This document shows positions 1-64,000 of a DNA stretch of 64,000 bases, in pieces. A program made the translations under genes and the position numbers. The stretch lies in assembly GCA_002155105.1 (NCBI GenBank), contig MUZD01000003.1, forward strand, positions 186,001-250,000, read 5' to 3'. The notes beneath the pieces are model-generated. The model saw only the letters and a program-made list of their open reading frames with translations. It ran no database searches and was not told where the DNA came from. Every line of letters starts with the position of its first letter. Position 1 is the stretch's first letter. The DNA is from Sedimentibacter sp. SX930. Its GTDB lineage: Bacteria > Bacillota > Bacilli > Lactobacillales > Aerococcaceae.

Positions 1-159
1 CTTCTTTTTGACCCGCCCAGTGATGAATTCAATGGGTGCATGCACATTCTCATCGCGATACTGCTTACGGATTCCCTTCAGCTTAACTTTTAATTCCTCT
101 ACCGCTTGTTCGTACGGCGCTAAAAATGAATCCCAGTTTTCAACTTCCTTATTTTCCAT
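1..159 (-). CDS. relQ: Small alarmone synthetase RelQ (YjbM), N-terminal part, cut by window edge
   Basis: Only the first 53 codons lie in the window; the gene runs off the left edge. The start reads MENKEVENWDSFLAPYEQA and is followed by EELKVKLKGIRKQYRDEN and PIEFITGRVKKK, which is the typical beginning of the single-domain (p)ppGpp synthetases RelQ/YjbM. These soluble enzymes transfer pyrophosphate from ATP to GDP or GTP and raise alarmone levels under envelope or other stress. The catalytic residues are not in view, so activity cannot be judged. It is divergent from a CYTH protein gene, the arrangement known from the Bacillus yjbK-yjbM region, and that context supports the call. The ribosome binding site (GGGTGT) is weak. 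Confidence 0.85.
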   Translation of the reverse strand, partial: MENKEVENWDSFLAPYEQAVEELKVKLKGIRKQYRDENVHAPIEFITGRVKKK

Positions 160-177
160 AGAACGACACCCTATCAT

Positions 178-206
178 ATAGTATATGCTACTTTATTTTA
201 TCACAA
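178..206 (-). promoter_or_regulatory. Candidate promoter of relQ
   Basis: On the minus strand TTGTGA and TACTAT are separated by 17 bp and sit about 20 bp before the relQ start. The hexamers are close to the housekeeping consensus, but the assignment is by eye only. Confidence 0.45.
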
Positions 207-453
207 TTATTTATGATTCTATACAATTCTTGTCGAAAAGGACCGAATTCATTTTTTCTTCATATTATTAGGCTGCGTTATCCGCGCCAGCATCTCCAAA
301 TAATCAACTGCGCAAAACTTATGATACAATAAGAATAAGATTTCGCATCGCCTGCCAGTATATATGCTGATGAACGGCCCGCAACGAAGGCTCGAATTTT
401 TGATCAGCGATCCCGACCAAAACGAACCTCATAACCGAAAGGAAGTAATGACC

Positions 454-1047
454 ATGAGCCAAAATATTGAAAAAGAATTCAAAAACCTATTGAATAAAGA
501 AGAATACGAAGCGTTGCTTACTGCCTTCAACCTTGAAGCAACAGAACCCATCAAACAAACAAACGTCTATTTCGATACACCTGACTTTAAACTCAAGGGC
601 CTGAACAGCGGACTGCGCATCCGTATGTATGAAGATAAAGGTGAAATCACACTGAAAACACCTATTCAGGAGAATGAAAAATTGGAAACGAACGATGATC
701 TGACCCTTGATGAAGCAAAAGCATTGGTCGATTCCCACCGGATCAAAGCATCGGGAAATGTGGCCGATAAACTGAAGGAGTTGGGCATTGCGACAGAAGA
801 CCTTAGGATCATCGGCCAGCTCTCTACCATCCGTTATGATTTCCCCGGGGACAAAGGGACCTACTTCTTGGATAAAAGCTTCTACCAAGATCAAATGGAT
901 TACGAATTGGAATTCGAGTCCGAGTCTTTGGAAGAAGGGGCTCTCGCGTTCCAAAGTTTCCTGAAACTTCACGATATCAAAGTCCGAAAAGCGAAACAAA
1001 AAATCGAACGCATGCTGGCCTATCCCAATTCGACTACGCACCAATAA
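454..1047 (+). CDS. CYTH-domain protein (YjbK-like triphosphate tunnel metalloenzyme)
   Basis: A 197-residue soluble protein with the CYTH fold signature. It starts MSQNIEKEFKNLLNKEEYE, where IEKEFK is the N-terminal ExExK-type motif that binds the triphosphate and metal. Later charged strands (SGLRIRMYEDKGEITLKTP and YELEFESESLEEG) fit the tunnel walls. Family members cleave inorganic triphosphate or make cyclic AMP or thiamine triphosphate; in this YjbK branch the natural substrate is not settled. The start at 454 is chosen because AAAGGAAG (438-445) lies 8 bases upstream; an ATG at 448 is too close to it. The neighbour relQ is divergent, suggesting a shared link with nucleotide polyphosphate metabolism, which is inference. 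Confidence 0.85.
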   Translation: MSQNIEKEFKNLLNKEEYEALLTAFNLEATEPIKQTNVYFDTPDFKLKGLNSGLRIRMYEDKGEITLKTPIQENEKLETNDDLTLDEAKALVDSHRIKASGNVADKLKELGIATEDLRIIGQLSTIRYDFPGDKGTYFLDKSFYQDQMDYELEFESESLEEGALAFQSFLKLHDIKVRKAKQKIERMLAYPNSTTHQ

Positions 1048-1075
1048 TCGGTAACCGACAACGGTTCATACAGAT

Positions 1076-1117
1076 AGACCTACCCTCCGGAAGTCCAAGC
1101 GGAGAATGGGTCTTTTT
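1076..1117 (+). terminator. Probable terminator after the CYTH gene
   Basis: An imperfect stem pairs AGACC..CCTCCG with CGGAG..GGGTCT and runs into TTTTT, 29 bases after the stop codon. Confidence 0.55.
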
Positions 1118-1212
1118 GCTTATTTCCTTGCGCGAAAACAGACAAAAACATGAAATCCTTCTATTTGAATCGGATTCTAGGCCATACAAGATAAAAAAAT
1201 CAGTCGATTTAG

Positions 1213-1241
1213 TTGCAATAATGTAAATTGTCTCGTAAAAT
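1213..1241 (+). promoter_or_regulatory. Candidate promoter of the spxH transcript
   Basis: TTGCAA and TAAAAT with a 17-bp spacer, about 165 bp before the spxH start, would give a long leader that contains the hairpin at 1329-1363. Confidence 0.4.
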
Positions 1242-1328
1242 ACACCTTGACAATAAAACAAGTGATACTGAACAAGAAAAATGAAGGGTGCACGGGAAAA
1301 TAGCCTGTCTTGAAAAGACTGTTCTTAG

Positions 1329-1363
1329 AAAAGCCTTATTGCTACTTGTTTAGGCTTTTTTTT
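1329..1363 (+). terminator. Terminator-like hairpin in front of spxH (possible attenuator)
   Basis: AAAAGCCT pairs with AGGCTTTT around a 15-base loop and continues into eight T residues. It lies 44 bases before the spxH start codon. It either ends a transcript from upstream or acts as an attenuator in the spxH leader; an extended -10 (TGGTAAACT, 1363-1371) directly after it could start a short spxH transcript. Confidence 0.5.
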
Positions 1364-1406
1364 GGTAAACTAAAAGTAAGCAAAATAGGAAAGAGGGAGG
1401 GATAAA

Positions 1407-2105
1407 ATGTATAGGTCAAAACAGAATACAACTGATTCTATCTCTTCTCCTCAACAGATTTTTGAGCTTTATCTATTCGTGAATCCGATCGGCTACAAAT
1501 GCTACCGTACGGAACAAGAAGTCCTGAAATTCATGAGTTCTTTGGATGGACCTAAAGTCCACTTCCGTTTCATCACGTTCCATAATTTCAATACCGTCAC
1601 TCAGTACATGAAGCGCTTAAATTTACCGGAAAAGGATCTTACCTTACGTAATCAAATATATAGTTCAATCTATGATGCCTCATTGGCATACAAGGCTGCC
1701 TTGATGCAAGGTAAAAAACGCGGCCGCAACTTTTTGCTCCATCTGCAGAAATCACTTGCGGATGGCAAGACCATCTATTCAAATGAACTGTTGGCTGAAG
1801 TCGCCGTCAAAGCCAAACTGGACGTCGATATGTTCTTCGAGGATAAGGAATCACCTTTCGTAAAAAGCAGCTACGAAGCGGACCAGCACATCGCGCAAGA
1901 GATGAACATCAAAACGAATCCGTCTCTTGTCATCTTTGATAATCTGAATTATCAATACGGCCTTTTGTTGGAGGACAACATCACTGCCGAGGTACTTCAT
2001 GAAGTGATCAAAGATTGCTCGGTTGCATGCGAACAGAAGAGTGCCAAAATGAAAAAAACAAATATCACGACAATCGGAAAAAACTACCTACGCATCACAC
2101 ACTGA
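1407..2105 (+). CDS. spxH: SpxH/YjbH-like ClpXP adaptor (DsbA-family fold)
   Basis: A 232-residue protein of the DsbA/FrnE-like thioredoxin superfamily. Near the N-terminus ELYLFVNPIGYKCYRTEQ corresponds to the strand-loop that carries the CXXC pair in DsbA relatives, but only the second cysteine remains here. The central helical part (SIYDASLAYKAALMQGKKRG) and the late NPSLVIFDN strand with cis-proline type context fit YjbH. In Bacillus and Staphylococcus this adaptor presents Spx to ClpXP for degradation. Spx itself is encoded 4.5 kb away in this window, supporting the assignment. A strong GGGAGGG ribosome binding site precedes the ATG. Sequence divergence from characterised YjbH is high, so the function is inferred from fold and synteny. 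Confidence 0.75.
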   Translation: MYRSKQNTTDSISSPQQIFELYLFVNPIGYKCYRTEQEVLKFMSSLDGPKVHFRFITFHNFNTVTQYMKRLNLPEKDLTLRNQIYSSIYDASLAYKAALMQGKKRGRNFLLHLQKSLADGKTIYSNELLAEVAVKAKLDVDMFFEDKESPFVKSSYEADQHIAQEMNIKTNPSLVIFDNLNYQYGLLLEDNITAEVLHEVIKDCSVACEQKSAKMKKTNITTIGKNYLRITH

Positions 2106-2109
2106 TGCT

Positions 2110-2147
2110 AAAAAACTTCGCGGCCCCAATTGGCCGCGAAGTTTTTT
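2110..2147. terminator. Bidirectional terminator between convergent spxH and pepF
   Basis: A near-perfect 16-bp stem (AAAAAACTTCGCGGCC with GGCCGCGAAGTTTTTT) has A and T runs on both sides, so it can stop transcription from either gene. Confidence 0.9.
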
Positions 2148-2193
2148 GTTTATTTTACTGACGAGACGCTTTTATGACATGGATTCTTTTTGA

Positions 2194-4011
2194 TTAAGCT
2201 TGTTGCGCCGCAATCAATTGTTCCAGTTCGTTCAGACGTTCCTCGAACACTTTCATGGCATCCTCAATGTAAGCGGACTGAGTCATATCCACGCCTGCTT
2301 TTTTCATCACTTCAATCGGATAGTCACTGTTTCCTGCTTTCAGATAGGCAAGGTACTGCTCCAACGCGCCTTCCTCTCCCTCAACGATCCGTTTTGCCAA
2401 TGCCGTCGCAGCCGAAAAGCCGGTTGCGTATTGGTAAACGTAGTAATTATAGTAGAAATGCGGGATGCGGGTCCATTCGATTCCAATCTCAGGGTCCTTT
2501 TCGACACTTGGACCATAATATTTGGCGTTCAGTTCTGCATAATAAGAAGTCATGAAATCTTGTGTCAAAGGAACACCTGCCAAGGCTTGCTGATGGATGT
2601 AGTGCTCAAATTCAGCAAATTGGGTTTGACGGAAGATCGTTCCCTTGAAGCCGTCAAGGTAATGATTCAAGATATAGATGCGGACCTTGGGATCGGTCTG
2701 GGTCTTCAGCAAATAATCAGTCAAAATATTTTCGTTTGTTGTCGAAGCGATTTCGGCCAGGAAAATCGAATAATCGCCGTACACATAGGGCTGATTCTTT
2801 CTCGTCAGATAGCTGTGCACACTGTGACCCAGTTCATGGACCAAGGTATACAGTTGATTCAATGAATCTTGCCAATTCATCAGGATATACGGATTCGTGT
2901 CATAGGCGCCGGAAGAATAAGCTCCGCTGCGTTTGCCCTCATTCTCAAGCCAGTCGATCCAACGGTTGCCGAATGCCTCCTGGAGGATAGCCTGATAATC
3001 CTCTCCCAGCGGCTGAAGGCCGCGCAAGGTTTCTTCAGTCGCCGCCTCGATGCTGTATTTGATCGGTGCCTCCCCTGTCAACGGGGTATACATATCGTAC
3101 ATATGCAACTCCTCGACACCCAACAATTGCTTGCGCAAGTCCACATAGCGATGCAACAAAGGCAGATGCTCATTGACCACCTGGAGCAACGTATCATAAA
3201 CCGCTTCTGGAATGTGATTGTTCGCCAGCGCCGCTGCACGGGCAGATTCATATTTATGCACTTTGGCTTTGTAATTGTGCGCCTTCACGTTCGTGGATAA
3301 GGTGGTCGCAAACGTATTTTTCAGACCCTCATACGTTTGATAGAGCGCTTTGAAGGCCCCTTCGCGCACTTCCCGATCCGGACTTTCCATCAGCTGCCCA
3401 TACAAACCGTGAGTCAGTTGGACATCTTGGCCTTCCTCGTTCTTGACTGTCGGGAAGGTGATGTCTGCGTTATTGAGAACCGAGAAGGTTTTGCTTGGCG
3501 CAGCAAAGATTTCCCCAGCCCCCGCCAACAACTCTTCTTCTCTGGCGGACAGGACATGCTCACGAGCAGAGGTTAGGCTATCCAAAAGATGCGCATACGG
3601 CTGCAACTTTTCGTTCTCTGCCAAGTATTTCTCCAGCTCGTCCTCCGGAATCTCCAGTATTTCCGGTTCGAACCAAGAAGTCGCTTCACTGACGCTCGTC
3701 AAGATCGACAAAGCTTTGTCGTGCAGATTCTGATACAGGCTGTCCGCAGTATCCTGATCATTCTTCAGATGGGAGTAAACATAGACCCGTTCCAATTTCT
3801 GGTTGATCTTGAGGACTTCTTCAATCCCTTTCAGCAAGGAGTGACTGCTTGAGCCGATGGATCCTTGCAAGGCCTTCACGAACGGCACTGCACCCGCTAA
3901 TTCGTCCAACGCTTTCTCGAAAGCTTCATCTGTCGCAAAGATCGTTGTCAAATCCCATGTGGAAGTCTCCGGGACCTCCGCTCTCTTCAGTCGTTTTTGT
4001 GTGTTTGTCAT
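2194..4011 (-). CDS. pepF: Oligoendopeptidase F (peptidase family M3B)
   Basis: A cytoplasmic zinc metallopeptidase of 605 residues, the usual PepF length. It cleaves oligopeptides of roughly 7 to 17 residues and takes part in peptide turnover and nitrogen supply. The zinc motif HELGH stands near residue 389 in LVHELGHSVHSYL, with the downstream glutamate ligand region EIASTTNE. The N-terminal all-helical cap and the C-terminal HFYYNYYVYQYATG segment are typical of M3B. Its start follows AGAGGGGG, and it is the first gene downstream of coiA on the same strand, with about 80 bp between. The coiA-pepF pair is conserved in Bacillus (yjbF-yjbG) and streptococci. Confidence 0.95.
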   Translation of the reverse strand: MTNTQKRLKRAEVPETSTWDLTTIFATDEAFEKALDELAGAVPFVKALQGSIGSSSHSLLKGIEEVLKINQKLERVYVYSHLKNDQDTADSLYQNLHDKALSILTSVSEATSWFEPEILEIPEDELEKYLAENEKLQPYAHLLDSLTSAREHVLSAREEELLAGAGEIFAAPSKTFSVLNNADITFPTVKNEEGQDVQLTHGLYGQLMESPDREVREGAFKALYQTYEGLKNTFATTLSTNVKAHNYKAKVHKYESARAAALANNHIPEAVYDTLLQVVNEHLPLLHRYVDLRKQLLGVEELHMYDMYTPLTGEAPIKYSIEAATEETLRGLQPLGEDYQAILQEAFGNRWIDWLENEGKRSGAYSSGAYDTNPYILMNWQDSLNQLYTLVHELGHSVHSYLTRKNQPYVYGDYSIFLAEIASTTNENILTDYLLKTQTDPKVRIYILNHYLDGFKGTIFRQTQFAEFEHYIHQQALAGVPLTQDFMTSYYAELNAKYYGPSVEKDPEIGIEWTRIPHFYYNYYVYQYATGFSAATALAKRIVEGEEGALEQYLAYLKAGNSDYPIEVMKKAGVDMTQSAYIEDAMKVFEERLNELEQLIAAQQA

Positions 4012-4093
4012 GCGGTTTCCCCCTCTAATTTCTCAATAGTATAATTTTATCATACCTTGGGACCGAAAGGATACTGGCAAGAATATACAGGTT

Positions 4094-5260
4094 CTACCCC
4101 AAGCAAGAATGCTGAATATCCGTTTTCCCTTCCAACGGCGCGGAAAGCAGGATCCATTCCTCCCTGCCGATGGCTGCGGCATGCCCATCCTCGACCAGAC
4201 GCATCATGAATTGGAGCAACGGTTCCCATAAATTCGCCTCATCAGCTTCCTTCGACGTCCTTGTCCGGATCATGTTCATGCGTATGCATTTTGACAGCCA
4301 ATCAAGCAGCTGTTTTTTGGTGAGAGGCGTTGTCGTTTCCGGATCGCTGAAATCCCGGAGAAGATAGTACCGCCAAATATATGCCGGTGTGCGGATGCCT
4401 AATGTTCGGCAAGGTAATTCGAACAGGAATGCCGGCAAATGATAAAGGTCCTTCCGATCGAGATAGACCGCCAACAGAAATTTCCGGTGCTCCGGGTCGT
4501 TGCGGTACCGCAACAGATTGATATCCTTCGCCTGCATATGCTTTCGTGGGACATTTTTTTCGCAAGCTTTAGGCATCAAATTGGAAGCACCTGGCAAATG
4601 CCCCTCCCTGTAGAGATTCTCTAAGCAAGCAAGTTTGAGTCCATCCAAAGGAATCGCAGTCTTCACAAAATGAAAACGATCATCGCTTCCCAACTTGAGG
4701 TGGTGATAGATGGCCATTTCTTCCGTTTGGGTATCCAGAATACCGATCCAACTTCCAAGTGCGACGGAATGCTTCAAGAATTGATAGATGGACTGCGTCA
4801 TTTTGGTGCTGCCCGGCTGATAGTTCATCCCACAAATCCACCATACTTCGTAGCCGAATCGTTGGTATCCCTTCGTCCGCGCCAACAAATCGGCAGGCGA
4901 GATTGGACTGCATTGGTACTCCACTGCAATTTTCTTTCCATCCCCAAGAACTAGCAGCAGATCCGGGCGCTGCTGCAATTCCGGCAGCCAACACTCCAGT
5001 GTGACTTCAAAACCTTCACTCTTGAATTTTTCAAAAAGCAACTGCTTCCCTTTTAGGTGGGAAAGCGTTTCGCCTTCCGAAAAAACGGCACAATCCGAAT
5101 GTTGATGGTGGGCAAAATGCGCAACCATGATGTTTCCATTTTTCAGCACCAACTTCCCTTTGCAGGCCGGACAATAATACTCTTCGAGATTCTTGCCTTT
5201 TTGTTTTGAAGCCTGGTAAGCCTGAATCAATTCTCCACTTGCATTTCTAGCGATCAGCAT
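4094..5260 (-). CDS. coiA: Competence protein CoiA
   Basis: A 388-residue CoiA-family protein. The start at 5260 gives MLIARNASGELIQAYQA, the family N-terminus, behind AAAGGGCGG. A small zinc-binding region follows (YYCPACKGKL, then HFAHHQHSDC, about residues 28-60). The nuclease-like core holds RPDLLLVLGDGKKIAVEYQ near residue 115, with the D and E-x-Q residues of a PD-(D/E)XK-type site. CoiA acts after DNA uptake in transformation, promoting recombination with RecA and DprA. The open frame extends 63 codons further upstream to 5449, but that part is the repeat element at 5315-5553 and has no family similarity. Whether this organism is naturally competent cannot be told from the window. Confidence 0.88.
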   Translation of the reverse strand: MLIARNASGELIQAYQASKQKGKNLEEYYCPACKGKLVLKNGNIMVAHFAHHQHSDCAVFSEGETLSHLKGKQLLFEKFKSEGFEVTLECWLPELQQRPDLLLVLGDGKKIAVEYQCSPISPADLLARTKGYQRFGYEVWWICGMNYQPGSTKMTQSIYQFLKHSVALGSWIGILDTQTEEMAIYHHLKLGSDDRFHFVKTAIPLDGLKLACLENLYREGHLPGASNLMPKACEKNVPRKHMQAKDINLLRYRNDPEHRKFLLAVYLDRKDLYHLPAFLFELPCRTLGIRTPAYIWRYYLLRDFSDPETTTPLTKKQLLDWLSKCIRMNMIRTRTSKEADEANLWEPLLQFMMRLVEDGHAAAIGREEWILLSAPLEGKTDIQHSCLG

Positions 5261-5314
5261 AAGCAACCGCCCTTTCTCTCCGTTTCCCATAATATCCGCA
5301 AAAGAATTAGAAAA

Positions 5315-5553
5315 GCGTTCCAAGCCCGCTCTGCCTCGAAAGAAATTTAGGAAATCTGGCCTCGCAACGTTCCCTACGGTCACCTTATACTGGGACTCTA
5401 AGGGATGAATCCCTAAGAGTCCCATGCAAATGAGCATCGCAGAGCGCAATTGCTGAGAGACTTCCTGCGTCAGCAGGTTAGTCTAACAGTATCCTTGGCT
5501 CTTAGAGACAAGGGGTTCCTTTATCCCTTTTCCGAGAGGCAGGCTTGGAACGC
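5315..5553. repeat. Mosaic long-hairpin repeat element upstream of coiA
   Basis: A 239-bp intergenic element bounded by perfect 12-bp inverted ends GCGTTCCAAGCC (5315-5326) and GGCTTGGAACGC (5542-5553). Inside it carries the block AAAGAAATTTAGGAAATC and a hairpin at 5392-5423, both also present in the elements at 8351 and 46861. It lies between mecA and coiA and covers the 5' extension of the coiA frame. Confidence 0.8.
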
Positions 5554-5646
5554 TAGACATCGGTTGGGGATGCAGAATATTTTTGAAAATCTATAAAACA
5601 CCTATGGTGATGCCATATTCACTTAAAATAACCATCTCCTTTAAAA

Positions 5647-5677
5647 TAAAAAAATCCGACCCTTTTCGGGGTCGGAT
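5647..5677 (-). terminator. Terminator of mecA
   Basis: On the minus strand ATCCGACCC pairs with GGGTCGGAT and runs into seven T residues, 5 bases after the mecA stop codon. Confidence 0.9.
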
Positions 5678-5681
5678 CAGA

Positions 5682-6341
5682 TTATTTAAAGTAGTGTCTG
5701 GCTGATTCCAATGCGTTGTCCTGGATGACCAACTTACCGTATTCGCCCAATATTTCAACAGCGATATCAGATTCCTCCGCAAATTCCAAAGCCTTCAGAA
5801 TTTCGTTATCGATATTCGTTTCCGTCATCTCATCTATGAAATAGACAACCGTCAAATAATATTGATTATCATAATAGTAAAGCGAAGATACGCCGCTCTC
5901 CAAAAACATCCGTTTCGCCAGCTCCAAGAAATCATCAAAACTCTGGAATTTAAATACGACTTCCACCGGTGCCATATCATCTTCTTCGGATTCAACATCC
6001 GTTTTATCCCGTGCGTTGAAACTCTTTGTCTGTTTTTTGATGTAATCCACTACATGCTCCAATTGATTGGAGCCATTCGCCATGTCGAAGTCGTCTTCAT
6101 TATTCATCCCTTTACTGATGAATAACTCTAAGCCATTCCCATTAGGCAGCACTTGGAAAGTAATTGCATCTGATTCATGAAATTGATTATCAACATCGAC
6201 TTCCTCGAGGATGCTGTAGAAAAAGCTCTCGATTTGCTTTTGATTTCCTAATAAATCCAGAAAGGTGATGCCTCTTTCCTCTAAATCAGAATTCTCAATC
6301 AAAACGCGAATTGTGTTTTCGTTGATGTTTTCCATTTCCAT
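5682..6341 (-). CDS. mecA: Adaptor protein MecA
   Basis: A 219-residue adaptor that delivers substrates to the ClpC-ClpP protease and helps assemble the ClpC hexamer; in Bacillus it targets ComK and ComS. The N-terminal substrate-binding domain begins MEMENINENTIRVLIEN, matching the MEIERINE start of Bacillus MecA, followed by an acidic linker (residues about 105-120) and a C-terminal ClpC-binding domain (VVFKFQSFDDFLELAKRM onward, with SLYYYDNQYYLTVVY). The start at 6341 was chosen by family alignment; an ATG at 6344 is also possible. The gene lies between spx and coiA, as in Bacillus where spx, mecA and coiA are adjacent. Confidence 0.92.
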   Translation of the reverse strand: MEMENINENTIRVLIENSDLEERGITFLDLLGNQKQIESFFYSILEEVDVDNQFHESDAITFQVLPNGNGLELFISKGMNNEDDFDMANGSNQLEHVVDYIKKQTKSFNARDKTDVESEEDDMAPVEVVFKFQSFDDFLELAKRMFLESGVSSLYYYDNQYYLTVVYFIDEMTETNIDNEILKALEFAEESDIAVEILGEYGKLVIQDNALESARHYFK

Positions 6342-6495
6342 CATGCTTCACCCCACTTTTCTTTCCCTATTTTTCTTATACCCATTGTAAATCAAATCGC
6401 AAAAATGTAAAGACAAAAGCACAAAATCTTTTAACTTCTCATTTGTTTTCTCATCTGAGCGTTTCTTTCCTGTCAAAATGCCAACGTTTTGCGGT

Positions 6496-6536
6496 CAAAA
6501 AAGACAAGTACAGCCGTTGATCCGGTGCACTTGTCT
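6496..6536 (-). terminator. Terminator of spx
   Basis: On the minus strand AGACAAGT and ACTTGTCT form the stem, followed by TTTTTTGA, 26 bases after the spx stop. Confidence 0.8.
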
Positions 6537-6562
6537 GTTGATTCCTGTTTAGTTGCTGTTGA

Positions 6563-6961
6563 CTAGAAGTTTGCCAATCTTTGCGCTTTTTGTAGTTCCA
6601 ACGCGCGGACTTCCCTCGGCAAGAAACGACGGATTTCGTCTTCGTTGTATCCCACTTGCAAACGCTTCTCGTCCAGAATGATCGGACGACGCAACAGGCC
6701 GGGATTATCCTCGATCAAAGTGAATAATGTATTTAAAGGTAAATCGTCTAAGTCGATGTTCAGTTCTTGGAACGCTTTGGATCGAGTGGAAATAATTTCT
6801 TCAGTGCCTTCTTCAGTCATTTTCAGGATGCTTTTGATTTCAATTTCTGTCAAAGGTTCGGAGAATATATTCCTTTCAGTATAAGGGATGTTATTTTCTT
6901 CTAGCCATGCACGTGCCTTGCGACATGAGGTACAACTTGGGGAAGTATATAATGTTACCAT
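6563..6961 (-). CDS. spx: Redox-sensing transcription regulator Spx
   Basis: A 132-residue ArsC-like protein. It begins [20 protein letters not shown] with the CXXC disulfide switch (CTSC) at residues 10-13, and has the [21 protein letters not shown] segment that contains the conserved RPI of Spx. Spx binds the alpha C-terminal domain of RNA polymerase and switches on thiol-stress genes when oxidised; ClpXP with SpxH degrades it. The start at 6961 has AAAGGAGAG 8 bases upstream, so the 14 extra codons of the longer frame are rejected. Length and motifs fit the family fully. Adaptor genes mecA and spxH are close by. Confidence 0.95.
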
Positions 6962-8343
<1,382 letters not shown>

Positions 8344-8350
8344 CAGAAAT

Positions 8351-8466
8351 GCTGAACGGGTTGTTCAGCCCTGAAAGAAATTTAGGAAATCATACCGTAT
8401 GAGCATCGTAGAGCGCAATAGGTATGATTTATCTAATTTCCGAAGGGCTAACCCGTGAAGCTGGCC
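8351..8466. repeat. Long-hairpin repeat element after trpS (clearest copy)
   Basis: This 116-bp element folds as one hairpin: GCTGAACGGGTT with AACCCGTGAAGC, AGCCCT (8367-8372) with AGGGCT (8444-8449), and AAATCATACC (8387-8396) with GGTATGATTT (8421-8430). The loop includes GAGCATCGTAGAGCGCAAT, also found at 5.4 and 47.0 kb. A fragment of the left arm recurs at 8474-8492. Confidence 0.85.
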
Positions 8467-8506
8467 AAGAAATGCTGAACGGGTTCGCTCTGCAATAATG
8501 ATGTAA

Positions 8507-8540
8507 AAGAGAAGCTCCGCAAATTGCGGGGCTTCTCTTT
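8507..8540. terminator. Terminator of lplJ, possibly bidirectional
   Basis: AAAGAGAAGC..CCGC pairs with GCGG..GCTTCTCTTT around a short loop, 5 bases from the lplJ stop codon; T-rich sequence follows on both strands. Confidence 0.85.
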
Positions 8541-8545
8541 CTTTA

Positions 8546-9553
8546 TCAGTACAATTCTTCAAGCAACTCTTCTGCTGTCACATTACCGAAGTATTTTTTG
8601 ATGTCAAGTTCATTCAATTTGGCAAGCATATCCTCTTTGGCATATTTTACTCCGATAAAAGCATCTTCAACATCCTTGATTTCCCCCAAGCCAAAGAAAT
8701 CTCCGAAAACCTTCAGCTGTTGGATATGCCCATCTTCAACGTTCATGCGGATTTCAATGGACCCGATCGGAAAACGATGATGTTTTTGGATTTCGAATTT
8801 GGGTGATTTGCCGTAATTCCAATCCCAGTTGCCGAAGTACTCTTCGCGGATTTCATAAACGCGTTTCCAATCTTCCTCGGTCAAATGGTACTCTTTTACT
8901 TCCTCACGCGTTTTTACATCAAAAATCGACAACAGCATCAAGTCTCGGAATTCTTCCGTAGTCAGGTCTTGATAAGCCTCATCAACAAAAGGTTTGATGT
9001 TGGTCACGCGGCTGCGGATCGATTTGATGCCTTTCGATTCGATTTTTTCTTTGCGTGGCTTCAATGCGCCGGTTACGGCATCCAGATCGGAGTCGAAAAG
9101 GATTGTCCCATGGGCGGTCATTCTTCCGTTTGTCGCATACATGGCATTCCCCGAGAATTTTTTCTCTCCGATGACCAGATCATTTCTGCCTTTTAATTCA
9201 GCTTCCTTGACGCCTACGCTGTGCAAAAAAGAAATGACCGGTTTTGTGAATTTTCCGAAATCACGGAATGAATCACCGTCATCCTTCGTGATGAAGCAGA
9301 AAGAGAAGTTCCCCAAATCGTGGTACACTGCACCGCCCCCGGACATACGGCGGACGATGTGTATCTTATTCGCTTCGACATAATTCGCATTGATTTCTTC
9401 GATCGTATTCTGGTTGCGGCCAATGATGATCGACGGCTCATTGATATAGAACAACAGTATCGGCTCATCTAAGATTTTTTCCTTCAATAAAAATGTCTCT
9501 AAGGCAATATTTACGCTGGGATCCAACTGTCCCTGATTATCCACAAAATACAT
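8546..9553 (-). CDS. lplJ: Lipoate-protein ligase
   Basis: A 335-residue lipoate ligase that activates free lipoate with ATP and attaches it to lysine of lipoyl domains in 2-oxoacid dehydrogenase or glycine cleavage complexes. The lipoate/biotin ligase core shows SIIIGRNQNT and the glycine-rich VRRMSGGGAVYHDLGN, followed by GEKKFSGNAM with the catalytic lysine region. The C-terminal accessory domain contains YFGNWDWNYGKSP, a hallmark of long LplA/LplJ enzymes. The start at 9553 (MYFVDNQGQ) is preceded by GGGAGAGG. An MBL-fold hydrolase gene lies 66 bp upstream, the same pairing as Bacillus yhfI-lplJ, so they are probably cotranscribed. Confidence 0.95.
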   Translation of the reverse strand: MYFVDNQGQLDPSVNIALETFLLKEKILDEPILLFYINEPSIIIGRNQNTIEEINANYVEANKIHIVRRMSGGGAVYHDLGNFSFCFITKDDGDSFRDFGKFTKPVISFLHSVGVKEAELKGRNDLVIGEKKFSGNAMYATNGRMTAHGTILFDSDLDAVTGALKPRKEKIESKGIKSIRSRVTNIKPFVDEAYQDLTTEEFRDLMLLSIFDVKTREEVKEYHLTEEDWKRVYEIREEYFGNWDWNYGKSPKFEIQKHHRFPIGSIEIRMNVEDGHIQQLKVFGDFFGLGEIKDVEDAFIGVKYAKEDMLAKLNELDIKKYFGNVTAEELLEELY

Positions 9554-9619
9554 ATGTTTATACCTCTCCCATTCTTGATTCGATTTGTTGTTTCGCTTCG
9601 TTCTGGTTGATGAACACAA

Positions 9620-10360
9620 TCAAATTGTGACGATCCGGTCCTTTTCTGCAAGCGTGACGGATACGGACGGTGCTGCTTCTTTCGCTTGACCCAGCAGCAC
9701 AGATAGCTCGCCTTTTTGCGGCAAATGCGTCAGTATCAGCTGTTTGACTGCCGCTTCTTCGGCTATCGCCCCAACTTCGCCTGCAGTCATATGCGCATGG
9801 TGTCGCTCGTTGCCGTTGAACAGGTTCGCATCAGCCATGAACAGGTCAGCATCCTTCACAAAAGGCACGAATGCTGGTAAATAGGCTGAATCCGCCCCGA
9901 AGACGAAGACCTTTCCGGTGGCGATCTCCTCGATCCGCAACGCATAGCACGGAACCGGATGTATGGTTTTCAAAAAACGGATCCGGAATGGCCCCAATTC
10001 CAACGTCTCATCCGGAGCATAGGCAATCCCTTCGCTCACTCCCGTCATCTCCAACAAGCGGAAAAATTCCGATTCAGTATGCCCGTATATCGGCAGTACT
10101 TTTTTTGCCTTGCCTTCTGCAGGCTCTTTCAGCTGAAAAGTATATTGCAGGACACCCAAGTCCGCAATATGATCTGCGTGATAATGCGTCAGGATGAGCG
10201 CATCCAAATCCAAAGGGTCCAAATGATGCTCCAGCGACAACAAAGCGTTGCTGCCGACGTCGATCAATAGTCTGAAATCATCGGATGTCAGCAGATAAGC
10301 TGTCGTACCGACATCTTTTGTGGGATAACCGCCCATGCAGCCCAAAATTGTCAATTCCAT
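9620..10360 (-). CDS. MBL-fold metallohydrolase (YhfI-like)
   Basis: A 246-residue cytoplasmic metallo-beta-lactamase-fold protein. The metal motif is LTHYHADHIADLG near residue 60, with further ligands in FVFGADSAY and the late HLPQ. It resembles the RNase Z-like branch of small MBL hydrolases, but lacks features that would fix a substrate. The start at 10360 (MELTILGCMGGYP) follows GGAGGACATTTA. It precedes lplJ on the same strand, a pairing also seen in Bacillus, which hints at a role near lipoate or cofactor metabolism; this is inference. No signal peptide is visible. Confidence 0.85.
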   Translation of the reverse strand: MELTILGCMGGYPTKDVGTTAYLLTSDDFRLLIDVGSNALLSLEHHLDPLDLDALILTHYHADHIADLGVLQYTFQLKEPAEGKAKKVLPIYGHTESEFFRLLEMTGVSEGIAYAPDETLELGPFRIRFLKTIHPVPCYALRIEEIATGKVFVFGADSAYLPAFVPFVKDADLFMADANLFNGNERHHAHMTAGEVGAIAEEAAVKQLILTHLPQKGELSVLLGQAKEAAPSVSVTLAEKDRIVTI

Positions 10361-10407
10361 TAAATGTCCTCCAATCCAATATCTGATAAGCAAAGAATCC
10401 TATCCAG

Positions 10408-10435
10408 ATTATATCATGCCTCAAGCCATCCTCAA
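10408..10435 (-). promoter_or_regulatory. Candidate promoter of the MBL hydrolase-lplJ unit
   Basis: Minus-strand TTGAGG and TATAAT with a 16-bp spacer, about 50 bp before the MBL gene start. Confidence 0.5.
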
Positions 10436-10546
10436 CGGCAAACTCTTTCATAGCAACGAAAAGAAACAGTTTTTTTAAAAAACGATAACAGTTTTATATC
10501 GGTGGATTCATTATAGCACCAAACAAAAACAAACACTATATGAAAT

Positions 10547-10599
10547 TAAAAACAGTCCGCCATTATCTGTAAACACACAGATAGGCGGACTGTTTTATT
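10547..10599. terminator. Strong bidirectional terminator after hemY
   Basis: AACAGTCCGCC..TTATCTGT pairs with ACAGATA..GGCGGACTGTT, with A and T runs outside. It overlaps the last bases of hemY and separates it from the MBL gene. Confidence 0.9.
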
Positions 10600-12028
10600 A
10601 TGTATTCGGACTGTCATTATTTTCCATTTTTTTCATGTAACGGATCGCCTCATCAGCCAAGCGCTTCCCCTCAATGATGGCATTTTCCATTCCATAACCA
10701 GTGATCCCGTTCCCCCCGACAAAAATGCCTCTTTTTGCATACTCTTGACGGGCTGGATAGCCTGCCTCCAGCATCTCTTGTCTTTGTTGCAGACTAAAAT
10801 GAGGTACGGCCTTTTCCCAACGATAAAATGTGGACTGCAAAGGTTCCTCACTCAAGGTCAAAATTTCCTTTACTTCATTTTTGATGATATCCATCACAAG
10901 ATCATCGGCTAATTCTATCAAGGTTTCTTCCAGCCGTCTGCCGAATTCCACAAGCACGTAATAATAGTCCGCTTGTTCAAACAGCGGCCATTTGTTGTTC
11001 AAAACGACAAGCTTGGTGCTATGGAAAGAGCTTCTCCGTGGAATCACAAACCCTTGCCCTTCAGGCAGGTTTTTGACTGATTTTTTATTTATTTTGAAAA
11101 AAACTGTGCCTACGCTCGTGCTTTGGGCTTTTGGGAAATCAATTTCATTAGAGAATCCATCCAAAAACCCAAGAGATTCCTGTGGGTTTGTTGTGACGAT
11201 GACACTTCCCGCACGCATGGATTCGCGTCCGTTCAGTTCAACCAACAGCAGATCATCTGACACAGTGCTCAACGACTTCACTTTCTGATTCATGTATAGA
11301 TGGCCTTCCAGGTGTTGGGCCAGACGTTTGGTTAAACTTGCCAAACCTTCCTTGAAGTTATACTCCTGGCCGGATCCATCGGCGTAACGCATCAGTTGCT
11401 CTTTTTTGTCCTTGCCTATGTGCGCCTTCCCGTAGATAGTCACCAAATTTTCATCGAATAATTTTACTGGCATCAGTTCCATGGAGCCATAGACGTTATC
11501 CGGGAAATAGGGTTCAGCCATATAATCGACCACTTCCCGCCCCAAACGGAATTCCAAAAAGTTGTCGGTGGAATATTCCGGGTTTTCATGCAGATTCTTG
11601 GAGAGGAAAATACTGTTCATGAACGCTCGCAGCTTTGCATCCAAGGTCAATCCATTTGCCTGCCAAATATCATTAAGGAAAAGCGGCATGCCGTGGTAGG
11701 TTGGCATAACGTCATCAATTACCGCATTTCCATCGAACAACACCAGTTTGCCCCCATTGCTGAATTGCTTTTCCTTTTCCAAGCCTAATTCCTGCAGAAA
11801 ACCGGAAATATCCGCCCTTCTCGAATCGAAAGCTGATGCTCCCACATCAATCGCATAACCATCCATATCAATCGTGTGGATCATGCCACCGATAGCGGCT
11901 CGCTCTTCCAGTATGACATATTCAAATGGGAGGTTTTGTTCCCGGATGGCTTTATCGATTTCATAAGCGGCTGTCAATCCTCTCAGCCCGCCGCCGATGA
12001 TTGCGATACGTTTTTTCATCTTCTCCAT
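10598..12028 (-). CDS. hemY: Protoporphyrinogen/coproporphyrinogen oxidase-like flavoprotein
   Basis: A 476-residue FAD enzyme of the HemY/CgoX family, which oxidises coproporphyrinogen III or protoporphyrinogen IX during haem synthesis. The Rossmann motif IIGGGLRGLTAAYE lies at residues 10-23, followed by the second FAD contact VILEERAAIGGMIHTID, and the C-terminal FAD motif GIFVGGNGITGYGMENAI near residue 440. The start at 12028 has GGAGGGG upstream; an ATG three codons later is less well placed. No other haem gene is in the window, so the enzyme may work in an incomplete pathway or on another substrate. Its position next to the yhfI-lplJ pair recalls the Bacillus hem/yhf area. Confidence 0.85.
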   Translation of the reverse strand: MEKMKKRIAIIGGGLRGLTAAYEIDKAIREQNLPFEYVILEERAAIGGMIHTIDMDGYAIDVGASAFDSRRADISGFLQELGLEKEKQFSNGGKLVLFDGNAVIDDVMPTYHGMPLFLNDIWQANGLTLDAKLRAFMNSIFLSKNLHENPEYSTDNFLEFRLGREVVDYMAEPYFPDNVYGSMELMPVKLFDENLVTIYGKAHIGKDKKEQLMRYADGSGQEYNFKEGLASLTKRLAQHLEGHLYMNQKVKSLSTVSDDLLLVELNGRESMRAGSVIVTTNPQESLGFLDGFSNEIDFPKAQSTSVGTVFFKINKKSVKNLPEGQGFVIPRRSSFHSTKLVVLNNKWPLFEQADYYYVLVEFGRRLEETLIELADDLVMDIIKNEVKEILTLSEEPLQSTFYRWEKAVPHFSLQQRQEMLEAGYPARQEYAKRGIFVGGNGITGYGMENAIIEGKRLADEAIRYMKKMENNDSPNT

Positions 12029-12146
12029 CCTGCCATCCCCTCCTCTCGCTATCTTGATTCCTACTTTATCATTATCTATATCTTACTCTATCCATCAACG
12101 AAAATATGTGGATACTTTTCGACAGATATTCATGCTGCTCTTGTTT

Positions 12147-13232
12147 TTATACGTTTTCGCGGATTTGTTTGACCGTATCGGCATCCAAACGTTTGACTAA
12201 TTCCGTGACCAATTTGACTGCATTCAGATAGTCATCTTCATGGATCATGGACGTGTGCGAATGCAGGTAACGCACGGGCACCGTGATCGCGAAGGAAGGA
12301 ATGCCATCCAAACTCTGATGTTGGGCGCCTGCATCCGTTCCGCCACCCGTAATGACTGTGTACTGGAATGGAATTTCGCATTCTTCGGCAACGCCGACAA
12401 TGAAGTCGCGCAAGCCACGATGCGGAATCATCGATGCATCATAAATCAATAACTGCGGCCCTTTCCCTAATTCGGAATCCGCTTCTTGAGGCGTCATTCC
12501 CGGGGTATCCCCTGCCGTCCCTGTATCCAAGGCAAATGCGATGTCCGGACGGATCATGTGGGTGGCCGTCTTCGCTCCGCGCAGGCCGACTTCCTCCTGG
12601 ACATTTCCGCCGCTGAAAATCACATTCGGGTGTCCAGATTTGGCGACATTTTCCAACACTTTGAGCGCAACAGCCAATCCGATGCGGTTATCCCAAGCCT
12701 TCGCCAACAGGAATTTGGAATCGTTCATGCGTTTGAAGGAAATGTACGGCGTAATCATATCGCCGGGCTTGATGCCCCATTCCGCTACTTGTTCTTTTGA
12801 AGAAGCGCCGATATCGATGAACATATCTTTGATTTCATATGGCTTTTTGCGTGCTTCCGGCGTAAGGACATGCGGCGGTTTGCAGCCGATGACTCCGTGG
12901 CAGCGCTCGCCTTTCGAGTTGGTGATTTCCACTTGCTGGGCAAGCATGACCTGATTCCACCAACCTCCCAAAGTTTGGAATTTGATGAAACCCTTCTCGG
13001 TTATGCTCGTTACCATGAATCCCACTTCATCCAAGTGCCCCGCCAACAAAATGGTCGGCCCCTCTTCCGCTCCTGTATGTTTGGCAAAGAGACCGCCCAA
13101 TCCGTCCTGCGAAAAGCTTTCGGCGAAAGGTTCGGCATAACGTCTGAAGACTTCGCGGACCTCGCCTTCATTGCCCGGAACGCCTCTCGCATCCGTCAAA
13201 TCGATCAGCATTTGTAATTCTTTCTCTTCCAA
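12147..13232 (-). CDS. M42 family metallopeptidase (glutamyl aminopeptidase type)
   Basis: A 361-residue dinuclear zinc or cobalt aminopeptidase of the M42/PepA group, which forms large soluble tetrahedral shells that trim N-terminal residues from peptides. Visible motifs are [13 protein letters not shown] (first metal histidine and aspartate), [10 protein letters not shown] (bridging aspartate), [10 protein letters not shown] (catalytic and metal glutamates), FALDTG and [13 protein letters not shown] (last histidine). The start is TTG at 13232, supported by GGGGG eight bases upstream; an ATG at 13211 is a weaker alternative. A second M42 gene lies at 32390 and shares about the same layout. 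It stands alone between rplT and hemY. Confidence 0.92.
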
Positions 13233-13292
13233 AATGATACCCCCATTGATTTAGTGACATAAAATAAGTATAGCATTTACTGCAAGAAAAAC

Positions 13293-13338
13293 AAAAAATC
13301 GCCGCACTCCCAGTCAAAGACCGGGGAGGCAGCGATTC
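13293..13338 (-). terminator. Terminator of the infC-rpmI-rplT operon
   Basis: On the minus strand an interrupted stem (AATCGC..GC..TCCC with GGGA..GC..GCGATT) runs into TTTTTT, 6 bases after the rplT stop. Confidence 0.85.
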
Positions 13339-13343
13339 AAAAA

Positions 13344-13703
13344 TTATTTAGCCAAAGCAGCTTTAGCTTGTTCAGCTACTGCAGTGAAAGCTGCAGCGTC
13401 TGTAACAGCCAAGTCAGCCAACATTTTACGGTTCATTTCGATACCAGCAAGTTTCAATCCGTGGATCAAAGTGCTGTAGCTCATGCCGTTGATGCGAGCA
13501 GCCGCGTTGATACGAGTGACCCATAATCTACGGAAGTCACGTTTCTTTTGACGACGGTCTCTGTAAGCATAAGTATAAGATTTCATTACTTGTTCTTTAG
13601 CTGTTTTGAATAATGTATGTTTTGAACCGTAATAACCTTTAGATAATTTAATAATCTTTTTGCGGCGTTTACGGGTTACTGTCCCACCTTTTACACGTGG
13701 CAT
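13344..13703 (-). CDS. rplT: 50S ribosomal protein L20
   Basis: A basic 119-residue protein, the standard L20 length, that binds 23S rRNA early in large-subunit assembly. It begins [20 protein letters not shown] and contains the [24 protein letters not shown] segment typical of L20. In Bacillus and relatives L20 also binds the operon leader and represses infC-rpmI-rplT; the leader upstream of infC here fits that model. It is the last gene of the operon, 53 bases after rpmI. Confidence 0.98.
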
Positions 13704-13756
13704 AGTGATTTCCTCCTTATTAGAACCAAAGTTCTATCTCGTATTGTTGTTTAGAA

Positions 13757-13957
13757 TTATTTCATTTGTGATAATTGTTGGCTGATGCGTTTCATATCAG
13801 ATGCGCTAACCATTGAAGCTTGACGCAATTGACGTCTTTGTTTCTTCGTTTTTCCGTGGAATCTATGGCTTGTAAAAGCGCTCCAACGTTTTAGTCCGCC
13901 GTTACCAGTTCTTTTGAAACGTTTAGCTGAACCACGGTGAGTTTTTTGTTTTGGCAT
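13757..13957 (-). CDS. rpmI: 50S ribosomal protein L35
   Basis: A 66-residue, highly basic protein with the L35 sequence [20 protein letters not shown] and the C-terminal [14 protein letters not shown]. It binds 23S rRNA in the large subunit. The order infC-rpmI-rplT is universal in Bacillota. The gene starts 30 bases after the infC stop with a clear GGAGGA ribosome binding site. Confidence 0.98.
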
Positions 13958-13987
13958 TTGTCTTTCCTCCTAAATTAAGTTACAAAT

Positions 13988-14503
13988 TTATTTATCGGCT
14001 TTTGGTGCCAACATCAAGAACATGCTTCTTCCGTCCATTTTAGGATGAGATTCAATCGTCGAAACGTCAGTAAGCTCAGATGCAAGGCGATCAAGGACCC
14101 TTTGTCCGATTTCTTTATGGGTGATCGCACGTCCTTTGAATCGGATGGATGCTTTCACTTTGTCACCTTTTTCCAAGAATTTGCGAGCATTCCGCATTTT
14201 CGTTTGAAAATCATTTTCGTCGATGGAAGGACTCAAGCGCACTTCTTTAAGGCTTACCACTTTTTGGTTTTTACGGGCTTCACGTTCACGTTTTTGTTGA
14301 TCGAAACGGAACTTGCCGTAATCCATAATACGGGCAACGGGCGGGTTTGCATTTGGCGATACCAAAACTAAATCTAAATTTGCTGCTTCTGCAATCTGCA
14401 ATGCATCACTTTTCGATTTGACTCCTAGTTGCTCGCCGTCACTACCGATAATGCGTAGCTCGCGGGCACGGATGCCGTCGTTAACCATCATATCTTTTGC
14501 TAT
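13988..14503 (-). CDS. infC: Translation initiation factor IF-3, probable AUA start
   Basis: IF-3 binds the 30S subunit and checks start codon and initiator tRNA pairing. The 171-residue reading begins at ATA (14503) and gives [23 protein letters not shown] sequence; here [19 protein letters not shown] and the C-terminal domain ([20 protein letters not shown]) follow. The strong GGAGGTG lies 7 bases before this ATA, while the first ATG (14491) is 19 bases away and too far. An in-frame stop lies just upstream. Non-AUG starts in infC are known in other bacteria, where IF-3 discriminates against its own start and so limits itself. The choice of ATA is therefore inference from spacing and family practice. 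Confidence 0.93.
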
Positions 14504-14542
14504 GGTCGTTCACCTCCATGATATTTGAGAGAAAGAACGCAG

Positions 14543-14672
14543 AAAAAAGTCGGCGGGTCATACTACCCCGCCGACAATACTCGCATTGCTGCAAGTTACT
14601 TGTACATATCTGGCCCAGGGACGCAATTGTCCACTTAGGCGAGAAGCGGGTGCCTCTGCTTAATTTCTCAAC
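14543..14672 (-). promoter_or_regulatory. L20 leader with intrinsic terminator ahead of infC
   Basis: The roughly 130-base leader contains the L20-binding-type segment with GCGGGTGCC-like and GCTTCTCGCC motifs (around 14632-14660) and ends in a strong terminator, GTCGGCGGG with CCCGCCGAC followed by TTTTTT (14543-14575). This matches the L20 leader class, in which L20 binding favours termination. Assignment is from motif order and position. Confidence 0.85.
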
Positions 14673-14678
14673 TTTTAT

Positions 14679-14707
14679 AGTATACCTTGTTTAGATGAAA
14701 ACGTCAA
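14679..14707 (-). promoter_or_regulatory. Promoter of the infC operon
   Basis: Minus-strand TTGACG and TATACT with a 17-bp spacer; transcription would begin at the 5' edge of the L20 leader. Confidence 0.8.
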
Positions 14708-14752
14708 GAACATTTCAACAAAAATATTCATTTTCAATATAAGTTCAGACAT

Positions 14753-15253
14753 TCAGGATTCCGGTGCGTATTTCCAGATTTCTTTGAGATCATTCGCTGG
14801 CAATTCCGCCACCAATTCATTGACTGTTTTGTTCCATTCCGGAACGACATACTCCGGATTCAGTTCCTGCAGCGGCAACAGCACGAAGGAACGCTCCTGC
14901 ATCCTTGGATGCGGCACGGTCAGCCGTTCTTCTTTGATACTCTCCACTCCGTACAAAACAATATCGACATCCAAGGTGCGCGGGCCGAAGCGGATGGTCC
15001 GCACCCTGCCGAGTTCCTGCTCGATGCTTTGGCAGCTGTCCAACAAGTCCAATGGCAACAGATCCGTTTCCGCTTCGAACACAAGGTTCAGGAAATCCGG
15101 TTGGTCGAGGTAGCCGACGGGTTTCGATTCATAAATGGATGATACGCGCTTCACTTCCACATCCGGCAAAGATCGGAAGAGCTCCAAAGCTTTTTCGAGA
15201 TGGGCAGCGCGCGGTTCCAGATTCGTGCCTAAGGCGATGTACACGACGGGCAT
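14753..15253 (-). CDS. folK: HPPK, 6-hydroxymethyl-7,8-dihydropterin pyrophosphokinase
   Basis: A 166-residue enzyme that transfers pyrophosphate from ATP to 6-hydroxymethyl-dihydropterin in folate synthesis. It starts MPVVYIALGTNLEPRAAHL and has the signature GPRTLDVDIVLYG with two metal-binding aspartates, followed by the VPHPRMQERSFVLLPL segment. The start at 15253 lies 4 bases after the folB stop codon, with GGAG upstream, so the 17-codon longer frame is rejected. It is the last gene of the folE-folP-folB-folK operon. Confidence 0.96.
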   Translation of the reverse strand: MPVVYIALGTNLEPRAAHLEKALELFRSLPDVEVKRVSSIYESKPVGYLDQPDFLNLVFEAETDLLPLDLLDSCQSIEQELGRVRTIRFGPRTLDVDIVLYGVESIKEERLTVPHPRMQERSFVLLPLQELNPEYVVPEWNKTVNELVAELPANDLKEIWKYAPES

Positions 15254-15257
15254 GGGC

Positions 15258-15626
15258 TTAGCTCCCTTCCCTTTCGCGGTAGATTTCAACCGCAACGGAA
15301 TCATAATGGCCGACGATCGGCGGATCCGGTTTGATCACTTTCACTTGGCAAGCCTGCAGCCCGTCGAAGCGCGCAAACAAAGCGATGGCGATATGCTCCG
15401 CCAAAGCTTCGATCAGGTTGAAATTTTCGCCCTCCACTACCGCTTTGACGGCCTTGTAGGCATGTCCGTAATGGATCGAATCCTCCATTTTGTCGCTGTA
15501 GCCGGCTTTTTTTGTATCGGTGTGCAGCACAACATCTACGTTGAAGCGTTGTCCCAACACCTTTTCTTCTGCATTCAATCCATGAAAGGCATAGAATTGC
15601 AGATTATTCAAATAGATTTTATCCAA
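15258..15626 (-). CDS. folB: Dihydroneopterin aldolase
   Basis: A 122-residue aldolase that converts dihydroneopterin to 6-hydroxymethyl-dihydropterin and glycolaldehyde. It shows NLQFYAFHGLNAEEKVLGQRF, typical of FolB, with the tunnelling-fold active site residues in NLIEALAEHIA and the catalytic lysine in VKVIKPDPPI. The start is TTG at 15626, 8 bases after AAAGGAGAG, and overlaps the end of folP by 8 bases, which suggests translational coupling. Confidence 0.95.
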   Translation of the reverse strand: MDKIYLNNLQFYAFHGLNAEEKVLGQRFNVDVVLHTDTKKAGYSDKMEDSIHYGHAYKAVKAVVEGENFNLIEALAEHIAIALFARFDGLQACQVKVIKPDPPIVGHYDSVAVEIYREREGS

Positions 15627-16452
15627 TCGGGCTCTCTCCTTTTTTCAACATGATATCCATCATCCTTGCCATTTCCGCATTGGCCCTCACATTGTGCACA
15701 CGGAACAGCTGGGCGCCGTTCACGATGCCCAACGCAATCGTTGCGGCGGTCCCCAGATCGCGTTCCTTGAAAGGGAGATCCCCCAGCGCCGTTCCGATGA
15801 ACCGTTTGCGGGACGTTCCCAAGAGCACTGGGTAACCTAGCTCCGTAAACCGCTTCAGATGATGGACCACATTCAGATTGTCTTCATAGGTTTTCCCGAA
15901 TCCGCAGCCAGGATCCAGGATGATGTTTTCTCGTTTGACGCCTGCCGAAACTGCAATCCGCACGCTCTCCGCCAAGTCGGCCAGCATATCCTCAATCAAA
16001 AAGGCATAATCCGGCTTTTCCCGGTTGTGCATCAAAATGATCGGCACATCAAATGCTGCTGCGACTGCTGCGATCTCGGGATCGTACTTGCAGCCCCAGA
16101 TGTCGTTGATGATATCGATGCCGGCTTCGCAAGCCGCACGGGCGACCGCCGACTTGTAGGTGTCGATCGAAAGCGGCACATCGACCGCCTTTTTGACTGC
16201 TTCAATGACCGGCACAATGCGCGCAATCTCCTCTTCATCAGAGATCTGGATGTGGCCCGGGCGTGTTGATTCTCCACCGATGTCGATGATGTCGGCGCCA
16301 TCCGCAACCATTTCGAGCGCGTGGGCAACGGCTTTATCGACCGTGTTCCACTCCCCGCCGTCGGAAAACGAGTCCGGCGTCACATTCAGGATCCCCATGA
16401 TGCAACTGCGCTGCGACAGGTCATATATTTTTGTCTTCGTCGTTAATTTCAA
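15619..16452 (-). CDS. folP: Dihydropteroate synthase
   Basis: A 277-residue TIM-barrel enzyme that joins p-aminobenzoate to hydroxymethyl-dihydropterin pyrophosphate and is the target of sulfonamides. Motifs are MGILNVTPDSFSDGG near residue 20, DIIDIGGESTRPG near residue 55, ILDPGCGFGKT and the late RVHNVRANAEM. The start is TTG at 16452 with GAGGAG upstream. It sits 31 bases after folE and overlaps folB. Confidence 0.96.
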   Translation of the reverse strand: MKLTTKTKIYDLSQRSCIMGILNVTPDSFSDGGEWNTVDKAVAHALEMVADGADIIDIGGESTRPGHIQISDEEEIARIVPVIEAVKKAVDVPLSIDTYKSAVARAACEAGIDIINDIWGCKYDPEIAAVAAAFDVPIILMHNREKPDYAFLIEDMLADLAESVRIAVSAGVKRENIILDPGCGFGKTYEDNLNVVHHLKRFTELGYPVLLGTSRKRFIGTALGDLPFKERDLGTAATIALGIVNGAQLFRVHNVRANAEMARMMDIMLKKGESPIG

Positions 16453-16483
16453 GATGCATTCTCCTCATCAGCGTGTAATTTTT

Positions 16484-17041
16484 CTACAGTTTGATTAATT
16501 CCAACACTTCGCTTCTGGATTTGAATGATTGTTTGAATGCGCCACGGACTGCGGATGTCACTGTCTTGCTGCCAGGTTTTTTAACGCCCCGCATCGTCAT
16601 GCACATATGCTCGGCTTCCAAAACCACCATGACTCCCTGAGGTTCCAAATGCTCCATCAGGATATCCGCAACCGTCGTCGTGATCCGTTCCTGGATCTGC
16701 GGCTTTTTGCTGACCTCATCCAGGATACGCGCCAACTTGCTCAAACCAATCACCTGTCCATCCTTCGGCATATAAGCGATATGGCCTACCCCGAAAAACG
16801 GCACCAGATGATGTTCGCAAGTGGAATAAAAAGGAATGTCCTTCACTAATACGATTTCGTCGGTATCTTCATGGAAGACCACCTTAGCGTGATCGGCAGG
16901 GTCTTTCTCGACTCCGGAAAAAATTTCCGCATACATGCGCGCTACCCGCTTCGGTGTATCCTGCAGCCCTGAGCGGTTCGGATCTTCCCCGATCGCCTCC
17001 AAAATCATATGGACGGCGGTTTCTATCTTTTCTAAATCCAT
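16484..17041 (-). CDS. folE: GTP cyclohydrolase I
   Basis: A 185-residue type I enzyme that converts GTP to dihydroneopterin triphosphate, the first folate step. The zinc residues are in [14 protein letters not shown] (Cys and His) and [12 protein letters not shown] (second Cys). Length and the [17 protein letters not shown] stretch fit FolE. The ATG follows a strong TAGGAGGA. It is the first of four clustered folate genes, 18 bases after the M20 amidohydrolase gene, so the operon may begin with that gene. Confidence 0.97.
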
Positions 17042-17059
17042 GTTTATCCTCCTAAACGC

Positions 17060-18250
17060 TCATTCCGCGGCTAACGCCGCAAGGGTGATGTCTGCGACTG
17101 CTTTGGCCGCGACCAATAGAGCTTTTTCATTGATATCAAATTTCGGGTGATGATTATTGAAAACTTCTGCCTGGTCCGGACGGGCGCCGACATTCAGGAA
17201 AGCACCGGGAATCTTCAGCAGATACTGTCCGAAATCCTCCGCTCCAGTGTTGGCAGAAGTTGCGATGACCTGCTCCAAGTAAGAGCCGACACCATTTTTT
17301 TCCAGAACAGCGGCTGCTTGCTCGGTCTCTTTCGGATGATTGTACAAAGGCGGGTAATCGGAGTTGTAGTCGATCTCCACTTTCACGTCGTACATCTCCT
17401 CAAGACCGCGGGCAATCCGGTGGAAATGCTCCTCGATGACCTTTCCGACCTCAAGATCCATGTAACGGGCATCCCCACGCAGAATCAGGCTGTCCTTGAT
17501 GACATTGCTGCTGCCGACCGCTTCGAAGGAGCCGATCGTCACGACAGCCATGTCATAAGGGTTGATGCGTCGGGAAACGATGGTCTGCAGGTTCATCACG
17601 AAGCTGGAAGCCGCCACAATCGCATCATTGGACCGGTGCGGTTGCGAACCATGTCCGCCTTTTCCTTGAATCGTGACTTTTATGTCGCTGCAGCCAGCAT
17701 AGGCGTAGCCGCTGGTGTAAAAGACGGTGCCGACTTCATAGTCCGGGTAGAAATGGATGCCGTAGATTTCATCTACATCATCAAGCAAACCAGAGTCCAT
17801 GATGCTCTTGGCGCCGGCCGGGGCCATTTCTTCGGCATGTTGGTGCACGATTTTGACGGTCCCTTCCCATTGGTCCCGCAGGCGGATCAGACAATCTGCC
17901 AAGACCATCAGATAGGCAGTGTGTCCGTCATGTCCGCACGCATGCATGACTCCTGAATTTTTGGATGCGAACGGCAGACCTGTCTGTTCTTCGATCTGCA
18001 GCGCATCGAAATCCGCCCGCAACGCGATGGTGCGGCCTGGTTGTTTCCCGTTGATCGTGACGACGATGCCATAGCCATTGCCGACGTTCGTCTGCACATC
18101 AACCGATTTATTTTCATAGAAACGGGCGATGAACGCAGCCGTCTCCTTCTCGTCGAATGACAGTTCAGGATGCTCATGGAAATGACGGCGCAGAGCGATC
18201 ATGTCATCTTCGCGGCCGTCCAGCATATTCATCAATTCATCTCTTAACAT
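17060..18250 (-). CDS. M20 family amidohydrolase/aminoacylase
   Basis: A 396-residue M20D-type metallohydrolase of the hippurate hydrolase, IAA-amino acid hydrolase and N-acetyl-diaminopimelate deacetylase group. Metal and catalytic motifs are MHACGHDGHTAYL, HQHAEEMAPAGA and the late SANTGAEDFGQY; the dimerisation insert includes GKGGHGSQPHRSNDAI. It would release an acyl or aryl group from an amino acid. The start at 18250 (MLRDELMNMLDG) was chosen over a frame 19 codons longer because of the upstream GGGGATGAAGAG. It lies directly before folE; a role in p-aminobenzoyl-glutamate or acyl amino acid recycling is possible but is inference. Confidence 0.88.
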   Translation of the reverse strand: MLRDELMNMLDGREDDMIALRRHFHEHPELSFDEKETAAFIARFYENKSVDVQTNVGNGYGIVVTINGKQPGRTIALRADFDALQIEEQTGLPFASKNSGVMHACGHDGHTAYLMVLADCLIRLRDQWEGTVKIVHQHAEEMAPAGAKSIMDSGLLDDVDEIYGIHFYPDYEVGTVFYTSGYAYAGCSDIKVTIQGKGGHGSQPHRSNDAIVAASSFVMNLQTIVSRRINPYDMAVVTIGSFEAVGSSNVIKDSLILRGDARYMDLEVGKVIEEHFHRIARGLEEMYDVKVEIDYNSDYPPLYNHPKETEQAAAVLEKNGVGSYLEQVIATSANTGAEDFGQYLLKIPGAFLNVGARPDQAEVFNNHHPKFDINEKALLVAAKAVADITLAALAAE

Positions 18251-18290
18251 AAACTCTTCATCCCCTATCAAGCAAAATATATAAGAAAAT

Positions 18291-18328
18291 GAAGGCCCGG
18301 AACACAAACTGCCATGTTCCGGGCCTTC
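18291..18328 (-). terminator. Terminator of thrS
   Basis: A perfect stem of 14 bp (GAAGGCCCGGAACA with TGTTCCGGGCCTTC) lies about 80 bases after the thrS stop codon; ATTTTCTTATAT follows on the minus strand. Confidence 0.85.
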
Positions 18329-18408
18329 ATCAAGCTAACAGAATCAAAGCTACATCACTGAAACTTATTGTATCATGATTTGCTCAGAAAGATGTGGATT
18401 TGATAAGA

Positions 18409-20343
18409 TTATTTGAAGTTTTTGATTTCAGATTGAACCTCAGCCAAGAAATCATCCATGCTGAAAGTAACCATTTCTTTCGAGCCATAACGGCGGACAG
18501 TTACGGTTCCGTTCAGCAATTCCTGATCTCCGATGACCAATTGGTAAGGTATTTTTTGAGTCTGGGAAGCACGGATTTTGTAACCCATCTTCTCGTTGCG
18601 GTCATCAACTTCGACGCGCATACCCAACTGTTCCATTACGGCTTTCAGTTCATATGCTTGATCGGCATGCAGATCAAGGTTGACAGGGATGATTGTTGCT
18701 TGGACAGGAGCCAACCATACCGGGAATGCACCTTTATACTCTTCGATCAGATACGCCACAAAACGTTCCATTGTGGAGATGACGCCACGGTGGATGACAA
18801 CCGGACGGTGGTTGTTTTCGCCGTCTTCGCCGACATAAGTCAGGTCAAAGCGCTCAGGCAACAGGAAGTCCAATTGGATAGTGGACATCGTTTCCTCCAA
18901 GCCCATCGCTGTCTTGAACTGTACATCCAATTTAGGGCCGTAGAAAGCAGCTTCGCCGACAGCTTCGAAGTATTCCAAACCGAATTCGTCCATCGCTTCC
19001 TTCAGCATCGCTTCCGCTTTGTTCCACATATCATCGTCATCGAAGTATTTCACTTTGTCTTCTGGATCGCGGTAGCTCAGACGGAAACGGTAATCGCTGA
19101 TCTGGAAGTCTGCATAAACATCCATGACCAACTGCAGCACACGTTTGAACTCGTCCTTGATTTGATCCGGACGGACAAATGCGTGGGCATCATTCAGAGT
19201 CATTTCGCGTACGCGTTGCAGACCGGACAAAGCGCCGCTCTTTTCGTAACGGTGCATCATGCCCAATTCGGCGATGCGGATCGGCAATTCGCGGTAGCTG
19301 TGGATGTCGTTCTTGTAGACCATCATGTGGTGCGGACAGTTCATCGGACGCAACACCAACATTTCGCCATCGCCCATATCCATCGGTGGGAACATGTCCT
19401 CATGGTAGTGGTCCCAGTGGCCGGAAGTCTTGTACAATTCCACATTCGCCATGATTGGTGTGTAGACGTGCTGGTAACCCAGGCTCACTTCTTTATCGAC
19501 AATGTAACGCTCAAGTGTGCGACGGATCGTTGCGCCTTTAGGCAACCAGAAAGGCAGGCCGGAACCGACTTCAGGGGAAATCATGAACAAGTCCAGCTCT
19601 TTGCCTAATTTGCGGTGATCGCGTTCTTTTGCTTCTTCGCGCATTTTGATGAATTCAGCCAAGGCTTTTTTATCGAAGAAGGCTGTTCCGTATACACGTT
19701 GCATCATTTTGTTGTTCGAGTTCCCTCTCCAGTAGGCACCCGCCAATGACAACAACTTGAAGACTTGGATTTTGCCTGTTGCCGGCACGTGGACGCCGCG
19801 GCAAAGGTCAGTGAAGTCATCTTGCGTGTAGACAGTGATGACGTCACCCTCAGGCAACGCTGTGATCAATTCGACTTTGTAAGGGTCGTTTGCGAAGATT
19901 TCCAATGCTTCCGCGCGGCTCACTTCACGTCTGACGATCGGATAGTTCGCCTTCACGATGTTCATCATTTCCGCTTCGACTTTCGGCAAGTCCTCTTCGG
20001 CAAGCTGCACTTCCATATCGGTATCATAGTAGAAACCAGTTTCAATCGCTGGACCGACACCGAAATGGATTTCAGGGAACAAGCGCGTCAAGGCGTGCGC
20101 CATCAAGTGGGCAGTCGAGTGGCGCAGGATACCCAATCCGTCTGCGTGATCCGGTGTCACGATTTCAAGCGAACCATTCGTCTCCAATGAACGGGTGAAA
20201 TCCACCAATTCCCCGTTGAATTTCCCTGCCAAAGCCTTTTTGGCCAGGCTGTTGCTGATGCTTTTTGCTACTTCTTCCACTGTTACGCCGGCTTCGAATA
20301 CTTTTACGGCGCCATCAGGAAAAGTGATTTTGATTTCTGACAT
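18409..20343 (-). CDS. thrS: Threonine-tRNA ligase
   Basis: A class II synthetase of 644 residues with all usual parts: N-terminal TGS domain ([16 protein letters not shown]), the editing SAD domain with [12 protein letters not shown] (zinc-type HxxxH near residue 74), the catalytic core with [15 protein letters not shown] (zinc Cys) and motif 2 [13 protein letters not shown], and the C-terminal anticodon-binding domain from about residue 540 ([15 protein letters not shown]). It charges tRNA-Thr and removes misacylated serine. A T-box leader upstream couples its expression to uncharged tRNA-Thr. Confidence 0.98.
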
Positions 20344-20402
20344 GCTGATTCCTCCAATTAATTAAATTCTGTACGTACGTTGCGGATGGCAAAAAAGGCA
20401 AT

Positions 20403-20680
20403 AAAAAAAGCCCATCCCCAGCTTGTGCCGGAAATGGGACGTGTCTACGTGGTTCCACCCAAATTCAAAGAGTGCGACAGGCATCCGCTTAAGATTCTGT
20501 CTCATCCTTACTTGAACGCGATAACGAGCGTACCGTTTCCCCCTACTGCAGTTTCAGGGAATCTCTCGAAAGGGGTCGATACATGATTGATTAGGATGTT
20601 CCACCAAGCCATCCCTCGCTAAAAATCAGTTCATCCATCGGTGTCTTTCTCATCGATTTGTCTTTCGTTTCATCTGTAGT
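20403..20680 (-). promoter_or_regulatory. T-box leader of thrS
   Basis: On the minus strand the leader contains the T-box core GGGTGGAACCACG (near 20448-20460), followed by the terminator GTCCCATTTCC..GGGGATGGGC and TTTTTTT (20403-20440). Upstream, AGCGAGGGATGGCTTGGTGG resembles the AG-bulge and distal loop of Stem I. A threonine specifier ACC is plausible but was not fixed by folding. Uncharged tRNA-Thr would favour antitermination. Confidence 0.9.
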
Positions 20681-20682
20681 CC

Positions 20683-20711
20683 ATTTAAACACAAAAAACA
20701 ATTGTTTTCAA
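20683..20711 (-). promoter_or_regulatory. Candidate promoter of the thrS T-box transcript
   Basis: Minus-strand TTGAAA and TTAAAT with a 17-bp spacer directly before the T-box leader. Confidence 0.6.
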
Positions 20712-20727
20712 GTTTAAAATAAGAAAA

Positions 20728-20842
20728 GCTGAACGGGTTCGCTTAGCCCTGATTAAGGAAACACTGTGACCTAAACGGTCAAGTGTATCATGCCTCTAAG
20801 CGATTGAAATCGCAAGAGTCATGACAATTTAGGAAATCGTGC
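20728..20842. repeat. Mosaic hairpin repeat after dnaI (partial, with inserted module)
   Basis: Begins with the common left arm GCTGAACGGGTTCGCTTAGC and ends with TTTAGGAAATCG, as in the element at 8351, but between them holds a roughly 73-bp module (20754-20826) with two nested hairpins. The same module occurs at 28915-28987. The right arm of the parent element is missing; the repeat abuts the dnaI stop codon. Confidence 0.8.
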
Positions 20843-21769
20843 CTACTGCTCGAAGCGGCGGTTCTTCCCGGTCATAGGAATCTCGCGCGATAAGAAGCGG
20901 ATCCGCTCCATCAGACGTTTCGCCTTCATCGGCTCGTCATCGCCCCGGTTGCCCATGCGCAAATGCTCCTCCAACTGCTGCATCGTAAAGTTGGAACTGA
21001 AGAATGTCGGCAAGTTTTCCTGCATCCGGTACTGGAGGATGACGCCGAGCACTTCATCACGGATCCAGGTGGAATTGGCCTCAGCTCCGATGTCGTCCAA
21101 CATCAGGATCTCCGCCTTCTTCACGGCATCGATCTTTTCGTTGACCGTGTTGCTCTGGATCGCCTGCTTCATCTCCATCGTGAAGGTCGGGTAATGCATC
21201 AGTGTCGTCAGATGGCCACCCATCGCCAATTCATGCGCAATCGCACCCAACAGATAGGATTTCCCTACTCCGAATGGACCATAGAAATAAAGCGCTTGGT
21301 GATGCACTTTCGGATTCCCATTGAATGAATCAATGAAATTCAACGATTCCAGAATGGCCGGCATCCGCTCGTTCGATTGGACAAACCGATCCAAAGTCGC
21401 CGTGCGGACATCCTTCGGCATCGACATGGAATGGACGCGGCTCCGCAATTCCTTTTCTTTTTCCCTCGCCATCGTCTCGTCCGTCGGTGTATAGACGACA
21501 TCTATGTAACCGGCATTCAATACAAGGTGCGGCTCATAGCCTGGATTCTGCGATTCTTTCCCCAGCTTGATCTTCTCTTTTTCCTGCACATATTCGTGCA
21601 ATTTTGAATAACTTCTCTCGACGATTTCCCGCGTCAGGCGTTCTTCGTGTTTCTGGAAGAACGCTTGGACATCGGCATCCTTCATGATTGTGTCGATCAT
21701 GCCTTTGTAGCGTTGGCTGATTTCGGGATTATTCATATATTTGTAGAATGCTCTTCCGATATGATCCAT
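20843..21769 (-). CDS. dnaI: Primosomal helicase loader DnaI
   Basis: A 308-residue AAA+ ATPase that loads the replicative helicase DnaC (DnaB-type) during initiation and restart. The Walker A motif YFYGPFGVGKSYLLGA is near residue 165 and Walker B ILMLDDIGAE near residue 228, with sensor residues in FFSSNF. The N-terminal helicase-binding part ends near residue 130. The ATG at 21769 overlaps the dnaB stop codon by one base, so the two are translationally coupled; a GTG one codon earlier is possible. Confidence 0.95.
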   Translation of the reverse strand: MDHIGRAFYKYMNNPEISQRYKGMIDTIMKDADVQAFFQKHEERLTREIVERSYSKLHEYVQEKEKIKLGKESQNPGYEPHLVLNAGYIDVVYTPTDETMAREKEKELRSRVHSMSMPKDVRTATLDRFVQSNERMPAILESLNFIDSFNGNPKVHHQALYFYGPFGVGKSYLLGAIAHELAMGGHLTTLMHYPTFTMEMKQAIQSNTVNEKIDAVKKAEILMLDDIGAEANSTWIRDEVLGVILQYRMQENLPTFFSSNFTMQQLEEHLRMGNRGDDEPMKAKRLMERIRFLSREIPMTGKNRRFEQ

Positions 21770-23202
21770 CACTCATCCCCTGCCTTTCCGCTACTCTTTA
21801 ATTTTTTGATGCGTTCATTCAGTTTTTGTTGCGCTTCCGGCGTCAGCGGTGTTTCCACAACCGACTTATGTTCCTCTTTAGCCCAATCCGGCAAGTTTTC
21901 TTTCTTGCGCGCCACCGTTTTCCCGTAATTCTTTGCGGTCGTTCGGCTGGCTGCCCGCTTCTCCGCTTTCGCTTTCATCTCGCCGGCGAATTGCTTCGCT
22001 TTCGCCAACGCTTTTTCGGGCGAATCGACGCCGTCCTGCAGCCAATCGTTTGCGATGGCTTCCACATAGGCCTTGGAAAGATGCGGATTGTTGAGGATGA
22101 CCAACACATAGTGCGTCAATACGTTGAGCACACTCGGTTTGAAATCAGCCTTTTCCATCAGCGTACGCAGCAATTGCGTCTCCGAGGCGGTCACGATGCC
22201 GCCTTTCTGCTTTTTGATGCTGGTCAAAAATTGATGCGGCGTCAATTGTTCGCACGCCTTGATGAACGAGATCTCTTCACTGGAAAAGCGTGCCTGGATC
22301 AATTTTTGTTCCCGGCCTTTTTCAGTATCTTTAGCCAGTTGGATGCTCTGGGTGACTTTGTCCTTTACTTCCAAACGGGTGCTGTGTCTCTGTTCATAGG
22401 CATCGGATACAATTTTTTTGAGCGCTTCTCCGTCTACTTTGCCCGATTCGATATCGGCGGCCTCCAGAATGAACTGGGCCATCTGCAGTTCGTCGCAACC
22501 ATACAGCGTGTAGAGGATAGTGATCGTGTGTTCCAATTCCTTTGTGATGGAATCACGTTTGACGAATTGCTTGTTCAACAGCTGCCGGAAAAACGAGAAG
22601 TCAAACCCCTCGTTCTCGATTACGGGCAGGCTTGCCGCGTTATCACCCAACAACGTATTATCATTCTGCCGCATCCGCGCTTGCTCCGTAAAGGCACTTT
22701 CCGAGAAAGAAAAAACATCCAAAAAGGACTTGGTGATATTTTCCGCATTTTTTACGTCGCGGACTTGCCGGCTGAACCGCTGCTGCAACTCGCGGTATTT
22801 CCTTTCGCCGACTTTTTCATACAACAGCAACCCCATCAGGTCATCACTGAAAAAAGCATGACTGGACAGCGGCTGCTGCAATTCGTATAGGTACTGCTTC
22901 TCAGGCTCGTTCACCAGAAATGTCTTCAGCAAACCGATCCCTTCCAATTTCACGCGCGCTTGATAGAACTCTTGGATTCCGCTGTTCGATAAAGCCAATA
23001 ATTCGGTGTGAAGCAACTCCTTGCTCCAATAGCTCTCCTGCGGAATCTCCGCAAGCAGCGTCAAATAGAGGCTGAATGCTTGCGGTCCGATGATGGGCTG
23101 ATACAATTGGGTCAGGATTTTGCGGTCCACATCGGAAATCAAGTTCGTCTGGCTTGCTCTGAAAGAATCCTTAGGACTTATATTTTGCCATGGATAGCTC
23201 AT
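21769..23202 (-). CDS. dnaB: Replication initiation and membrane attachment protein DnaB
   Basis: A 477-residue protein of the Gram-positive DnaB family (not the helicase), which acts with DnaD and DnaI to load helicase at oriC and attaches the origin to membrane. The N-terminal winged-helix domain starts [17 protein letters not shown]; the two DnaB/DnaD C-terminal motifs lie in the last half, including [20 protein letters not shown], which contains the YxxxIxxxW-related element in changed form. A basic C-terminal tail follows. Its ATG overlaps the nrdR stop by four bases (ATGA). Confidence 0.93.
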
Positions 23203-23744
23203 TGTTCATTGTCTTCCTTTCCGGGGGCTGCCTCGTTGGAAGGAGCATCGGATGGTTGGATGTCTGAAGCTTCAGCAGCCGCTTGTTCGGCTTTTTTCTT
23301 CTCCATGTTCTTCAATTCATCGAGGAAGGTTTTCCGGTCCGAAAATTGGCGGTAAACACTTGCGAAACGGATATAGGCGACGTCGTCTATTTTGGATAAC
23401 TTATCCATGACGTATTCCCCGATGACGATGCTGGATACTTCATTTTCTCCAAGCGCTCGGATTTCGGCTTCCACCTCATTGACGACAGTCTCCAGTTGTT
23501 CGAGGGCGATCGGCCGTTTTTCGCAGGAGCGGATCAATCCCCGCAACAACTTTTCACGGCTGAACTCTTCGCGCGCGCCATTTTTTTTGATGACAAGCAA
23601 CGGCGTTTGCTCGATCCTTTCGAATGTAGTGAAGCGGAAATGGCATTGTTCGCATTCGCGACGGCGGCGGATGGCTTTCCCGTCATCAGCCGGACGACTA
23701 TCGACAACACGCGATCCGTGATAGTGACATTTTGGGCATTGCAT
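23199..23744 (-). CDS. nrdR: Transcriptional repressor NrdR
   Basis: A 181-residue regulator of ribonucleotide reductase genes. The zinc ribbon is [17 protein letters not shown] with a second pair CEQCHFRF, followed by an ATP-cone domain ([22 protein letters not shown]) that senses ATP and dATP. The core is standard, but the C-terminus is about 30 residues longer than usual, with an alanine, glutamate and proline-rich low-complexity tail. It is the first of nrdR-dnaB-dnaI, an order common in Bacillota. Confidence 0.96.
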
Positions 23745-23839
23745 CGGCTTTCCCCCTTTTCTTTCCTTTATTATCGCTTCATTATAACATACTTGTGGCT
23801 CAAAAACCTTGAAAAGATGGTCTTTCCGGGACCATCAGG

Positions 23840-24439
23840 TTAGGCGGAAAGATGTCCGTGCAGCCATTCGTTGACTTGTTTTTCGGTTTCTTCGATAGTC
23901 CCGGAATTGTCGATGACAAAGTCCGCCAGCTCTTTTTTCTTTTCGATCGAAAGCTGACTTTGCATCCTCCGGGTGGCTTCCTCCGCATCCAAATGATTGC
24001 GGCTCATCAGCCTTTGCAATTGCAGCTCTTCCGGAACATAGACGACCATCACGGCATCGCAGCTGCCCTCATACCCGCCTTCGTACAGCAGTGGGATATC
24101 CAGCACAATCAAATTGTGCCCTTCCGAAATATAACGCTCTTTTTCCGCCTGTATCCAATCATTGATGCGCTCTTTCAGCAACGCATCCAGTTCTTTACGC
24201 TTCTCCCTATCCGAAAAGATCAGCGCTCCCAAACGTTTGCGATCCAGCGTGCCATCAGGCAGCAGATAGGCTTCCCCAAAATGTTCGATGATGTCCGCTA
24301 ACCCCGGCGCACCCGGAAGAACGACAGCCCTTGCTCCCAAGTCTGCATCGACAACCGGAATGCCCGCAGACAAAAACAGCTTCGCTACAGTCGATTTCCC
24401 TGTAGCGATGCTTCCTGTAAGACCCAATATATAACTCAT
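23840..24439 (-). CDS. coaE: Dephospho-CoA kinase
   Basis: A 199-residue P-loop kinase for the last step of coenzyme A synthesis. It starts MSYILGLTGSIATGKSTVAK with Walker A at residues 9-16, has VVDADLGARAVV (substrate contact) and the LID region RNHLDAEEATRRMQSQ. It lies 6 bases after mutM on the same strand, a pairing found in many Bacillota, and 95 bases before nrdR. Confidence 0.96.
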   Translation of the reverse strand: MSYILGLTGSIATGKSTVAKLFLSAGIPVVDADLGARAVVLPGAPGLADIIEHFGEAYLLPDGTLDRKRLGALIFSDREKRKELDALLKERINDWIQAEKERYISEGHNLIVLDIPLLYEGGYEGSCDAVMVVYVPEELQLQRLMSRNHLDAEEATRRMQSQLSIEKKKELADFVIDNSGTIEETEKQVNEWLHGHLSA

Positions 24440-24445
24440 GTTCGT

Positions 24446-25330
24446 TTATCTCGCCCCTTTGTACGCAACGTCGGTGATGTCTGCTGCCTTCGAACGCGTC
24501 TTCGGCAGTTGTTGACAATGCGGACAATAATGCGTCCCTCTCTGTGCAACCCTTATTTTTTCGATCGGATGGCCGCAGTTTGGACAAGGTTGTCCGGTCT
24601 GTCCGTAGACGGCAAGGGAGACTTGGAATTTACCTGCCTCACCCAACGTGTTTTTGTAGGTCCGGATAGTCGACCCTCCGGCTTCCACCGATCTGCTGAT
24701 CACATCGATGATGGCTTCCTGCAGTCTTTTGGCTGCAGCCGGCCCGATCGTGTCGGCTTCTTGAAGGGGATGGATCCTGGCTTGGAAAAGCGACTCATCC
24801 GCATAGATATTTCCGACGCCGGCAACAATGTTCTGGTCAAGGATGACCGCTTTGATCGCCCGATGCGACTTGGCAAGATCTTTCTTGAACTTGCTCAATT
24901 TGAAGAAATCCGCGGTCGGTTCCGGCCCCATCTTTTTGAAAGGTTCATAATCATCCCGCTTTTCGATCGGCAACAGCGTGAATTTGCCGAACTTGCGCAC
25001 GTCAAGGTAACGCAATTGGCGGCCATCGGCGAGATAAAAAATGACATGGGTATGCTTCTTGATCGGTTCACCGGATTCGCTCACCTCATATTTGCCTTCC
25101 ATCCGCAGATGGGAAATCATCGCCCAGTGGTCCAACAAGAAAATCAGATACTTGCCGCGGCGTTCGATGGTGTTGATCTGTTCCCCCCGCAGGACCGTCT
25201 TGAACCGTTCCGTGGAGAAAGGCGGCGTGATCATACGATCCCAAAAGACGGCTACATCTATGATGACGGCTCCTCCGACAAGGTTAACGAGCCCCTTGCG
25301 GATGGTTTCTACTTCTGGCAATTCCGGCAT
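24446..25330 (-). CDS. mutM: Formamidopyrimidine-DNA glycosylase
   Basis: A 294-residue bifunctional glycosylase and AP lyase that removes 8-oxoguanine and related lesions. The mature N-terminus PELPEVETIR provides the catalytic proline and glutamate, the middle has the helix-two-turn-helix region NIVAGVGNIYADESLF, and the C-terminal zinc finger is CPNCGHP with HYCPHC. It is encoded between polA and coaE, the usual Gram-positive polA-mutM-coaE order, 37 bases after polA. Confidence 0.98.
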   Translation of the reverse strand: MPELPEVETIRKGLVNLVGGAVIIDVAVFWDRMITPPFSTERFKTVLRGEQINTIERRGKYLIFLLDHWAMISHLRMEGKYEVSESGEPIKKHTHVIFYLADGRQLRYLDVRKFGKFTLLPIEKRDDYEPFKKMGPEPTADFFKLSKFKKDLAKSHRAIKAVILDQNIVAGVGNIYADESLFQARIHPLQEADTIGPAAAKRLQEAIIDVISRSVEAGGSTIRTYKNTLGEAGKFQVSLAVYGQTGQPCPNCGHPIEKIRVAQRGTHYCPHCQQLPKTRSKAADITDVAYKGAR

Positions 25331-25367
25331 AAGCAGCCCCCTTTCTTTTTATCAGATTGTTCCTTGT

Positions 25368-28019
25368 TTATTTTGCTTCATACCAGCTGTCGCCGAAATT
25401 GCTGTCCACTTTAAGCGGCACAGCCAAGGAGACAGCATGCTCCATGATTTCCGGCACCAATTTTTCCAATACCGGAATTTCTTCTTCCGGGCATTCGAAG
25501 ATCAGTTCATCGTGAACCTGCAAAAGCATGTTCGCTTGAAGACCTTTTTCCTTGAGGACTTTATCCATCCGGACCATTGCCACTTTGATGATATCAGCGG
25601 CAGTGCCTTGAATCGGCGAATTGATGGCAGTGCGTTCCGCAAAGGAGCGCAGATTGAAGTTGCGGTTATGGATGTCAGGCAGGTAGCGGCGTCTGTGGAA
25701 TAACGTTTCGACATAACCGTTCTCTTTCGCTTCTTTGACGATGTCCTCCATAAATTGCTTCACACCTGGATATTTTTCGAAATAACGGTCAATGAACTCC
25801 TGAGCGGCTTTTCGGGTGATGTTCAGGTTTTGGGACAAACCATAATCGCTGATTCCGTAAACAACCCCAAAATTGACGGCTTTCGCTTGTCGGCGTAGAT
25901 TGGCGGTGACGTCTTCCGGTTTCTCGATGCCAAAAACACGCATCGCGGTCGAGGTATGGATATCCTGGCCTTCCAGGAAAGCTTCGCGCAGATGCTCATC
26001 CCCGGAAATATGCGCCAGCACGCGCAATTCAATCTGTGAATAGTCGGAGGCGAACAGCTTCCAACCTTCTTGTTGCGGAACGAAAGCTTGTCTGATTTTC
26101 CGGCCTTCCTCCATCCGGATCGGGATGTTCTGCAGGTTCGGATCGACGGAACTCAAACGGCCGGTCTGCGTCAATGTCTGTTGATAGCGCGTATGGATCT
26201 TTCCGGTTTCCGGTTTGATGAATTTCAAGAGCCCTTCCACGTAGGTCGATTGCAACTTGGACAACTGTCGGTAATTCAGGATGTGCTCAACGATCGGCGC
26301 TTGCGCCTGCAGTTTTTCCAGCACATCGACCGCTGTCGAATAGCCCGTTTTCGTCTTTTTGATGGCGGGCAAGCCCATCTTCTCGAACAGGATGACACCC
26401 AGCTGCTTCGGTGAGTTGATGTTGAACTCTTCCCCCGCTTCGGCATAGATGGTTTTCTCAATTTCAAGCAAACGGCCGGCAAATTCCTCTTTCATTGTCA
26501 AAAGACGCTGCGGTTCCACCTTGATCCCCTGGATTTCCATGTGCGCCAACACAAACGACAATGGCAACTCCATTTCGTAATACAGGTCTTTTTGTACATT
26601 ACTTTCCAGTTCCGCGTTCAATTGGGCAAACAGCGCTTGGATCGCTTTCACTTTGCGCGCCAAATGATCATGCAACACAGTGTCTTCGGGAACCGCAGTT
26701 TTAGCCCCTTTTCCGTAGATGGCCTCATCAAAGGAGACATCGTTGTAGCCATATTCCTGGGCGACTTGGGCCAGGTCTTTGCTGTTGTCCTTCGCATTCA
26801 GGATATAGGAAGCCAATAGGATATCAAAGTCGATGCCTGCCAGCGCGATGCCGGCATAATGCAGCATGACCATCGTCCGTTTGCCATCGTACACGATTTT
26901 ATTGGCTTCGGCATTCTCAGCCCATTCCTTAAAAGCATGGCTAGCCTGCACTGTTTCCAATGAAGCTGTGTATATTTTTTCGTCCGTGCCCCAGCTGACT
27001 GCGAGGATTTTCCCGTCGTGGTAGTTGTCTTCAAGCATCTCCACATACAGAGCCATCCGGTCCGTAAAATGCTCGGGACGGATTTCCGTCAGGACTTCGA
27101 AATGGATATCTTCGAAGGATTCCGAGCGGTCTTCCGAAGCCACGCCCAGCTTGTCCAGGAAGCCGTTGAAATCCATTTCGCGATAGAAGTCGGTCAGTTT
27201 GTCGATCTGTTTGCCTTCAACCGCAAGGTCATCGAGCTTCAATGTCACCGGCGAATCCAGATCGATCGTAGCCAGCGTTTTGCTCATGAATGCATTTTCT
27301 TTGTCATTGATGAGATTTTCTTTCATCTTGCTTTTCTTCAGTTCATCGACATGCTCGTAAAGGTTTTCGATGGAACCATATTCGGTAAGAAGCTTCAAAG
27401 CAGTCTTCTCGCCGACTTTGGTGACGCCCGGATAATTATCCGAGGAATCCCCCATCAGACCTTTCATGTCGATGATCTGTTTCGGTTCGATGCCGTATTC
27501 TTCACGGATGACGTCCGGGGTGTAGGATTTCAATTCCGACACGCCTTTGACGGTGATGTCGACCCGGATATTATCTGTCGTCAATTGGATCATATCCTTA
27601 TCGCCTGAAATGATGACGACATCATAGCCGGCCTGATCGGCCATCCGCGAGTAGGTCCCGATGATGTCATCGGCTTCATAATTTACCAATTCATAGGTCT
27701 TGCCTCCGAAAGCATGGACCAAGACGCCGAAATAAGGCCACTGTTCGGACAACTCCGACGGCATGCTGGCACGCCCGCCTTTGTAATCGCCATAAAGGGC
27801 ATTACGGAAGGTCGTTTTACCTGAATCGAATGCAACCAACAGATGCGAAGGCTCTTCTGTCTGGAAGATGCGTTCCAATATATTATTGAAGGCGTAGAGA
27901 GCGTTCGTATGCAATCCGTTCTTGTTGCGGAACCCATCCAGATTCGGCAATCCGAAAAAGGATCTGAAAGCCACACTGCTGCCATCCACCAATAGTAATT
28001 TTTTCTTTTTATCAGTCAT
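25368..28019 (-). CDS. polA: DNA polymerase I
   Basis: An 883-residue family A polymerase that fills gaps and removes RNA primers. The N-terminal 5'-3' nuclease (about residues 1-290) shows LLLVDGSSVAFRSFFG, YEADDIIGTYSR and DMKGLMGDSSDNYPG. The middle 3'-5' exonuclease fold lacks the metal-binding DxE pair (ALYVEMLEDNYHDG stands there), so proofreading is probably absent, as in Bacillus relatives. The polymerase has motif A DYSQIELRVLAHISGD near residue 660 and motif C QVHDELIFE near residue 836. It heads the polA-mutM-coaE series. Confidence 0.98.
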   Translation of the reverse strand: MTDKKKKLLLVDGSSVAFRSFFGLPNLDGFRNKNGLHTNALYAFNNILERIFQTEEPSHLLVAFDSGKTTFRNALYGDYKGGRASMPSELSEQWPYFGVLVHAFGGKTYELVNYEADDIIGTYSRMADQAGYDVVIISGDKDMIQLTTDNIRVDITVKGVSELKSYTPDVIREEYGIEPKQIIDMKGLMGDSSDNYPGVTKVGEKTALKLLTEYGSIENLYEHVDELKKSKMKENLINDKENAFMSKTLATIDLDSPVTLKLDDLAVEGKQIDKLTDFYREMDFNGFLDKLGVASEDRSESFEDIHFEVLTEIRPEHFTDRMALYVEMLEDNYHDGKILAVSWGTDEKIYTASLETVQASHAFKEWAENAEANKIVYDGKRTMVMLHYAGIALAGIDFDILLASYILNAKDNSKDLAQVAQEYGYNDVSFDEAIYGKGAKTAVPEDTVLHDHLARKVKAIQALFAQLNAELESNVQKDLYYEMELPLSFVLAHMEIQGIKVEPQRLLTMKEEFAGRLLEIEKTIYAEAGEEFNINSPKQLGVILFEKMGLPAIKKTKTGYSTAVDVLEKLQAQAPIVEHILNYRQLSKLQSTYVEGLLKFIKPETGKIHTRYQQTLTQTGRLSSVDPNLQNIPIRMEEGRKIRQAFVPQQEGWKLFASDYSQIELRVLAHISGDEHLREAFLEGQDIHTSTAMRVFGIEKPEDVTANLRRQAKAVNFGVVYGISDYGLSQNLNITRKAAQEFIDRYFEKYPGVKQFMEDIVKEAKENGYVETLFHRRRYLPDIHNRNFNLRSFAERTAINSPIQGTAADIIKVAMVRMDKVLKEKGLQANMLLQVHDELIFECPEEEIPVLEKLVPEIMEHAVSLAVPLKVDSNFGDSWYEAK

Positions 28020-28040
28020 CTGTGTACATCCTAACTCTGC

Positions 28041-28586
28041 TTATTCTGAATCGTCTGCTGTGCTGGTTGCGGAATCAACTTCCGAAACGACGGCTTCCCC
28101 GACTTCAGTTTGCTCGCTCATGACCACGTTCTCTTCCTCATCAAAGATCAACTTGCGAGGCGTCTCAACGATCAATTCAGCATCCAACACTCGTTCATTT
28201 TCCATATTCGTTCCGACAACGCTGATCGTCACTTGTTCGCGGCGCTCATCCACGCGCTCGACTTCGAAATTGAACGTGATCGTGCTGTTGTGGTAGATTG
28301 GTTCAATCACATTCAAAGAAACGTCCACAATATGTGAACCCGGACCCGGTAAATGTTTGGAAACGTTGCTCGTCAAAATCCCCACCAACAAAACAGTTGG
28401 CACGATCGGTTTATGGAACCGAGTCGTCTGCGAATAATCATGTTGAATATAGAGCGGGTTTCCGTCATTCGTCAATCCAAGATACAGCAAAATATCTTTG
28501 TCTTCGATGATTTCCGTGACGGTCAGCGAATCCCCCTCTTGAATTTCATCAATCGATTTTCCAAGCTTTATATCTTTCAGACCCAT
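28041..28586 (-). CDS. MaoC-like hotdog-fold protein (putative (R)-hydratase)
   Basis: A 181-residue protein with a MaoC/PhaJ-type hotdog domain. DILLYLGLTNDGNPLYIQHDYSQ resembles the hydratase motif with catalytic aspartate and histidine positions, and IVPTVLLVGILTSNVSKHLPGPGS matches the following core. Family members hydrate trans-enoyl-CoA or act in fatty acid metabolism; the precise substrate is unknown. The last 40 residues form an acidic, serine and glutamate-rich tail that is unusual. The start at 28586 follows GGAAAAGTG. It is 21 bases before polA and may be cotranscribed with it, without an obvious functional link. Confidence 0.8.
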   Translation of the reverse strand: MGLKDIKLGKSIDEIQEGDSLTVTEIIEDKDILLYLGLTNDGNPLYIQHDYSQTTRFHKPIVPTVLLVGILTSNVSKHLPGPGSHIVDVSLNVIEPIYHNSTITFNFEVERVDERREQVTISVVGTNMENERVLDAELIVETPRKLIFDEEENVVMSEQTEVGEAVVSEVDSATSTADDSE

Positions 28587-28714
28587 TTTCACTTTTCCTT
28601 TCTTTGAACACATATATGTCTATCATATCAAAAACGCCGTTCCGATAAAAGCCGTTTAGCTGTTTGAAACCATTTATTCCAAAAAGCGCAACAAGCCCCC
28701 CGCTTGCTTGCATC

Positions 28715-28744
28715 AAAAAAGCCCAGGAAGCGATCCCTGGACTA
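28715..28744 (-). terminator. Terminator of the murC transcript
   Basis: On the minus strand AG.CCAGG and CCTGG.CT pair around eight bases and are followed by TTTTTT. It lies beyond the two hairpin elements at 28747-29024, so these would be inside the murC 3' untranslated region. Confidence 0.75.
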
Positions 28745-28746
28745 AT

Positions 28747-28871
28747 AGTGTGTGATGAATCCTGAGCTCAGAGTTTGAGCACTAACGCTGTTCAGGACCA
28801 AGCAGCCCGGTTTTGGCTGAGTGGGCCTGAACAGCGTTAGGCGGAGAACTCTAGGATTCAGAACCGTTCTA
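28747..28871. repeat. Structured repeat unit A downstream of murC
   Basis: Borders are AGTGTGTGATGA at the left and TCAGAACCGTTCTA at the right. Inside, GAATCCT pairs with AGGATTC, AGAGTT with AACTCT, and the core is a perfect 15-bp inverted repeat CTAACGCTGTTCAGG (28782-28796) and its complement (28826-28840). Confidence 0.85.
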
Positions 28872-28875
28872 AAAC

Positions 28876-29024
28876 AGTGTGTAATGATTCGCGTTTAGAT
28901 ACCCGGACGTTGGGTAAGGAAGCACTGTGACCGTACCGGTCAAGTGTATCATGTCTCTAAGCGATTAAAAATCGCAAGAGCCATGACAAAACGGGAGCGG
29001 TATCTGCGAATCAGAACCGTTCTA
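28876..29024. repeat. Structured repeat unit B downstream of murC
   Basis: Has nearly the same borders as unit A (AGTGTGTAATGA and TCAGAACCGTTCTA) but different inside: GATTCGC with GCGAATC, AGATACC with GGTATCT, then the inner two-hairpin module 28915-28987 that is also present at 20754-20826. It ends 5 bases from the murC stop codon. Confidence 0.85.
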
Positions 29025-29028
29025 TGTA

Positions 29029-30360
29029 TTAATTTGTTGTTGGTACGCTGTGGCTCAACAGCTCTTCATAAGCCAGTTCAAATTTCTGAACATCCCCGGC
29101 GCCCATGAAAATGGCGACAGCATCATGGAACTGCAGCAATGGGGACATGTTGTTGACGTTCAATACCGTTGCGCCTTTTTCGATTTTGTCGGCCAAATCG
29201 CCGATCGAAACCTGTCCGTCCTTTTCGCGAGCGGAGCCGAAGATATCGCAAAGGAAGACCTTGTCGGCCAATTCCAACGACTCAGCGAACTCACTAAGCA
29301 GAGCAACCGTACGCGTGAAGGTATGCGGTTGGAATATCGCAATGATTTCCTTTGTAGGGTATTTCTGTCTGGCCGCATCGAGTGTAGCGCGGATTTCGGA
29401 TGGATGATGGGCATAATCATCGATAACGACCATATCCGAAATGTATTTCTCGCTGAAGCGACGTTTTACGCCTGTGAATGTCTTCAGTTGCGCAGCTACC
29501 TTGTCATTGTCCAATCCTTCCAGCCAGCAGAATGTGATGATGGCCAATGAGTTAAGGATATTATGCGTGCCGAATGACGGGATTTCAAAATGACCGTACC
29601 TTTCGCCATTTATTTCCACATCGAACTGACTGCCGGTTGTGTCTTTTGTGACATTTTTGGCGACAACATCATTGTCTTCAGCAAAGCCATAAAATGTGAC
29701 CGGATATTTGCCTTTCAATTCACGGACATACGCATCTTCGCCGCAAGCGATGACGCCTTTTTTCACTTGGGATGCAAATGAATCAAATGCGCTGTAAACA
29801 TCATTGATGTCTTTATAGTAATCCGGGTGATCGAAATCGATGTTCGTGATGATGGCATAGTCCGGTGAATAAGCCAGGAAATGACGTCTGTATTCACAGG
29901 CTTCCAGCACAAAATACTCCGCATCTTCCCGACCGAAACCAGTGCCATCGCCGATCAGATAGCTTGTCGGTGCAATCCCGTCCAACACATGGGACAACAA
30001 ACCGGTCGTGCTCGTTTTACCGTGTGAACCGGTAATGGCGACACTCGTATAGTTTTTGATCAAGTCGCCTATGAAATCATGGTAGCGGATGACCGTCAAA
30101 CCGATTTCTTTCGCTTTCGCGATTTCTTCATGGGAATCAGGGAAAGCATTCCCTGCGATGACCGTCAAACCGGGTGTGATGTTCGCTTCGCTGAATGGCA
30201 TGATTGTGATGCCAGCATCATCCAAGCCTTTTTGCGTAAAGAAATAAGTTTCGACATCCGATCCTTGGACGCGATAGCCTTTCCCATGCAGGATCAATGC
30301 CAACGCACTCATCCCAGAACCTTTGATGCCGACAAAATGATAAATCGTTTCCGTTTCCAT
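29029..30360 (-). CDS. murC: UDP-N-acetylmuramate-L-alanine ligase
   Basis: A 443-residue ATP-dependent ligase that adds the first amino acid, L-alanine, to UDP-MurNAc in peptidoglycan precursor synthesis. It starts [20 protein letters not shown] with the N-terminal UDP-binding Rossmann motif, has the ATP loop [15 protein letters not shown] near residue 112, [10 protein letters not shown] and the late [19 protein letters not shown] motif. The start at 30360 follows GGAGGTAATT; the frame extended by 21 codons is rejected. Its neighbours (ytpR, ytpP and M42 peptidase) match the Bacillus murC region. Confidence 0.97.
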
Positions 30361-30474
30361 AATTACCTCCAAATGAATATGGAAGGTTAGTCTTTCGGCT
30401 ACCTTCTGATGTTTGTGTCTCAAAACAATCGCTTAGGACCTGATGACTTGCTGTCCATTTATTGAATCGCAGTC

Positions 30475-30483
30475 AGTATAGCA
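30475..30483 (-). promoter_or_regulatory. Candidate extended -10 promoter of murC
   Basis: Minus-strand TGCTATACT is an extended -10 element about 115 bp before the murC start; the -35 region is weak. Confidence 0.45.
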
Positions 30484-30510
30484 CGTGCAGATTAAGAAAA
30501 TACTTAAAAT

Positions 30511-30539
30511 TATTTAAAATTTGAGGTCAAACATGTCAA
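30511..30539 (-). promoter_or_regulatory. Candidate upstream promoter of murC
   Basis: Minus-strand TTGACA and TAAATA with a 17-bp spacer, upstream of the extended -10 site. Confidence 0.5.
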
Positions 30540-30597
30540 TAATTTCATTGCATCATCAACCCAGCGCACAAATCGGCCTAATGTTTCAATCCGATGA

Positions 30598-31293
30598 CTA
30601 AAAATAAGAGTGGCTTACCGAATCGGCAGGCTCATGAATGAATTTTCCGGCTGTATCATAAGAGCGTTCCTGCTCCATGATGCCCAACAGCGAGCGGTTC
30701 ATTGCCCGTTTGGATTTGCCTTCCAACGGTTGCAACTCACTTGTTTCCACGCTGTCTTCCTCCAGAGCCACATCGTCTTCAACAGGTGACGCAAGTTCGA
30801 AAATAAGCAAGTCCGAGCTGTTCTTCTTCAATAATGCCGCAATCGCGCGATAATCGATTTTCTTTTCTTTCAGGTTTTCCCAGCCTTTCAACGGTTCCGG
30901 TACTTCGGTCAGTTGGAAAGGCCTTCTGCTCTTGTACGAAGCAAAAGGGTGCATGCCCAATTCCGTGCGGCGCTCCTTCTGCTTTTCGTCCTTCAGTCTT
31001 TTTTTCTCGACCGCAAAAACGTCTTCAGCAGGCTTCACAGCTTTATCCCTGAAGGATACAAATGCCTCCTTGTTGTGGCGGATGTACGGGACCGTGTCCA
31101 TTGGGTGCAGTAAATCTTGCGAAATGTAGGAGGACGGTTGTGCAGAATCGCCTTTTTCATCCAGCATGCCATGCTCTTCATCCTCTTTTTTCAGGTAATT
31201 CGGAAAATCAAACTTATTTGTTGCAGGATGACTTCCTTCCATTCCTGAACGATGGTCATGCCGAAAAAAACTTGGTCCATCATAGCGACTCAT
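30598..31293 (-). CDS. Uncharacterised protein at the sftA position (possible SftA/FtsK N-terminal remnant)
   Basis: I do not recognise a catalytic domain. The 231-residue protein is hydrophilic, charged and probably largely disordered, without membrane segments or a signal peptide. It begins MSRYDGPSFFRHDHRSGM, has KKRLKDEKQKERRTELGM and RRPFQLTEVPEPLKGWE in the middle, then IDYRAIAALLKKNSSDLLI. It lies between ytpR and murC, where Bacillus carries the DNA translocase gene sftA (ytpS). The N-terminal part of SftA-type proteins is a soluble linker region, so this could be a shortened derivative without the motor. No FtsK Walker motifs are present here or downstream to murC. The ribosome binding site GAGGAG is good, so it is probably translated. 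Confidence 0.6.
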   Translation of the reverse strand: MSRYDGPSFFRHDHRSGMEGSHPATNKFDFPNYLKKEDEEHGMLDEKGDSAQPSSYISQDLLHPMDTVPYIRHNKEAFVSFRDKAVKPAEDVFAVEKKRLKDEKQKERRTELGMHPFASYKSRRPFQLTEVPEPLKGWENLKEKKIDYRAIAALLKKNSSDLLIFELASPVEDDVALEEDSVETSELQPLEGKSKRAMNRSLLGIMEQERSYDTAGKFIHEPADSVSHSYF

Positions 31294-31394
31294 CCAGTCA
31301 GCTCCTCTCTTGTTTTGCTTCCGGTAATTCTACATCCGGTTTCAATGGAATTCCTTTATAATAGTACTTCTTTTTCCGACAAAATTCCATAGGG

Positions 31395-32009
31395 TTATTT
31401 GGAAAACGCTGCGCCTATTGCATAGCTGTCATCCAAAACAAGGATGCCTTTTTTAGGGCTTGCGTTTTCGAGTTGCAATTCTTTGGCTGAACAGATCATG
31501 CCGTGGCTGGCTACGCCGCGCAACTCACCCGGCCAGATGATCAAACCGCTGGGCATAACAGCGCCCGGCTTGGCTACGACGACGCGTTGCCCTTTTTTGA
31601 TGTTGGCTGCACCACAGACGATCTGCAGTACTTCTCCGTTATCCACTTCCGTTTGCGTAACGGACAGATGGTCGGAGTCTTCATGTGGCACGCATTCCTT
31701 GACGTAGCCCACAACAAACTTAGGTGAGCGATCGACAACGACAGCATCACTGAAACCTGCCGCTTGGATCAAAGCATTCACTTTTGCGACTTCCTCATCT
31801 GAAAGGATAACTTGTCCGTTTGCATCCAACGTAAGCGTCTCTGAAATCGAAAACAGATTGTAGCCCATCGTTTCATTTGTACGGTTGTTGAAAATGCGCG
31901 TCACATTCCCTTTTGATTCGCAGGATTGTTCTTGGCGGACAGCGATATCCCCTTTCGTTAACATTAATGTATCCCCGACCGCTTCACGATTATAAAAACT
32001 TAACCACAT
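31395..32009 (-). CDS. ytpR: YtpR-family tRNA-binding domain protein
   Basis: A 204-residue protein. The C-terminal half (from about residue 95) is an EMAP/Arc1p-type OB fold that binds tRNA: VGYVKECVPHEDSDHLSVTQ, VDNGEVLQIVCGAANIKKGQ, VVVAKPGAVMPSG and GVASHGMICSAKEL all match the domain found in PheT and MetG. The N-terminal half is a family-specific domain beginning MWLSFYNREAVGD. It is soluble and cytoplasmic; its cellular role is not well defined. It lies between ytpP and the sftA-position gene as in Bacillus. Confidence 0.9.
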   Translation of the reverse strand: MWLSFYNREAVGDTLMLTKGDIAVRQEQSCESKGNVTRIFNNRTNETMGYNLFSISETLTLDANGQVILSDEEVAKVNALIQAAGFSDAVVVDRSPKFVVGYVKECVPHEDSDHLSVTQTEVDNGEVLQIVCGAANIKKGQRVVVAKPGAVMPSGLIIWPGELRGVASHGMICSAKELQLENASPKKGILVLDDSYAIGAAFSK

Positions 32010-32063
32010 GTTGTATTTTCCCCTTTATGTTTCTTCATTTATTATTGCCCAAACGAAATAGTA

Positions 32064-32375
32064 TCACAATTGTTCCAAAAAGGCTTCTATCTCTTTTTGC
32101 GTCTTCCGGTTGCGTGAAACGAAACGCCCCAAAAGCTCTCCCTCAGCATAGACGACGAAGCTCGGGATTCCGGAAATCTGCAGAGCTTCACCCAACGTAC
32201 CGAAATCATCGCGGTCTATTTCAACGAAACGAAAATCCGCGAATTTGTTCTCAACTTCGGGCATGAACGGACGGATGTAATGGCAATCCGGGCACCAGCT
32301 GGTCATGAAGACGAATACTGTTTTTCCCGAATCGCGCAGTTCTTTGAATTGATCCAAATCTTTCAGTTTATCCAT
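32064..32375 (-). CDS. ytpP: Thioredoxin-like protein YtpP
   Basis: A 103-residue thioredoxin-fold protein with the active site TSWCPDCHYIRP (CPDC rather than CGPC) near residue 30 and the cis-proline in GIPSFVVYAEG. It is cytoplasmic, with no signal peptide, and may reduce disulfides or carry thiols. The start at 32375 has GGGGGAG at good spacing; a TTG two codons earlier is the alternative. It lies 14 bases after the M42 peptidase gene, in the conserved ytoP-ytpP-ytpR order. Confidence 0.9.
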   Translation of the reverse strand: MDKLKDLDQFKELRDSGKTVFVFMTSWCPDCHYIRPFMPEVENKFADFRFVEIDRDDFGTLGEALQISGIPSFVVYAEGELLGRFVSRNRKTQKEIEAFLEQL

Positions 32376-32389
32376 AATCAAGCTCCCCC

Positions 32390-33466
32390 TCAGTTCATGT
32401 CCATGATGGTTTCATAAGTGCTCTTGTCCAATGCTTTGATGACTTGCGCGACCATTTCCTTGGCCGCCGCATAATCATCGATGTGGAACATCGTCTGATG
32501 CGTATGGATGTAGCGCGCGCAGACGCCGATGACCGCGCTCGGTACCCCGTCGTTCATGACATGGGCGGCTCCCGCATCCGTTCCGCCTTTGGAAACAAAA
32601 TACTGATAAGGGATATCGTGCGTTTCCGCCGTATCCAACAGGAATTCGCGCATCCCTTTCAAGGTGATCATGCCTGGATCCTGGATCCGCAAAAGGAACC
32701 CTTCCCCCAGATGGCCGAAAGTATCCTTTGTCGTCGTAAGGTCATCAGCAGCGGAGCAGTCCACCGCGAAGAACAGATCCGGCTTGAACTTATGAACGGC
32801 CCCTTTTGTCCCACGCAGCCCGACTTCTTCCTGGACGTTGGCTCCGGCAATCAACGTGTTCGGCAACTTTTCATCCTTCAATGCTTCCAGCGTCTCCAGA
32901 ACGACCGTGTTCCCGTAGCGGTTATCCCATGCTTTTGAAATGATTTTTTTCTTGTTGGCGGTCCAGATCGTTTCGACTTGGGGAACAATCGTATCTCCTG
33001 GGCGGACTCCGAATGCCAACGCTTCTTCTTTCGTATCGAAACCGGCGTCGAAGAGGATATCCGTCACTTTGACTTTTTTTCCTTCATCGGCCCCACGCAA
33101 CAAGTGCGGCGGAACAGATGAAGAGATAACAGGAATATCGCCTTTTGACGTCTGCAGCGTATAACGCTGTGCCGAAACGACATAGGCATTCCAGCCTCCT
33201 AGCGGCACGACTCGGAAAAGTCCGCGATCCGTGATGCCTGCCACCATAAAGCCGACTTCATCCATGTGCGCCGCCACCATGATGCGCGGCGCCGTTTTAT
33301 CTGCATGCTCCCTGATTCCGAAAATACCGCCCAAACCGTCCGTTTCGACGCGGTCCACCAACGGGGCCATTCTTTCGTGCATATAGTTCCGGATATTGCG
33401 CTCATTTCCGCTTGTGCCCTGCAATTCCGTCAATTCTTTGATCATAGCAAATGTTTTATCTTCCAT
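32390..33466 (-). CDS. pepA: M42 family glutamyl aminopeptidase (YtoP/PepA-like)
   Basis: A 358-residue aminopeptidase with [49 protein letters not shown] and YIHTHQTMFHIDDY, which together give the dinuclear metal centre of the M42 family. PepA of lactic acid bacteria removes N-terminal glutamate or aspartate from peptides. The start ATG at 33466 matches the family N-terminus, although its ribosome binding site is poor; a GTG six codons upstream with AAAGG before it is the alternative. It heads the ytoP-ytpP-ytpR series. Confidence 0.93.
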   Translation of the reverse strand: MEDKTFAMIKELTELQGTSGNERNIRNYMHERMAPLVDRVETDGLGGIFGIREHADKTAPRIMVAAHMDEVGFMVAGITDRGLFRVVPLGGWNAYVVSAQRYTLQTSKGDIPVISSSVPPHLLRGADEGKKVKVTDILFDAGFDTKEEALAFGVRPGDTIVPQVETIWTANKKKIISKAWDNRYGNTVVLETLEALKDEKLPNTLIAGANVQEEVGLRGTKGAVHKFKPDLFFAVDCSAADDLTTTKDTFGHLGEGFLLRIQDPGMITLKGMREFLLDTAETHDIPYQYFVSKGGTDAGAAHVMNDGVPSAVIGVCARYIHTHQTMFHIDDYAAAKEMVAQVIKALDKSTYETIMDMN

Positions 33467-33666
33467 ATTTGAATGGAGCAGCACATATCTTTAACCTTAT
33501 GCCGCTCCCTGTCCCCCTTCATTGTCTGACTATTCTTCCCATTATAGCGCAGCATCGTTGTCATAGCAACGATTCCATTCGGTCCGAAGCATTGTCCGGC
33601 CCAGGAAACGTTTCCTTTACGAAGCCTTATGCAATCGACGTTTCCCTATTATTTTTTTCGTTTTAT

Positions 33667-33675
33667 TGCTATACT
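33667..33675 (+). promoter_or_regulatory. Candidate extended -10 promoter of the PepSY protein gene
   Basis: TGCTATACT matches an extended -10 element 46 bp before the start codon. Confidence 0.5.
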
Positions 33676-33720
33676 TGGGGGAGAAAAAAGAAAGCGCATC
33701 AATTTGAGGAGGAACACATG

Positions 33721-34071
33721 ATGAACTTTTTGGAAAAATGCATGTGCAAAAAACACAAAGAAGAAATCTTAGGCGGTATTTTATTTGGAGCCGGACTCGT
33801 GCTTGGTTCAGTCGTGACAGCCCTTTGCTATGAACAGAAACGGACCGTAAACGGTGACAAAATACTGGAAAACGTCAAAAAAATGTTCTTGGCCGAAGCT
33901 CCGATTGAAGGATCATGGATCGAATTGCATCCAGTCCCGCTCAGTCGTTATTCTTCAAAAACGGATGTGTACTACGGCGGAATCTCGCGTAAAGAAGAAG
34001 GCGTGTTGGTGCAATATGAATTCATAGCCGACGCCTACACAGGAACCATTTTGGACTTATACAAACTATAA
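33721..34071 (+). CDS. Small membrane-anchored PepSY-like protein
   Basis: A 116-residue protein with one N-terminal membrane segment (ILGGILFGAGLVLGSVVTAL, about residues 15-35) preceded by a short cysteine and lysine-containing cytoplasmic end. The outer part ends GGISRKEEGVLVQYEFIADA and YTGTILDLY, which resembles the final strands of PepSY domains, thought to bind and hold peptidases or proteins at the cell surface. In Bacillus a PepSY gene (ytzB) also lies between ytoP and trmB, which supports the family call. The ribosome binding site GAGGAGG is very strong. Confidence 0.7.
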   Translation: MNFLEKCMCKKHKEEILGGILFGAGLVLGSVVTALCYEQKRTVNGDKILENVKKMFLAEAPIEGSWIELHPVPLSRYSSKTDVYYGGISRKEEGVLVQYEFIADAYTGTILDLYKL

Positions 34072-34088
34072 AGAAAAGAAATGCGATA

Positions 34089-34113
34089 CAAGCCCGCTCT
34101 GCCTCGAAAGAAA
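34089..34113. repeat. 25-bp fragment of the mosaic repeat family
   Basis: These 25 bases are identical to 5321-5345 of the element upstream of coiA, spanning CAAGCCCGCTCTGCC and the following CTCGAAAGAAA. The rest of the element is absent; a terminator follows. Confidence 0.75.
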
Positions 34114-34118
34114 CACAG

Positions 34119-34163
34119 AAAAAGGAAGGACCAAAGCAATCACAGCTTTGGTCCTTCCTTTTT
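34119..34163. terminator. Bidirectional terminator between the PepSY gene and trmB
   Basis: A perfect 19-bp stem (AAAAAGGAAGGACCAAAGC and its complement) with a 7-base loop serves both convergent genes. Confidence 0.95.
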
Positions 34164-34167
34164 GTTT

Positions 34168-34833
34168 TTATTTTTCTGAATCAGCCGTTGCTTTTTTTGG
34201 GAACGCTGCTTCGACGCGATAGATGCGGTCTCCTCGGGAAGAGAACTTCGCTTCGTACTCCGTCATGATGTTACCCTCAAAATCGCTCTTGTGCAGATCC
34301 AACCAGACTTGCTTCAAAGTCATGCCATACTGCGAGAAGCTCGCCAAAGAATATTCGAACAGGCCTTGGTTATCCGTCTTGAAATGGATTTCCCCGCCGG
34401 ATACCAGGATTTGCTCATAGTTCCGCAGGAAGTTTTTGTAGGTCAAGCGGCGTTTATCGTGTTTGGACTTTGGCCACGGATCGGAAAAGTTCAAGTAAAC
34501 GCGAGCCACTTCGCCCTCCGCAAAGAAATCTGCTACATTCTCTCCGTCCGTATTCAGCAACTGGACATTTTTCAGACCTGATTCGATCATCTTATCAAGC
34601 GTCATGACCGCTACGCTCGTCTGGCGTTCGATACCGATATAATTCACTTCTGGATGCATGCGGGCCATCTCGACGATGAACTGGCCCTTGCCTGAGCCGA
34701 TTTCCACATGGATCGGTTGCTCGTTGCCGAAGCGTTCCTGCCATTTCCCTTTCCAATCCGCTGGTTCCATCACTACATATTGGGTACTTTCAGCCAATTT
34801 TTCGGCAGCCCATGGTTTATTTCTTACGCGCAT
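34168..34833 (-). CDS. trmB: tRNA (guanine-N7-)-methyltransferase
   Basis: A 221-residue SAM-dependent enzyme that makes m7G46 in the variable loop of tRNA. It begins [16 protein letters not shown], has the SAM loop [16 protein letters not shown] near residue 43, [12 protein letters not shown], and the signature [17 protein letters not shown] near residue 115. Length and motifs are standard. It lies 73 bases after the kinase-like gene on the same strand, as in Bacillus ytmP-trmB. Confidence 0.97.
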
Positions 34834-34906
34834 AATTCTCCTCTTTCTTAACTGTTTTTTTTCGAAAAAAGAAATCCTTTCCGTCCGTGTAAAAACGAAG
34901 AGGATT

Positions 34907-35704
34907 TCATAAATAACTGTTTAGGCGATTCTGATAAAGCTGTTTCAGCAACAGAATCAGTTGGTTCATTTCCACATTGCGTTCCTGCGAATGGCTCTTT
35001 TTGATCAGGCAGAGGCACACCATCATGCTGTACCACTCCAACCGGCGCTCCATATTGTCATTCATCTGCAAGCCATACTGCTCCAACCATACTCCCCATT
35101 CTTCATGGGGAACGTATTGCACAAGCAAGGTACTGATGTCCGAAAACGGATCGGCAATTTTGACCATTTCCCAATCCACCAGATACAACCGGTCTTCCTC
35201 ATCCAACAGGAAATTTTTCCGATTCACATCTCCGTGGCAGACCGTCTTTTGCGAGTCGTCGATGCTGGCGATGCTGTTCTTCACATATTCAGTCACCTGT
35301 TGCAGGACCGAATTGGATTTCAAGTCATCCGGCAGCTCTGCAACGTAAAGGTTGTAAAAATTGATTGGGTTGAAGATTTCACCCTTTACCTTCTGAAGCA
35401 TCTTCAGGAGATTTTCGGAATGATGGATGCGATGCAGGATGTCCCGCACGGTATTCCCTTTCATCTCATCCGGATTCAATTCCCTGCCGTTGAGCCATTC
35501 CTGAGCTGTCAGGACATCCCCATTGCCGACCCGTTTGGTCCAGATCAATCGCGGTGTGATCCCCTCAACGGAAAGCGCAGCTAAGAAAGGTGAAGAGTTT
35601 CTTTTCAAAAAAACCCTTTCCTCGGCTCTGGTGCCCATATAAGCTTGTCCTGTGTCTCCTCCGATGGGATGTAGCCGCCACCCTGAGTCCATTTTATAAT
35701 CCAT
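34907..35704 (-). CDS. Phosphotransferase-fold protein (YtmP-like, choline/aminoglycoside kinase family)
   Basis: A 265-residue protein with the protein-kinase-like APH fold. The catalytic loop is [15 protein letters not shown] near residue 150 and the metal-binding aspartate follows in [16 protein letters not shown]. The N-terminal [20 protein letters not shown] holds the nucleotide lysine. The substrate is unknown; choline, thiamine or another small alcohol is possible, and aminoglycoside resistance is not implied. The start at 35704 has AAGGA 9 bases upstream, better than the ATG at 35713 that touches it. It precedes trmB. Confidence 0.83.
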
Positions 35705-35953
35705 CGAGCTCATTCCTTACTCTAATCTTTAGTTTTTCTATGCCTATGAAAAGAAGGAGCCGGGACGAAAGCCCCAGCTATCTCGGTCTGCTCTTCTGTT
35801 CATACGCTACGTGTTCATTCGGCGACGCAGCTCGTTTTGCTCTGAAAGGGCAACGGCCATCACTCGCATACAAGTATCATTTTAGATTTCTTTGCATAGT
35901 CAGTCAAGAATATTCCATGTGATTTCGGAACTGAACCGAGTTTAACCCGTGCA

Positions 35954-37186
35954 TCAGTAATTTGCCGCTTCCCTTTTTTCCGTACGCCCACCTATATAGA
36001 ACTGGATGAACAGCCAGATGAACCCGGCGTTTAAGGCGACAGCAGCCAAGCCAGTCTGCCAACTGTTATTGATGAAGATGATTCCCGCAAAAAGGAATCC
36101 TTCCACTCCCAAAAGGTAGCCGAGCAAACGCTTGAAGCCAGCAAATTTATCTTCGCGCTGCGTCGGATAAAGCCGGTACAGCATATTTTCATTGAAATGG
36201 AAATACAGCGGCATCAGCTGGAAGCCTGTCAAATAAAGGAACAATAGACTGAGCCCTAAAGAAAATCCGGCTGACGGCGTGAAAAGCAGCAACAGCATCC
36301 CGATGGCCAACAGCCGGAAAAACAAGCCGCTGTAATCCGTCCCGCGCAAAAATGCCCGTGCATATAAATACTGGTAGGAATTGCTTTTGCCTTCAACACG
36401 GCGAAGCAAGCCGTCGAAATATTTTCTTCTTTTTGCTTTGCTCTTCACTTGCGGAACATCCGTGAACAGATTGATGACCCGGTTTAAGCGAGCTTTTCGT
36501 TGTTCTTCCGAGGCAATCATCTGCTCCCATTGATAGAGCGGATAGCGCGCCTCATACGCTACTTGTACTTTTTTACGCAGAAACATAGTATACAGAATTA
36601 CAAGTACCGGCGCAACCCATGGATGAAAAAATATCGCGACGCTGAAAGATAAAATCGCCGCGCAAGCCAAGTAAAGATCATTTTTCTGGCGAACTTTCCG
36701 ATCGCCTATCTTCAAGCCCAGTTCCAGCAGATCCAAATGGATAACTTTCAACAGCAGCAAGGTTGCATAAATCGGCAGCAAATCACTTGCCCCGATCGTT
36801 CTCCCGGCAAAAAGCATCGGCATCGCTGCGGCTGCCAAAAATAACAACAGAATCGCCGGAAGGATCAGGCTGTATTTTTTCGCTTTGCTGAAATAGCTCC
36901 CCCATTCCTTTTCCTTGGCCAAAAGGAACACTTGGTCGGCCGGCTCCAAAAAGGTCGCCAGCTTACCGATAAAGATGCTGCCGGAAAAAAGAAACACGAT
37001 CAGCAGCTTTCCCCAAAGGAAGTCCGGCGTCACGGTTTTCACGAATTCGGAATATTGGTAAGCCAAAGCTCCCAGCAGAAAGAGGAGCACGAGGACGAAA
37101 TGATCATTGAAGATATATTTGCTGTAGCGGCTGAATTTTTTCAGGTGCAGTTGCTGCCTTCTTTTCCAGATAGTTTCCAGGTTCAT
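35954..37186 (-). CDS. ecsB: ABC transporter permease EcsB
   Basis: A 410-residue polytopic membrane protein with about eight to ten predicted membrane segments, such as VLVLLFLLGALAYQYSE, LILPAILLLFLAAAAMPML and LLAIGMLLLLFTPSAGFS. With EcsA it forms an ABC exporter that affects the RasP intramembrane protease, protein secretion and competence in Bacillus. A basic cytoplasmic loop (KSKAKRRKYFDGLLRR) lies near residue 255. Its ATG overlaps the ecsA stop by four bases. Confidence 0.93.
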   Translation of the reverse strand: MNLETIWKRRQQLHLKKFSRYSKYIFNDHFVLVLLFLLGALAYQYSEFVKTVTPDFLWGKLLIVFLFSGSIFIGKLATFLEPADQVFLLAKEKEWGSYFSKAKKYSLILPAILLLFLAAAAMPMLFAGRTIGASDLLPIYATLLLLKVIHLDLLELGLKIGDRKVRQKNDLYLACAAILSFSVAIFFHPWVAPVLVILYTMFLRKKVQVAYEARYPLYQWEQMIASEEQRKARLNRVINLFTDVPQVKSKAKRRKYFDGLLRRVEGKSNSYQYLYARAFLRGTDYSGLFFRLLAIGMLLLLFTPSAGFSLGLSLLFLYLTGFQLMPLYFHFNENMLYRLYPTQREDKFAGFKRLLGYLLGVEGFLFAGIIFINNSWQTGLAAVALNAGFIWLFIQFYIGGRTEKREAANY

Positions 37187-37920
37187 GATCGATCCACTTC
37201 TTTCGTCAAGCTGATGTAAAGCTCATCGAGACTTGCTCCCGGCATGCCCATCTCCCGCTGCAGGTCAGCCATCGTGCCTGTCACTTTGACCTCGCCATGG
37301 TGAAGCAGGACGAAATTATCGCATTCTTTTTCGGCAGAAGCCAGCACATGTGTGGACATCAAAATGGCTGCACCCTGCGCTTTTTTCTCCCTGACCATCT
37401 CCAGGAACGAGTGGATGCCAAGCGGATCCAGCCCCAGGAATGGTTCATCGATGACATATACCGGCACATCCAACATGAATGCGCAGACAATCATCACTTT
37501 TTGTTTCATGCCTTTGGAAAAATAAGCCGGAAACCAGTCCAGCTTGTCCTCCAGACGGAAATCGCGGATGTAGCGCATCGCCTTTTCCATGGCCACCGCT
37601 TCCGTGATTCCGTAGGCCATCGCCGTTATTTCCAAATGTTCCCTTAAAGTGAGTTCTTCATAGAGCACCGGAGTCTCGGGAATAAAAGCGAAGGACTGGC
37701 GATAACGTTCCGTGTCCTCGCGCAGCGTCCGGCCATCGATCGCGATTTTACCGCTGAAAGGCATCATCAGACCAATGATGTGTTTGATGGTCGTGCTCTT
37801 GCCTGCTCCGTTCAATCCGATCAATCCAGTCAATTCCCCGGCTTTGACCTCAAAATTTATATTTTTTATGACAGGCAATTGCGTATAGCCGCCCGTGACA
37901 TTCTCCAATAATAGTGACAT
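37183..37920 (-). CDS. ecsA: ABC transporter ATP-binding protein EcsA
   Basis: A 245-residue ATPase. Walker A is GLIGLNGAGKSTTIKH near residue 37, the Q-loop lies in FAFIPETPVLYEELTL, the signature is the altered AYFSKGMKQKVMIVCAF (FSKGM in place of LSGGQ, usual for EcsA), and Walker B is VYVIDEPFLGLDP. It drives transport through EcsB. It is divergent from hit, the same arrangement as Bacillus hit/ecsAB, and starts behind AAAGGGACGG. Confidence 0.95.
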   Translation of the reverse strand: MSLLLENVTGGYTQLPVIKNINFEVKAGELTGLIGLNGAGKSTTIKHIIGLMMPFSGKIAIDGRTLREDTERYRQSFAFIPETPVLYEELTLREHLEITAMAYGITEAVAMEKAMRYIRDFRLEDKLDWFPAYFSKGMKQKVMIVCAFMLDVPVYVIDEPFLGLDPLGIHSFLEMVREKKAQGAAILMSTHVLASAEKECDNFVLLHHGEVKVTGTMADLQREMGMPGASLDELYISLTKEVDRS

Positions 37921-38094
37921 TTAACCGTCCCTTTCGCATGCGTTTGTGCCTTATATTATAGCACAGCCTTGCCCCATCCCAAATATGTTGCTGAGCGAAG
38001 CGTCAATTCGACCCCAGGATATCAAAAAAAAACCAAATATGATAAAGTTAGAGCATAGAATAAACTAGATTATGAACAGAAAGAGGTCAAGCAT

Positions 38095-38529
38095 ATGACA
38101 GATTGTATTTTTTGCAAAATCGCGAACCACGAAATCCCGAGCAGCATTGTCTATGAAGATGATGTCGTCATTGCGTTCCTGGATTTATCCCAAGTGACAA
38201 AAGGTCATACGCTACTGGTACCCAAGAAGCATGTCGCTGATATTTTTGAATACGATGAAGAATTGGCGAAGGAAGTCTTTTCGCGCGTCCCTAAAATCGC
38301 GCGCGCTATCGAACGTTCCAGCGATGACATTCTCGGACTGAACATCCTGAACAATAACCGTTCGATAGCTTATCAGTCTGTTTTCCATTCGCATATCCAC
38401 TTCTTGCCGCGTTACGAAGATTCGGATTCGGACGGTTTCGGTTTGAAATGGAAGACGCACGAAGGAAAATATTCGCAGGCAGAATTGGCAAAAGTAGTTG
38501 CATCCATCAAAGAGAGTCTGGAGGAATAG
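38095..38529 (+). CDS. hit: HIT family hydrolase
   Basis: A 144-residue histidine triad protein that hydrolyses adenosine nucleotides linked to other groups. The N-terminal zinc-type CIFCKIANHEIPSSIVYED and the triad SVFHSHIHFLPRYED near residue 100 are clear. Strict HIT proteins have HVHxHxxPR; the first position here is FHSHIHFLPR, which is within known variation. It is divergent from ecsA and 2 bases before the YtxH-domain gene. Confidence 0.95.
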   Translation: MTDCIFCKIANHEIPSSIVYEDDVVIAFLDLSQVTKGHTLLVPKKHVADIFEYDEELAKEVFSRVPKIARAIERSSDDILGLNILNNNRSIAYQSVFHSHIHFLPRYEDSDSDGFGLKWKTHEGKYSQAELAKVVASIKESLEE

Positions 38530-38531
38530 AA

Positions 38532-38912
38532 ATGCGCTCATTTATGGAAGGAATAGTATTCGGTACGGTAGTCGGCGGTCTGCTTGGCTTGCTGAACACC
38601 CCCCGCAGCGGAAAAGAAAATCGCGCGAAAGCGAAAGCTTACCTTGAAGACAACACACTTGCGGTCGAAGACCTCAACGTCAGCGTCCAAGGTCTGCGCA
38701 ACGCGATCAATTCATTGACCAACGAAGGGTTGGCTTCCGTCAACGCAGTTTCAGAGGAAGTCACAAAATCCATTGAGAGCTTTACGCAACAGGCTCAACC
38801 CAGAATCAACCGCATAAACGATAAGCTTGCGGTATTGACTGAAGATATGGAAAAAGTCGCTGCGAGCATGGAATCGCAAATGCCTGCAGCGACAGATGCA
38901 CCAAATCAATAA
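38532..38912 (+). CDS. YtxH-domain protein (YhaH-like)
   Basis: A 126-residue protein with an N-terminal glycine-rich membrane segment (GIVFGTVVGGLLGLLNTPRSG) and a helical, probably coiled tail. The pattern GxxxGxxxGLLxxPxSG is typical of YtxH proteins, whose role is unclear. The start at 38532 has GGAGGAAT before it, which overlaps the end of hit; the two genes form one operon. In Bacillus yhaH likewise follows hit. Confidence 0.8.
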   Translation: MRSFMEGIVFGTVVGGLLGLLNTPRSGKENRAKAKAYLEDNTLAVEDLNVSVQGLRNAINSLTNEGLASVNAVSEEVTKSIESFTQQAQPRINRINDKLAVLTEDMEKVAASMESQMPAATDAPNQ

Positions 38913-38919
38913 TCGAAAT

Positions 38920-38979
38920 AAAAAATACGACGTTCCAAATGCAAACCGGATCACCGGTCATTTGGAGCGTCGTATTTTT
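38920..38979. terminator. Strong terminator after the YtxH gene
   Basis: AAAAATACGACG.TCCAAATG pairs with CATTTGGA.CGTCGTATTTTT; it separates this gene from the convergent MarR gene. Confidence 0.9.
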
Positions 38980-39015
38980 CTGTGTTTCTGTCATAAGGAG
39001 TCCAGTCAAGAACCC

Positions 39016-39444
39016 CTATTTATTCTGATTATCGGATAGTTTGAAAAGCGTCTGTATCGGCATCGCCGCGAAAGATTCCCTGAGCACCTGTTCCACTGTC
39101 GCAGCCGCTGCAGCAAGTTTCGCCGCACCAGTTTTCGTCAAGGTCGTATAGATGATCCGCCGATCCTGCTCGCAGACATTCCGCTCCAACGCTCCGCAGC
39201 CCTTCGCCTCAAACTTGCTGACCAATCTCGATACAGCACTTTGGCTTAAGCCGACCTTTTCCTCCAGATCCTGGAGTTTCAGCTTTTTCTCCGCTTCCTG
39301 TGACAGGAAATAAAGGACATAGAACTCTTTCAGAGAAAGGTTATGGTTCGTCTGCAAACTTTTTTCCAGCGTGCTCTCGACTTTCAGATGAAAATTGTTG
39401 ATTTCCAGCCATTGGCAAAACGCAGAACTCATTTCACAATTCAC
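39016..39444 (-). CDS. MarR family transcriptional regulator
   Basis: A 142-residue winged-helix DNA-binding protein. The recognition region is LQDLEEKVGLSQSAVSRLVSKFEAKG cut across residues about 58-82, followed by the wing ERNVCEQDRRIIYTTLTKTG. It has cysteines at 3, 10, 83 and 90 or so, which might allow redox sensing. The start is GTG at 39444 with GGGGG 7 bases upstream. It is divergent from an aldo/keto reductase gene, which is its most likely target. In Bacillus the MarR regulator ScoC occupies the same neighbourhood, but this protein is shorter and not clearly ScoC. Confidence 0.85.
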   Translation of the reverse strand: MNCEMSSAFCQWLEINNFHLKVESTLEKSLQTNHNLSLKEFYVLYFLSQEAEKKLKLQDLEEKVGLSQSAVSRLVSKFEAKGCGALERNVCEQDRRIIYTTLTKTGAAKLAAAAATVEQVLRESFAAMPIQTLFKLSDNQNK

Positions 39445-39605
39445 AAAGTTTCCCCCATTCCTTTCTTTTTATCAGCTTATGATACCAAATATTGGCATTA
39501 TGAGCAATCTGCCACGACTGGACGCAGATGATTTGCTTGCTGAATTCGGCTATGTTAACCTGAAACCATGCACACGCATATATATTTCAGATGGGAGTGT
39601 TCGAT

Positions 39606-40463
39606 TTGGAAAAAGAAATCAAGAATATCACCTTCAGCAACGGCGTAACCATCCCGCAACTGGGCTTGGGCGTCTTCAAGATGAAAGACGAAAAGGAACT
39701 GAGTGAAGCGATCCGCGTTGCTTTGGAGGCTGGCTACCGCCATTTCGACACCGCGATGATTTACGAGAACGAAGCTATTGTGGGACAAGCTTTGAAAGAA
39801 AGCAGCATCCCAAGGGAAGAAATCTTCTTGACCTCAAAAGTTTGGAATTATGACCACGGCTACGAGGAAACCAAAGCGGCTTTCCAGGCCAGTCTGGACC
39901 GTTTGGGCACGGATTATCTTGATCTTTATCTGATCCACTGGGCTTCCGCAAACTACATCGAGACTTGGAAAGCGATGGAAGAATTGTACAAGGCAGGCAA
40001 AATCAAAGCCATCGGTGTCTCCAATTTTCAGATTCATCATCTCGAGGATCTGATGTCGCACACGGAAATCATCCCAATGATCAATCAGATTGAAACGCAC
40101 CCTGCCTTTCCACAGGATGAACTGCGGGCTTTCATGGCGCAGCACGCAATCATCCATGAAGCTTGGGGTCCGCTTGGGCAAGGCAAAAATGACCTATTGA
40201 CGCAAGCTGTGCTCCTTGAGCTTGCGGAGCAGTATGGCAAGACACCTGCCCAAATCGTTTTACGCTGGCATATCGAACGCGGCATCGTCGTCATACCGAA
40301 ATCGGTCACGCCGAGCCGTATCCGAGAAAACCGCGACATCTTCGATTTCAGCCTATCAAAAGAGGATATGGACAAGGTCGCGACCCTCAATACCGGCGAA
40401 AGGTACTCCGGGAATCCCGACGATCAGGAATTCCTGACCAGAACCTCAATCCGCCCGAATTGA
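39606..40463 (+). CDS. Aldo/keto reductase
   Basis: A 285-residue NADPH-dependent TIM-barrel reductase of the 2,5-diketo-gluconate/glyoxal reductase type. The catalytic tetrad is visible: aspartate and tyrosine in GYRHFDTAMIYENE, lysine in FLTSKVWNYDHG, and histidine in LIHWASANY; the cofactor region is IPKSVTPSRIRENRDIFDF. The start is probably TTG at 39606, since GGGAG lies 8 bases before it, while the ATG at 39591 has no ribosome binding site. The divergent MarR gene probably controls it. Confidence 0.92.
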   Translation: MEKEIKNITFSNGVTIPQLGLGVFKMKDEKELSEAIRVALEAGYRHFDTAMIYENEAIVGQALKESSIPREEIFLTSKVWNYDHGYEETKAAFQASLDRLGTDYLDLYLIHWASANYIETWKAMEELYKAGKIKAIGVSNFQIHHLEDLMSHTEIIPMINQIETHPAFPQDELRAFMAQHAIIHEAWGPLGQGKNDLLTQAVLLELAEQYGKTPAQIVLRWHIERGIVVIPKSVTPSRIRENRDIFDFSLSKEDMDKVATLNTGERYSGNPDDQEFLTRTSIRPN

Positions 40464-40475
40464 GGAAAATAATCC

Positions 40476-40523
40476 AGAAGAGGAGCACTTTGCCACCTTA
40501 AGCGGCAGAGGCCCCTCTTTTTG
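40476..40523 (+). terminator. Terminator after the aldo/keto reductase gene
   Basis: A stem with AAGAGG..TTTGCC and GGCA..CCCTCTT runs into TTTTTG. Confidence 0.7.
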
Positions 40524-40694
40524 TTGTATGTTGCGTTTTTTGCCTGCTCCCGAATCAGGCTGCAGATATGAATTTTCTAAGAAGTTTGCTAGCGTTTTTA
40601 AGGAATATTTTCCATAATCACGGCGTTTATGATATATTTATAGATGGTTATTCATGAGATAGATAAATAGAAATAGATAGGAAGTGCCACATTC

Positions 40695-41693
40695 ATGAAA
40701 AAGAAATTAGCATTGACGTCCGTTGCTTTCTTGACGGCCATCACATTAGCAGGCTGCGCGACTAGCGAAACTGTCGCAACGACTCCAGCAGGCGATATCA
40801 CAAAAGATGAATTATATGACGCAATGAAAGCCTCAATCGGCGAAACAGTCTTGCAACGTCTGATCTTGATCGACGTATTGAACGACGCAATCGGCAAAAA
40901 TGAATTAGAAGCTGAAACAGAAGCTGAACTGTTGACTACCATCGAACAATACGGCGGAGAAGAAACTTTCAACTACATCTTGTCACAATCAGGCTTTGCA
41001 AATAAAGATGAATACCAAGATGTATTGTATCTGAACAAACTGATCGAAGCAGCCGTAAGAGCTGAAACGACTTTCACGGATGAAGAAGTGGAAGCCTATT
41101 ACGAAGCTTACCAACCACAAATCAACGTACAGCATATCTTGGTTGCGGATGAGGCAACTGCTGTAGATTTGATCAACCAAATCAATGAAGGTGCAGATTT
41201 CGCGGAATTGGCTGCAGCTAACTCCACCGACACAGCCACTGCTGAAAACGGCGGAGAAACAGGATTGTTCGGAGCAGGCGAGATGGTCGCAGCATTCGAA
41301 GAAGCCGCTTATGCGCTTGAAGTCGGTGAAGTGACACAAACACCAGTCGCTACCGAATACGGCTACCACATCATCAAGATGATCGAGAAGACTGAAAAAG
41401 GAACATTGGAAGAAGAGCGCGAAAACATCGAAACAGTGATGATGGACGAAAAACTTGCCGACAATGATTACCTGACAGCCGTCATGTCCACAATCGTCCA
41501 AGCAGCGAATGTTGAAATCAAGGACGAAGACTTGGCAGCAGCGATCGATCAATTCTTGCCTGCTGAAGAAACAACCTCATCAGACGCAACATCCGAAGCA
41601 ACAACTTCAGAAGAAGCTAGTTCAGAAGCTAGTTCAGAAGCAACTTCTGCAACTGAAGAAGCGGAATCAGCTACATCCGAATCTGCAAACTAA
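40695..41693 (+). CDS. prsA: Foldase lipoprotein PrsA
   Basis: A 332-residue extracytoplasmic peptidyl-prolyl isomerase that helps secreted proteins fold. The lipoprotein signal ends TLAGC with cysteine 21 as the lipidated residue. A SurA-like N-terminal part is followed by the parvulin domain (INVQHILVADEATAV through YGYHIIKMIEKTEKG, about residues 138-240). The last 45 residues are a low-complexity tail of serine, threonine, alanine and glutamate with the direct repeat EASSEASSEA. It is monocistronic and convergent with yhaM, as in the Bacillus prsA-yhaM region. Confidence 0.95.
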   Translation: MKKKLALTSVAFLTAITLAGCATSETVATTPAGDITKDELYDAMKASIGETVLQRLILIDVLNDAIGKNELEAETEAELLTTIEQYGGEETFNYILSQSGFANKDEYQDVLYLNKLIEAAVRAETTFTDEEVEAYYEAYQPQINVQHILVADEATAVDLINQINEGADFAELAAANSTDTATAENGGETGLFGAGEMVAAFEEAAYALEVGEVTQTPVATEYGYHIIKMIEKTEKGTLEEERENIETVMMDEKLADNDYLTAVMSTIVQAANVEIKDEDLAAAIDQFLPAEETTSSDATSEATTSEEASSEASSEATSATEEAESATSESAN

Positions 41694-41705
41694 TAGCTTT
41701 AACGT

Positions 41706-41756
41706 AAAACACGCAAATTACCAGCCTTTTGATGCTGGTAACTTGCGTGTTTTTTG
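41706..41756. terminator. Terminator between prsA and yhaM
   Basis: AACACGCAA.TTACCAGC pairs with GCTGGTAA.TTGCGTGTT, followed by TTTTT on the plus strand; it directly abuts the yhaM stop codon. Confidence 0.9.
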
Positions 41757-42725
41757 TTATTGCCCTTCTTCAGCAGGTTGGGTAAAGAGCGGCTTGTAGA
41801 AACTGCGGTTCTCCAACCCGAAAATACGCTCGCTGAACGTTCCCGGTGTCGTGCGCAACAAAGCCGTGTCGATCATATTGATGGAAGCATCCAAATTATC
41901 AAGGTGATGGATGATTTCGGCTTCCAGGAGATGCGGCGTTACCGGTGATCCGAATTCTTGCTTGCCGTGATGCGCCAGAACAATGTGTTTCAACAGGATG
42001 ACTTCTTCGCTGTCCTCATCGATGCTCAGGGACAGACAGGCTTTGGTGATTTCTTCATCAATCAGGACGATGTGTCCGATCAGATTCCCTTTCAGGGTGT
42101 ACTCGGTCGACATGCTGCCGCTCAACTCGATTGTTTTTCCGATGTCGTGGAGAATCACTCCCCCGTACAGCAAAGACTTATTGACTGAAGGGTAATGTTG
42201 AATGACCGTTTTTGCCATCCGCAAGATCGATACCGTATGGAAACCGAGTCCGCCAACGATAGCGTGATGGTGACGTTTCGCAGCGGGATACTCGAAAAAT
42301 TCCCGTTGATATTTTTTGAGTATATGGCGGACAATCCGATTGATTGGTGCGCTCGTGATCTCAAAAAGGATTTGGCTGACTTCCTCCACCATTTCTTCAG
42401 ATTTCAACGGAGCACGCTCCATATAGAGTTCCGGTCGGCTTGGTTCCCCTTCGCGGGCTAGCCTTAGTTTTGTGATGCGCAGTTGAGGATTATTCTGATA
42501 CATTTCCCGTTTGCCGGTTACGGCAACGACTTGGCCAGCCTGGAATTGCTGGATATCCTCCTCTTTTGCGTCCCAATACTTCCCGTCAATCTGACCGCTG
42601 CGGTCCTGAAAAGTAAAAGCGATGAATTTCTTGCCGTTTTTTGCCAGACGGATATCCGCACTTTTGATCAGCACATAAATTTCAAAATTATCATCTATTT
42701 CGTGTTCATATATTTTTTTGGCCAC
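41757..42725 (-). CDS. yhaM: 3'-5' exoribonuclease YhaM
   Basis: A 322-residue enzyme that trims RNA and DNA from the 3' end with manganese. An N-terminal OB fold (KKFIAFTFQDRSGQIDGKYWDAKEED) is followed by an HD domain with HHHAIVGGLGFHTVS, GGVILHDIGKTIELSG near residue 192 and HIVLAHHGKQEFGSP. The start is GTG at 42725 with AAAGGGG upstream. It lies after yhaN and yhaO on the same strand, the conserved yhaO-yhaN-yhaM cluster. Confidence 0.95.
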   Translation of the reverse strand: MAKKIYEHEIDDNFEIYVLIKSADIRLAKNGKKFIAFTFQDRSGQIDGKYWDAKEEDIQQFQAGQVVAVTGKREMYQNNPQLRITKLRLAREGEPSRPELYMERAPLKSEEMVEEVSQILFEITSAPINRIVRHILKKYQREFFEYPAAKRHHHAIVGGLGFHTVSILRMAKTVIQHYPSVNKSLLYGGVILHDIGKTIELSGSMSTEYTLKGNLIGHIVLIDEEITKACLSLSIDEDSEEVILLKHIVLAHHGKQEFGSPVTPHLLEAEIIHHLDNLDASINMIDTALLRTTPGTFSERIFGLENRSFYKPLFTQPAEEGQ

Positions 42726-42746
42726 CCCTACCAGCCCCTTTCACTC

Positions 42747-45569
42747 CTATTTTAACATGTATACTTGTTTCTGTGAAAATCGTTGAACGCAAGCGTCATC
42801 GAACGTGAAAAAGAGCACCTGCACGTCTTCGCTCAGCTCTTCCAGCAACGTAAACATGATATTTTTCCTGTCCTCATCGAAGTTCACAAAACCATCATCG
42901 ATCAAGACCGGCATGCTGACGATATCGGCAGTGTTCTTCACAAATGCAAGCCGCAGAGCAATGTACAACTGTTCCACCGTTCCCTGCGACAATTCATTCG
43001 GTAAGAAGGTCGTTCCGTCCTTACGCTGCACCTTCATGCCGTTCTTTTGGAACGCAATCCCGGTATATGCGCCTTCCGTCAACCGACTGAAGAAGGTTAT
43101 CGTATCATCGAGTATCAGCGGCAGGCGATCCTCTTTCCCGTACCGCAATGCCCCTTCGATCCATTCTCCGGCTGTAACCAAGCCGGCCCACTCGATGGCA
43201 AGGTCCCTCAGCTCGGTTTCGGCCAAAGCGAACTCCTGCAGCAAGGCACTGTAAGTACCGCCTTCTTCCAATTGTTCCAGCTGATGCTTCAGTTCAACCT
43301 CAGTCCGCTGCAGTATCGACAGCTCGGACTTCAACCGCCGCATTTCCAGTTCATTCTTTTCGTAAAGATCCGCGCTTTTCTTGGCATCGCCATAACGATC
43401 CAAGAGTTGCTCGCGACCATTGACCTGCTCATCCAGCAATTCTTTGCGCTTGAGGTTTTGCTCCTGCTTTTCCTTCAGAGCCAACAACTGGTAAAATTCA
43501 GCTTCCGTCTTTGCGTTTGCCTGATCCAATAGCCGCTGTCTCTGTTGATGGGACTCGGCAAGGTCGCGTTGGATCTGCTCCAACTCTTGCTGCAGTTCAT
43601 AGATTTTATCCTGAACATTCGTAGCCATATTTTCTTCCAAAATGACGGCATTCTGTATCTCGGAGAAGCGTGCGGCCATTTCAGCGACTGTCAGATGTTC
43701 AAAATGGAAACGGCTGCGGATGAACGCAGTCTGCTCGTTCCATTTATCCACGGCGAAATTAAGATCGCTCATTTCGGCTTCCTGATTGATGATCAGTGCG
43801 GCCTTCTCCGCCAACACGGCACCGGGGTCCAATTGCAGGAGTTCCCTTGCCGTCATTCGGGCCGGATAGCCTTTCTGCTGCAGGAAAGTCGTCCATTCGG
43901 TTTGGAGCATGTTTCCGCGCTCTTCCATTTCTTCCCGGCTGTTCAAAAGTTCCAAAAACTTATCCTGCAACTCTTCGAGCTCTCTTGTTACAGCCGAGAT
44001 TCTTTCCCTGACAGCGGCCTGCTTCAGAAATTGCTCCATCGCATTTTCGGAGGAGCCTTCTTGGGAGGCAACGTCCTTCGTTTGTGTCTGTTGCTTCCTT
44101 CTGGTCAGGATAGCCCCACCGACAGCAAGCACAGCAGACAACGCCCATGCAATTACCCGGAAGTCTGCCAGAACAAAAGACAGAACCAAAAATACAGCCG
44201 CAGCCAAAAACAGCATGCCGAGCGGATTTCTTTTCGCCGGGGCGGGTGCAGCAATTCTTTGATTCGGCTGTTGCACATCGCTTTGCAGCGCAGCATACGC
44301 TTCATCAGTAAGCTTCTCGTGTTGGAGGCGAGTCTCTTCTTGCTGGAGGGTTTCCAGCTGTTCCTCATGAAAACCGATATTGTGGTCCAAGCGAAGCAGC
44401 TGTTCTTCGATCTGTCGGATGTCCTGCGCAAGCTGCTGCAACTGCCCGCGTTCTTCTTCCTTGAGCGGCTCCGGAGCGGGCAGGGCCAGATTCAAACCCA
44501 AGGCCATTTTTTGTTTGGCCAAATCAGCCTTGTTGTTGCTGATCTCATTTTCCAGATAAGTGATCTTATTCAGATCCGCTTGCGTTTTGGCTGCACTGTG
44601 CTGCAAAGCCGCAAACTCCGATTGATGCCCTTTGTACCATTCCACATGGACATATTCGCCCAACTGTTTCTGCAGCTGCGCTAACCTTTCCTGGAGTTGC
44701 GTTTGCGCTTGGATCGACGCGGCCATTTTTTCTTGCTGGTTCTGCCACTGGTAACGGGCATCTTCAGGCACTTCACTGTAGTCGACAGCCGTAATTTCCT
44801 TGTTCAGCCGTTTCCACTCCTGATAGCTGTCCGCCAAACGCAAGCTTTCTGCAATTGCGGTTTGTTCCTGCTCCAGTTCCTGTTGACGGGACAAAAGCTC
44901 CGCCTGCTGTTTTTGGCTGTCCGATAAATGCAACAGCGAAGTTTCATAGGTCGCATTTTTTGCTTTTGCTTGCTGAAGCTTCCTTTGCAGTTTTTCAGCA
45001 GCCTGTATCTTCTTGTTCAATGGCGGAACGCTGCCTGTCGGTTTGAAGCGTTTCGCGGCTTCATCCCGGTATTCTTTGGCTAATTGCAGCAAACGTTCGC
45101 TCCCGCTGGTGCCGATGCTCAACAGATAATGGTTGAGGTCGTCTTTTTGGGTTTTTTTCAAGGAAAGCAGACTGTCTATTTTGAATGTGTATAACGACTC
45201 AAAAGTCTCCCTGTCCATCCCCATCAGGAAACGCCCGAGATTTTTTGTCGTCTGCTGCACACCATCCGGCAGCGTGACGAGGGCCTGCCCTTTATTGCGG
45301 TCCTTCACCCGCTCAACGATGACATCCCCGAACCGCGTGTCCTCCAAAAATAAGCGACCGCCGTATGCTTGCGCTTGTTTCGGGACGTACAGATTCTGAT
45401 CTTTCTTGCGGGCACTGGGAAACCCGAAGAGGATGCTGTTGATGAAGGATGACAAGGTGCTTTTGCCGGCTTCATTTTTTCCGTGGAAGACCTGCAGATC
45501 CTGCACACCATCAAATGTCCGGTTCACCCATTTCCCGTAGCCGTATATTTCAATCTTCCGTATCTTCAC
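42747..45569 (-). CDS. yhaN: SbcC-like ATPase YhaN
   Basis: A 940-residue AAA/SMC-like ATPase. Walker A is QVFHGKNEAGKSTLSSF near residue 36; long coiled coils rich in Q, E and L fill most of the middle; two hydrophobic segments near residues 450-490 (LGMLFLAAAVFLVLSFVLA and AWALSAVLAVGGAIL) interrupt the coil, which is a feature of YhaN; the signature and Walker B follow at the end (LPNELSQGTVEQLYIALRL, MPVLIDDGFVNFDEDR). It probably works with the phosphoesterase YhaO in DNA repair. The start is GTG at 45569, six bases after AGGAGG, overlapping yhaO by 20 bases. Confidence 0.92.
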   Translation of the reverse strand: MKIRKIEIYGYGKWVNRTFDGVQDLQVFHGKNEAGKSTLSSFINSILFGFPSARKKDQNLYVPKQAQAYGGRLFLEDTRFGDVIVERVKDRNKGQALVTLPDGVQQTTKNLGRFLMGMDRETFESLYTFKIDSLLSLKKTQKDDLNHYLLSIGTSGSERLLQLAKEYRDEAAKRFKPTGSVPPLNKKIQAAEKLQRKLQQAKAKNATYETSLLHLSDSQKQQAELLSRQQELEQEQTAIAESLRLADSYQEWKRLNKEITAVDYSEVPEDARYQWQNQQEKMAASIQAQTQLQERLAQLQKQLGEYVHVEWYKGHQSEFAALQHSAAKTQADLNKITYLENEISNNKADLAKQKMALGLNLALPAPEPLKEEERGQLQQLAQDIRQIEEQLLRLDHNIGFHEEQLETLQQEETRLQHEKLTDEAYAALQSDVQQPNQRIAAPAPAKRNPLGMLFLAAAVFLVLSFVLADFRVIAWALSAVLAVGGAILTRRKQQTQTKDVASQEGSSENAMEQFLKQAAVRERISAVTRELEELQDKFLELLNSREEMEERGNMLQTEWTTFLQQKGYPARMTARELLQLDPGAVLAEKAALIINQEAEMSDLNFAVDKWNEQTAFIRSRFHFEHLTVAEMAARFSEIQNAVILEENMATNVQDKIYELQQELEQIQRDLAESHQQRQRLLDQANAKTEAEFYQLLALKEKQEQNLKRKELLDEQVNGREQLLDRYGDAKKSADLYEKNELEMRRLKSELSILQRTEVELKHQLEQLEEGGTYSALLQEFALAETELRDLAIEWAGLVTAGEWIEGALRYGKEDRLPLILDDTITFFSRLTEGAYTGIAFQKNGMKVQRKDGTTFLPNELSQGTVEQLYIALRLAFVKNTADIVSMPVLIDDGFVNFDEDRKNIMFTLLEELSEDVQVLFFTFDDACVQRFSQKQVYMLK

Positions 45570-46809
45570 TGTCTTCCTCCTCAAACGCGACCGCCTGCAC
45601 CAGTCTGGTCTTTGCTGCAGCCAGCACTTCCTCTTTGAAGCTTCGGTCTTTTTTTAAATCAGGGAAAGTAGTCCTCATGAGCGGATGTTGGAAAAAGTTG
45701 TCCAGCCGTTGATAGAATACGTCATCTGCGCTGATTTCCGTCCAACTTTTCGAAAAACTTTCCTTCATGACCTGATCAAAGGAAAATAGTTCCTTTTCCG
45801 TATCGACCGCAATTTTCAACTGATACAGATAGATGAAAGGCCGCTCCAACCGTTGTCTGACACCCTCCAATATCTCCTCATCCTCGATCTTTTTGACGAC
45901 ATCGGGATGCAGCTCCTGGATATCCGTGAACAGCAGCGACAACAGCACACTTGATTCACTCTGGGAGCGATAGTAGTCCATGCGTTCCTCGATGCGCGCG
46001 AATGCATCATTCAGGGTTTTGCATCCAAGCAACGACACTGTCTCTTTCTCCCAGACGATCGGCGCCGTTGGGATGAACGACAATGCAGGAGCCATCCCTT
46101 TCCGGAGCGTCACCAGGTAAGCGCCTTTCGCTTCGGTTTCATTCGGATTGCGCCCTTGCGTATTGCCGCAATAGACGACAGGCGGAGCCGTCTGCAGCTG
46201 CTGCCTTTTGTGGATATGCCCCAAAGCCCAATAATCATAATTTTTCGCGTTCAACTCGCCCAACGAAAACGGCGCATAGACGCCTTCTGAAGAGTTCAAG
46301 CCTTCGAGGTAGCCATGCAGCATTCCGATATGGTAATCCACGCTATGATTCCGGTTCGGGTATTCAACGATCATCCGTTCCTCGACCCATCTGGAAGGAT
46401 AACTGAAGCCGGTAATGGCCACCCGTTCCCCTGCTTTAGTGGTCAGGATTTCTGTCGTGACCGCTTTTTCGAAGACTGTGACATTTCCTGGAAGCTGCAG
46501 TTTGAGCGATTCCCTTCCGAGAAAATCATGGTTCCCATGAGACAAATAAACCGGGATGCCTGAACGATCCAGTCGGCCCAATTCATCCCTCAGGAAGGCC
46601 TGCGCTTTTACGCTCTGATTCTCCTCATCGTAGATATCCCCGCTGATCAGAAAAAAATCCACTTGGGCCGCGATGGCTTGCGTCACCAATTCCCGAAAGG
46701 AATCAAAAGTGGACTGGTAAATGGCATCAAAAAGTTGCGGTTCCAGCTGTTTTATCCCCTTAAAAGGGCTATCCAGATGGAGATCCGCTGTATGGATAAA
46801 TGTAATCAC
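45550..46809 (-). CDS. yhaO: SbcD-like metallophosphoesterase YhaO
   Basis: A 419-residue nuclease subunit. Phosphoesterase motifs are FIHTADLHLDSPF, LISGDIYDEEN, YLSHGNHDFLG, HIGMLHGYL and ALGHIHKRQ, giving the two-metal centre. The C-terminal part binds the ATPase partner. The start is GTG at 46809 (then ITFIHTADLHLD), 7 bases after GAAGGA; the ATG at 46830 lacks a ribosome binding site. It forms a translationally coupled pair with yhaN. Confidence 0.93.
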   Translation of the reverse strand: MITFIHTADLHLDSPFKGIKQLEPQLFDAIYQSTFDSFRELVTQAIAAQVDFFLISGDIYDEENQSVKAQAFLRDELGRLDRSGIPVYLSHGNHDFLGRESLKLQLPGNVTVFEKAVTTEILTTKAGERVAITGFSYPSRWVEERMIVEYPNRNHSVDYHIGMLHGYLEGLNSSEGVYAPFSLGELNAKNYDYWALGHIHKRQQLQTAPPVVYCGNTQGRNPNETEAKGAYLVTLRKGMAPALSFIPTAPIVWEKETVSLLGCKTLNDAFARIEERMDYYRSQSESSVLLSLLFTDIQELHPDVVKKIEDEEILEGVRQRLERPFIYLYQLKIAVDTEKELFSFDQVMKESFSKSWTEISADDVFYQRLDNFFQHPLMRTTFPDLKKDRSFKEEVLAAAKTRLVQAVAFEEEDSEDTED

Positions 46810-46860
46810 AAGCTGTCCTTCTTTCCGCATGCTATGCTTAATTTGGCAAATAAAAGAAAA

Positions 46861-47044
46861 GCTGAACGGGTTCGTTCAGCCCTGAAAGAAATTTAGGAAA
46901 TCGAGCCATGCAACGTTCCCTACGGTCACCTTGTACTGGGAGTCTAAGGGATGAATCCCAAAGACTCCCATGCAACTGAGCATCGTAGAGCGCAATAGGC
47001 ACGATTTATCTAATTTCCGAAGGGCTTACCCGTGAAGCTAGCCA
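46861..47044. repeat. Mosaic long-hairpin repeat upstream of yhaO
   Basis: The outer arms are GCTGAACGGGTTCG..CAGCCCTGAAAG and CGAAGGGCT.ACCCGTGAAGC, as in the element at 8351. Inside is an extra block shared with the element at 5315, including the hairpin 46938-46969 (GGGAGTCT..GGGAT with ATCCC..AGACTCCC) and GAGCATCGTAGAGCGCAAT. Confidence 0.85.
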
Positions 47045-47280
47045 TCTATATTGGATGCATGAAACATTTTGCAATCCTGTAAAACACCTACGGTGATGCA
47101 CTTTTGATTCTAAAAATCTTTATATGTTCCTAGAAGCATCAAAAAAACTGCGCCATTTCCTCCAAATATCGGATGAAGAACGTTGGATGGCATTGATAGG
47201 CAATACGTTGAATCCTGTCCCTATCTGTCATCCGGCCATTCTTTCGGAAATGGTCACAGCTTATCGTCAAAAATTAAGTC

Positions 47281-47631
47281 TTAGTCTTGTGCAGGCGCGT
47301 ATAATTCTTGCAACGGTTTTGTGATGATGGCATTGACTTCTTCCATCAATTGGCTCAACTGTTGCTCTTTAGCCATCAAAGATTGGATGACTTCGTTGCC
47401 GGATGCTCTCTCAGCGATTGCTTGAGCAGAAGCCACATCATCATCAGTTATCGCCGCACCTGTCATTTGTTTTTGTTGCAGCCCGATTTGCACATTACGG
47501 AACTCCTCAAACAAATCAAAAGCCACTTTATCTTCTCTCATTGCAGCATAAGCTGAAGACAACTCAGTAAAAACAGAAGCCTCACGCAGATTTTTTTCCA
47601 ACTCATAAGCCGTATCATAAATATTACTCAT
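47281..47631 (-). CDS. yheA: YlbF/YmcA (YheA) family protein
   Basis: A 116-residue, all-helical protein of the Com_YlbF family. It starts MSNIYDTAYELEKNLREASV and has the conserved RNVQIGLQQKQMTGAAITDDD region. Relatives YlbF and YmcA form a complex with RNase Y in Bacillus; YheA-type members are structurally similar with unknown role. It is monocistronic, with good spacing to a ribosome binding site (GGAATGGG). In Bacillus yheA also lies near yhaO-yhaM. Confidence 0.9.
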   Translation of the reverse strand: MSNIYDTAYELEKNLREASVFTELSSAYAAMREDKVAFDLFEEFRNVQIGLQQKQMTGAAITDDDVASAQAIAERASGNEVIQSLMAKEQQLSQLMEEVNAIITKPLQELYAPAQD

Positions 47632-47719
47632 TATCCCATTCCTTCCATTCGCATATTACATAAACTATAACATTATCCGAACAATAAAGCCATCAAAAAA
47701 CACGAAAATACGTTCTTAT

Positions 47720-47841
47720 CAGAGCGTGAGAAAAGTCGTTTAGCTCCCCGTACGTTGGAGCATCCCCCGAAGTGAACCTCTTTTGTTCACTTCGGGGGAT
47801 GTGAAACGTTAATGGGAGCTGACTTTTCGAACGCGTCTACG
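47720..47841. repeat. Structured repeat unit C upstream of yheA
   Basis: Starts with CAGAGCGTGA. AGCTCCC pairs with GGGAGCT, and the core is a perfect 17-bp inverted repeat CATCCCCCGAAGTGAAC (47761-47777) and its complement (47785-47801) with a 7-base loop. Confidence 0.85.
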
Positions 47842-47960
47842 CAGAGCGTGATGAATCCCGGGTAGAAATCGCGCACTAAGAGGATATTACGTGAACGGCC
47901 GCTCTTTGGCCGTGACGTAATATCAGCTTAGGCACTCAAACTGTTTAATAAGCCGAACGA
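47842..47960. repeat. Structured repeat unit D next to unit C
   Basis: Begins CAGAGCGTGATGA, the same border as unit C plus the GATGAATCC seen at unit A. GATATTACGT (47883-47892) pairs with ACGTAATATC (47915-47924), extended outward by CTAAG with CTTAG and inward by ACGGCC with GGCCGT. The right border is uncertain. Confidence 0.75.
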
Positions 47961-47984
47961 TTCCCTACAACAATATGCTCTGTT

Positions 47985-48271
47985 TGTCCGATTCTTCCGC
48001 CTTATCGGACAACCCGCAAGACATTCGCTCTCCACTTGTCCGATTCTTCCGCCTTATCGGACAACCCGCAAGACATTCGCTCTCCACTTGTCCGATTCTT
48101 CCACCTTATCGGACAACCCGCAAGACATTCGCTCTCCGTTTGTCCGATTCTTCCACCTTATCGGACAACCCGCAAGACATTCGCTCTCCGTTTGTCCGAT
48201 TCTTCCACCTTATCGGACAACCCGCAAGACATTCGCTCTCCGCTTGTCCGATTCCCCACAATTATCGGACA
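47985..48271. repeat. Tandem array of 52-bp units with inner inverted repeat
   Basis: Five full units and a sixth partial one start at 47985, 48037, 48089, 48141, 48193 and 48245, a constant period of 52 bp. Each unit contains TGTCCGAT, 11 bases, then ATCGGACA, an 8-bp inverted repeat, followed by the conserved ACCCGCAAGACATTCGCTCT. Units differ at only a few positions. The array lies downstream of the penicillin-binding protein gene, beyond its terminator. Spacers are conserved, so it is not a CRISPR. Confidence 0.95.
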
Positions 48272-48291
48272 TTCCTTTCAACAAGCATGTC

Positions 48292-48323
48292 AAAAAAAAG
48301 ACAAGCCGTGACAGCTTGTCTTT
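48292..48323 (-). terminator. Terminator of the penicillin-binding protein gene
   Basis: On the minus strand AAAGACAAGC pairs with GCTTGTCTTT around seven bases and runs into TTTTT, 15 bases after the stop codon. Confidence 0.9.
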
Positions 48324-48337
48324 CCTCAAATCAATTT

Positions 48338-50419
48338 TTATTGTCCGAAAGCCTCGTTGGCCCAATCGAACAATTTTTGCGAACCCTCGCCGATGCTCTG
48401 TCCGAACGAGCCCATTTCGTTCATGAACTCATCCAGACCATTTTTCAGCCCATTCATGATGCCAGCATCATAGGTTTCTTCGGCAGCAGCGACAGCAAAT
48501 TCAGTTTGCGGGCTGATCGACAACAACGCCCCCATCTCGGCACTGTACAAATTCGCCATCGTCTTGCCGGCGTTGTTCAGATTGTGGGCTTCATTGGTTT
48601 CGTCATACCCCAACCAAGTAGCGACGACAAGATCGGGTGTGTACCCCACCATCCATTGCGACTTGATGTAGCCTGTTTCCCTATCAAGTTCCGTCGTTCC
48701 GGTCTTGCCCGCAATCACCATCCCGTTCGATGGTTGCGCCGATGCGCCGGTTCCGCCATCTGCGTACACGCCCATCAGTATGCTCGTCATTTCCTCAGCG
48801 ACTGCGGCTGTCGTGACGCGGTTCGTTTCCGGATTCGTATTGTCCACAATCACCGCTCCGGTCGCATCGACAATCTTCGTGATGAAACGCGCTTCCGTGC
48901 GCACCCCTTCATTCACGAAAGTCGTATAGGCACTTGCCAACTGAACTGGCGACACGCCGGTGCTCATCCCTCCCAGCGCGATGGCACCCAGGTTTTCATC
49001 CGCTTCACCGATGGAGATACCGAAATCCTCCAACTTAGCGATCCCTTTTTGGATGCCCAGCTTGTCTAGAAGCCACACAGCAGAAGTGTTCTTGCTCTCG
49101 GCAAGCGCTTGATACATCGGCAAAGTGTCATACAGACTGTTTTGGTCATAGTTCCAAACGGAATAATCGTCATCGCCGTAAGTCAAGGAATCATCATCCA
49201 TCACTTCCGCATCAACTTCGTATCCGGCCTCAAGAGCCGGCGTATAGACGGACAGTGGCTTGATGGTTGAACCCGGTGCCATGGTCATCTGGGTTGCACG
49301 GTTATAGGTCCGGAAACCTTCATAATTCGTAGCGCCGACGACCGCGAGCACATCCCCGGTTGCCGGTTCCAGGGCCACAGAAGCACTCTGCAGCGAAGTC
49401 CCATCTTCCGCAGCCGGCAGATAGGCATTCGCATAGGTGTCATCCATCTGGTTCTGATAATCCTGATCCAAGCCGGTGTAGATTTTATAGCCTCGGTTCA
49501 GCAGGTCCTCTTCATCCAGGCCGTAGGTATTGATAGCCTCGTTTATGACCGCATCGAAATAGTAGGGATAGTTATAGCCGCTGTCTGCATAATAGTTATC
49601 CACCACATTGATATCTTCAGCGATCGCCGCATCTGCGGTGGCTTGATCGACAAACGCATTGTCCGCCAATAGTTGCAGGACCGTATTTCTTCTGTCAGTG
49701 CTCGCTTCATAATTATCGATCGGGTTGTAGTAGCTCGGTGACTTCAGGATTCCGGCCAGTACAGCCGCTTCCGACAAGCTAACTTCACTCGCCGATTTTC
49801 CGAAGTATTTCTGCGAAGCATCCTCGACGCCCCACACCCCCGACCCGAAGTAGGCGTTGTTCAGGTACATCTCCAGGATTTCGTCTTTCGTGTATTTGCT
49901 TTCGATTTCGAACGCCAAAAACAGCTCTTTGGCTTTGCGGATCAACGTCTGATCCAATGTCAGGTAGGCATTTTTGGCCAATTGTTGGGTAAGCGTCGAA
50001 CCCCCACCGACGATATTCCCGCCATTCAGCACGAAGCCGACTGCGGCACGGCCGATTCCTATCGGGTCAACCCCCGTATGCGTGTAAAAACGTTTGTCCT
50101 CCGTCGAAACGACCGCAGTCTGGATGTTCGGAGAAATCTGGTCGATCGTCACGAACGTCCCTTTCTGCGAATAGAGTTCCCCGGCTTCATTGCCGTAGCG
50201 GTCGTAGATGACCGTTGTCTGTTCCAGACCGGCCTTCAAATTTTCGACGTTGGCGGTCTTTGCCAAGAAAACAAGATAGGTGCTGCTGATCAATGTACCG
50301 ATCAACAAGAACAACACGATAAATTTGTTGATCCGATATTTCCGCCAGAGGTTTTTGCGTTTCTCGTTGAAACGGGTCCAAGCTGCTTTCAGAATTTCCT
50401 TAAATGGTTTATTTTGCAT
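48338..50419 (-). CDS. Class A penicillin-binding protein (PBP1A/2A family)
   Basis: A 693-residue bifunctional peptidoglycan synthase. A basic cytoplasmic end and one membrane segment (FIVLFLLIGTLISSTYLVFLA, about residues 33-53, listed in part) are followed by the glycosyltransferase domain with STEDKRFYTHTGVD near residue 107 and GGGSTLTQQLAKNAYL, and by the transpeptidase domain with APGSTIKPLSVY (active serine, near residue 381), AESKNTSAVW (SxN) and AGKTGTTELD (KTG). It polymerises and crosslinks glycan outside the membrane. In the Bacillus map pbpF lies in the comparable yhe/yhg area. The ribosome binding site is GAAGGA. Confidence 0.95.
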   Translation of the reverse strand: MQNKPFKEILKAAWTRFNEKRKNLWRKYRINKFIVLFLLIGTLISSTYLVFLAKTANVENLKAGLEQTTVIYDRYGNEAGELYSQKGTFVTIDQISPNIQTAVVSTEDKRFYTHTGVDPIGIGRAAVGFVLNGGNIVGGGSTLTQQLAKNAYLTLDQTLIRKAKELFLAFEIESKYTKDEILEMYLNNAYFGSGVWGVEDASQKYFGKSASEVSLSEAAVLAGILKSPSYYNPIDNYEASTDRRNTVLQLLADNAFVDQATADAAIAEDINVVDNYYADSGYNYPYYFDAVINEAINTYGLDEEDLLNRGYKIYTGLDQDYQNQMDDTYANAYLPAAEDGTSLQSASVALEPATGDVLAVVGATNYEGFRTYNRATQMTMAPGSTIKPLSVYTPALEAGYEVDAEVMDDDSLTYGDDDYSVWNYDQNSLYDTLPMYQALAESKNTSAVWLLDKLGIQKGIAKLEDFGISIGEADENLGAIALGGMSTGVSPVQLASAYTTFVNEGVRTEARFITKIVDATGAVIVDNTNPETNRVTTAAVAEEMTSILMGVYADGGTGASAQPSNGMVIAGKTGTTELDRETGYIKSQWMVGYTPDLVVATWLGYDETNEAHNLNNAGKTMANLYSAEMGALLSISPQTEFAVAAAEETYDAGIMNGLKNGLDEFMNEMGSFGQSIGEGSQKLFDWANEAFGQ

Positions 50420-50649
50420 TTTTTCATCCTTCTTAATTTTCTACATCCCCCCGGCTTGCTGAATGCCTTTGCGGTGCGCGTGGCAGTGGAGACACAACAT
50501 ACGCTTTTCACATGAAAGCACATTGCGATAACAGGATTCCGTATCATAGTAACAGGAATCTCTCAAATAAGAAACCGCCTTAAGTCGCAGAAGTGCGCTC
50601 GTGTTGCAATTTCTCTATTTTGATTTATAATTTTAGCATAAGTATCGTT

Positions 50650-50678
50650 TTGAAATAACTGAATTTTGCTTAAATAAT
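50650..50678 (+). promoter_or_regulatory. Candidate promoter of the CNNM/CorC gene
   Basis: TTGAAA and AATAAT with a 17-bp spacer, followed by a leader of about 210 bases. On the opposite strand TGCTAAAAT (50630-50638) could be an extended -10 for the penicillin-binding protein gene. Confidence 0.45.
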
Positions 50679-50683
50679 TATTA

Positions 50684-50895
50684 AGGTAGGTGGCACCAGT
50701 GGGACAGAACGCATCAGATGACAATCATCTGTAGACCAAAAGAATTTTCGAAAACGCGTATTTTCAGGGATTCTTTTGGTCGCTTTCATTTGTTTCAGCG
50801 TGAAACCAGAGATCTCGTGAAGAAATTTCCTATTCAGGATCATTATTTCACAGGAGGTGAAGTCTGCTGTCCTCAACGGAAGCAGGCAATCAATT
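50684..50895 (+). promoter_or_regulatory. Structured 5' leader of the CNNM/CorC gene
   Basis: Contains a short hairpin CAGATGA with TCATCTG (50715-50731), a perfect 12-bp hairpin GACCAAAAGAAT (50734-50745) with ATTCTTTTGGTC (50770-50781), and an isolated strong AGGAGGTGA (50852-50860) that lies 36 bases before the likely start codon. No known riboswitch class could be recognised. It could be a metal-sensing leader or contain a short leader peptide. Confidence 0.4.
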
Positions 50896-52275
50896 ATGTC
50901 AATCACAACAGGCTTACTATTATTTTTCCTTATCCTTTTCATCGCTTCATTTTTCGTCATGTCCGAATATGTGCTCGTTAGGATACGTCCTTCCCGGCTG
51001 GATTTCCTTGTTGAAGAAGGAAATCCACAAGCAAAATTATTGAAAAATATGACCGTGAAACTGGACAGCTATCTTTCAGCGACGCAACTGGGGGTTACGA
51101 TAACTTCCCTCGCTCTTGGTTGGTTAGGGGATCCCACCTTTAAACGCCTGTTCGATACGCTTTTCGGCAACCTGCCGATTCCCGATGCGATCGCGACCAT
51201 CCTGTCCTTTGTTGTTTCATTCTCTGTCTTGACTTCCATCCAAGTCATCATCGGTGAACTCGTTCCCAAAAACGTCGCCTTGAGCCGCACTGAGAAAATG
51301 GGATTGCGGATCGCGAAACCGTTGAACATTTGGTACCGCGTGATGTTCCCACTGATTTTTGTGCTGAACAAAACCGCCAATGGCATTTCAAAAGCGATCG
51401 GGATGAAAACAATCGGCGAATCGGATGACAATGTATCCGAAGAAGAACTTCGCCTGATTATGAGCCAAAGCTTGAAGAGCGGCGAAATCAACCGCGAAGA
51501 ATACCAATTCGTGGAAAATGTCTTTAACTTCGATGAGCGGATGGCGCGCGAAATTATGGTTCCGCGTACGGAAATCGTAGCGGTGGACTTCAACATGTCG
51601 CTCAGCGATATCGCAAATGTCGTCCAGCAAGAAAAATATACTCGCTATCCGGTCATGCGTGAGGATAAAGACTCGATTGTAGGTGTCATCAACACAAAGG
51701 AAGTCTTCGCTGCATTTGTCGAAGCTGTCCAAAACAAGGACGAAAGCAAATTCACCGTCACCGATTTCGTTCGCCCGGTCATCACGGTCATCGAAACGAT
51801 TCCGATCAAGGAACTCCTGGTCAAGATGCAGAAGGAACACAATCAAGTCGCCATTTTGATTGACGAATACGGCGGCACAAGCGGCCTCGTTTCGATGGAG
51901 GACATCGTGGAGGAAATCGTCGGCGACATCAGCGATGATTTCGAGACGAAAGATCAACCTGAATTCATCATGCTTGGCGAGAATCATTACCGCATCAGTG
52001 CCCGCATGTTGATCGACGATGTCAACGACTTGTTCGGCTTGGACATCGACAACGAAAACGTGGATACGATGGGCGGCTGGCTGCTGGACCAAAAGTATGA
52101 CGTCAAGGAAGGCGAAGAAGTCGAATACCACGGCTACCGTTTCAAGGCCATCCAAAAAGAGAAAAATTCGATCCTAGTCATCGATATCTTTACGACAAGG
52201 AAGCTGAAAAACCATATCGACTCTGCCGATTCAGGAGAACCAGAAGAAACAGAAGGACCCGAAGCAACCGAATAA
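50896..52275 (+). CDS. CNNM/CorC-type membrane protein with CBS domains (hemolysin C family)
   Basis: A 459-residue protein. The N-terminal DUF21/CNNM domain has about four membrane segments (TGLLLFFLILFIASFFVMSE, then the conserved SYLSATQLGVTITSLALGWLG and VIIGELVPKNVALSR). Two CBS domains follow (about residues 205-330) with REIMVPRTEIVAVD and AILIDEYGGTSGLVSMEDIVEEIVG split over the second, and a C-terminal CorC/transporter-associated domain (ISARMLIDDVNDLFG). Family members export or regulate magnesium or other cations. The start at 50896 (MSITTGLLL) is fitted to the membrane segment; the GTG at 50857 lies within AGGAGGTG and is rejected. Confidence 0.9.
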   Translation: MSITTGLLLFFLILFIASFFVMSEYVLVRIRPSRLDFLVEEGNPQAKLLKNMTVKLDSYLSATQLGVTITSLALGWLGDPTFKRLFDTLFGNLPIPDAIATILSFVVSFSVLTSIQVIIGELVPKNVALSRTEKMGLRIAKPLNIWYRVMFPLIFVLNKTANGISKAIGMKTIGESDDNVSEEELRLIMSQSLKSGEINREEYQFVENVFNFDERMAREIMVPRTEIVAVDFNMSLSDIANVVQQEKYTRYPVMREDKDSIVGVINTKEVFAAFVEAVQNKDESKFTVTDFVRPVITVIETIPIKELLVKMQKEHNQVAILIDEYGGTSGLVSMEDIVEEIVGDISDDFETKDQPEFIMLGENHYRISARMLIDDVNDLFGLDIDNENVDTMGGWLLDQKYDVKEGEEVEYHGYRFKAIQKEKNSILVIDIFTTRKLKNHIDSADSGEPEETEGPEATE

Positions 52276-52283
52276 GCAAACTG

Positions 52284-52330
52284 AAAAGACTTTGCGGCAG
52301 GCACTTGAGCCTACCGCAAAGTCTTTTTTT
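52284..52330. terminator. Terminator between the CNNM and phosphohexomutase genes
   Basis: AAAGACTTTGCGG.AGGC pairs with GCCT.CCGCAAAGTCTTT and ends in seven T residues on the plus strand; both convergent genes may use it. Confidence 0.92.
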
Positions 52331-52345
52331 GTCCATCAAATTATA

Positions 52346-53878
52346 TTAATGAAGATGCCCCGTATCCAATTCCGGACGTCCTTTGAAGAAAGGCAGCACC
52401 GTTTTCGCGATCAACGGAAGTTTGCCGACTGCATCGCTTTCGATCGTCCATACCAACAACGGCTCATGCAGGCTCAAACGCAGGATGAACCAGCCTTCTC
52501 CGTACTGTCCGCCCAGATTCACGCGCACGCCTTCAAGATGGTCCGCAACCAATGTCATATCCTCCGTGGCAGCGATGAAAGCGGCAAAATCCTTGATGAT
52601 GGCATTGCCCACTTCAAAAATCGGTTCTTCGATGATTGTAAAGCGGTACTCCATCGTTTCTGCAGGCTGGCCTAGCGTCGCGATCAGATCGCCCAAATGC
52701 TTGCCTTCCGTTGACAGCTGCGCATCGGCAATCAGCAGTTTTGCGATCAGGTAGGCGCCGTCATCCAGGAAATAATTTTCCTTCAGCGCCGCATGTCCGC
52801 TCGTTTCGATAGCCAAGACCGCATTGGTGCCCGCTTCATTCAATTCGATGCCGCGGTTTATGACATTCCGGTAGCCGGTCAGATAACGGTCCTGGACCCC
52901 GCCAAGTTCCGTGATGAACGTCTCCAAGTGGGCGGATGTCGCCGAATTCGTGACGATGGTGGCGCCTGGCTCTTCAGTCAACAGCACCGCCGAAATCAAC
53001 GCAATCAGATTATTGCGGTTGAACGCTTTTCCGTCGCTGTCGACAATCGCGGAACGGTCCACATCGGTGTCGAAGATGATCCCAAGATCGGCCTTGTTTG
53101 CGATCACCGCATCCTGGATGCTCTTCATCGCTGCTTTATTGTCCGGGTTCGGGACATGATTCGGGAAAGTGCCGTCCGGATCCAGGAATTGGCTGCCTGA
53201 AGTGTCGGCTCCCAAAGGCTGCAGCACCCGGTCCACAAAGAATCCACCCGCTCCGTTGCCGGCATCCACAATGATATGGCGTCCCGTTAAAGGCTGCTCA
53301 GCGTTTTCAGCTGAAGCGATCCCTTTGCGGATTTTGTCCTGGAGATCGGCTGCGTAAGTTGAAAGCAGGTCCATCTCGGTCACAACTGCAGCTTGTTCTT
53401 TTTCAACGAATGCTTCAGGCATTTCGAATGCGTATTCCAGAATTTCTTCGATATCTTCGTGTTCCGCTCCGCCCGTTTTGGTGAAGAATTTCAGCCCATT
53501 GTATTCAAAAGGAAGATGGCTTGCGGTGATCATGATTGCTGCATCCGTCGCGTAATCTTCGTACTGCGTCGACATGAACATCGCCGGCGTAGTGCAAAGA
53601 CCGACATCGATGATCTCGATGGCATACGGCGCCATCCCTGCCATAAGTGCCTTTTTGATGTCACCACCGGATAAGCGGCTGTCCTGTCCGATCGCAATTT
53701 TGACTTTCTTTTCGCCGCTCAAGCTGATGTTTTTCCCTTTTTGGAGCCAGTCCACGAAACCATATCCGATGCGCGTCACTTTATCCGCCGTAAGCGTCGC
53801 TTCATGTTTTTCCGTCGGAATCGCAATCCCGCGAACATCCGATCCATTCTGTAAGGCCAATAATGCAGCTTTTTCCAT
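52346..53878 (-). CDS. Alpha-D-phosphohexomutase (phosphomannomutase/phosphoglucomutase)
   Basis: A 510-residue mutase that shifts phosphate between C1 and C6 of a hexose phosphate. The phosphoserine loop is IMITASHLPFEYNGLKFF near residue 117, the magnesium loop IIFDTDVDRSAIVD near residue 272, and the sugar loop AIETSGHAALKEN near residue 350. The C-terminal phosphate-binding domain (VRVNLGGQYGEGWFILRLS) is present. The choice between mannose and glucose substrate cannot be made from sequence by eye. The start at 53878 has AAGGGG at correct distance; a frame longer by 41 codons is rejected. It stands alone. Confidence 0.9.
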   Translation of the reverse strand: MEKAALLALQNGSDVRGIAIPTEKHEATLTADKVTRIGYGFVDWLQKGKNISLSGEKKVKIAIGQDSRLSGGDIKKALMAGMAPYAIEIIDVGLCTTPAMFMSTQYEDYATDAAIMITASHLPFEYNGLKFFTKTGGAEHEDIEEILEYAFEMPEAFVEKEQAAVVTEMDLLSTYAADLQDKIRKGIASAENAEQPLTGRHIIVDAGNGAGGFFVDRVLQPLGADTSGSQFLDPDGTFPNHVPNPDNKAAMKSIQDAVIANKADLGIIFDTDVDRSAIVDSDGKAFNRNNLIALISAVLLTEEPGATIVTNSATSAHLETFITELGGVQDRYLTGYRNVINRGIELNEAGTNAVLAIETSGHAALKENYFLDDGAYLIAKLLIADAQLSTEGKHLGDLIATLGQPAETMEYRFTIIEEPIFEVGNAIIKDFAAFIAATEDMTLVADHLEGVRVNLGGQYGEGWFILRLSLHEPLLVWTIESDAVGKLPLIAKTVLPFFKGRPELDTGHLH

Positions 53879-53934
53879 CATTCCATCCCCTTTTCGATTT
53901 TCCGTTACATCCATTATACCTATTCGACGGAAAT

Positions 53935-53974
53935 AAAAAAAGAACGGCCGAAGCTTTTTTGCTTCGGCCGAACG
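53935..53974 (-). terminator. Terminator of trmL
   Basis: On the minus strand CGGCCGAAGC pairs with GCTTCGGCCG and is followed by TTCTTTTTTT. Confidence 0.9.
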
Positions 53975-53982
53975 GTTTAAAA

Positions 53983-54001
53983 GCGGAACGGGTTCGTTCA
54001 A
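53983..54001. repeat. Fragment of the mosaic repeat arm at the trmL stop codon
   Basis: GGAACGGGTTCGTTCAACCC resembles the repeat arm GCTGAACGGGTTCGTTCAGC seen at 46861; its end supplies the trmL stop codon. Confidence 0.5.
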
Positions 54002-54507
54002 CCCTTCAACTTGTCGTTCTCATAGGTGTGGGTCAATTCCAGATTGGGGAAACCTTGCTGACGCAATGCCTCATAGACGATCATGCAGGCTGTGTTCGAA
54101 AGGTTCAGGGAACGCACATGCTCATCATTCATCGGAATGCGCAGGCATTTTTCAGCGTTTTCCTGCATGAAAGTTTCAGGCAATCCGGTCGTCTCTTTGC
54201 CGAAGATGAAGAAGACATCCTCATCCTTCGTGAAGTCGGCCTCGCTGTAGATGCGGTCGGCGAACTTTGTGATCAGATACAGCTGGCGGTCGCCCAGATA
54301 GTCGAGGAATGCCGCCAGATCTGCATGATGGATGATGTTGACATCATGCCAATAATCGAGTCCGGCACGTTTCAGCTGCTTATCATCGGTTGAAAAGCCC
54401 AAAGGTTCGATCAGATGTAAAGTTGTATTGGTTGCAGCACAAGTGCGCGCGATATTACCTGTATTCGCAGGGATCTGCGGTTCAAATAGTACGATATGGT
54501 TGGTCAT
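53998..54507 (-). CDS. trmL: tRNA (cytidine(34)-2'-O)-methyltransferase
   Basis: A 169-residue SPOUT (knotted) methyltransferase that modifies the wobble base of certain leucine tRNAs. It begins [20 protein letters not shown] with the typical NxxxxxR region ([18 protein letters not shown]), and the knot is [29 protein letters not shown] and [11 protein letters not shown]. Length is standard. It lies 26 bases after queG on the same strand, both acting on tRNA, so they form a natural pair. Confidence 0.96.
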
Positions 54508-54533
54508 AAGTGAGACTCCTTTATTCTGTTAGA

Positions 54534-55691
54534 TTAATCTGCTTCTTTGATATCAAGTATTTTCAGATAAGCCTTCTCCATTTCGGCTTTGGTTTCTTCG
54601 TCCGTTTCGATTATAAGTCGTTCGGAGAAAAAAGCCAACAATTCCGGATTGGCTTCGCGCACAATTTCCGCGATGGCCCAAGCAGCCGTCCCGCGCAGAA
54701 CCGGCCGGGGATCCTGCTCAACCATCCGCAGCAGTTCCGGAATCGCCGTCCGGTCGCGGTAATTCGCCAAAGCAATGACCGCGTTGCGTTGCAGCGGCTT
54801 TTTGCCGCGCCACGAACCAGCCAAATGTCCGAATTGCTCCTTGAATTCCCGATTAGAGATCGTCAGCATCGGCTGCAGAACAGGCGTGACACTTTCCGGT
54901 TCCGGCTCCATTTCCGGATGCAAGTGATGATCCATGCCCCGATTATATGGACAGACTTGCTGGCAAATATCACATCCGTAAATGACGTGGCTGATCTTTT
55001 TGCGGTACTCTTCCGGCATGTACCCTTTTGTCTGCGTCTGGTAGGACAGGCAGATTTTCGGGTTCAATTGGCCGTTTCCGAGGATCGCTCCGGTCGGACA
55101 GAAGTCCACGCAACGCGTGCACTCCCCGCAGCCGAAGACACCCGGGTCATCCGCAGGAAAAGGGATATCAGTGATGATCTCCCCCAAATAGACGTAAGAC
55201 CCGAACTCGCGCGTAATCAACAGCCCGTTGCGGCCGATGAATCCCAATCCGGCCCGCTGCGCCACCACGGTATCAATCAGCTCTCCCGTGTCCACCATCG
55301 GCTTGAAGCGGGCTTCCGGAATTTTTTCCTGGATGAAGGCAATCAAGCGGTCCATCCTTTCGCGGAGGATGACATGGTAATCGGTCCCCCAGGAAGCGCG
55401 CGAAAAATTACCACGACGTTCGCCGCGCGTCCGCTCCGCCTTTTCGGTCATTCTGCTCGGGTAAGCCAACGCGATCGAAAGGATCGATTGCGGCTTTTCG
55501 AATATCCGGTCCGGATAAATCCGTTCGTCCAGAACCGGGTGCTCAAACCCGACCGTATGGCCCTTTGAATGTTGTTCCTTCAGACTTTCCAACATATATT
55601 CAAAAGGTTCGGCAGTCGTGAAACCCAGTTTATCGATGCCCAACTTTTTGCTTTCTTCTATTATCTCAGCCTTCAATGCGGCAAAATTCAT
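54534..55691 (-). CDS. queG: Epoxyqueuosine reductase
   Basis: A 385-residue cobalamin-dependent iron-sulfur enzyme for the last step of queuosine formation in tRNA. It has [30 protein letters not shown], two 4Fe-4S clusters ([16 protein letters not shown] near residue 186 and [14 protein letters not shown] near residue 242) and a C-terminal HEAT-like part ([19 protein letters not shown]). A long leader with an intrinsic terminator lies upstream. No other queuosine gene is in the window. Confidence 0.96.
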
Positions 55692-55870
55692 TTTTTCATG
55701 CTCCTGACAGTCAGTATTTTTTTACCGTTCGGCGCCTTCGTTCGGTCCGAAAAAGATTGCGAAAATACGCACAAAAAAACGTATCGTTTCGGTGTCAGGC
55801 ACGGCGAATGCGATACGTTGGTCAAGGTCATTTTGTGGAACAAAACGATAATAATGGCTACAAAATGATA
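55692..55870 (-). promoter_or_regulatory. Leader with intrinsic terminator ahead of queG (attenuator or riboswitch candidate)
   Basis: On the minus strand the leader has a hairpin CATTTTGT with ACAAAATG, which can alternatively pair as CGTTTTGT with ACAAAATG, and then ACGTATCG (55811-55818) with CGATACGT (55779-55786) directly followed by seven T residues. The terminator lies about 80 bases before queG. No preQ1 class I core motif was recognised. Confidence 0.55.
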
Positions 55871-55875
55871 TACGT

Positions 55876-55903
55876 ATTATAGCATATCACACCGCTGTGT
55901 CAA
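55876..55903 (-). promoter_or_regulatory. Promoter of the queG-trmL unit
   Basis: Minus-strand TTGACA and TATAAT, both perfect consensus, separated by 16 bp. Confidence 0.8.
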
Positions 55904-55944
55904 TATTTTTCGGAAACTTGGGCTATGTTCCGGTTACGCCAAAA

Positions 55945-56802
55945 TCAGACAGCTTTGCTGGCGACCAAAAGTGTGACTGCCACAGTGACAGAATTCAACG
56001 GATTTGCCGATGCATTTGCTAGTGATTCTTCAGATGCGCCCCATGATAGTGGCGTCATCTCCATCAACCAGCCATAGCTTTTAGCATCAAGATCCACGGT
56101 ATAGATGACTTCTTCACTGACAGCATCCGGATAAATATCGTAGAATCGGTCAACCACTTGTTGATTGTCGTACTCTCTTTTTGTCGTATCCAAGGCATAC
56201 AACTGCTCCCGCAACTCGATCAAATACTGTGCATTCGGCACAACTTTGATGACCTTACCGTCTGGTTTCAAAACACGGTCGAATTCCTGGTACTGCGATG
56301 GTGAGAAGATGTTCAAGATGACATCAAAGGCACTTTCTGCAAAAGGTGAATGCGCCAGATCGGCCACGCACCAGAAGGCATCCGGGAAAAAGTTGCTGGC
56401 CGCCAACTGGATCGCATCCTTCGAAATATCAAAGCCGATTTTTGTCCCCTTCAAGCCTTTTTCGGTCAAATAATGCAGATGCGATCCTTCCCCGCAACCG
56501 ACATCCAGAACCGCCGCCGTCTCCGGCTTGTCGATATGGGCATAGACGGCATCCAGCAACGGATGGAAAAAGCCGGTGTCCGCCAAATTTTTCCGGCTCG
56601 ACAGCATCTCTTTGCCGTATTCATTCTGGCCGCCCTTCATCAACAGATGCAGTGTTCCCTTTTTTGATACATCAAAATGATGTCCATTTGCGCAGACGAG
56701 GCTATGCCCCTCCACCGTCTCAAATTTCCCTTTGCAGATAGGACACTGGAAAAGATTCCGATGCTGTTTCAGATAAAGACTGCCCGCTTCAATTTTTTTC
56801 AT
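55945..56802 (-). CDS. rlmA: 23S rRNA (guanine-N1)-methyltransferase RlmA
   Basis: A 285-residue SAM-dependent enzyme that methylates G745 or G748 in helix 35 of 23S rRNA. An N-terminal zinc finger (FQCPICKGKFE with CANGHHFDVSKKG) is followed by the SAM loop AVLDVGCGEGSHLHYL near residue 97 and the catalytic region LNIFSPSQYQEFDRVLKPDG. In Gram-positives the RlmAII branch affects tylosin susceptibility; which branch this is was not resolved. The start at 56802 follows AAAGGG. It stands alone, upstream of the queG promoter. Confidence 0.9.
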   Translation of the reverse strand: MKKIEAGSLYLKQHRNLFQCPICKGKFETVEGHSLVCANGHHFDVSKKGTLHLLMKGGQNEYGKEMLSSRKNLADTGFFHPLLDAVYAHIDKPETAAVLDVGCGEGSHLHYLTEKGLKGTKIGFDISKDAIQLAASNFFPDAFWCVADLAHSPFAESAFDVILNIFSPSQYQEFDRVLKPDGKVIKVVPNAQYLIELREQLYALDTTKREYDNQQVVDRFYDIYPDAVSEEVIYTVDLDAKSYGWLMEMTPLSWGASEESLANASANPLNSVTVAVTLLVASKAV

Positions 56803-56944
56803 AAATACTACCCTTTCTCGGCCTCTCCCGTTCACGCGGTGTGAGGCGTTCACTGTCTCAAAACTCCTTTAACAGTTTACCATAGAACCCGTTTGGAATC
56901 AGCTTTTGCTTCATTTCCGCTGTTTGGAACCGGAATCATTTTAG

Positions 56945-56973
56945 TGGAATTCCGATGCACGTAGGTTTATACT
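56945..56973 (+). promoter_or_regulatory. Candidate promoter of hsp20
   Basis: TGGAAT and TATACT with a 17-bp spacer, 44 bp before the start codon. No clear CIRCE or CtsR site was seen. Confidence 0.45.
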
Positions 56974-57017
56974 GAGGGTGAACAAAAGCTTCAATTAAAA
57001 GAAAGGAGATTTTTCAA

Positions 57018-57428
57018 ATGTCAAATGAGTTACGCAAAAGCAACAGTTTCTTCGACCTGCTGTCGGACACCGGATCGATGTTCCAAAATCGTTTTTTCCA
57101 GGAAATAAAATTGGACGTACATGAAACCGAGGACAACTATCAAGTGACAGCCGATCTGCCGGGCTACGCCAAAGAGGATATCACTGTGGATTATGACAAC
57201 GACATTCTCTCCATTTCAGCCGTCCGCAAATCGGAAAAAGTCGAAAAAGACGATAAAGGGCAAATCATCCGCCAAGAACGTTCTTCGGGTTCCGTACACA
57301 GGGAAATTTATTTGAAAGGCATCAACGACGAAGATATTACAGCTACTTTGACGGAAGGCGTCTTGAACTTGGTGCTTCCTAAAAAAGAGCCTACTCCTCC
57401 AACTAAACGCAAAATTGAAATATTCTGA
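57018..57428 (+). CDS. hsp20: Small heat shock protein, Hsp20 family
   Basis: A 136-residue alpha-crystallin-type chaperone that holds unfolding proteins for refolding. The N-terminal arm is SNSFFDLLSDTGSMFQNRFF; the alpha-crystallin domain runs from IKLDVHETEDNYQVTADLPG to ATLTEGVLNLVLPKKE, with the typical GVLNLVLPK motif; the C-terminal tail ends KRKIEIF with the I-x-I anchor. A strong AAAGGAGA lies before the ATG. It is monocistronic and bounded by a terminator. Confidence 0.97.
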   Translation: MSNELRKSNSFFDLLSDTGSMFQNRFFQEIKLDVHETEDNYQVTADLPGYAKEDITVDYDNDILSISAVRKSEKVEKDDKGQIIRQERSSGSVHREIYLKGINDEDITATLTEGVLNLVLPKKEPTPPTKRKIEIF

Positions 57429-57444
57429 TACTTATAGAAAAGAC

Positions 57445-57484
57445 CGAGCAAACCGCCTTCTTGGCTTGCTCGGCTATTTTTTTT
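57445..57484 (+). terminator. Terminator of hsp20
   Basis: CCGAGCAA pairs with TTGCTCGG, followed by a run of T residues. Confidence 0.88.
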
Positions 57485-57506
57485 GCCTCAAAACGAAAAG
57501 CTTTAC

Positions 57507-57535
57507 TTGAACAATCGGACATTAAGAGATAAAAT
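57507..57535 (+). promoter_or_regulatory. Promoter of the Rrf2-YhgE operon
   Basis: TTGAAC and TAAAAT with a 17-bp spacer. The -10 element overlaps the first of two direct repeats. Confidence 0.6.
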
Positions 57536-57561
57536 ACATCCATGGATAAAATACATCTATG
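57528..57561 (+). promoter_or_regulatory. Tandem 17-bp direct repeat, probable autoregulatory operator
   Basis: GATAAAATACATCCATG (57528-57544) is followed without a gap by GATAAAATACATCTATG (57545-57561), one mismatch. It covers the -10 and the transcription start just before the Rrf2 gene. Confidence 0.55.
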
Positions 57562-57577
57562 AAAGAAGGCGGAAATG

Positions 57578-58054
57578 ATGAAAATGAAAAGCGGCGTGGA
57601 ACAAGCCATCTGCATCCTGATCATGCTGGCGACCCAAATCGATCAGCGCCCGATCAAGAGCGCCATCCTGAGCAAGCGTTTGTCCGTCTCCGATTCCTAT
57701 CTGAAGAAGGTGATGCGCTCCCTAGTCGTTTCAGGACTGGTCGATTCCGAAGCCGGCAAGGACGGCGGATTCAAATTAAACCTGACTCCAGAAGAAATAA
57801 CGATGCTGCATATCTATGAAGCGATCGAAGGAACGCACAGCTTTGTCCGGCCATCCAATCTGGCCGAAAAAGTTTTTTTACGCGCGGAAAAAATCAAGTA
57901 CAAAAAAAAGGAAGTACTCGAGGTTTTCTTTGATGCAGAGCAGCAATTCAAAGCCCGCTTACAGAAATACACACTCGATTCGCTCTTGGTCGAAGGCTCA
58001 GACAGGGTCGAAAACGTAGATTGGGAATCCATCGTCCTGTCTACAGAAATTTAA
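57578..58054 (+). CDS. Rrf2 family transcriptional regulator
   Basis: A 158-residue winged-helix protein. The DNA-binding part is GVEQAICILIMLATQ, then ILSKRLSVSDSYLKKVMRSL (recognition helix about residues 30-48) and the wing EAGKDGGFKLNLTPEEITML. It has no cysteine cluster, so unlike IscR or NsrR it probably does not bind an iron-sulfur cluster. It precedes a YhgE/Pip membrane protein gene by 19 bases, so it most likely controls that gene and itself. The start codon is one of several close ATGs (57575, 57578, 57584); 57578 has the best ribosome spacing. Confidence 0.88.
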   Translation: MKMKSGVEQAICILIMLATQIDQRPIKSAILSKRLSVSDSYLKKVMRSLVVSGLVDSEAGKDGGFKLNLTPEEITMLHIYEAIEGTHSFVRPSNLAEKVFLRAEKIKYKKKEVLEVFFDAEQQFKARLQKYTLDSLLVEGSDRVENVDWESIVLSTEI

Positions 58055-58073
58055 ATAAAGGAAGTGCACTACC

Positions 58074-60713
58074 TTGTTGAAGCAAGAATGGAAGTCTGTT
58101 TTCAAATCGAAAAAAATATTAATCATCCTGTTCGGGATCAGCCTGATCCCTTCCCTTTACACCGTGCTCTTCCTCAGTTCCATGTGGGATCCCTACGGTA
58201 AACTGGCCGAACTGCCGGTCGCTGTCGTGAATCAGGACAAGGCCGTTTCCTATAATGAGGAAACTTTGGGTATCGGTGACTCGCTTGTCGCCGGCTTAGA
58301 AGAGTCCGACAGTATGGACTTTCATTTCGTGTCTGAGCAAGAAGCCGAAACCGGACTGGCTGATGGCACCTATTACATGGCTCTGACCATCCCTGAGAAC
58401 TTCTCGGAAAATGCAACCACCTTGTTGGATACAACGCCTAAGCCGATGGAATTGACTTACCGGACTAGTGCAGGCAGAAGCTATATCGCTTCAAAACTGA
58501 CGGCTTCTGCCGCCAAAGAAATCAAGGATACCATCTCCGATGAGGTGACGGCCATCTACGCGGAGACCATCTTTGATAAGCTTCAGACGGTCGCAGACGG
58601 CATGCAAACGGCAGCGGATGGTAGCGCACAGCTCAGTGACGGCACCACCCAGATTAAGCAAGGCAATGAAAGCTTGAGCGAAAATCTCCATGTGCTTGCG
58701 GATAGTTCCCTAACTTTCAGGGATGGTGTCGATACATTGGCTGTCGGCCTACAGACCTATCTCGATGGTGTCGGCCAACTGGATGCGGGCGCCTTGGCAT
58801 TGAACGAAGGCGTGGGTACCTTGACTGCCGCAATGCCGGATCTGGAAGCCGGCGTCAGCCGACTGAATGCCGGCGCGGCTGCTGCGGCTGCCGGCAGCAC
58901 ATCACTGAGCAACGGTCTTTCCAGCTTGGCCACAAACAGCCTCACATTATCGACAGGCATGAACAATTTGAACAACGGCATGAACCAATTGGCAGCTGGC
59001 AGCGCCGCCTTGACCGACGGCTTGACCGCACTGAACTCGAATCTCACGAGTGCTGAACAACAAGCCAAACTTGCTGCGCTGCAGGGCGGACTCGACCAAA
59101 TAAAAACCGGCATCGAAACACTCGACAGCCAGCTTCAGCAATCCGCCCTGTCAGCGGACTTGACTGCCGTATTGTCCCAGCTGAACGGTCTCAGCACCAC
59201 CCTTTCGTCGTCCCAATCAGAATTGAACACCATCATCGCTGCCGCGGATCCCGCCAGCAACACAGCTGCCATCATGGCTGCAATCGCCCAAAGCGGAACC
59301 GAATTGACAGCCGAGCAGGAAGCGGCTGTCAACCAAGCTGTCTCAGCGCAAATGGCGATCATTGCGAATGAACAATCCAGTTCCATACAGACGATCACAA
59401 ATGATCTCTCCGCACTTTCCAGTTTGAACGGTATTGATGCTTCAGCGATCACGCAACAAGTGACAGCACTCCAAAACAGCATCAGCGGCCTGTCGGCAGG
59501 CTATGCCACTGTTTACGGCGGCGCGACAACCCTCGTTTCCGGATACGGCCAGATTGGTGCAACCACCCAAGCCCTGCTTACCGGTGGCAAATCGCTCCAG
59601 GCTGCCATCGGAAGCGCTCAAAGCGGCTCCCAACAACTTGCTGACGGCCTGTCCCAACTCAGCAACGGTTCCGAACAATTGGCTCAAGGTGGAAAGAGCC
59701 TGACCGAAGGCAACACCCAAGTGAGTGCCGGCTTACAGACTCTGAATGAGAAGACCGGGCCCCTGGCAGCAGGCGCGGCAAAACTCAAGGACGGAACAGA
59801 GGCACTCGCCAACGGTACAACGCAGCTTGTCGAAAAAGGCAGTCTGCTGACCGATGGTACCAGTCAACTTGCAGCCGGCGCTGAAAAAATCAGTGCCGGC
59901 TCCGGTCAATTGGCGGATGGATCAAGCCAGCTGAATGCCGGCCTGATCAGTTTGCTCAGCGGTACGAATGAACTCGGCGCCAAACTGTCGGATGGCAGCG
60001 CTGCTCTGAATGAAGTCGATGCCACGGAAAGCACCTATGCCATGATGGCTGAACCGGTCATCACGAACCAGATCGAAACGGCTCCGGTCGCCAACAATGG
60101 CACCGCGATGGCACCCTACATGATGTCCGTTGCGCTCTTCGTCGGCGCCATCAGTCTGAACTTAATGTACGACATCTTCACTCCTCGGAATTATCCGAAA
60201 AATGGCCGCAGTTGGTGGGCCAGCAAAATCTCAGTCCTTTCCGCTGTCGGCATCTGCCAATCCCTCATTATGGTCAGTCTTCTCGTGACCGTAAACGGTT
60301 TGGAGCCGTCCTCAATCGGAAAATTGCTCTTGCTGTCCATTCTGACCGCAGTCGTCTCGGTATCGATCGTCATGTTCTTCAATCTGCTTTTTGATAAAGT
60401 CGGCTCCTTCCTGATGCTGATTTTCCTCATTCTGCAGCTATCCGGATCCGGCGGCACTTACCCGATCCAATTATCGAATCCATTCTTTGAGGCGATCCAT
60501 CCTTATCTGCCGATGACTTATTCAATCGATGCCTATCGTCAGCTGTTCGGACTCGGCGGCAGCATCTCCACGGATCTGTTCATCTTGTCCGCGATCCTGA
60601 TTGTCTTCAATCTGCTGATCATCCTTTTCTACGCGATCAAACGGAAACAGTTGCGGAAGGAAGACTTTGAGGTCGAGGAAGAATCTGCAGCTCTGGAAAC
60701 CCAAACCGCTTAA
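58074..60713 (+). CDS. YhgE/Pip-type membrane protein (ABC-2 permease-like)
   Basis: An 879-residue membrane protein. One N-terminal membrane segment (ILIILFGISLIPSLYTVLFL) is followed by a YhgE-type extracellular start (LPVAVVNQDKAVSYNEETLG), then about 450 residues of LxxGxxxLxxG-like repeats with alternating D-G and A-G pairs (about residues 175-640), likely a long extended coiled stalk. Five or so membrane segments close the protein (APYMMSVALFVGAISLNLMY to LSAILIVFNLLIILFYAI) and resemble ABC-2 permeases. Relatives include the phage infection protein Pip and the type VII-associated EsaA, so surface or secretion roles are possible; its function is unknown. The start is TTG at 58074 after AAAGGAAG. 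Confidence 0.88.
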   Translation: MLKQEWKSVFKSKKILIILFGISLIPSLYTVLFLSSMWDPYGKLAELPVAVVNQDKAVSYNEETLGIGDSLVAGLEESDSMDFHFVSEQEAETGLADGTYYMALTIPENFSENATTLLDTTPKPMELTYRTSAGRSYIASKLTASAAKEIKDTISDEVTAIYAETIFDKLQTVADGMQTAADGSAQLSDGTTQIKQGNESLSENLHVLADSSLTFRDGVDTLAVGLQTYLDGVGQLDAGALALNEGVGTLTAAMPDLEAGVSRLNAGAAAAAAGSTSLSNGLSSLATNSLTLSTGMNNLNNGMNQLAAGSAALTDGLTALNSNLTSAEQQAKLAALQGGLDQIKTGIETLDSQLQQSALSADLTAVLSQLNGLSTTLSSSQSELNTIIAAADPASNTAAIMAAIAQSGTELTAEQEAAVNQAVSAQMAIIANEQSSSIQTITNDLSALSSLNGIDASAITQQVTALQNSISGLSAGYATVYGGATTLVSGYGQIGATTQALLTGGKSLQAAIGSAQSGSQQLADGLSQLSNGSEQLAQGGKSLTEGNTQVSAGLQTLNEKTGPLAAGAAKLKDGTEALANGTTQLVEKGSLLTDGTSQLAAGAEKISAGSGQLADGSSQLNAGLISLLSGTNELGAKLSDGSAALNEVDATESTYAMMAEPVITNQIETAPVANNGTAMAPYMMSVALFVGAISLNLMYDIFTPRNYPKNGRSWWASKISVLSAVGICQSLIMVSLLVTVNGLEPSSIGKLLLLSILTAVVSVSIVMFFNLLFDKVGSFLMLIFLILQLSGSGGTYPIQLSNPFFEAIHPYLPMTYSIDAYRQLFGLGGSISTDLFILSAILIVFNLLIILFYAIKRKQLRKEDFEVEEESAALETQTA

Positions 60714-60729
60714 AAACTCTATGAATGCC

Positions 60730-60776
60730 AAAACACGCACACCGATATAGGCTGTGCGTGTTTTCTTTTTTTCTTT
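60730..60776 (+). terminator. Terminator of the Rrf2-YhgE operon
   Basis: AAAACACGCACA pairs with TGTGCGTGTTTT, followed by CTTTTTTTC. Confidence 0.9.
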
Positions 60777-60815
60777 TCTGGGTGCGTACAGCACGGCTGA
60801 CGCTGCTGTTGCGCC

Positions 60816-60947
60816 AGCTCCGGTGGACAGCGGCTTCGCCGAAGTTCAGCTAATATTCTGAGTTGCCATCTCCGATGAGGAGACCTTCGCCGGAGTTGCG
60901 GCCGAAAATTACCTTCGTACTCCGGGGAGCGCCCCCTCACCGGAGCT
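60816..60947. repeat. GC-rich hairpin element between YhgE and bglA
   Basis: Bounded by perfect 10-bp inverted ends AGCTCCGGTG (60816-60825) and CACCGGAGCT (60938-60947). Inside are further short complements such as CGGCTTCGCCG and repeated CTCCGATGAGGAG or CGCCGGAG blocks. No gene is visible; it may be a dispersed element but has no second copy in the window. Confidence 0.55.
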
Positions 60948-60995
60948 GAGGCCCAGATTGCGTCACGCGCCTAGAGTCGGATCAGTTTTCCAAAC

Positions 60996-62468
<1,473 letters not shown>

Positions 62469-62480
62469 TCAACTGACTCA

Positions 62481-62511
62481 ACTCTACCACTTAACCTTGA
62501 CTTTAAGTCAA
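62481..62511 (-). promoter_or_regulatory. MerR-type promoter of bglA
   Basis: Minus-strand TTGACT and TAGAGT separated by a long 19-bp spacer that contains the near-palindrome CTTAAAGTCAAGGTTAAG (62490-62507). The long spacer is typical of promoters remodelled by MerR proteins. Confidence 0.75.
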
Positions 62512-62548
62512 CAGGAAACAGGAAATTTTATCCATTTGAAAATTTTGC

Positions 62549-62579
62549 TTGACTTAACCTTAACTTTAAGTTGTAAGCT
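62549..62579 (+). promoter_or_regulatory. MerR-type promoter of the merR-dxs unit
   Basis: TTGACT and TAAGCT with a 19-bp spacer; the spacer holds CTTAACCTTAACTTTAAG (62553-62570), one base different from the site in the bglA promoter and exactly 63 bp away. Confidence 0.75.
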
Positions 62580-62619
62580 TTGCCTATAAAACAAATTATG
62601 CCAAGCAGAGGTGAAAAAA

Positions 62620-62973
62620 ATGAATATTTCAGAAGCAGCAGAAAAATCAGGGCTGACCGCGGTGACCTTGCGTTATTACGAACGGATCGGCTTGATCCCG
62701 CCGGTTACAAGAGGAAACGGCGGCGTCCGGTTATATCAAGAATCCGATCTCGGGTGGATCAATTTCATCAAATGCATGCGCAATGCCGGTCTGTCGATCG
62801 AATCCTTGATCGAATACACAGCCCTATTCGACAAGGGAACGGAAACCGTCGTTGCCAGGAAGGAAATCCTGATAGAAGAACAGAAAAAAATGGAAGAACG
62901 TTACAACGAACTAGGAAAAACACTGGAAATACTGAACAAGAAAATAGAACACTACGAGCAGGAACATTCTTGA
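62620..62973 (+). CDS. MerR family transcriptional regulator
   Basis: A 117-residue regulator. The helix-turn-helix and wing are MNISEAAEKSGLTAVTLRYY and ERIGLIPPVTRGNGGVRLYQ (residues 1-40), followed by a dimerisation coiled coil (KEILIEEQKKMEERYNEL). There is no cysteine for metal binding apart from one in FIKCMRNAGLS, as in the aldehyde- and stress-responsive AdhR-like group. The start at 62620 follows AGAGGTG; a GTG at 62611 lies inside it. It is divergent from bglA and precedes a DXS-like gene by 35 bases. Confidence 0.93.
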   Translation: MNISEAAEKSGLTAVTLRYYERIGLIPPVTRGNGGVRLYQESDLGWINFIKCMRNAGLSIESLIEYTALFDKGTETVVARKEILIEEQKKMEERYNELGKTLEILNKKIEHYEQEHS

Positions 62974-63008
62974 GAACTGCACACACAACCAAAAGGAGCG
63001 ATTTTGAT

Positions 63009-64000
63009 TTGCATACACTACAAACAACAATCATAGACAAAGTGAACAGCCCCGCTGACGTGAAGACACTGAACCTCGTTGAGATGGAACAATTGGCTGG
63101 AGAAATCCGCACCTTGGTCCTGAACAAAGTCAGCCAGGTCAGCGGCCATGTCGGACCCAACTTGGGTGTCGCCGAATTGACGATCGCTTTTCATCATGTT
63201 TTCGATTCGCCAAAGGACAAGATTGTCTGGGATGTTTCCCATCAGTCCTACCCTCACAAAATTCTGACTGGCCGCAAACACGGCTTCGTTGACAAAGAGA
63301 ACTTCGATTCCGTCACAGGCTACACTTCCCAGCATGAAAGCGAACATGACTTCTTCACTGTGGGGCATACTTCCACGTCCATCAGTCTCGCTGTCGGCAT
63401 GGCAAAAGCGCGGGACCTGAAGAAGGAAACGGGAAATGTCGTTGCCTTGATCGGTGACGGTTCCCTGAGCGGTGGGCTCGCCTTCGAAGGCCTGAACAAC
63501 GCGGCAGAATTGGGGTCCAATCTTATTATCATCGTCAACGACAATGAAATGTCAATCGATGAGAATTTCGGCGGCCTCTACCGTTCGTTGGCCGAGCTGC
63601 GCGCGACAAATGGGGAAGCAGCCAACAATCCGTTCAGAGCACTGGGCTTTGATTACCGCTACCTCGAGGAAGGAAATGATTTGGCAAAATTGATCGAAAC
63701 CTTCCAGTCTATCAAAGACATCGATCATCCGATCGTGCTCCATGTCCACACCGAATAAGGCCACGGCTACGAAAAAGCCACTCAGGAAAAAACGAACTAC
63801 CATTGGCGTTCACCTTTCAACCTGGAAACAGGCGAAAGCCTGAGAAAGTCTGCCGGGGAATCGTACAATTCCATCATCATGGATCATCTGATCAAAAAGG
63901 TCGATGAGGATGAAATGAAGCTGGCTGCCATCAATGCGGCCATTCCGGGAATGTTCGGCCTGAATGCATTCAAAGCTGCTCATCCGGAGCATTATTTCGA
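63009..64000 (+). pseudogene. dxs: DXS-like thiamine-diphosphate enzyme with in-frame stop; runs off the window
   Basis: The frame reads like 1-deoxy-D-xylulose-5-phosphate synthase: GHVGPNLGVAELTIAFHHVF, KIVWDVSHQSYPHKILTGR, SEHDFFTVGHTSTSISLA, thiamine-binding ALIGDGSLSGGLAFEGLNN and IIIVNDNEMSIDENFGG. At 63756-63758 a TAA interrupts HVHTE and GHGYEKATQ, where relatives have lysine (HxxKGxGY). The reading frame continues unchanged to the window end, so it is one nonsense change (AAA to TAA would explain it) or a sequencing error. The protein is shorter than Bacillus Dxs between the NDNEMS and HVHTE blocks, as in DXS-like proteins of lactic acid bacteria. The start is probably TTG at 63009 after AAAGGAG. 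It follows the MerR gene and probably shares its transcript. Confidence 0.75.

Follow-up and report, generated by a model that had tools for sequence, protein, structure and literature searches.

Bacterial genomes commonly contain small palindromic repeats, and we know of no solution to the problem of how the modular ones among them move and change. The EFAR repeats of Enterococcus are reportedly palindromic, intergenic and produced by a variable assembly of sequence modules, and they are said to integrate into stem-loop targets in such a way that parts of the target stem are retained.

EFAR of Enterococcus (De Gregorio et al. 2009, FEMS Microbiol Lett 292:7-12) is cited in PMC3733652, and the Enterococcus faecalis family Efa-1 is given as 163 bp long, present in 65 copies and predicted to form a pair of adjacent stem-loops, or double hairpin (PMC2267715). 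BOX of Streptococcus pneumoniae is described as a strongly folded, interspersed and modular repeat (boxA, boxB and boxC, with more modules in S. suis) with terminal inverted repeats and target duplications, and SPRITE repeats are placed near gene 3′ ends (PMC3049150). REP sequences measure 20-40 bp, carry GTAG or CGTC tags and are often linked to an IS200/IS605-type transposase (PMC3733652, PMC2817692).

The window analyzed here is a stretch of 64,000 nucleotides (C22:186001-250000) within a 3.13-Mb, 37-contig genome whose genus we take to be Trichococcus (hereafter the own genome, G000). A first-pass annotation had described a set of long hairpins in this window and proposed that they are either non-autonomous repeats that swap inner modules or a structured RNA family. 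These elements constitute one family of long-hairpin repeats, present far above chance. We consider it probable, at roughly 0.8, that the copies represent a nested, modular foldback repeat that is mobile and non-autonomous.

Anatomy of the elements in the window

All four elements and three fragments that the first-pass annotation listed were found at the positions it gave (Table 1). Its grouping of the fragments as a single kind did not hold: one is the remnant of an element, one is a piece of a left arm, and one is a mini-hairpin.

Table 1. Elements, their parts and related features, in window coordinates
Feature	Position	Strand	Remarks
Element A	5311..5554	+	Type II outer arms; both inner modules, left (L) and right (R)
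Inner module L (left) of element A	5362..5431 (limits approximate)	+	Present or absent at other sites
Conserved core of element A, GAGCATCGCAGAGCGCAAT	5432..5450	+	
Inner module R (right) of element A	5451..5529 (limits approximate)	+	
3′ tail of element A	5555..5648	+	Element-free relatives realign from ~5649
Element B, short form	8347..8469	+	Starts 3 bases past the stop codon of ORF 7351-8343
Core of element B	8401..8419	+	
Mini-hairpin GCTGAACGGGTTCGCTCTGC	8471..8494	+	Version of the hairpin in alleles without element B (G003, G006)
Element D	20725..20842	+	Left arm with inner module X; lacks core and right half
Second nested-hairpin locus	28744..29013	+	Outer arms unrelated; right unit with module X
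Remnant, type II left arm	34087..34116	+	What is left of an element that is complete at this site in other genomes
Element C	46858..47045	+	Type I arms, L module
Core of element C	46978..46996	+	
3′ tail of element C	47046..47137	+	
Type I left-arm piece	53981..54005	+	No complete copy there in 8 relatives read

The short form is a single long imperfect hairpin of about 122 nt (122-125 nt), in which the flank GAAAAGC is followed by an outer stem, a 5-nt bulge (CGYTC), a middle stem and an internal loop and, further in, by a conserved AAATTTAGGAAA/TTTATCTAATTTC stretch with bulges and a G-U wobble. Next comes an inner stem, and the core lies in the apical loop. The outer arms fall into two main types, the stems of which differ by paired changes. 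To this framework three modules can be added, with X occurring before ATTTAGG, L (~66 nt) 5′ of the core and R (~60 nt) 3′ of it. The 154 distinct Trichococcus copies represent 11 of the 16 arm/X/L/R combinations that could exist, and 3 further copies have unclassified arms.

The hairpin is followed by a tail of ~90 nt, whose motif is present in 73 of the 154 distinct copies. Because empty alleles realign only beyond it, elements A and C extend into this conserved tail (to ~5648 and ~47137, respectively). Upstream of approximately position -47, conservation across 138 copies is close to background, and it declines slowly along the tail. Single-strand folding departs strongly from random, with z values of -7.4 for 5310-5560 (as RNA), -6.3 for 46858-47045 (as RNA) and -6.0 for 8349-8468 (as DNA). 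The mini-hairpins were called terminator-like on the - strand in a promoter and terminator scan.

The site of element A reads as empty in 6 of 10 relatives and that of element C in 6 of 9, the latter being filled in G100 and G010 and too diverged to judge in G009. At the place of the remnant at 34087-34116, G003 contains a complete element, G011 the fullest form and G004 a partial deletion. Site D in G100 has a further hairpin nested within module X, and this same hairpin recurs in G011 at the position corresponding to 34087.

Other differences among relatives were observed along the window. The repeat at 28744-29013 is absent in G001, G003 and G010, and its composition varies among G000, G100, G002, G004, G005, G006 and G011. 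G009 has a 2.2-kb insertion (L280-L283) at the place of 28743-29025, which starts with an apparent TnpB-like reading frame, as judged by eye. Approximately 1 kb of the window (39515-40560) has no counterpart at that position in G002, G005, G010 and G011, representing a gene-sized insertion or deletion.

Copy number, distribution and maintained pairing

The core GAGCATCGNAGAGCGCAAT matches the own genome 33 times (16 forward and 17 reverse), each time with at most one mismatch in a search that allowed three, and the reversed pattern used as a control gives 0 matches at up to three mismatches. The arm GCTGAACGGGTT alone is less specific, with 52 matches at one mismatch or fewer compared to 22 for its control, and 3 of its exact matches are not followed by an element. 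Queries of 239 nt and 188 nt returned 60 and 70 aligned pieces, respectively, at E <= 10, with several pieces per copy. A covariance model derived from 24 short copies yields 37, 43 and 44 matches (E <= 0.1) in G000, G100 and G001, respectively. The first-pass annotation had identified two outcomes that would speak against it, namely that the genome holds no further copies, or that the shared blocks reflect chance or one recent segmental duplication. Neither was observed: searching the full genome and its relatives with the covariance model revealed dozens of copies per genome, and the 33 dispersed cores, set against a control of 0, together with their differing flanks, rule out the second.

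Beyond the own genome, a plain DNA search was positive in 14 of 100 genomes, which comprise 12 of the window's genus (own genome included) as well as G022 and G082. With the covariance model at E <= 0.001 and up to 11 matches counted per genome, the family was detected in 82 of 295 Lactobacillales genomes and in 19 of 75 genera. The number of matches per genome reaches 130 (G022), with 89 in G181, 75 in G135 and 44 in G046, and exactly one match is present in 28 of the 82 positive genomes. A scan of contigs returned at least 101 stretches, all from Trichococcus among the matches listed, and is uninformative on other genera. Head-to-tail tandem arrays with a near-constant unit length occur in several genera, including that of G069, whose gyrase comes closest to PDB chain 4gee from E. 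faecalis without being identical to it.

Near-identical copies are found in genomes of three families (G046, G228 and G123), and a 166-nt copy with 98% identity resides on 11 Enterococcus faecium plasmid records, out of 13 matching records. Since the plasmid copy is so similar and near-identical copies extend across three families, horizontal movement is implied. Parts of 80 nt are present on one E. faecalis plasmid and one E. casseliflavus plasmid, and the G069 array matches 62 nt of one Enterococcus raffinosus plasmid. The Trichococcus type gave no match in plasmids, in phages or, using an exact pattern, in viral contigs; the G022/G046 type, which is the one present on Enterococcus plasmids, gave none in phages. 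Likewise, no plasmid match was obtained for L299 or L324, and no phage match for L324.

In two genomes of genus g24 in family f4, which we take to be Streptococcus, a copy in antisense orientation borders directly on the dnaJ start (loci L327 and L328, around 1500). In many genomes of this genus the model matches exactly once, at what may be a domesticated copy.

The stems of the family are kept by paired changes. In an alignment of 24 copies (22 from Trichococcus, one from G022 and one from G082), two-sided changes occur at 13 of 36 pairs, and 97.8% of cells pair, compared to 91.0% after shuffling and at most 51.8% in slid versions; on one measure, that of further pair types, the alignment scores no higher than its shuffles. 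An alignment of 74 distinct rows from many genera reveals two-sided changes at all 36 pairs, with 97.0% of cells pairing as opposed to 73.2% after shuffling and at most 54.9% when slid, where the alignment is fitted to the model, leans towards it, and takes in tandem copies and three reverse-strand matches of palindromic copies.

The gene context of the copies was read from ORFs of at least 80 aa. For 27 of the 33 own copies the left neighbor is a stop codon on the same strand, which lies within 15 nt in 20 of these 27. The corresponding counts for the named Trichococcus loci are 55 of 87 copies and, within 15 nt, 46 of 55, so that the position right after stop codons noted in the first pass applies to most Trichococcus copies. 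For most copies in G022 (20 of 25) and G181 (22 of 25), the right-hand neighbor is a gene on the other strand, with its 3′ end facing the copy. In G181, 8 of 21 opposite-strand starts are located 18-21 nt to the left of a copy. Past the tail end in G022, AAAAA occurs within 12 nt in 21 of 25 cases, and by eye these represent the A-tracts of terminator-like hairpins.

The arrangement of copies relative to replication was also considered. In G022, 67 of 77 listed copies (of 130) fit a two-replichore split, whereas none of 60 simulations, carried out on a coarser grid, exceeded 54 of 77. An intrinsic replication-strand bias is nevertheless weakened as an interpretation: G001, G100 and G181 do not rise above simulation (in G181, the 29 clusters were compared at n = 33), and the G022 pattern can be accounted for by gene orientation.

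Insertion sites, module turnover and alternative explanations

For 52 of 173 distinct flanked copies, at least one orthologous allele is without the core, a count that includes partial elements. Three cases are the cleanest. A site that is empty in G080 is filled in G123, where the flanks are 97-98% identical. L184 and L047 differ by an insertion of 127 nt with unchanged neighbors, and L087 and L154 by one of 165 nt, for which ATAA constitutes a possible 4-nt duplication. Target duplications longer than 4 nt are absent at the clean empty sites, many other pairs being too diverged for their exact ends to be placed, and among the Enterococcus plasmids compared there is no clean empty allele for the plasmid copies. 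The comparison of empty sites and target duplications suggested in the first pass has in this way yielded sites that are element-free in close relatives, and insertions of 127-165 nt that lack a long duplication. Empty alleles at sites B and D hold mini-hairpins or arm pieces, and in the G080/G123 and L184/L047 pairs the insertion is plain, with no hairpin lost.

If the copies are those of a mobile repeat, an enzyme acting in trans, or replication or repair on a folded single strand, would copy hairpins beside other hairpins or into their loops. Such copying would explain the terminator-adjacent copies, the head-to-tail arrays and the nesting. Neither a transposase nor an autonomous copy or transposition event was seen, a matching autonomous element having been sought at Y1 transposase loci. 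Any effect of the elements on host RNA would be secondary.

The exchange of modules can be followed between the own genome and the conspecific G100, in which an orthologous stretch is available for 22 of the 33 own copies. Five of these 22 pairs differ by whole inner modules within flanks that are 97.6-99.8% identical; because the remaining 11 of 33 copies have no ortholog among the G100 stretches compared, this rate of turnover is a partial estimate. The differences involve L at L007 and L008, X at L019, R at L028 (which is element B), and both X and L at L033. Three more pairs differ by other indels, which affect the tail at L001, 17 nt at L005 and a downstream tandem repeat at L027. The units of this last repeat contain GTTGTCCGATAACCGCAANGAATCGGACA, and its G100 version is longer than that in G000. 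Empty sites, the gain and loss of modules at unchanged sites between conspecific genomes, and dozens of copies per genome bear out the proposal of non-autonomous repeats that swap inner modules.

The strongest competing explanation, which we regard as having perhaps one chance in three, is that modules are exchanged by ectopic gene conversion between the scattered copies of an ancient repeat, in which case they would be alleles rather than mobile units. Copies within one genome do have common stretches on either side of the modules, as such conversion would require, and the G000 and G100 versions of L008 are dissimilar outside the module as well, which resembles a conversion tract and is the pattern that whole-element replacement or conversion would give. 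At L033, however, two modules differ whereas the 15 bases between them are unchanged, as are the copy-specific bases around them. Similarly, site B holds R in G100 and X plus R in G011, with site-specific bases retained on both sides. The main argument comes from module X, which is also found inside the unrelated frame at 28744-29013, between different arms, where G100 has a different inner hairpin. Because X sits in a frame unrelated to that of the elements, the modules appear to be portable units and not alleles exchanged only via homologous arms. Gene conversion may be responsible for part of the swaps.

A more specific extension of the mobile-repeat interpretation is that the inner modules are themselves mobile and hop into hairpin loops as their targets by means of a hairpin-recognizing enzyme, entering unrelated frames across the Lactobacillales. 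We regard this extension as tentative and somewhat less probable than the exchange of modules by conversion.

It is unlikely that the elements are primarily a structured RNA under selection, such as a 3′ UTR stabilizer, a terminator or a leader, that has spread by duplication. The two-sided changes at every pair of the larger alignment would be expected of such an RNA, as would the bulges and the G-U wobble, which is conserved in 61 of 73 rows, and the placement of a copy beside the dnaJ start in two genomes of one genus. Outside the fixed wobble, G.T pairs outnumber A.C pairs by 48 to 19, which weakly suggests that it is the + strand which folds. This excess derives largely from one pair, though, in an alignment that is fitted to the model. 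Furthermore, the presence of the elements is unstable among close relatives, and their orientation varies by host: Trichococcus copies follow stop codons in sense, those of G022 and G181 mostly lie downstream of a gene on the other strand, and the copies at dnaJ are antisense. Rfam 15 at the gathering score gave 0 matches in the window, and among L002, L129 and L142 it gave a single match at E <= 1 (0.55), which falls outside the element. Of the structured RNA family put forward in the first pass, the strong conservation of pairing stands; the RNA reading itself is improbable, given the lack of an Rfam match and the variation in gene orientation.

Derivation of the elements from IS200/IS605 (Y1 HUH) transposons, as non-autonomous relatives comparable to the REPs of RAYTs, is similarly improbable. 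Hairpin structure and the lack of a long target duplication would suit such an origin, as would the TAAG that flanks 23 of the 24 listed copies of G022 on the left and the presence of Y1 genes in Trichococcus. The Y1 transposase (PF01797) is encoded by 118 of the 295 genomes, but it is found in 40 of the 82 genomes that are positive for the family and in 78 of the 213 that are negative, an association that is not significant (odds ratio 1.65, P = 0.064). Half of the copy-rich genomes, defined as those with at least 7 listed matches, have no PF01797 (16 of 32), and among the genomes without a Y1 gene are G181 and G135, with their 89 and 75 matches. Moreover, five Y1 loci that were scanned contain neither the core nor the tail motif, only loose short arm motifs. 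Finally, identity with a known Rfam RNA is ruled out, as no Rfam family matches the elements.

Comparison with described repeat families

Group IIC introns insert after terminators, and the elements described here resemble them in that their sites adjoin terminator-like hairpins, the elements themselves having no Rfam match. Classical features of MITEs are not present, in that the clean empty sites show no duplication longer than 4 nt and the Y1 loci contain no matching autonomous IS. With REP and BIME sequences, the family has in common that it consists of short intergenic palindromes that are numerous and form composites; unlike REP or BIME associated with RAYT, its units are ~122 nt or longer, and no linked enzyme was found (PMC3733652, PMC2817692). 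The resemblance to BOX and SPRITE is that the repeats are modular, folded and interspersed, and that they are positioned near gene 3′ ends; in contrast to BOX so described, there is no long duplication, and the modules nest inside hairpins (PMC3049150). Efa-1 is similar to the family in size and copy number (PMC2267715).

The family offers a test bed in which two conspecific genomes differ by whole modules, and which further includes an order-wide model, relatives that are element-free or element-rich, and copies on Enterococcus plasmids. Annotation is also affected, since copies at gene ends and starts can alter terminators or leaders between strains. In the literature searched on Trichococcus, on nested or interspersed palindromic repeats and on EFAR, with subscription papers mostly outside the search, the family in Trichococcus is undescribed.

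The nearest described system known to us is EFAR of Enterococcus, and the family would work like these repeats. Both are palindromic, intergenic and complex, and the modular assembly said to characterize EFAR has its counterpart here in the 11 of 16 combinations and in the 5 of 22 pairs with turnover. Features that may set the family apart from EFAR are one core that extends across 19 genera and an inner module that is common to unrelated outer frames.
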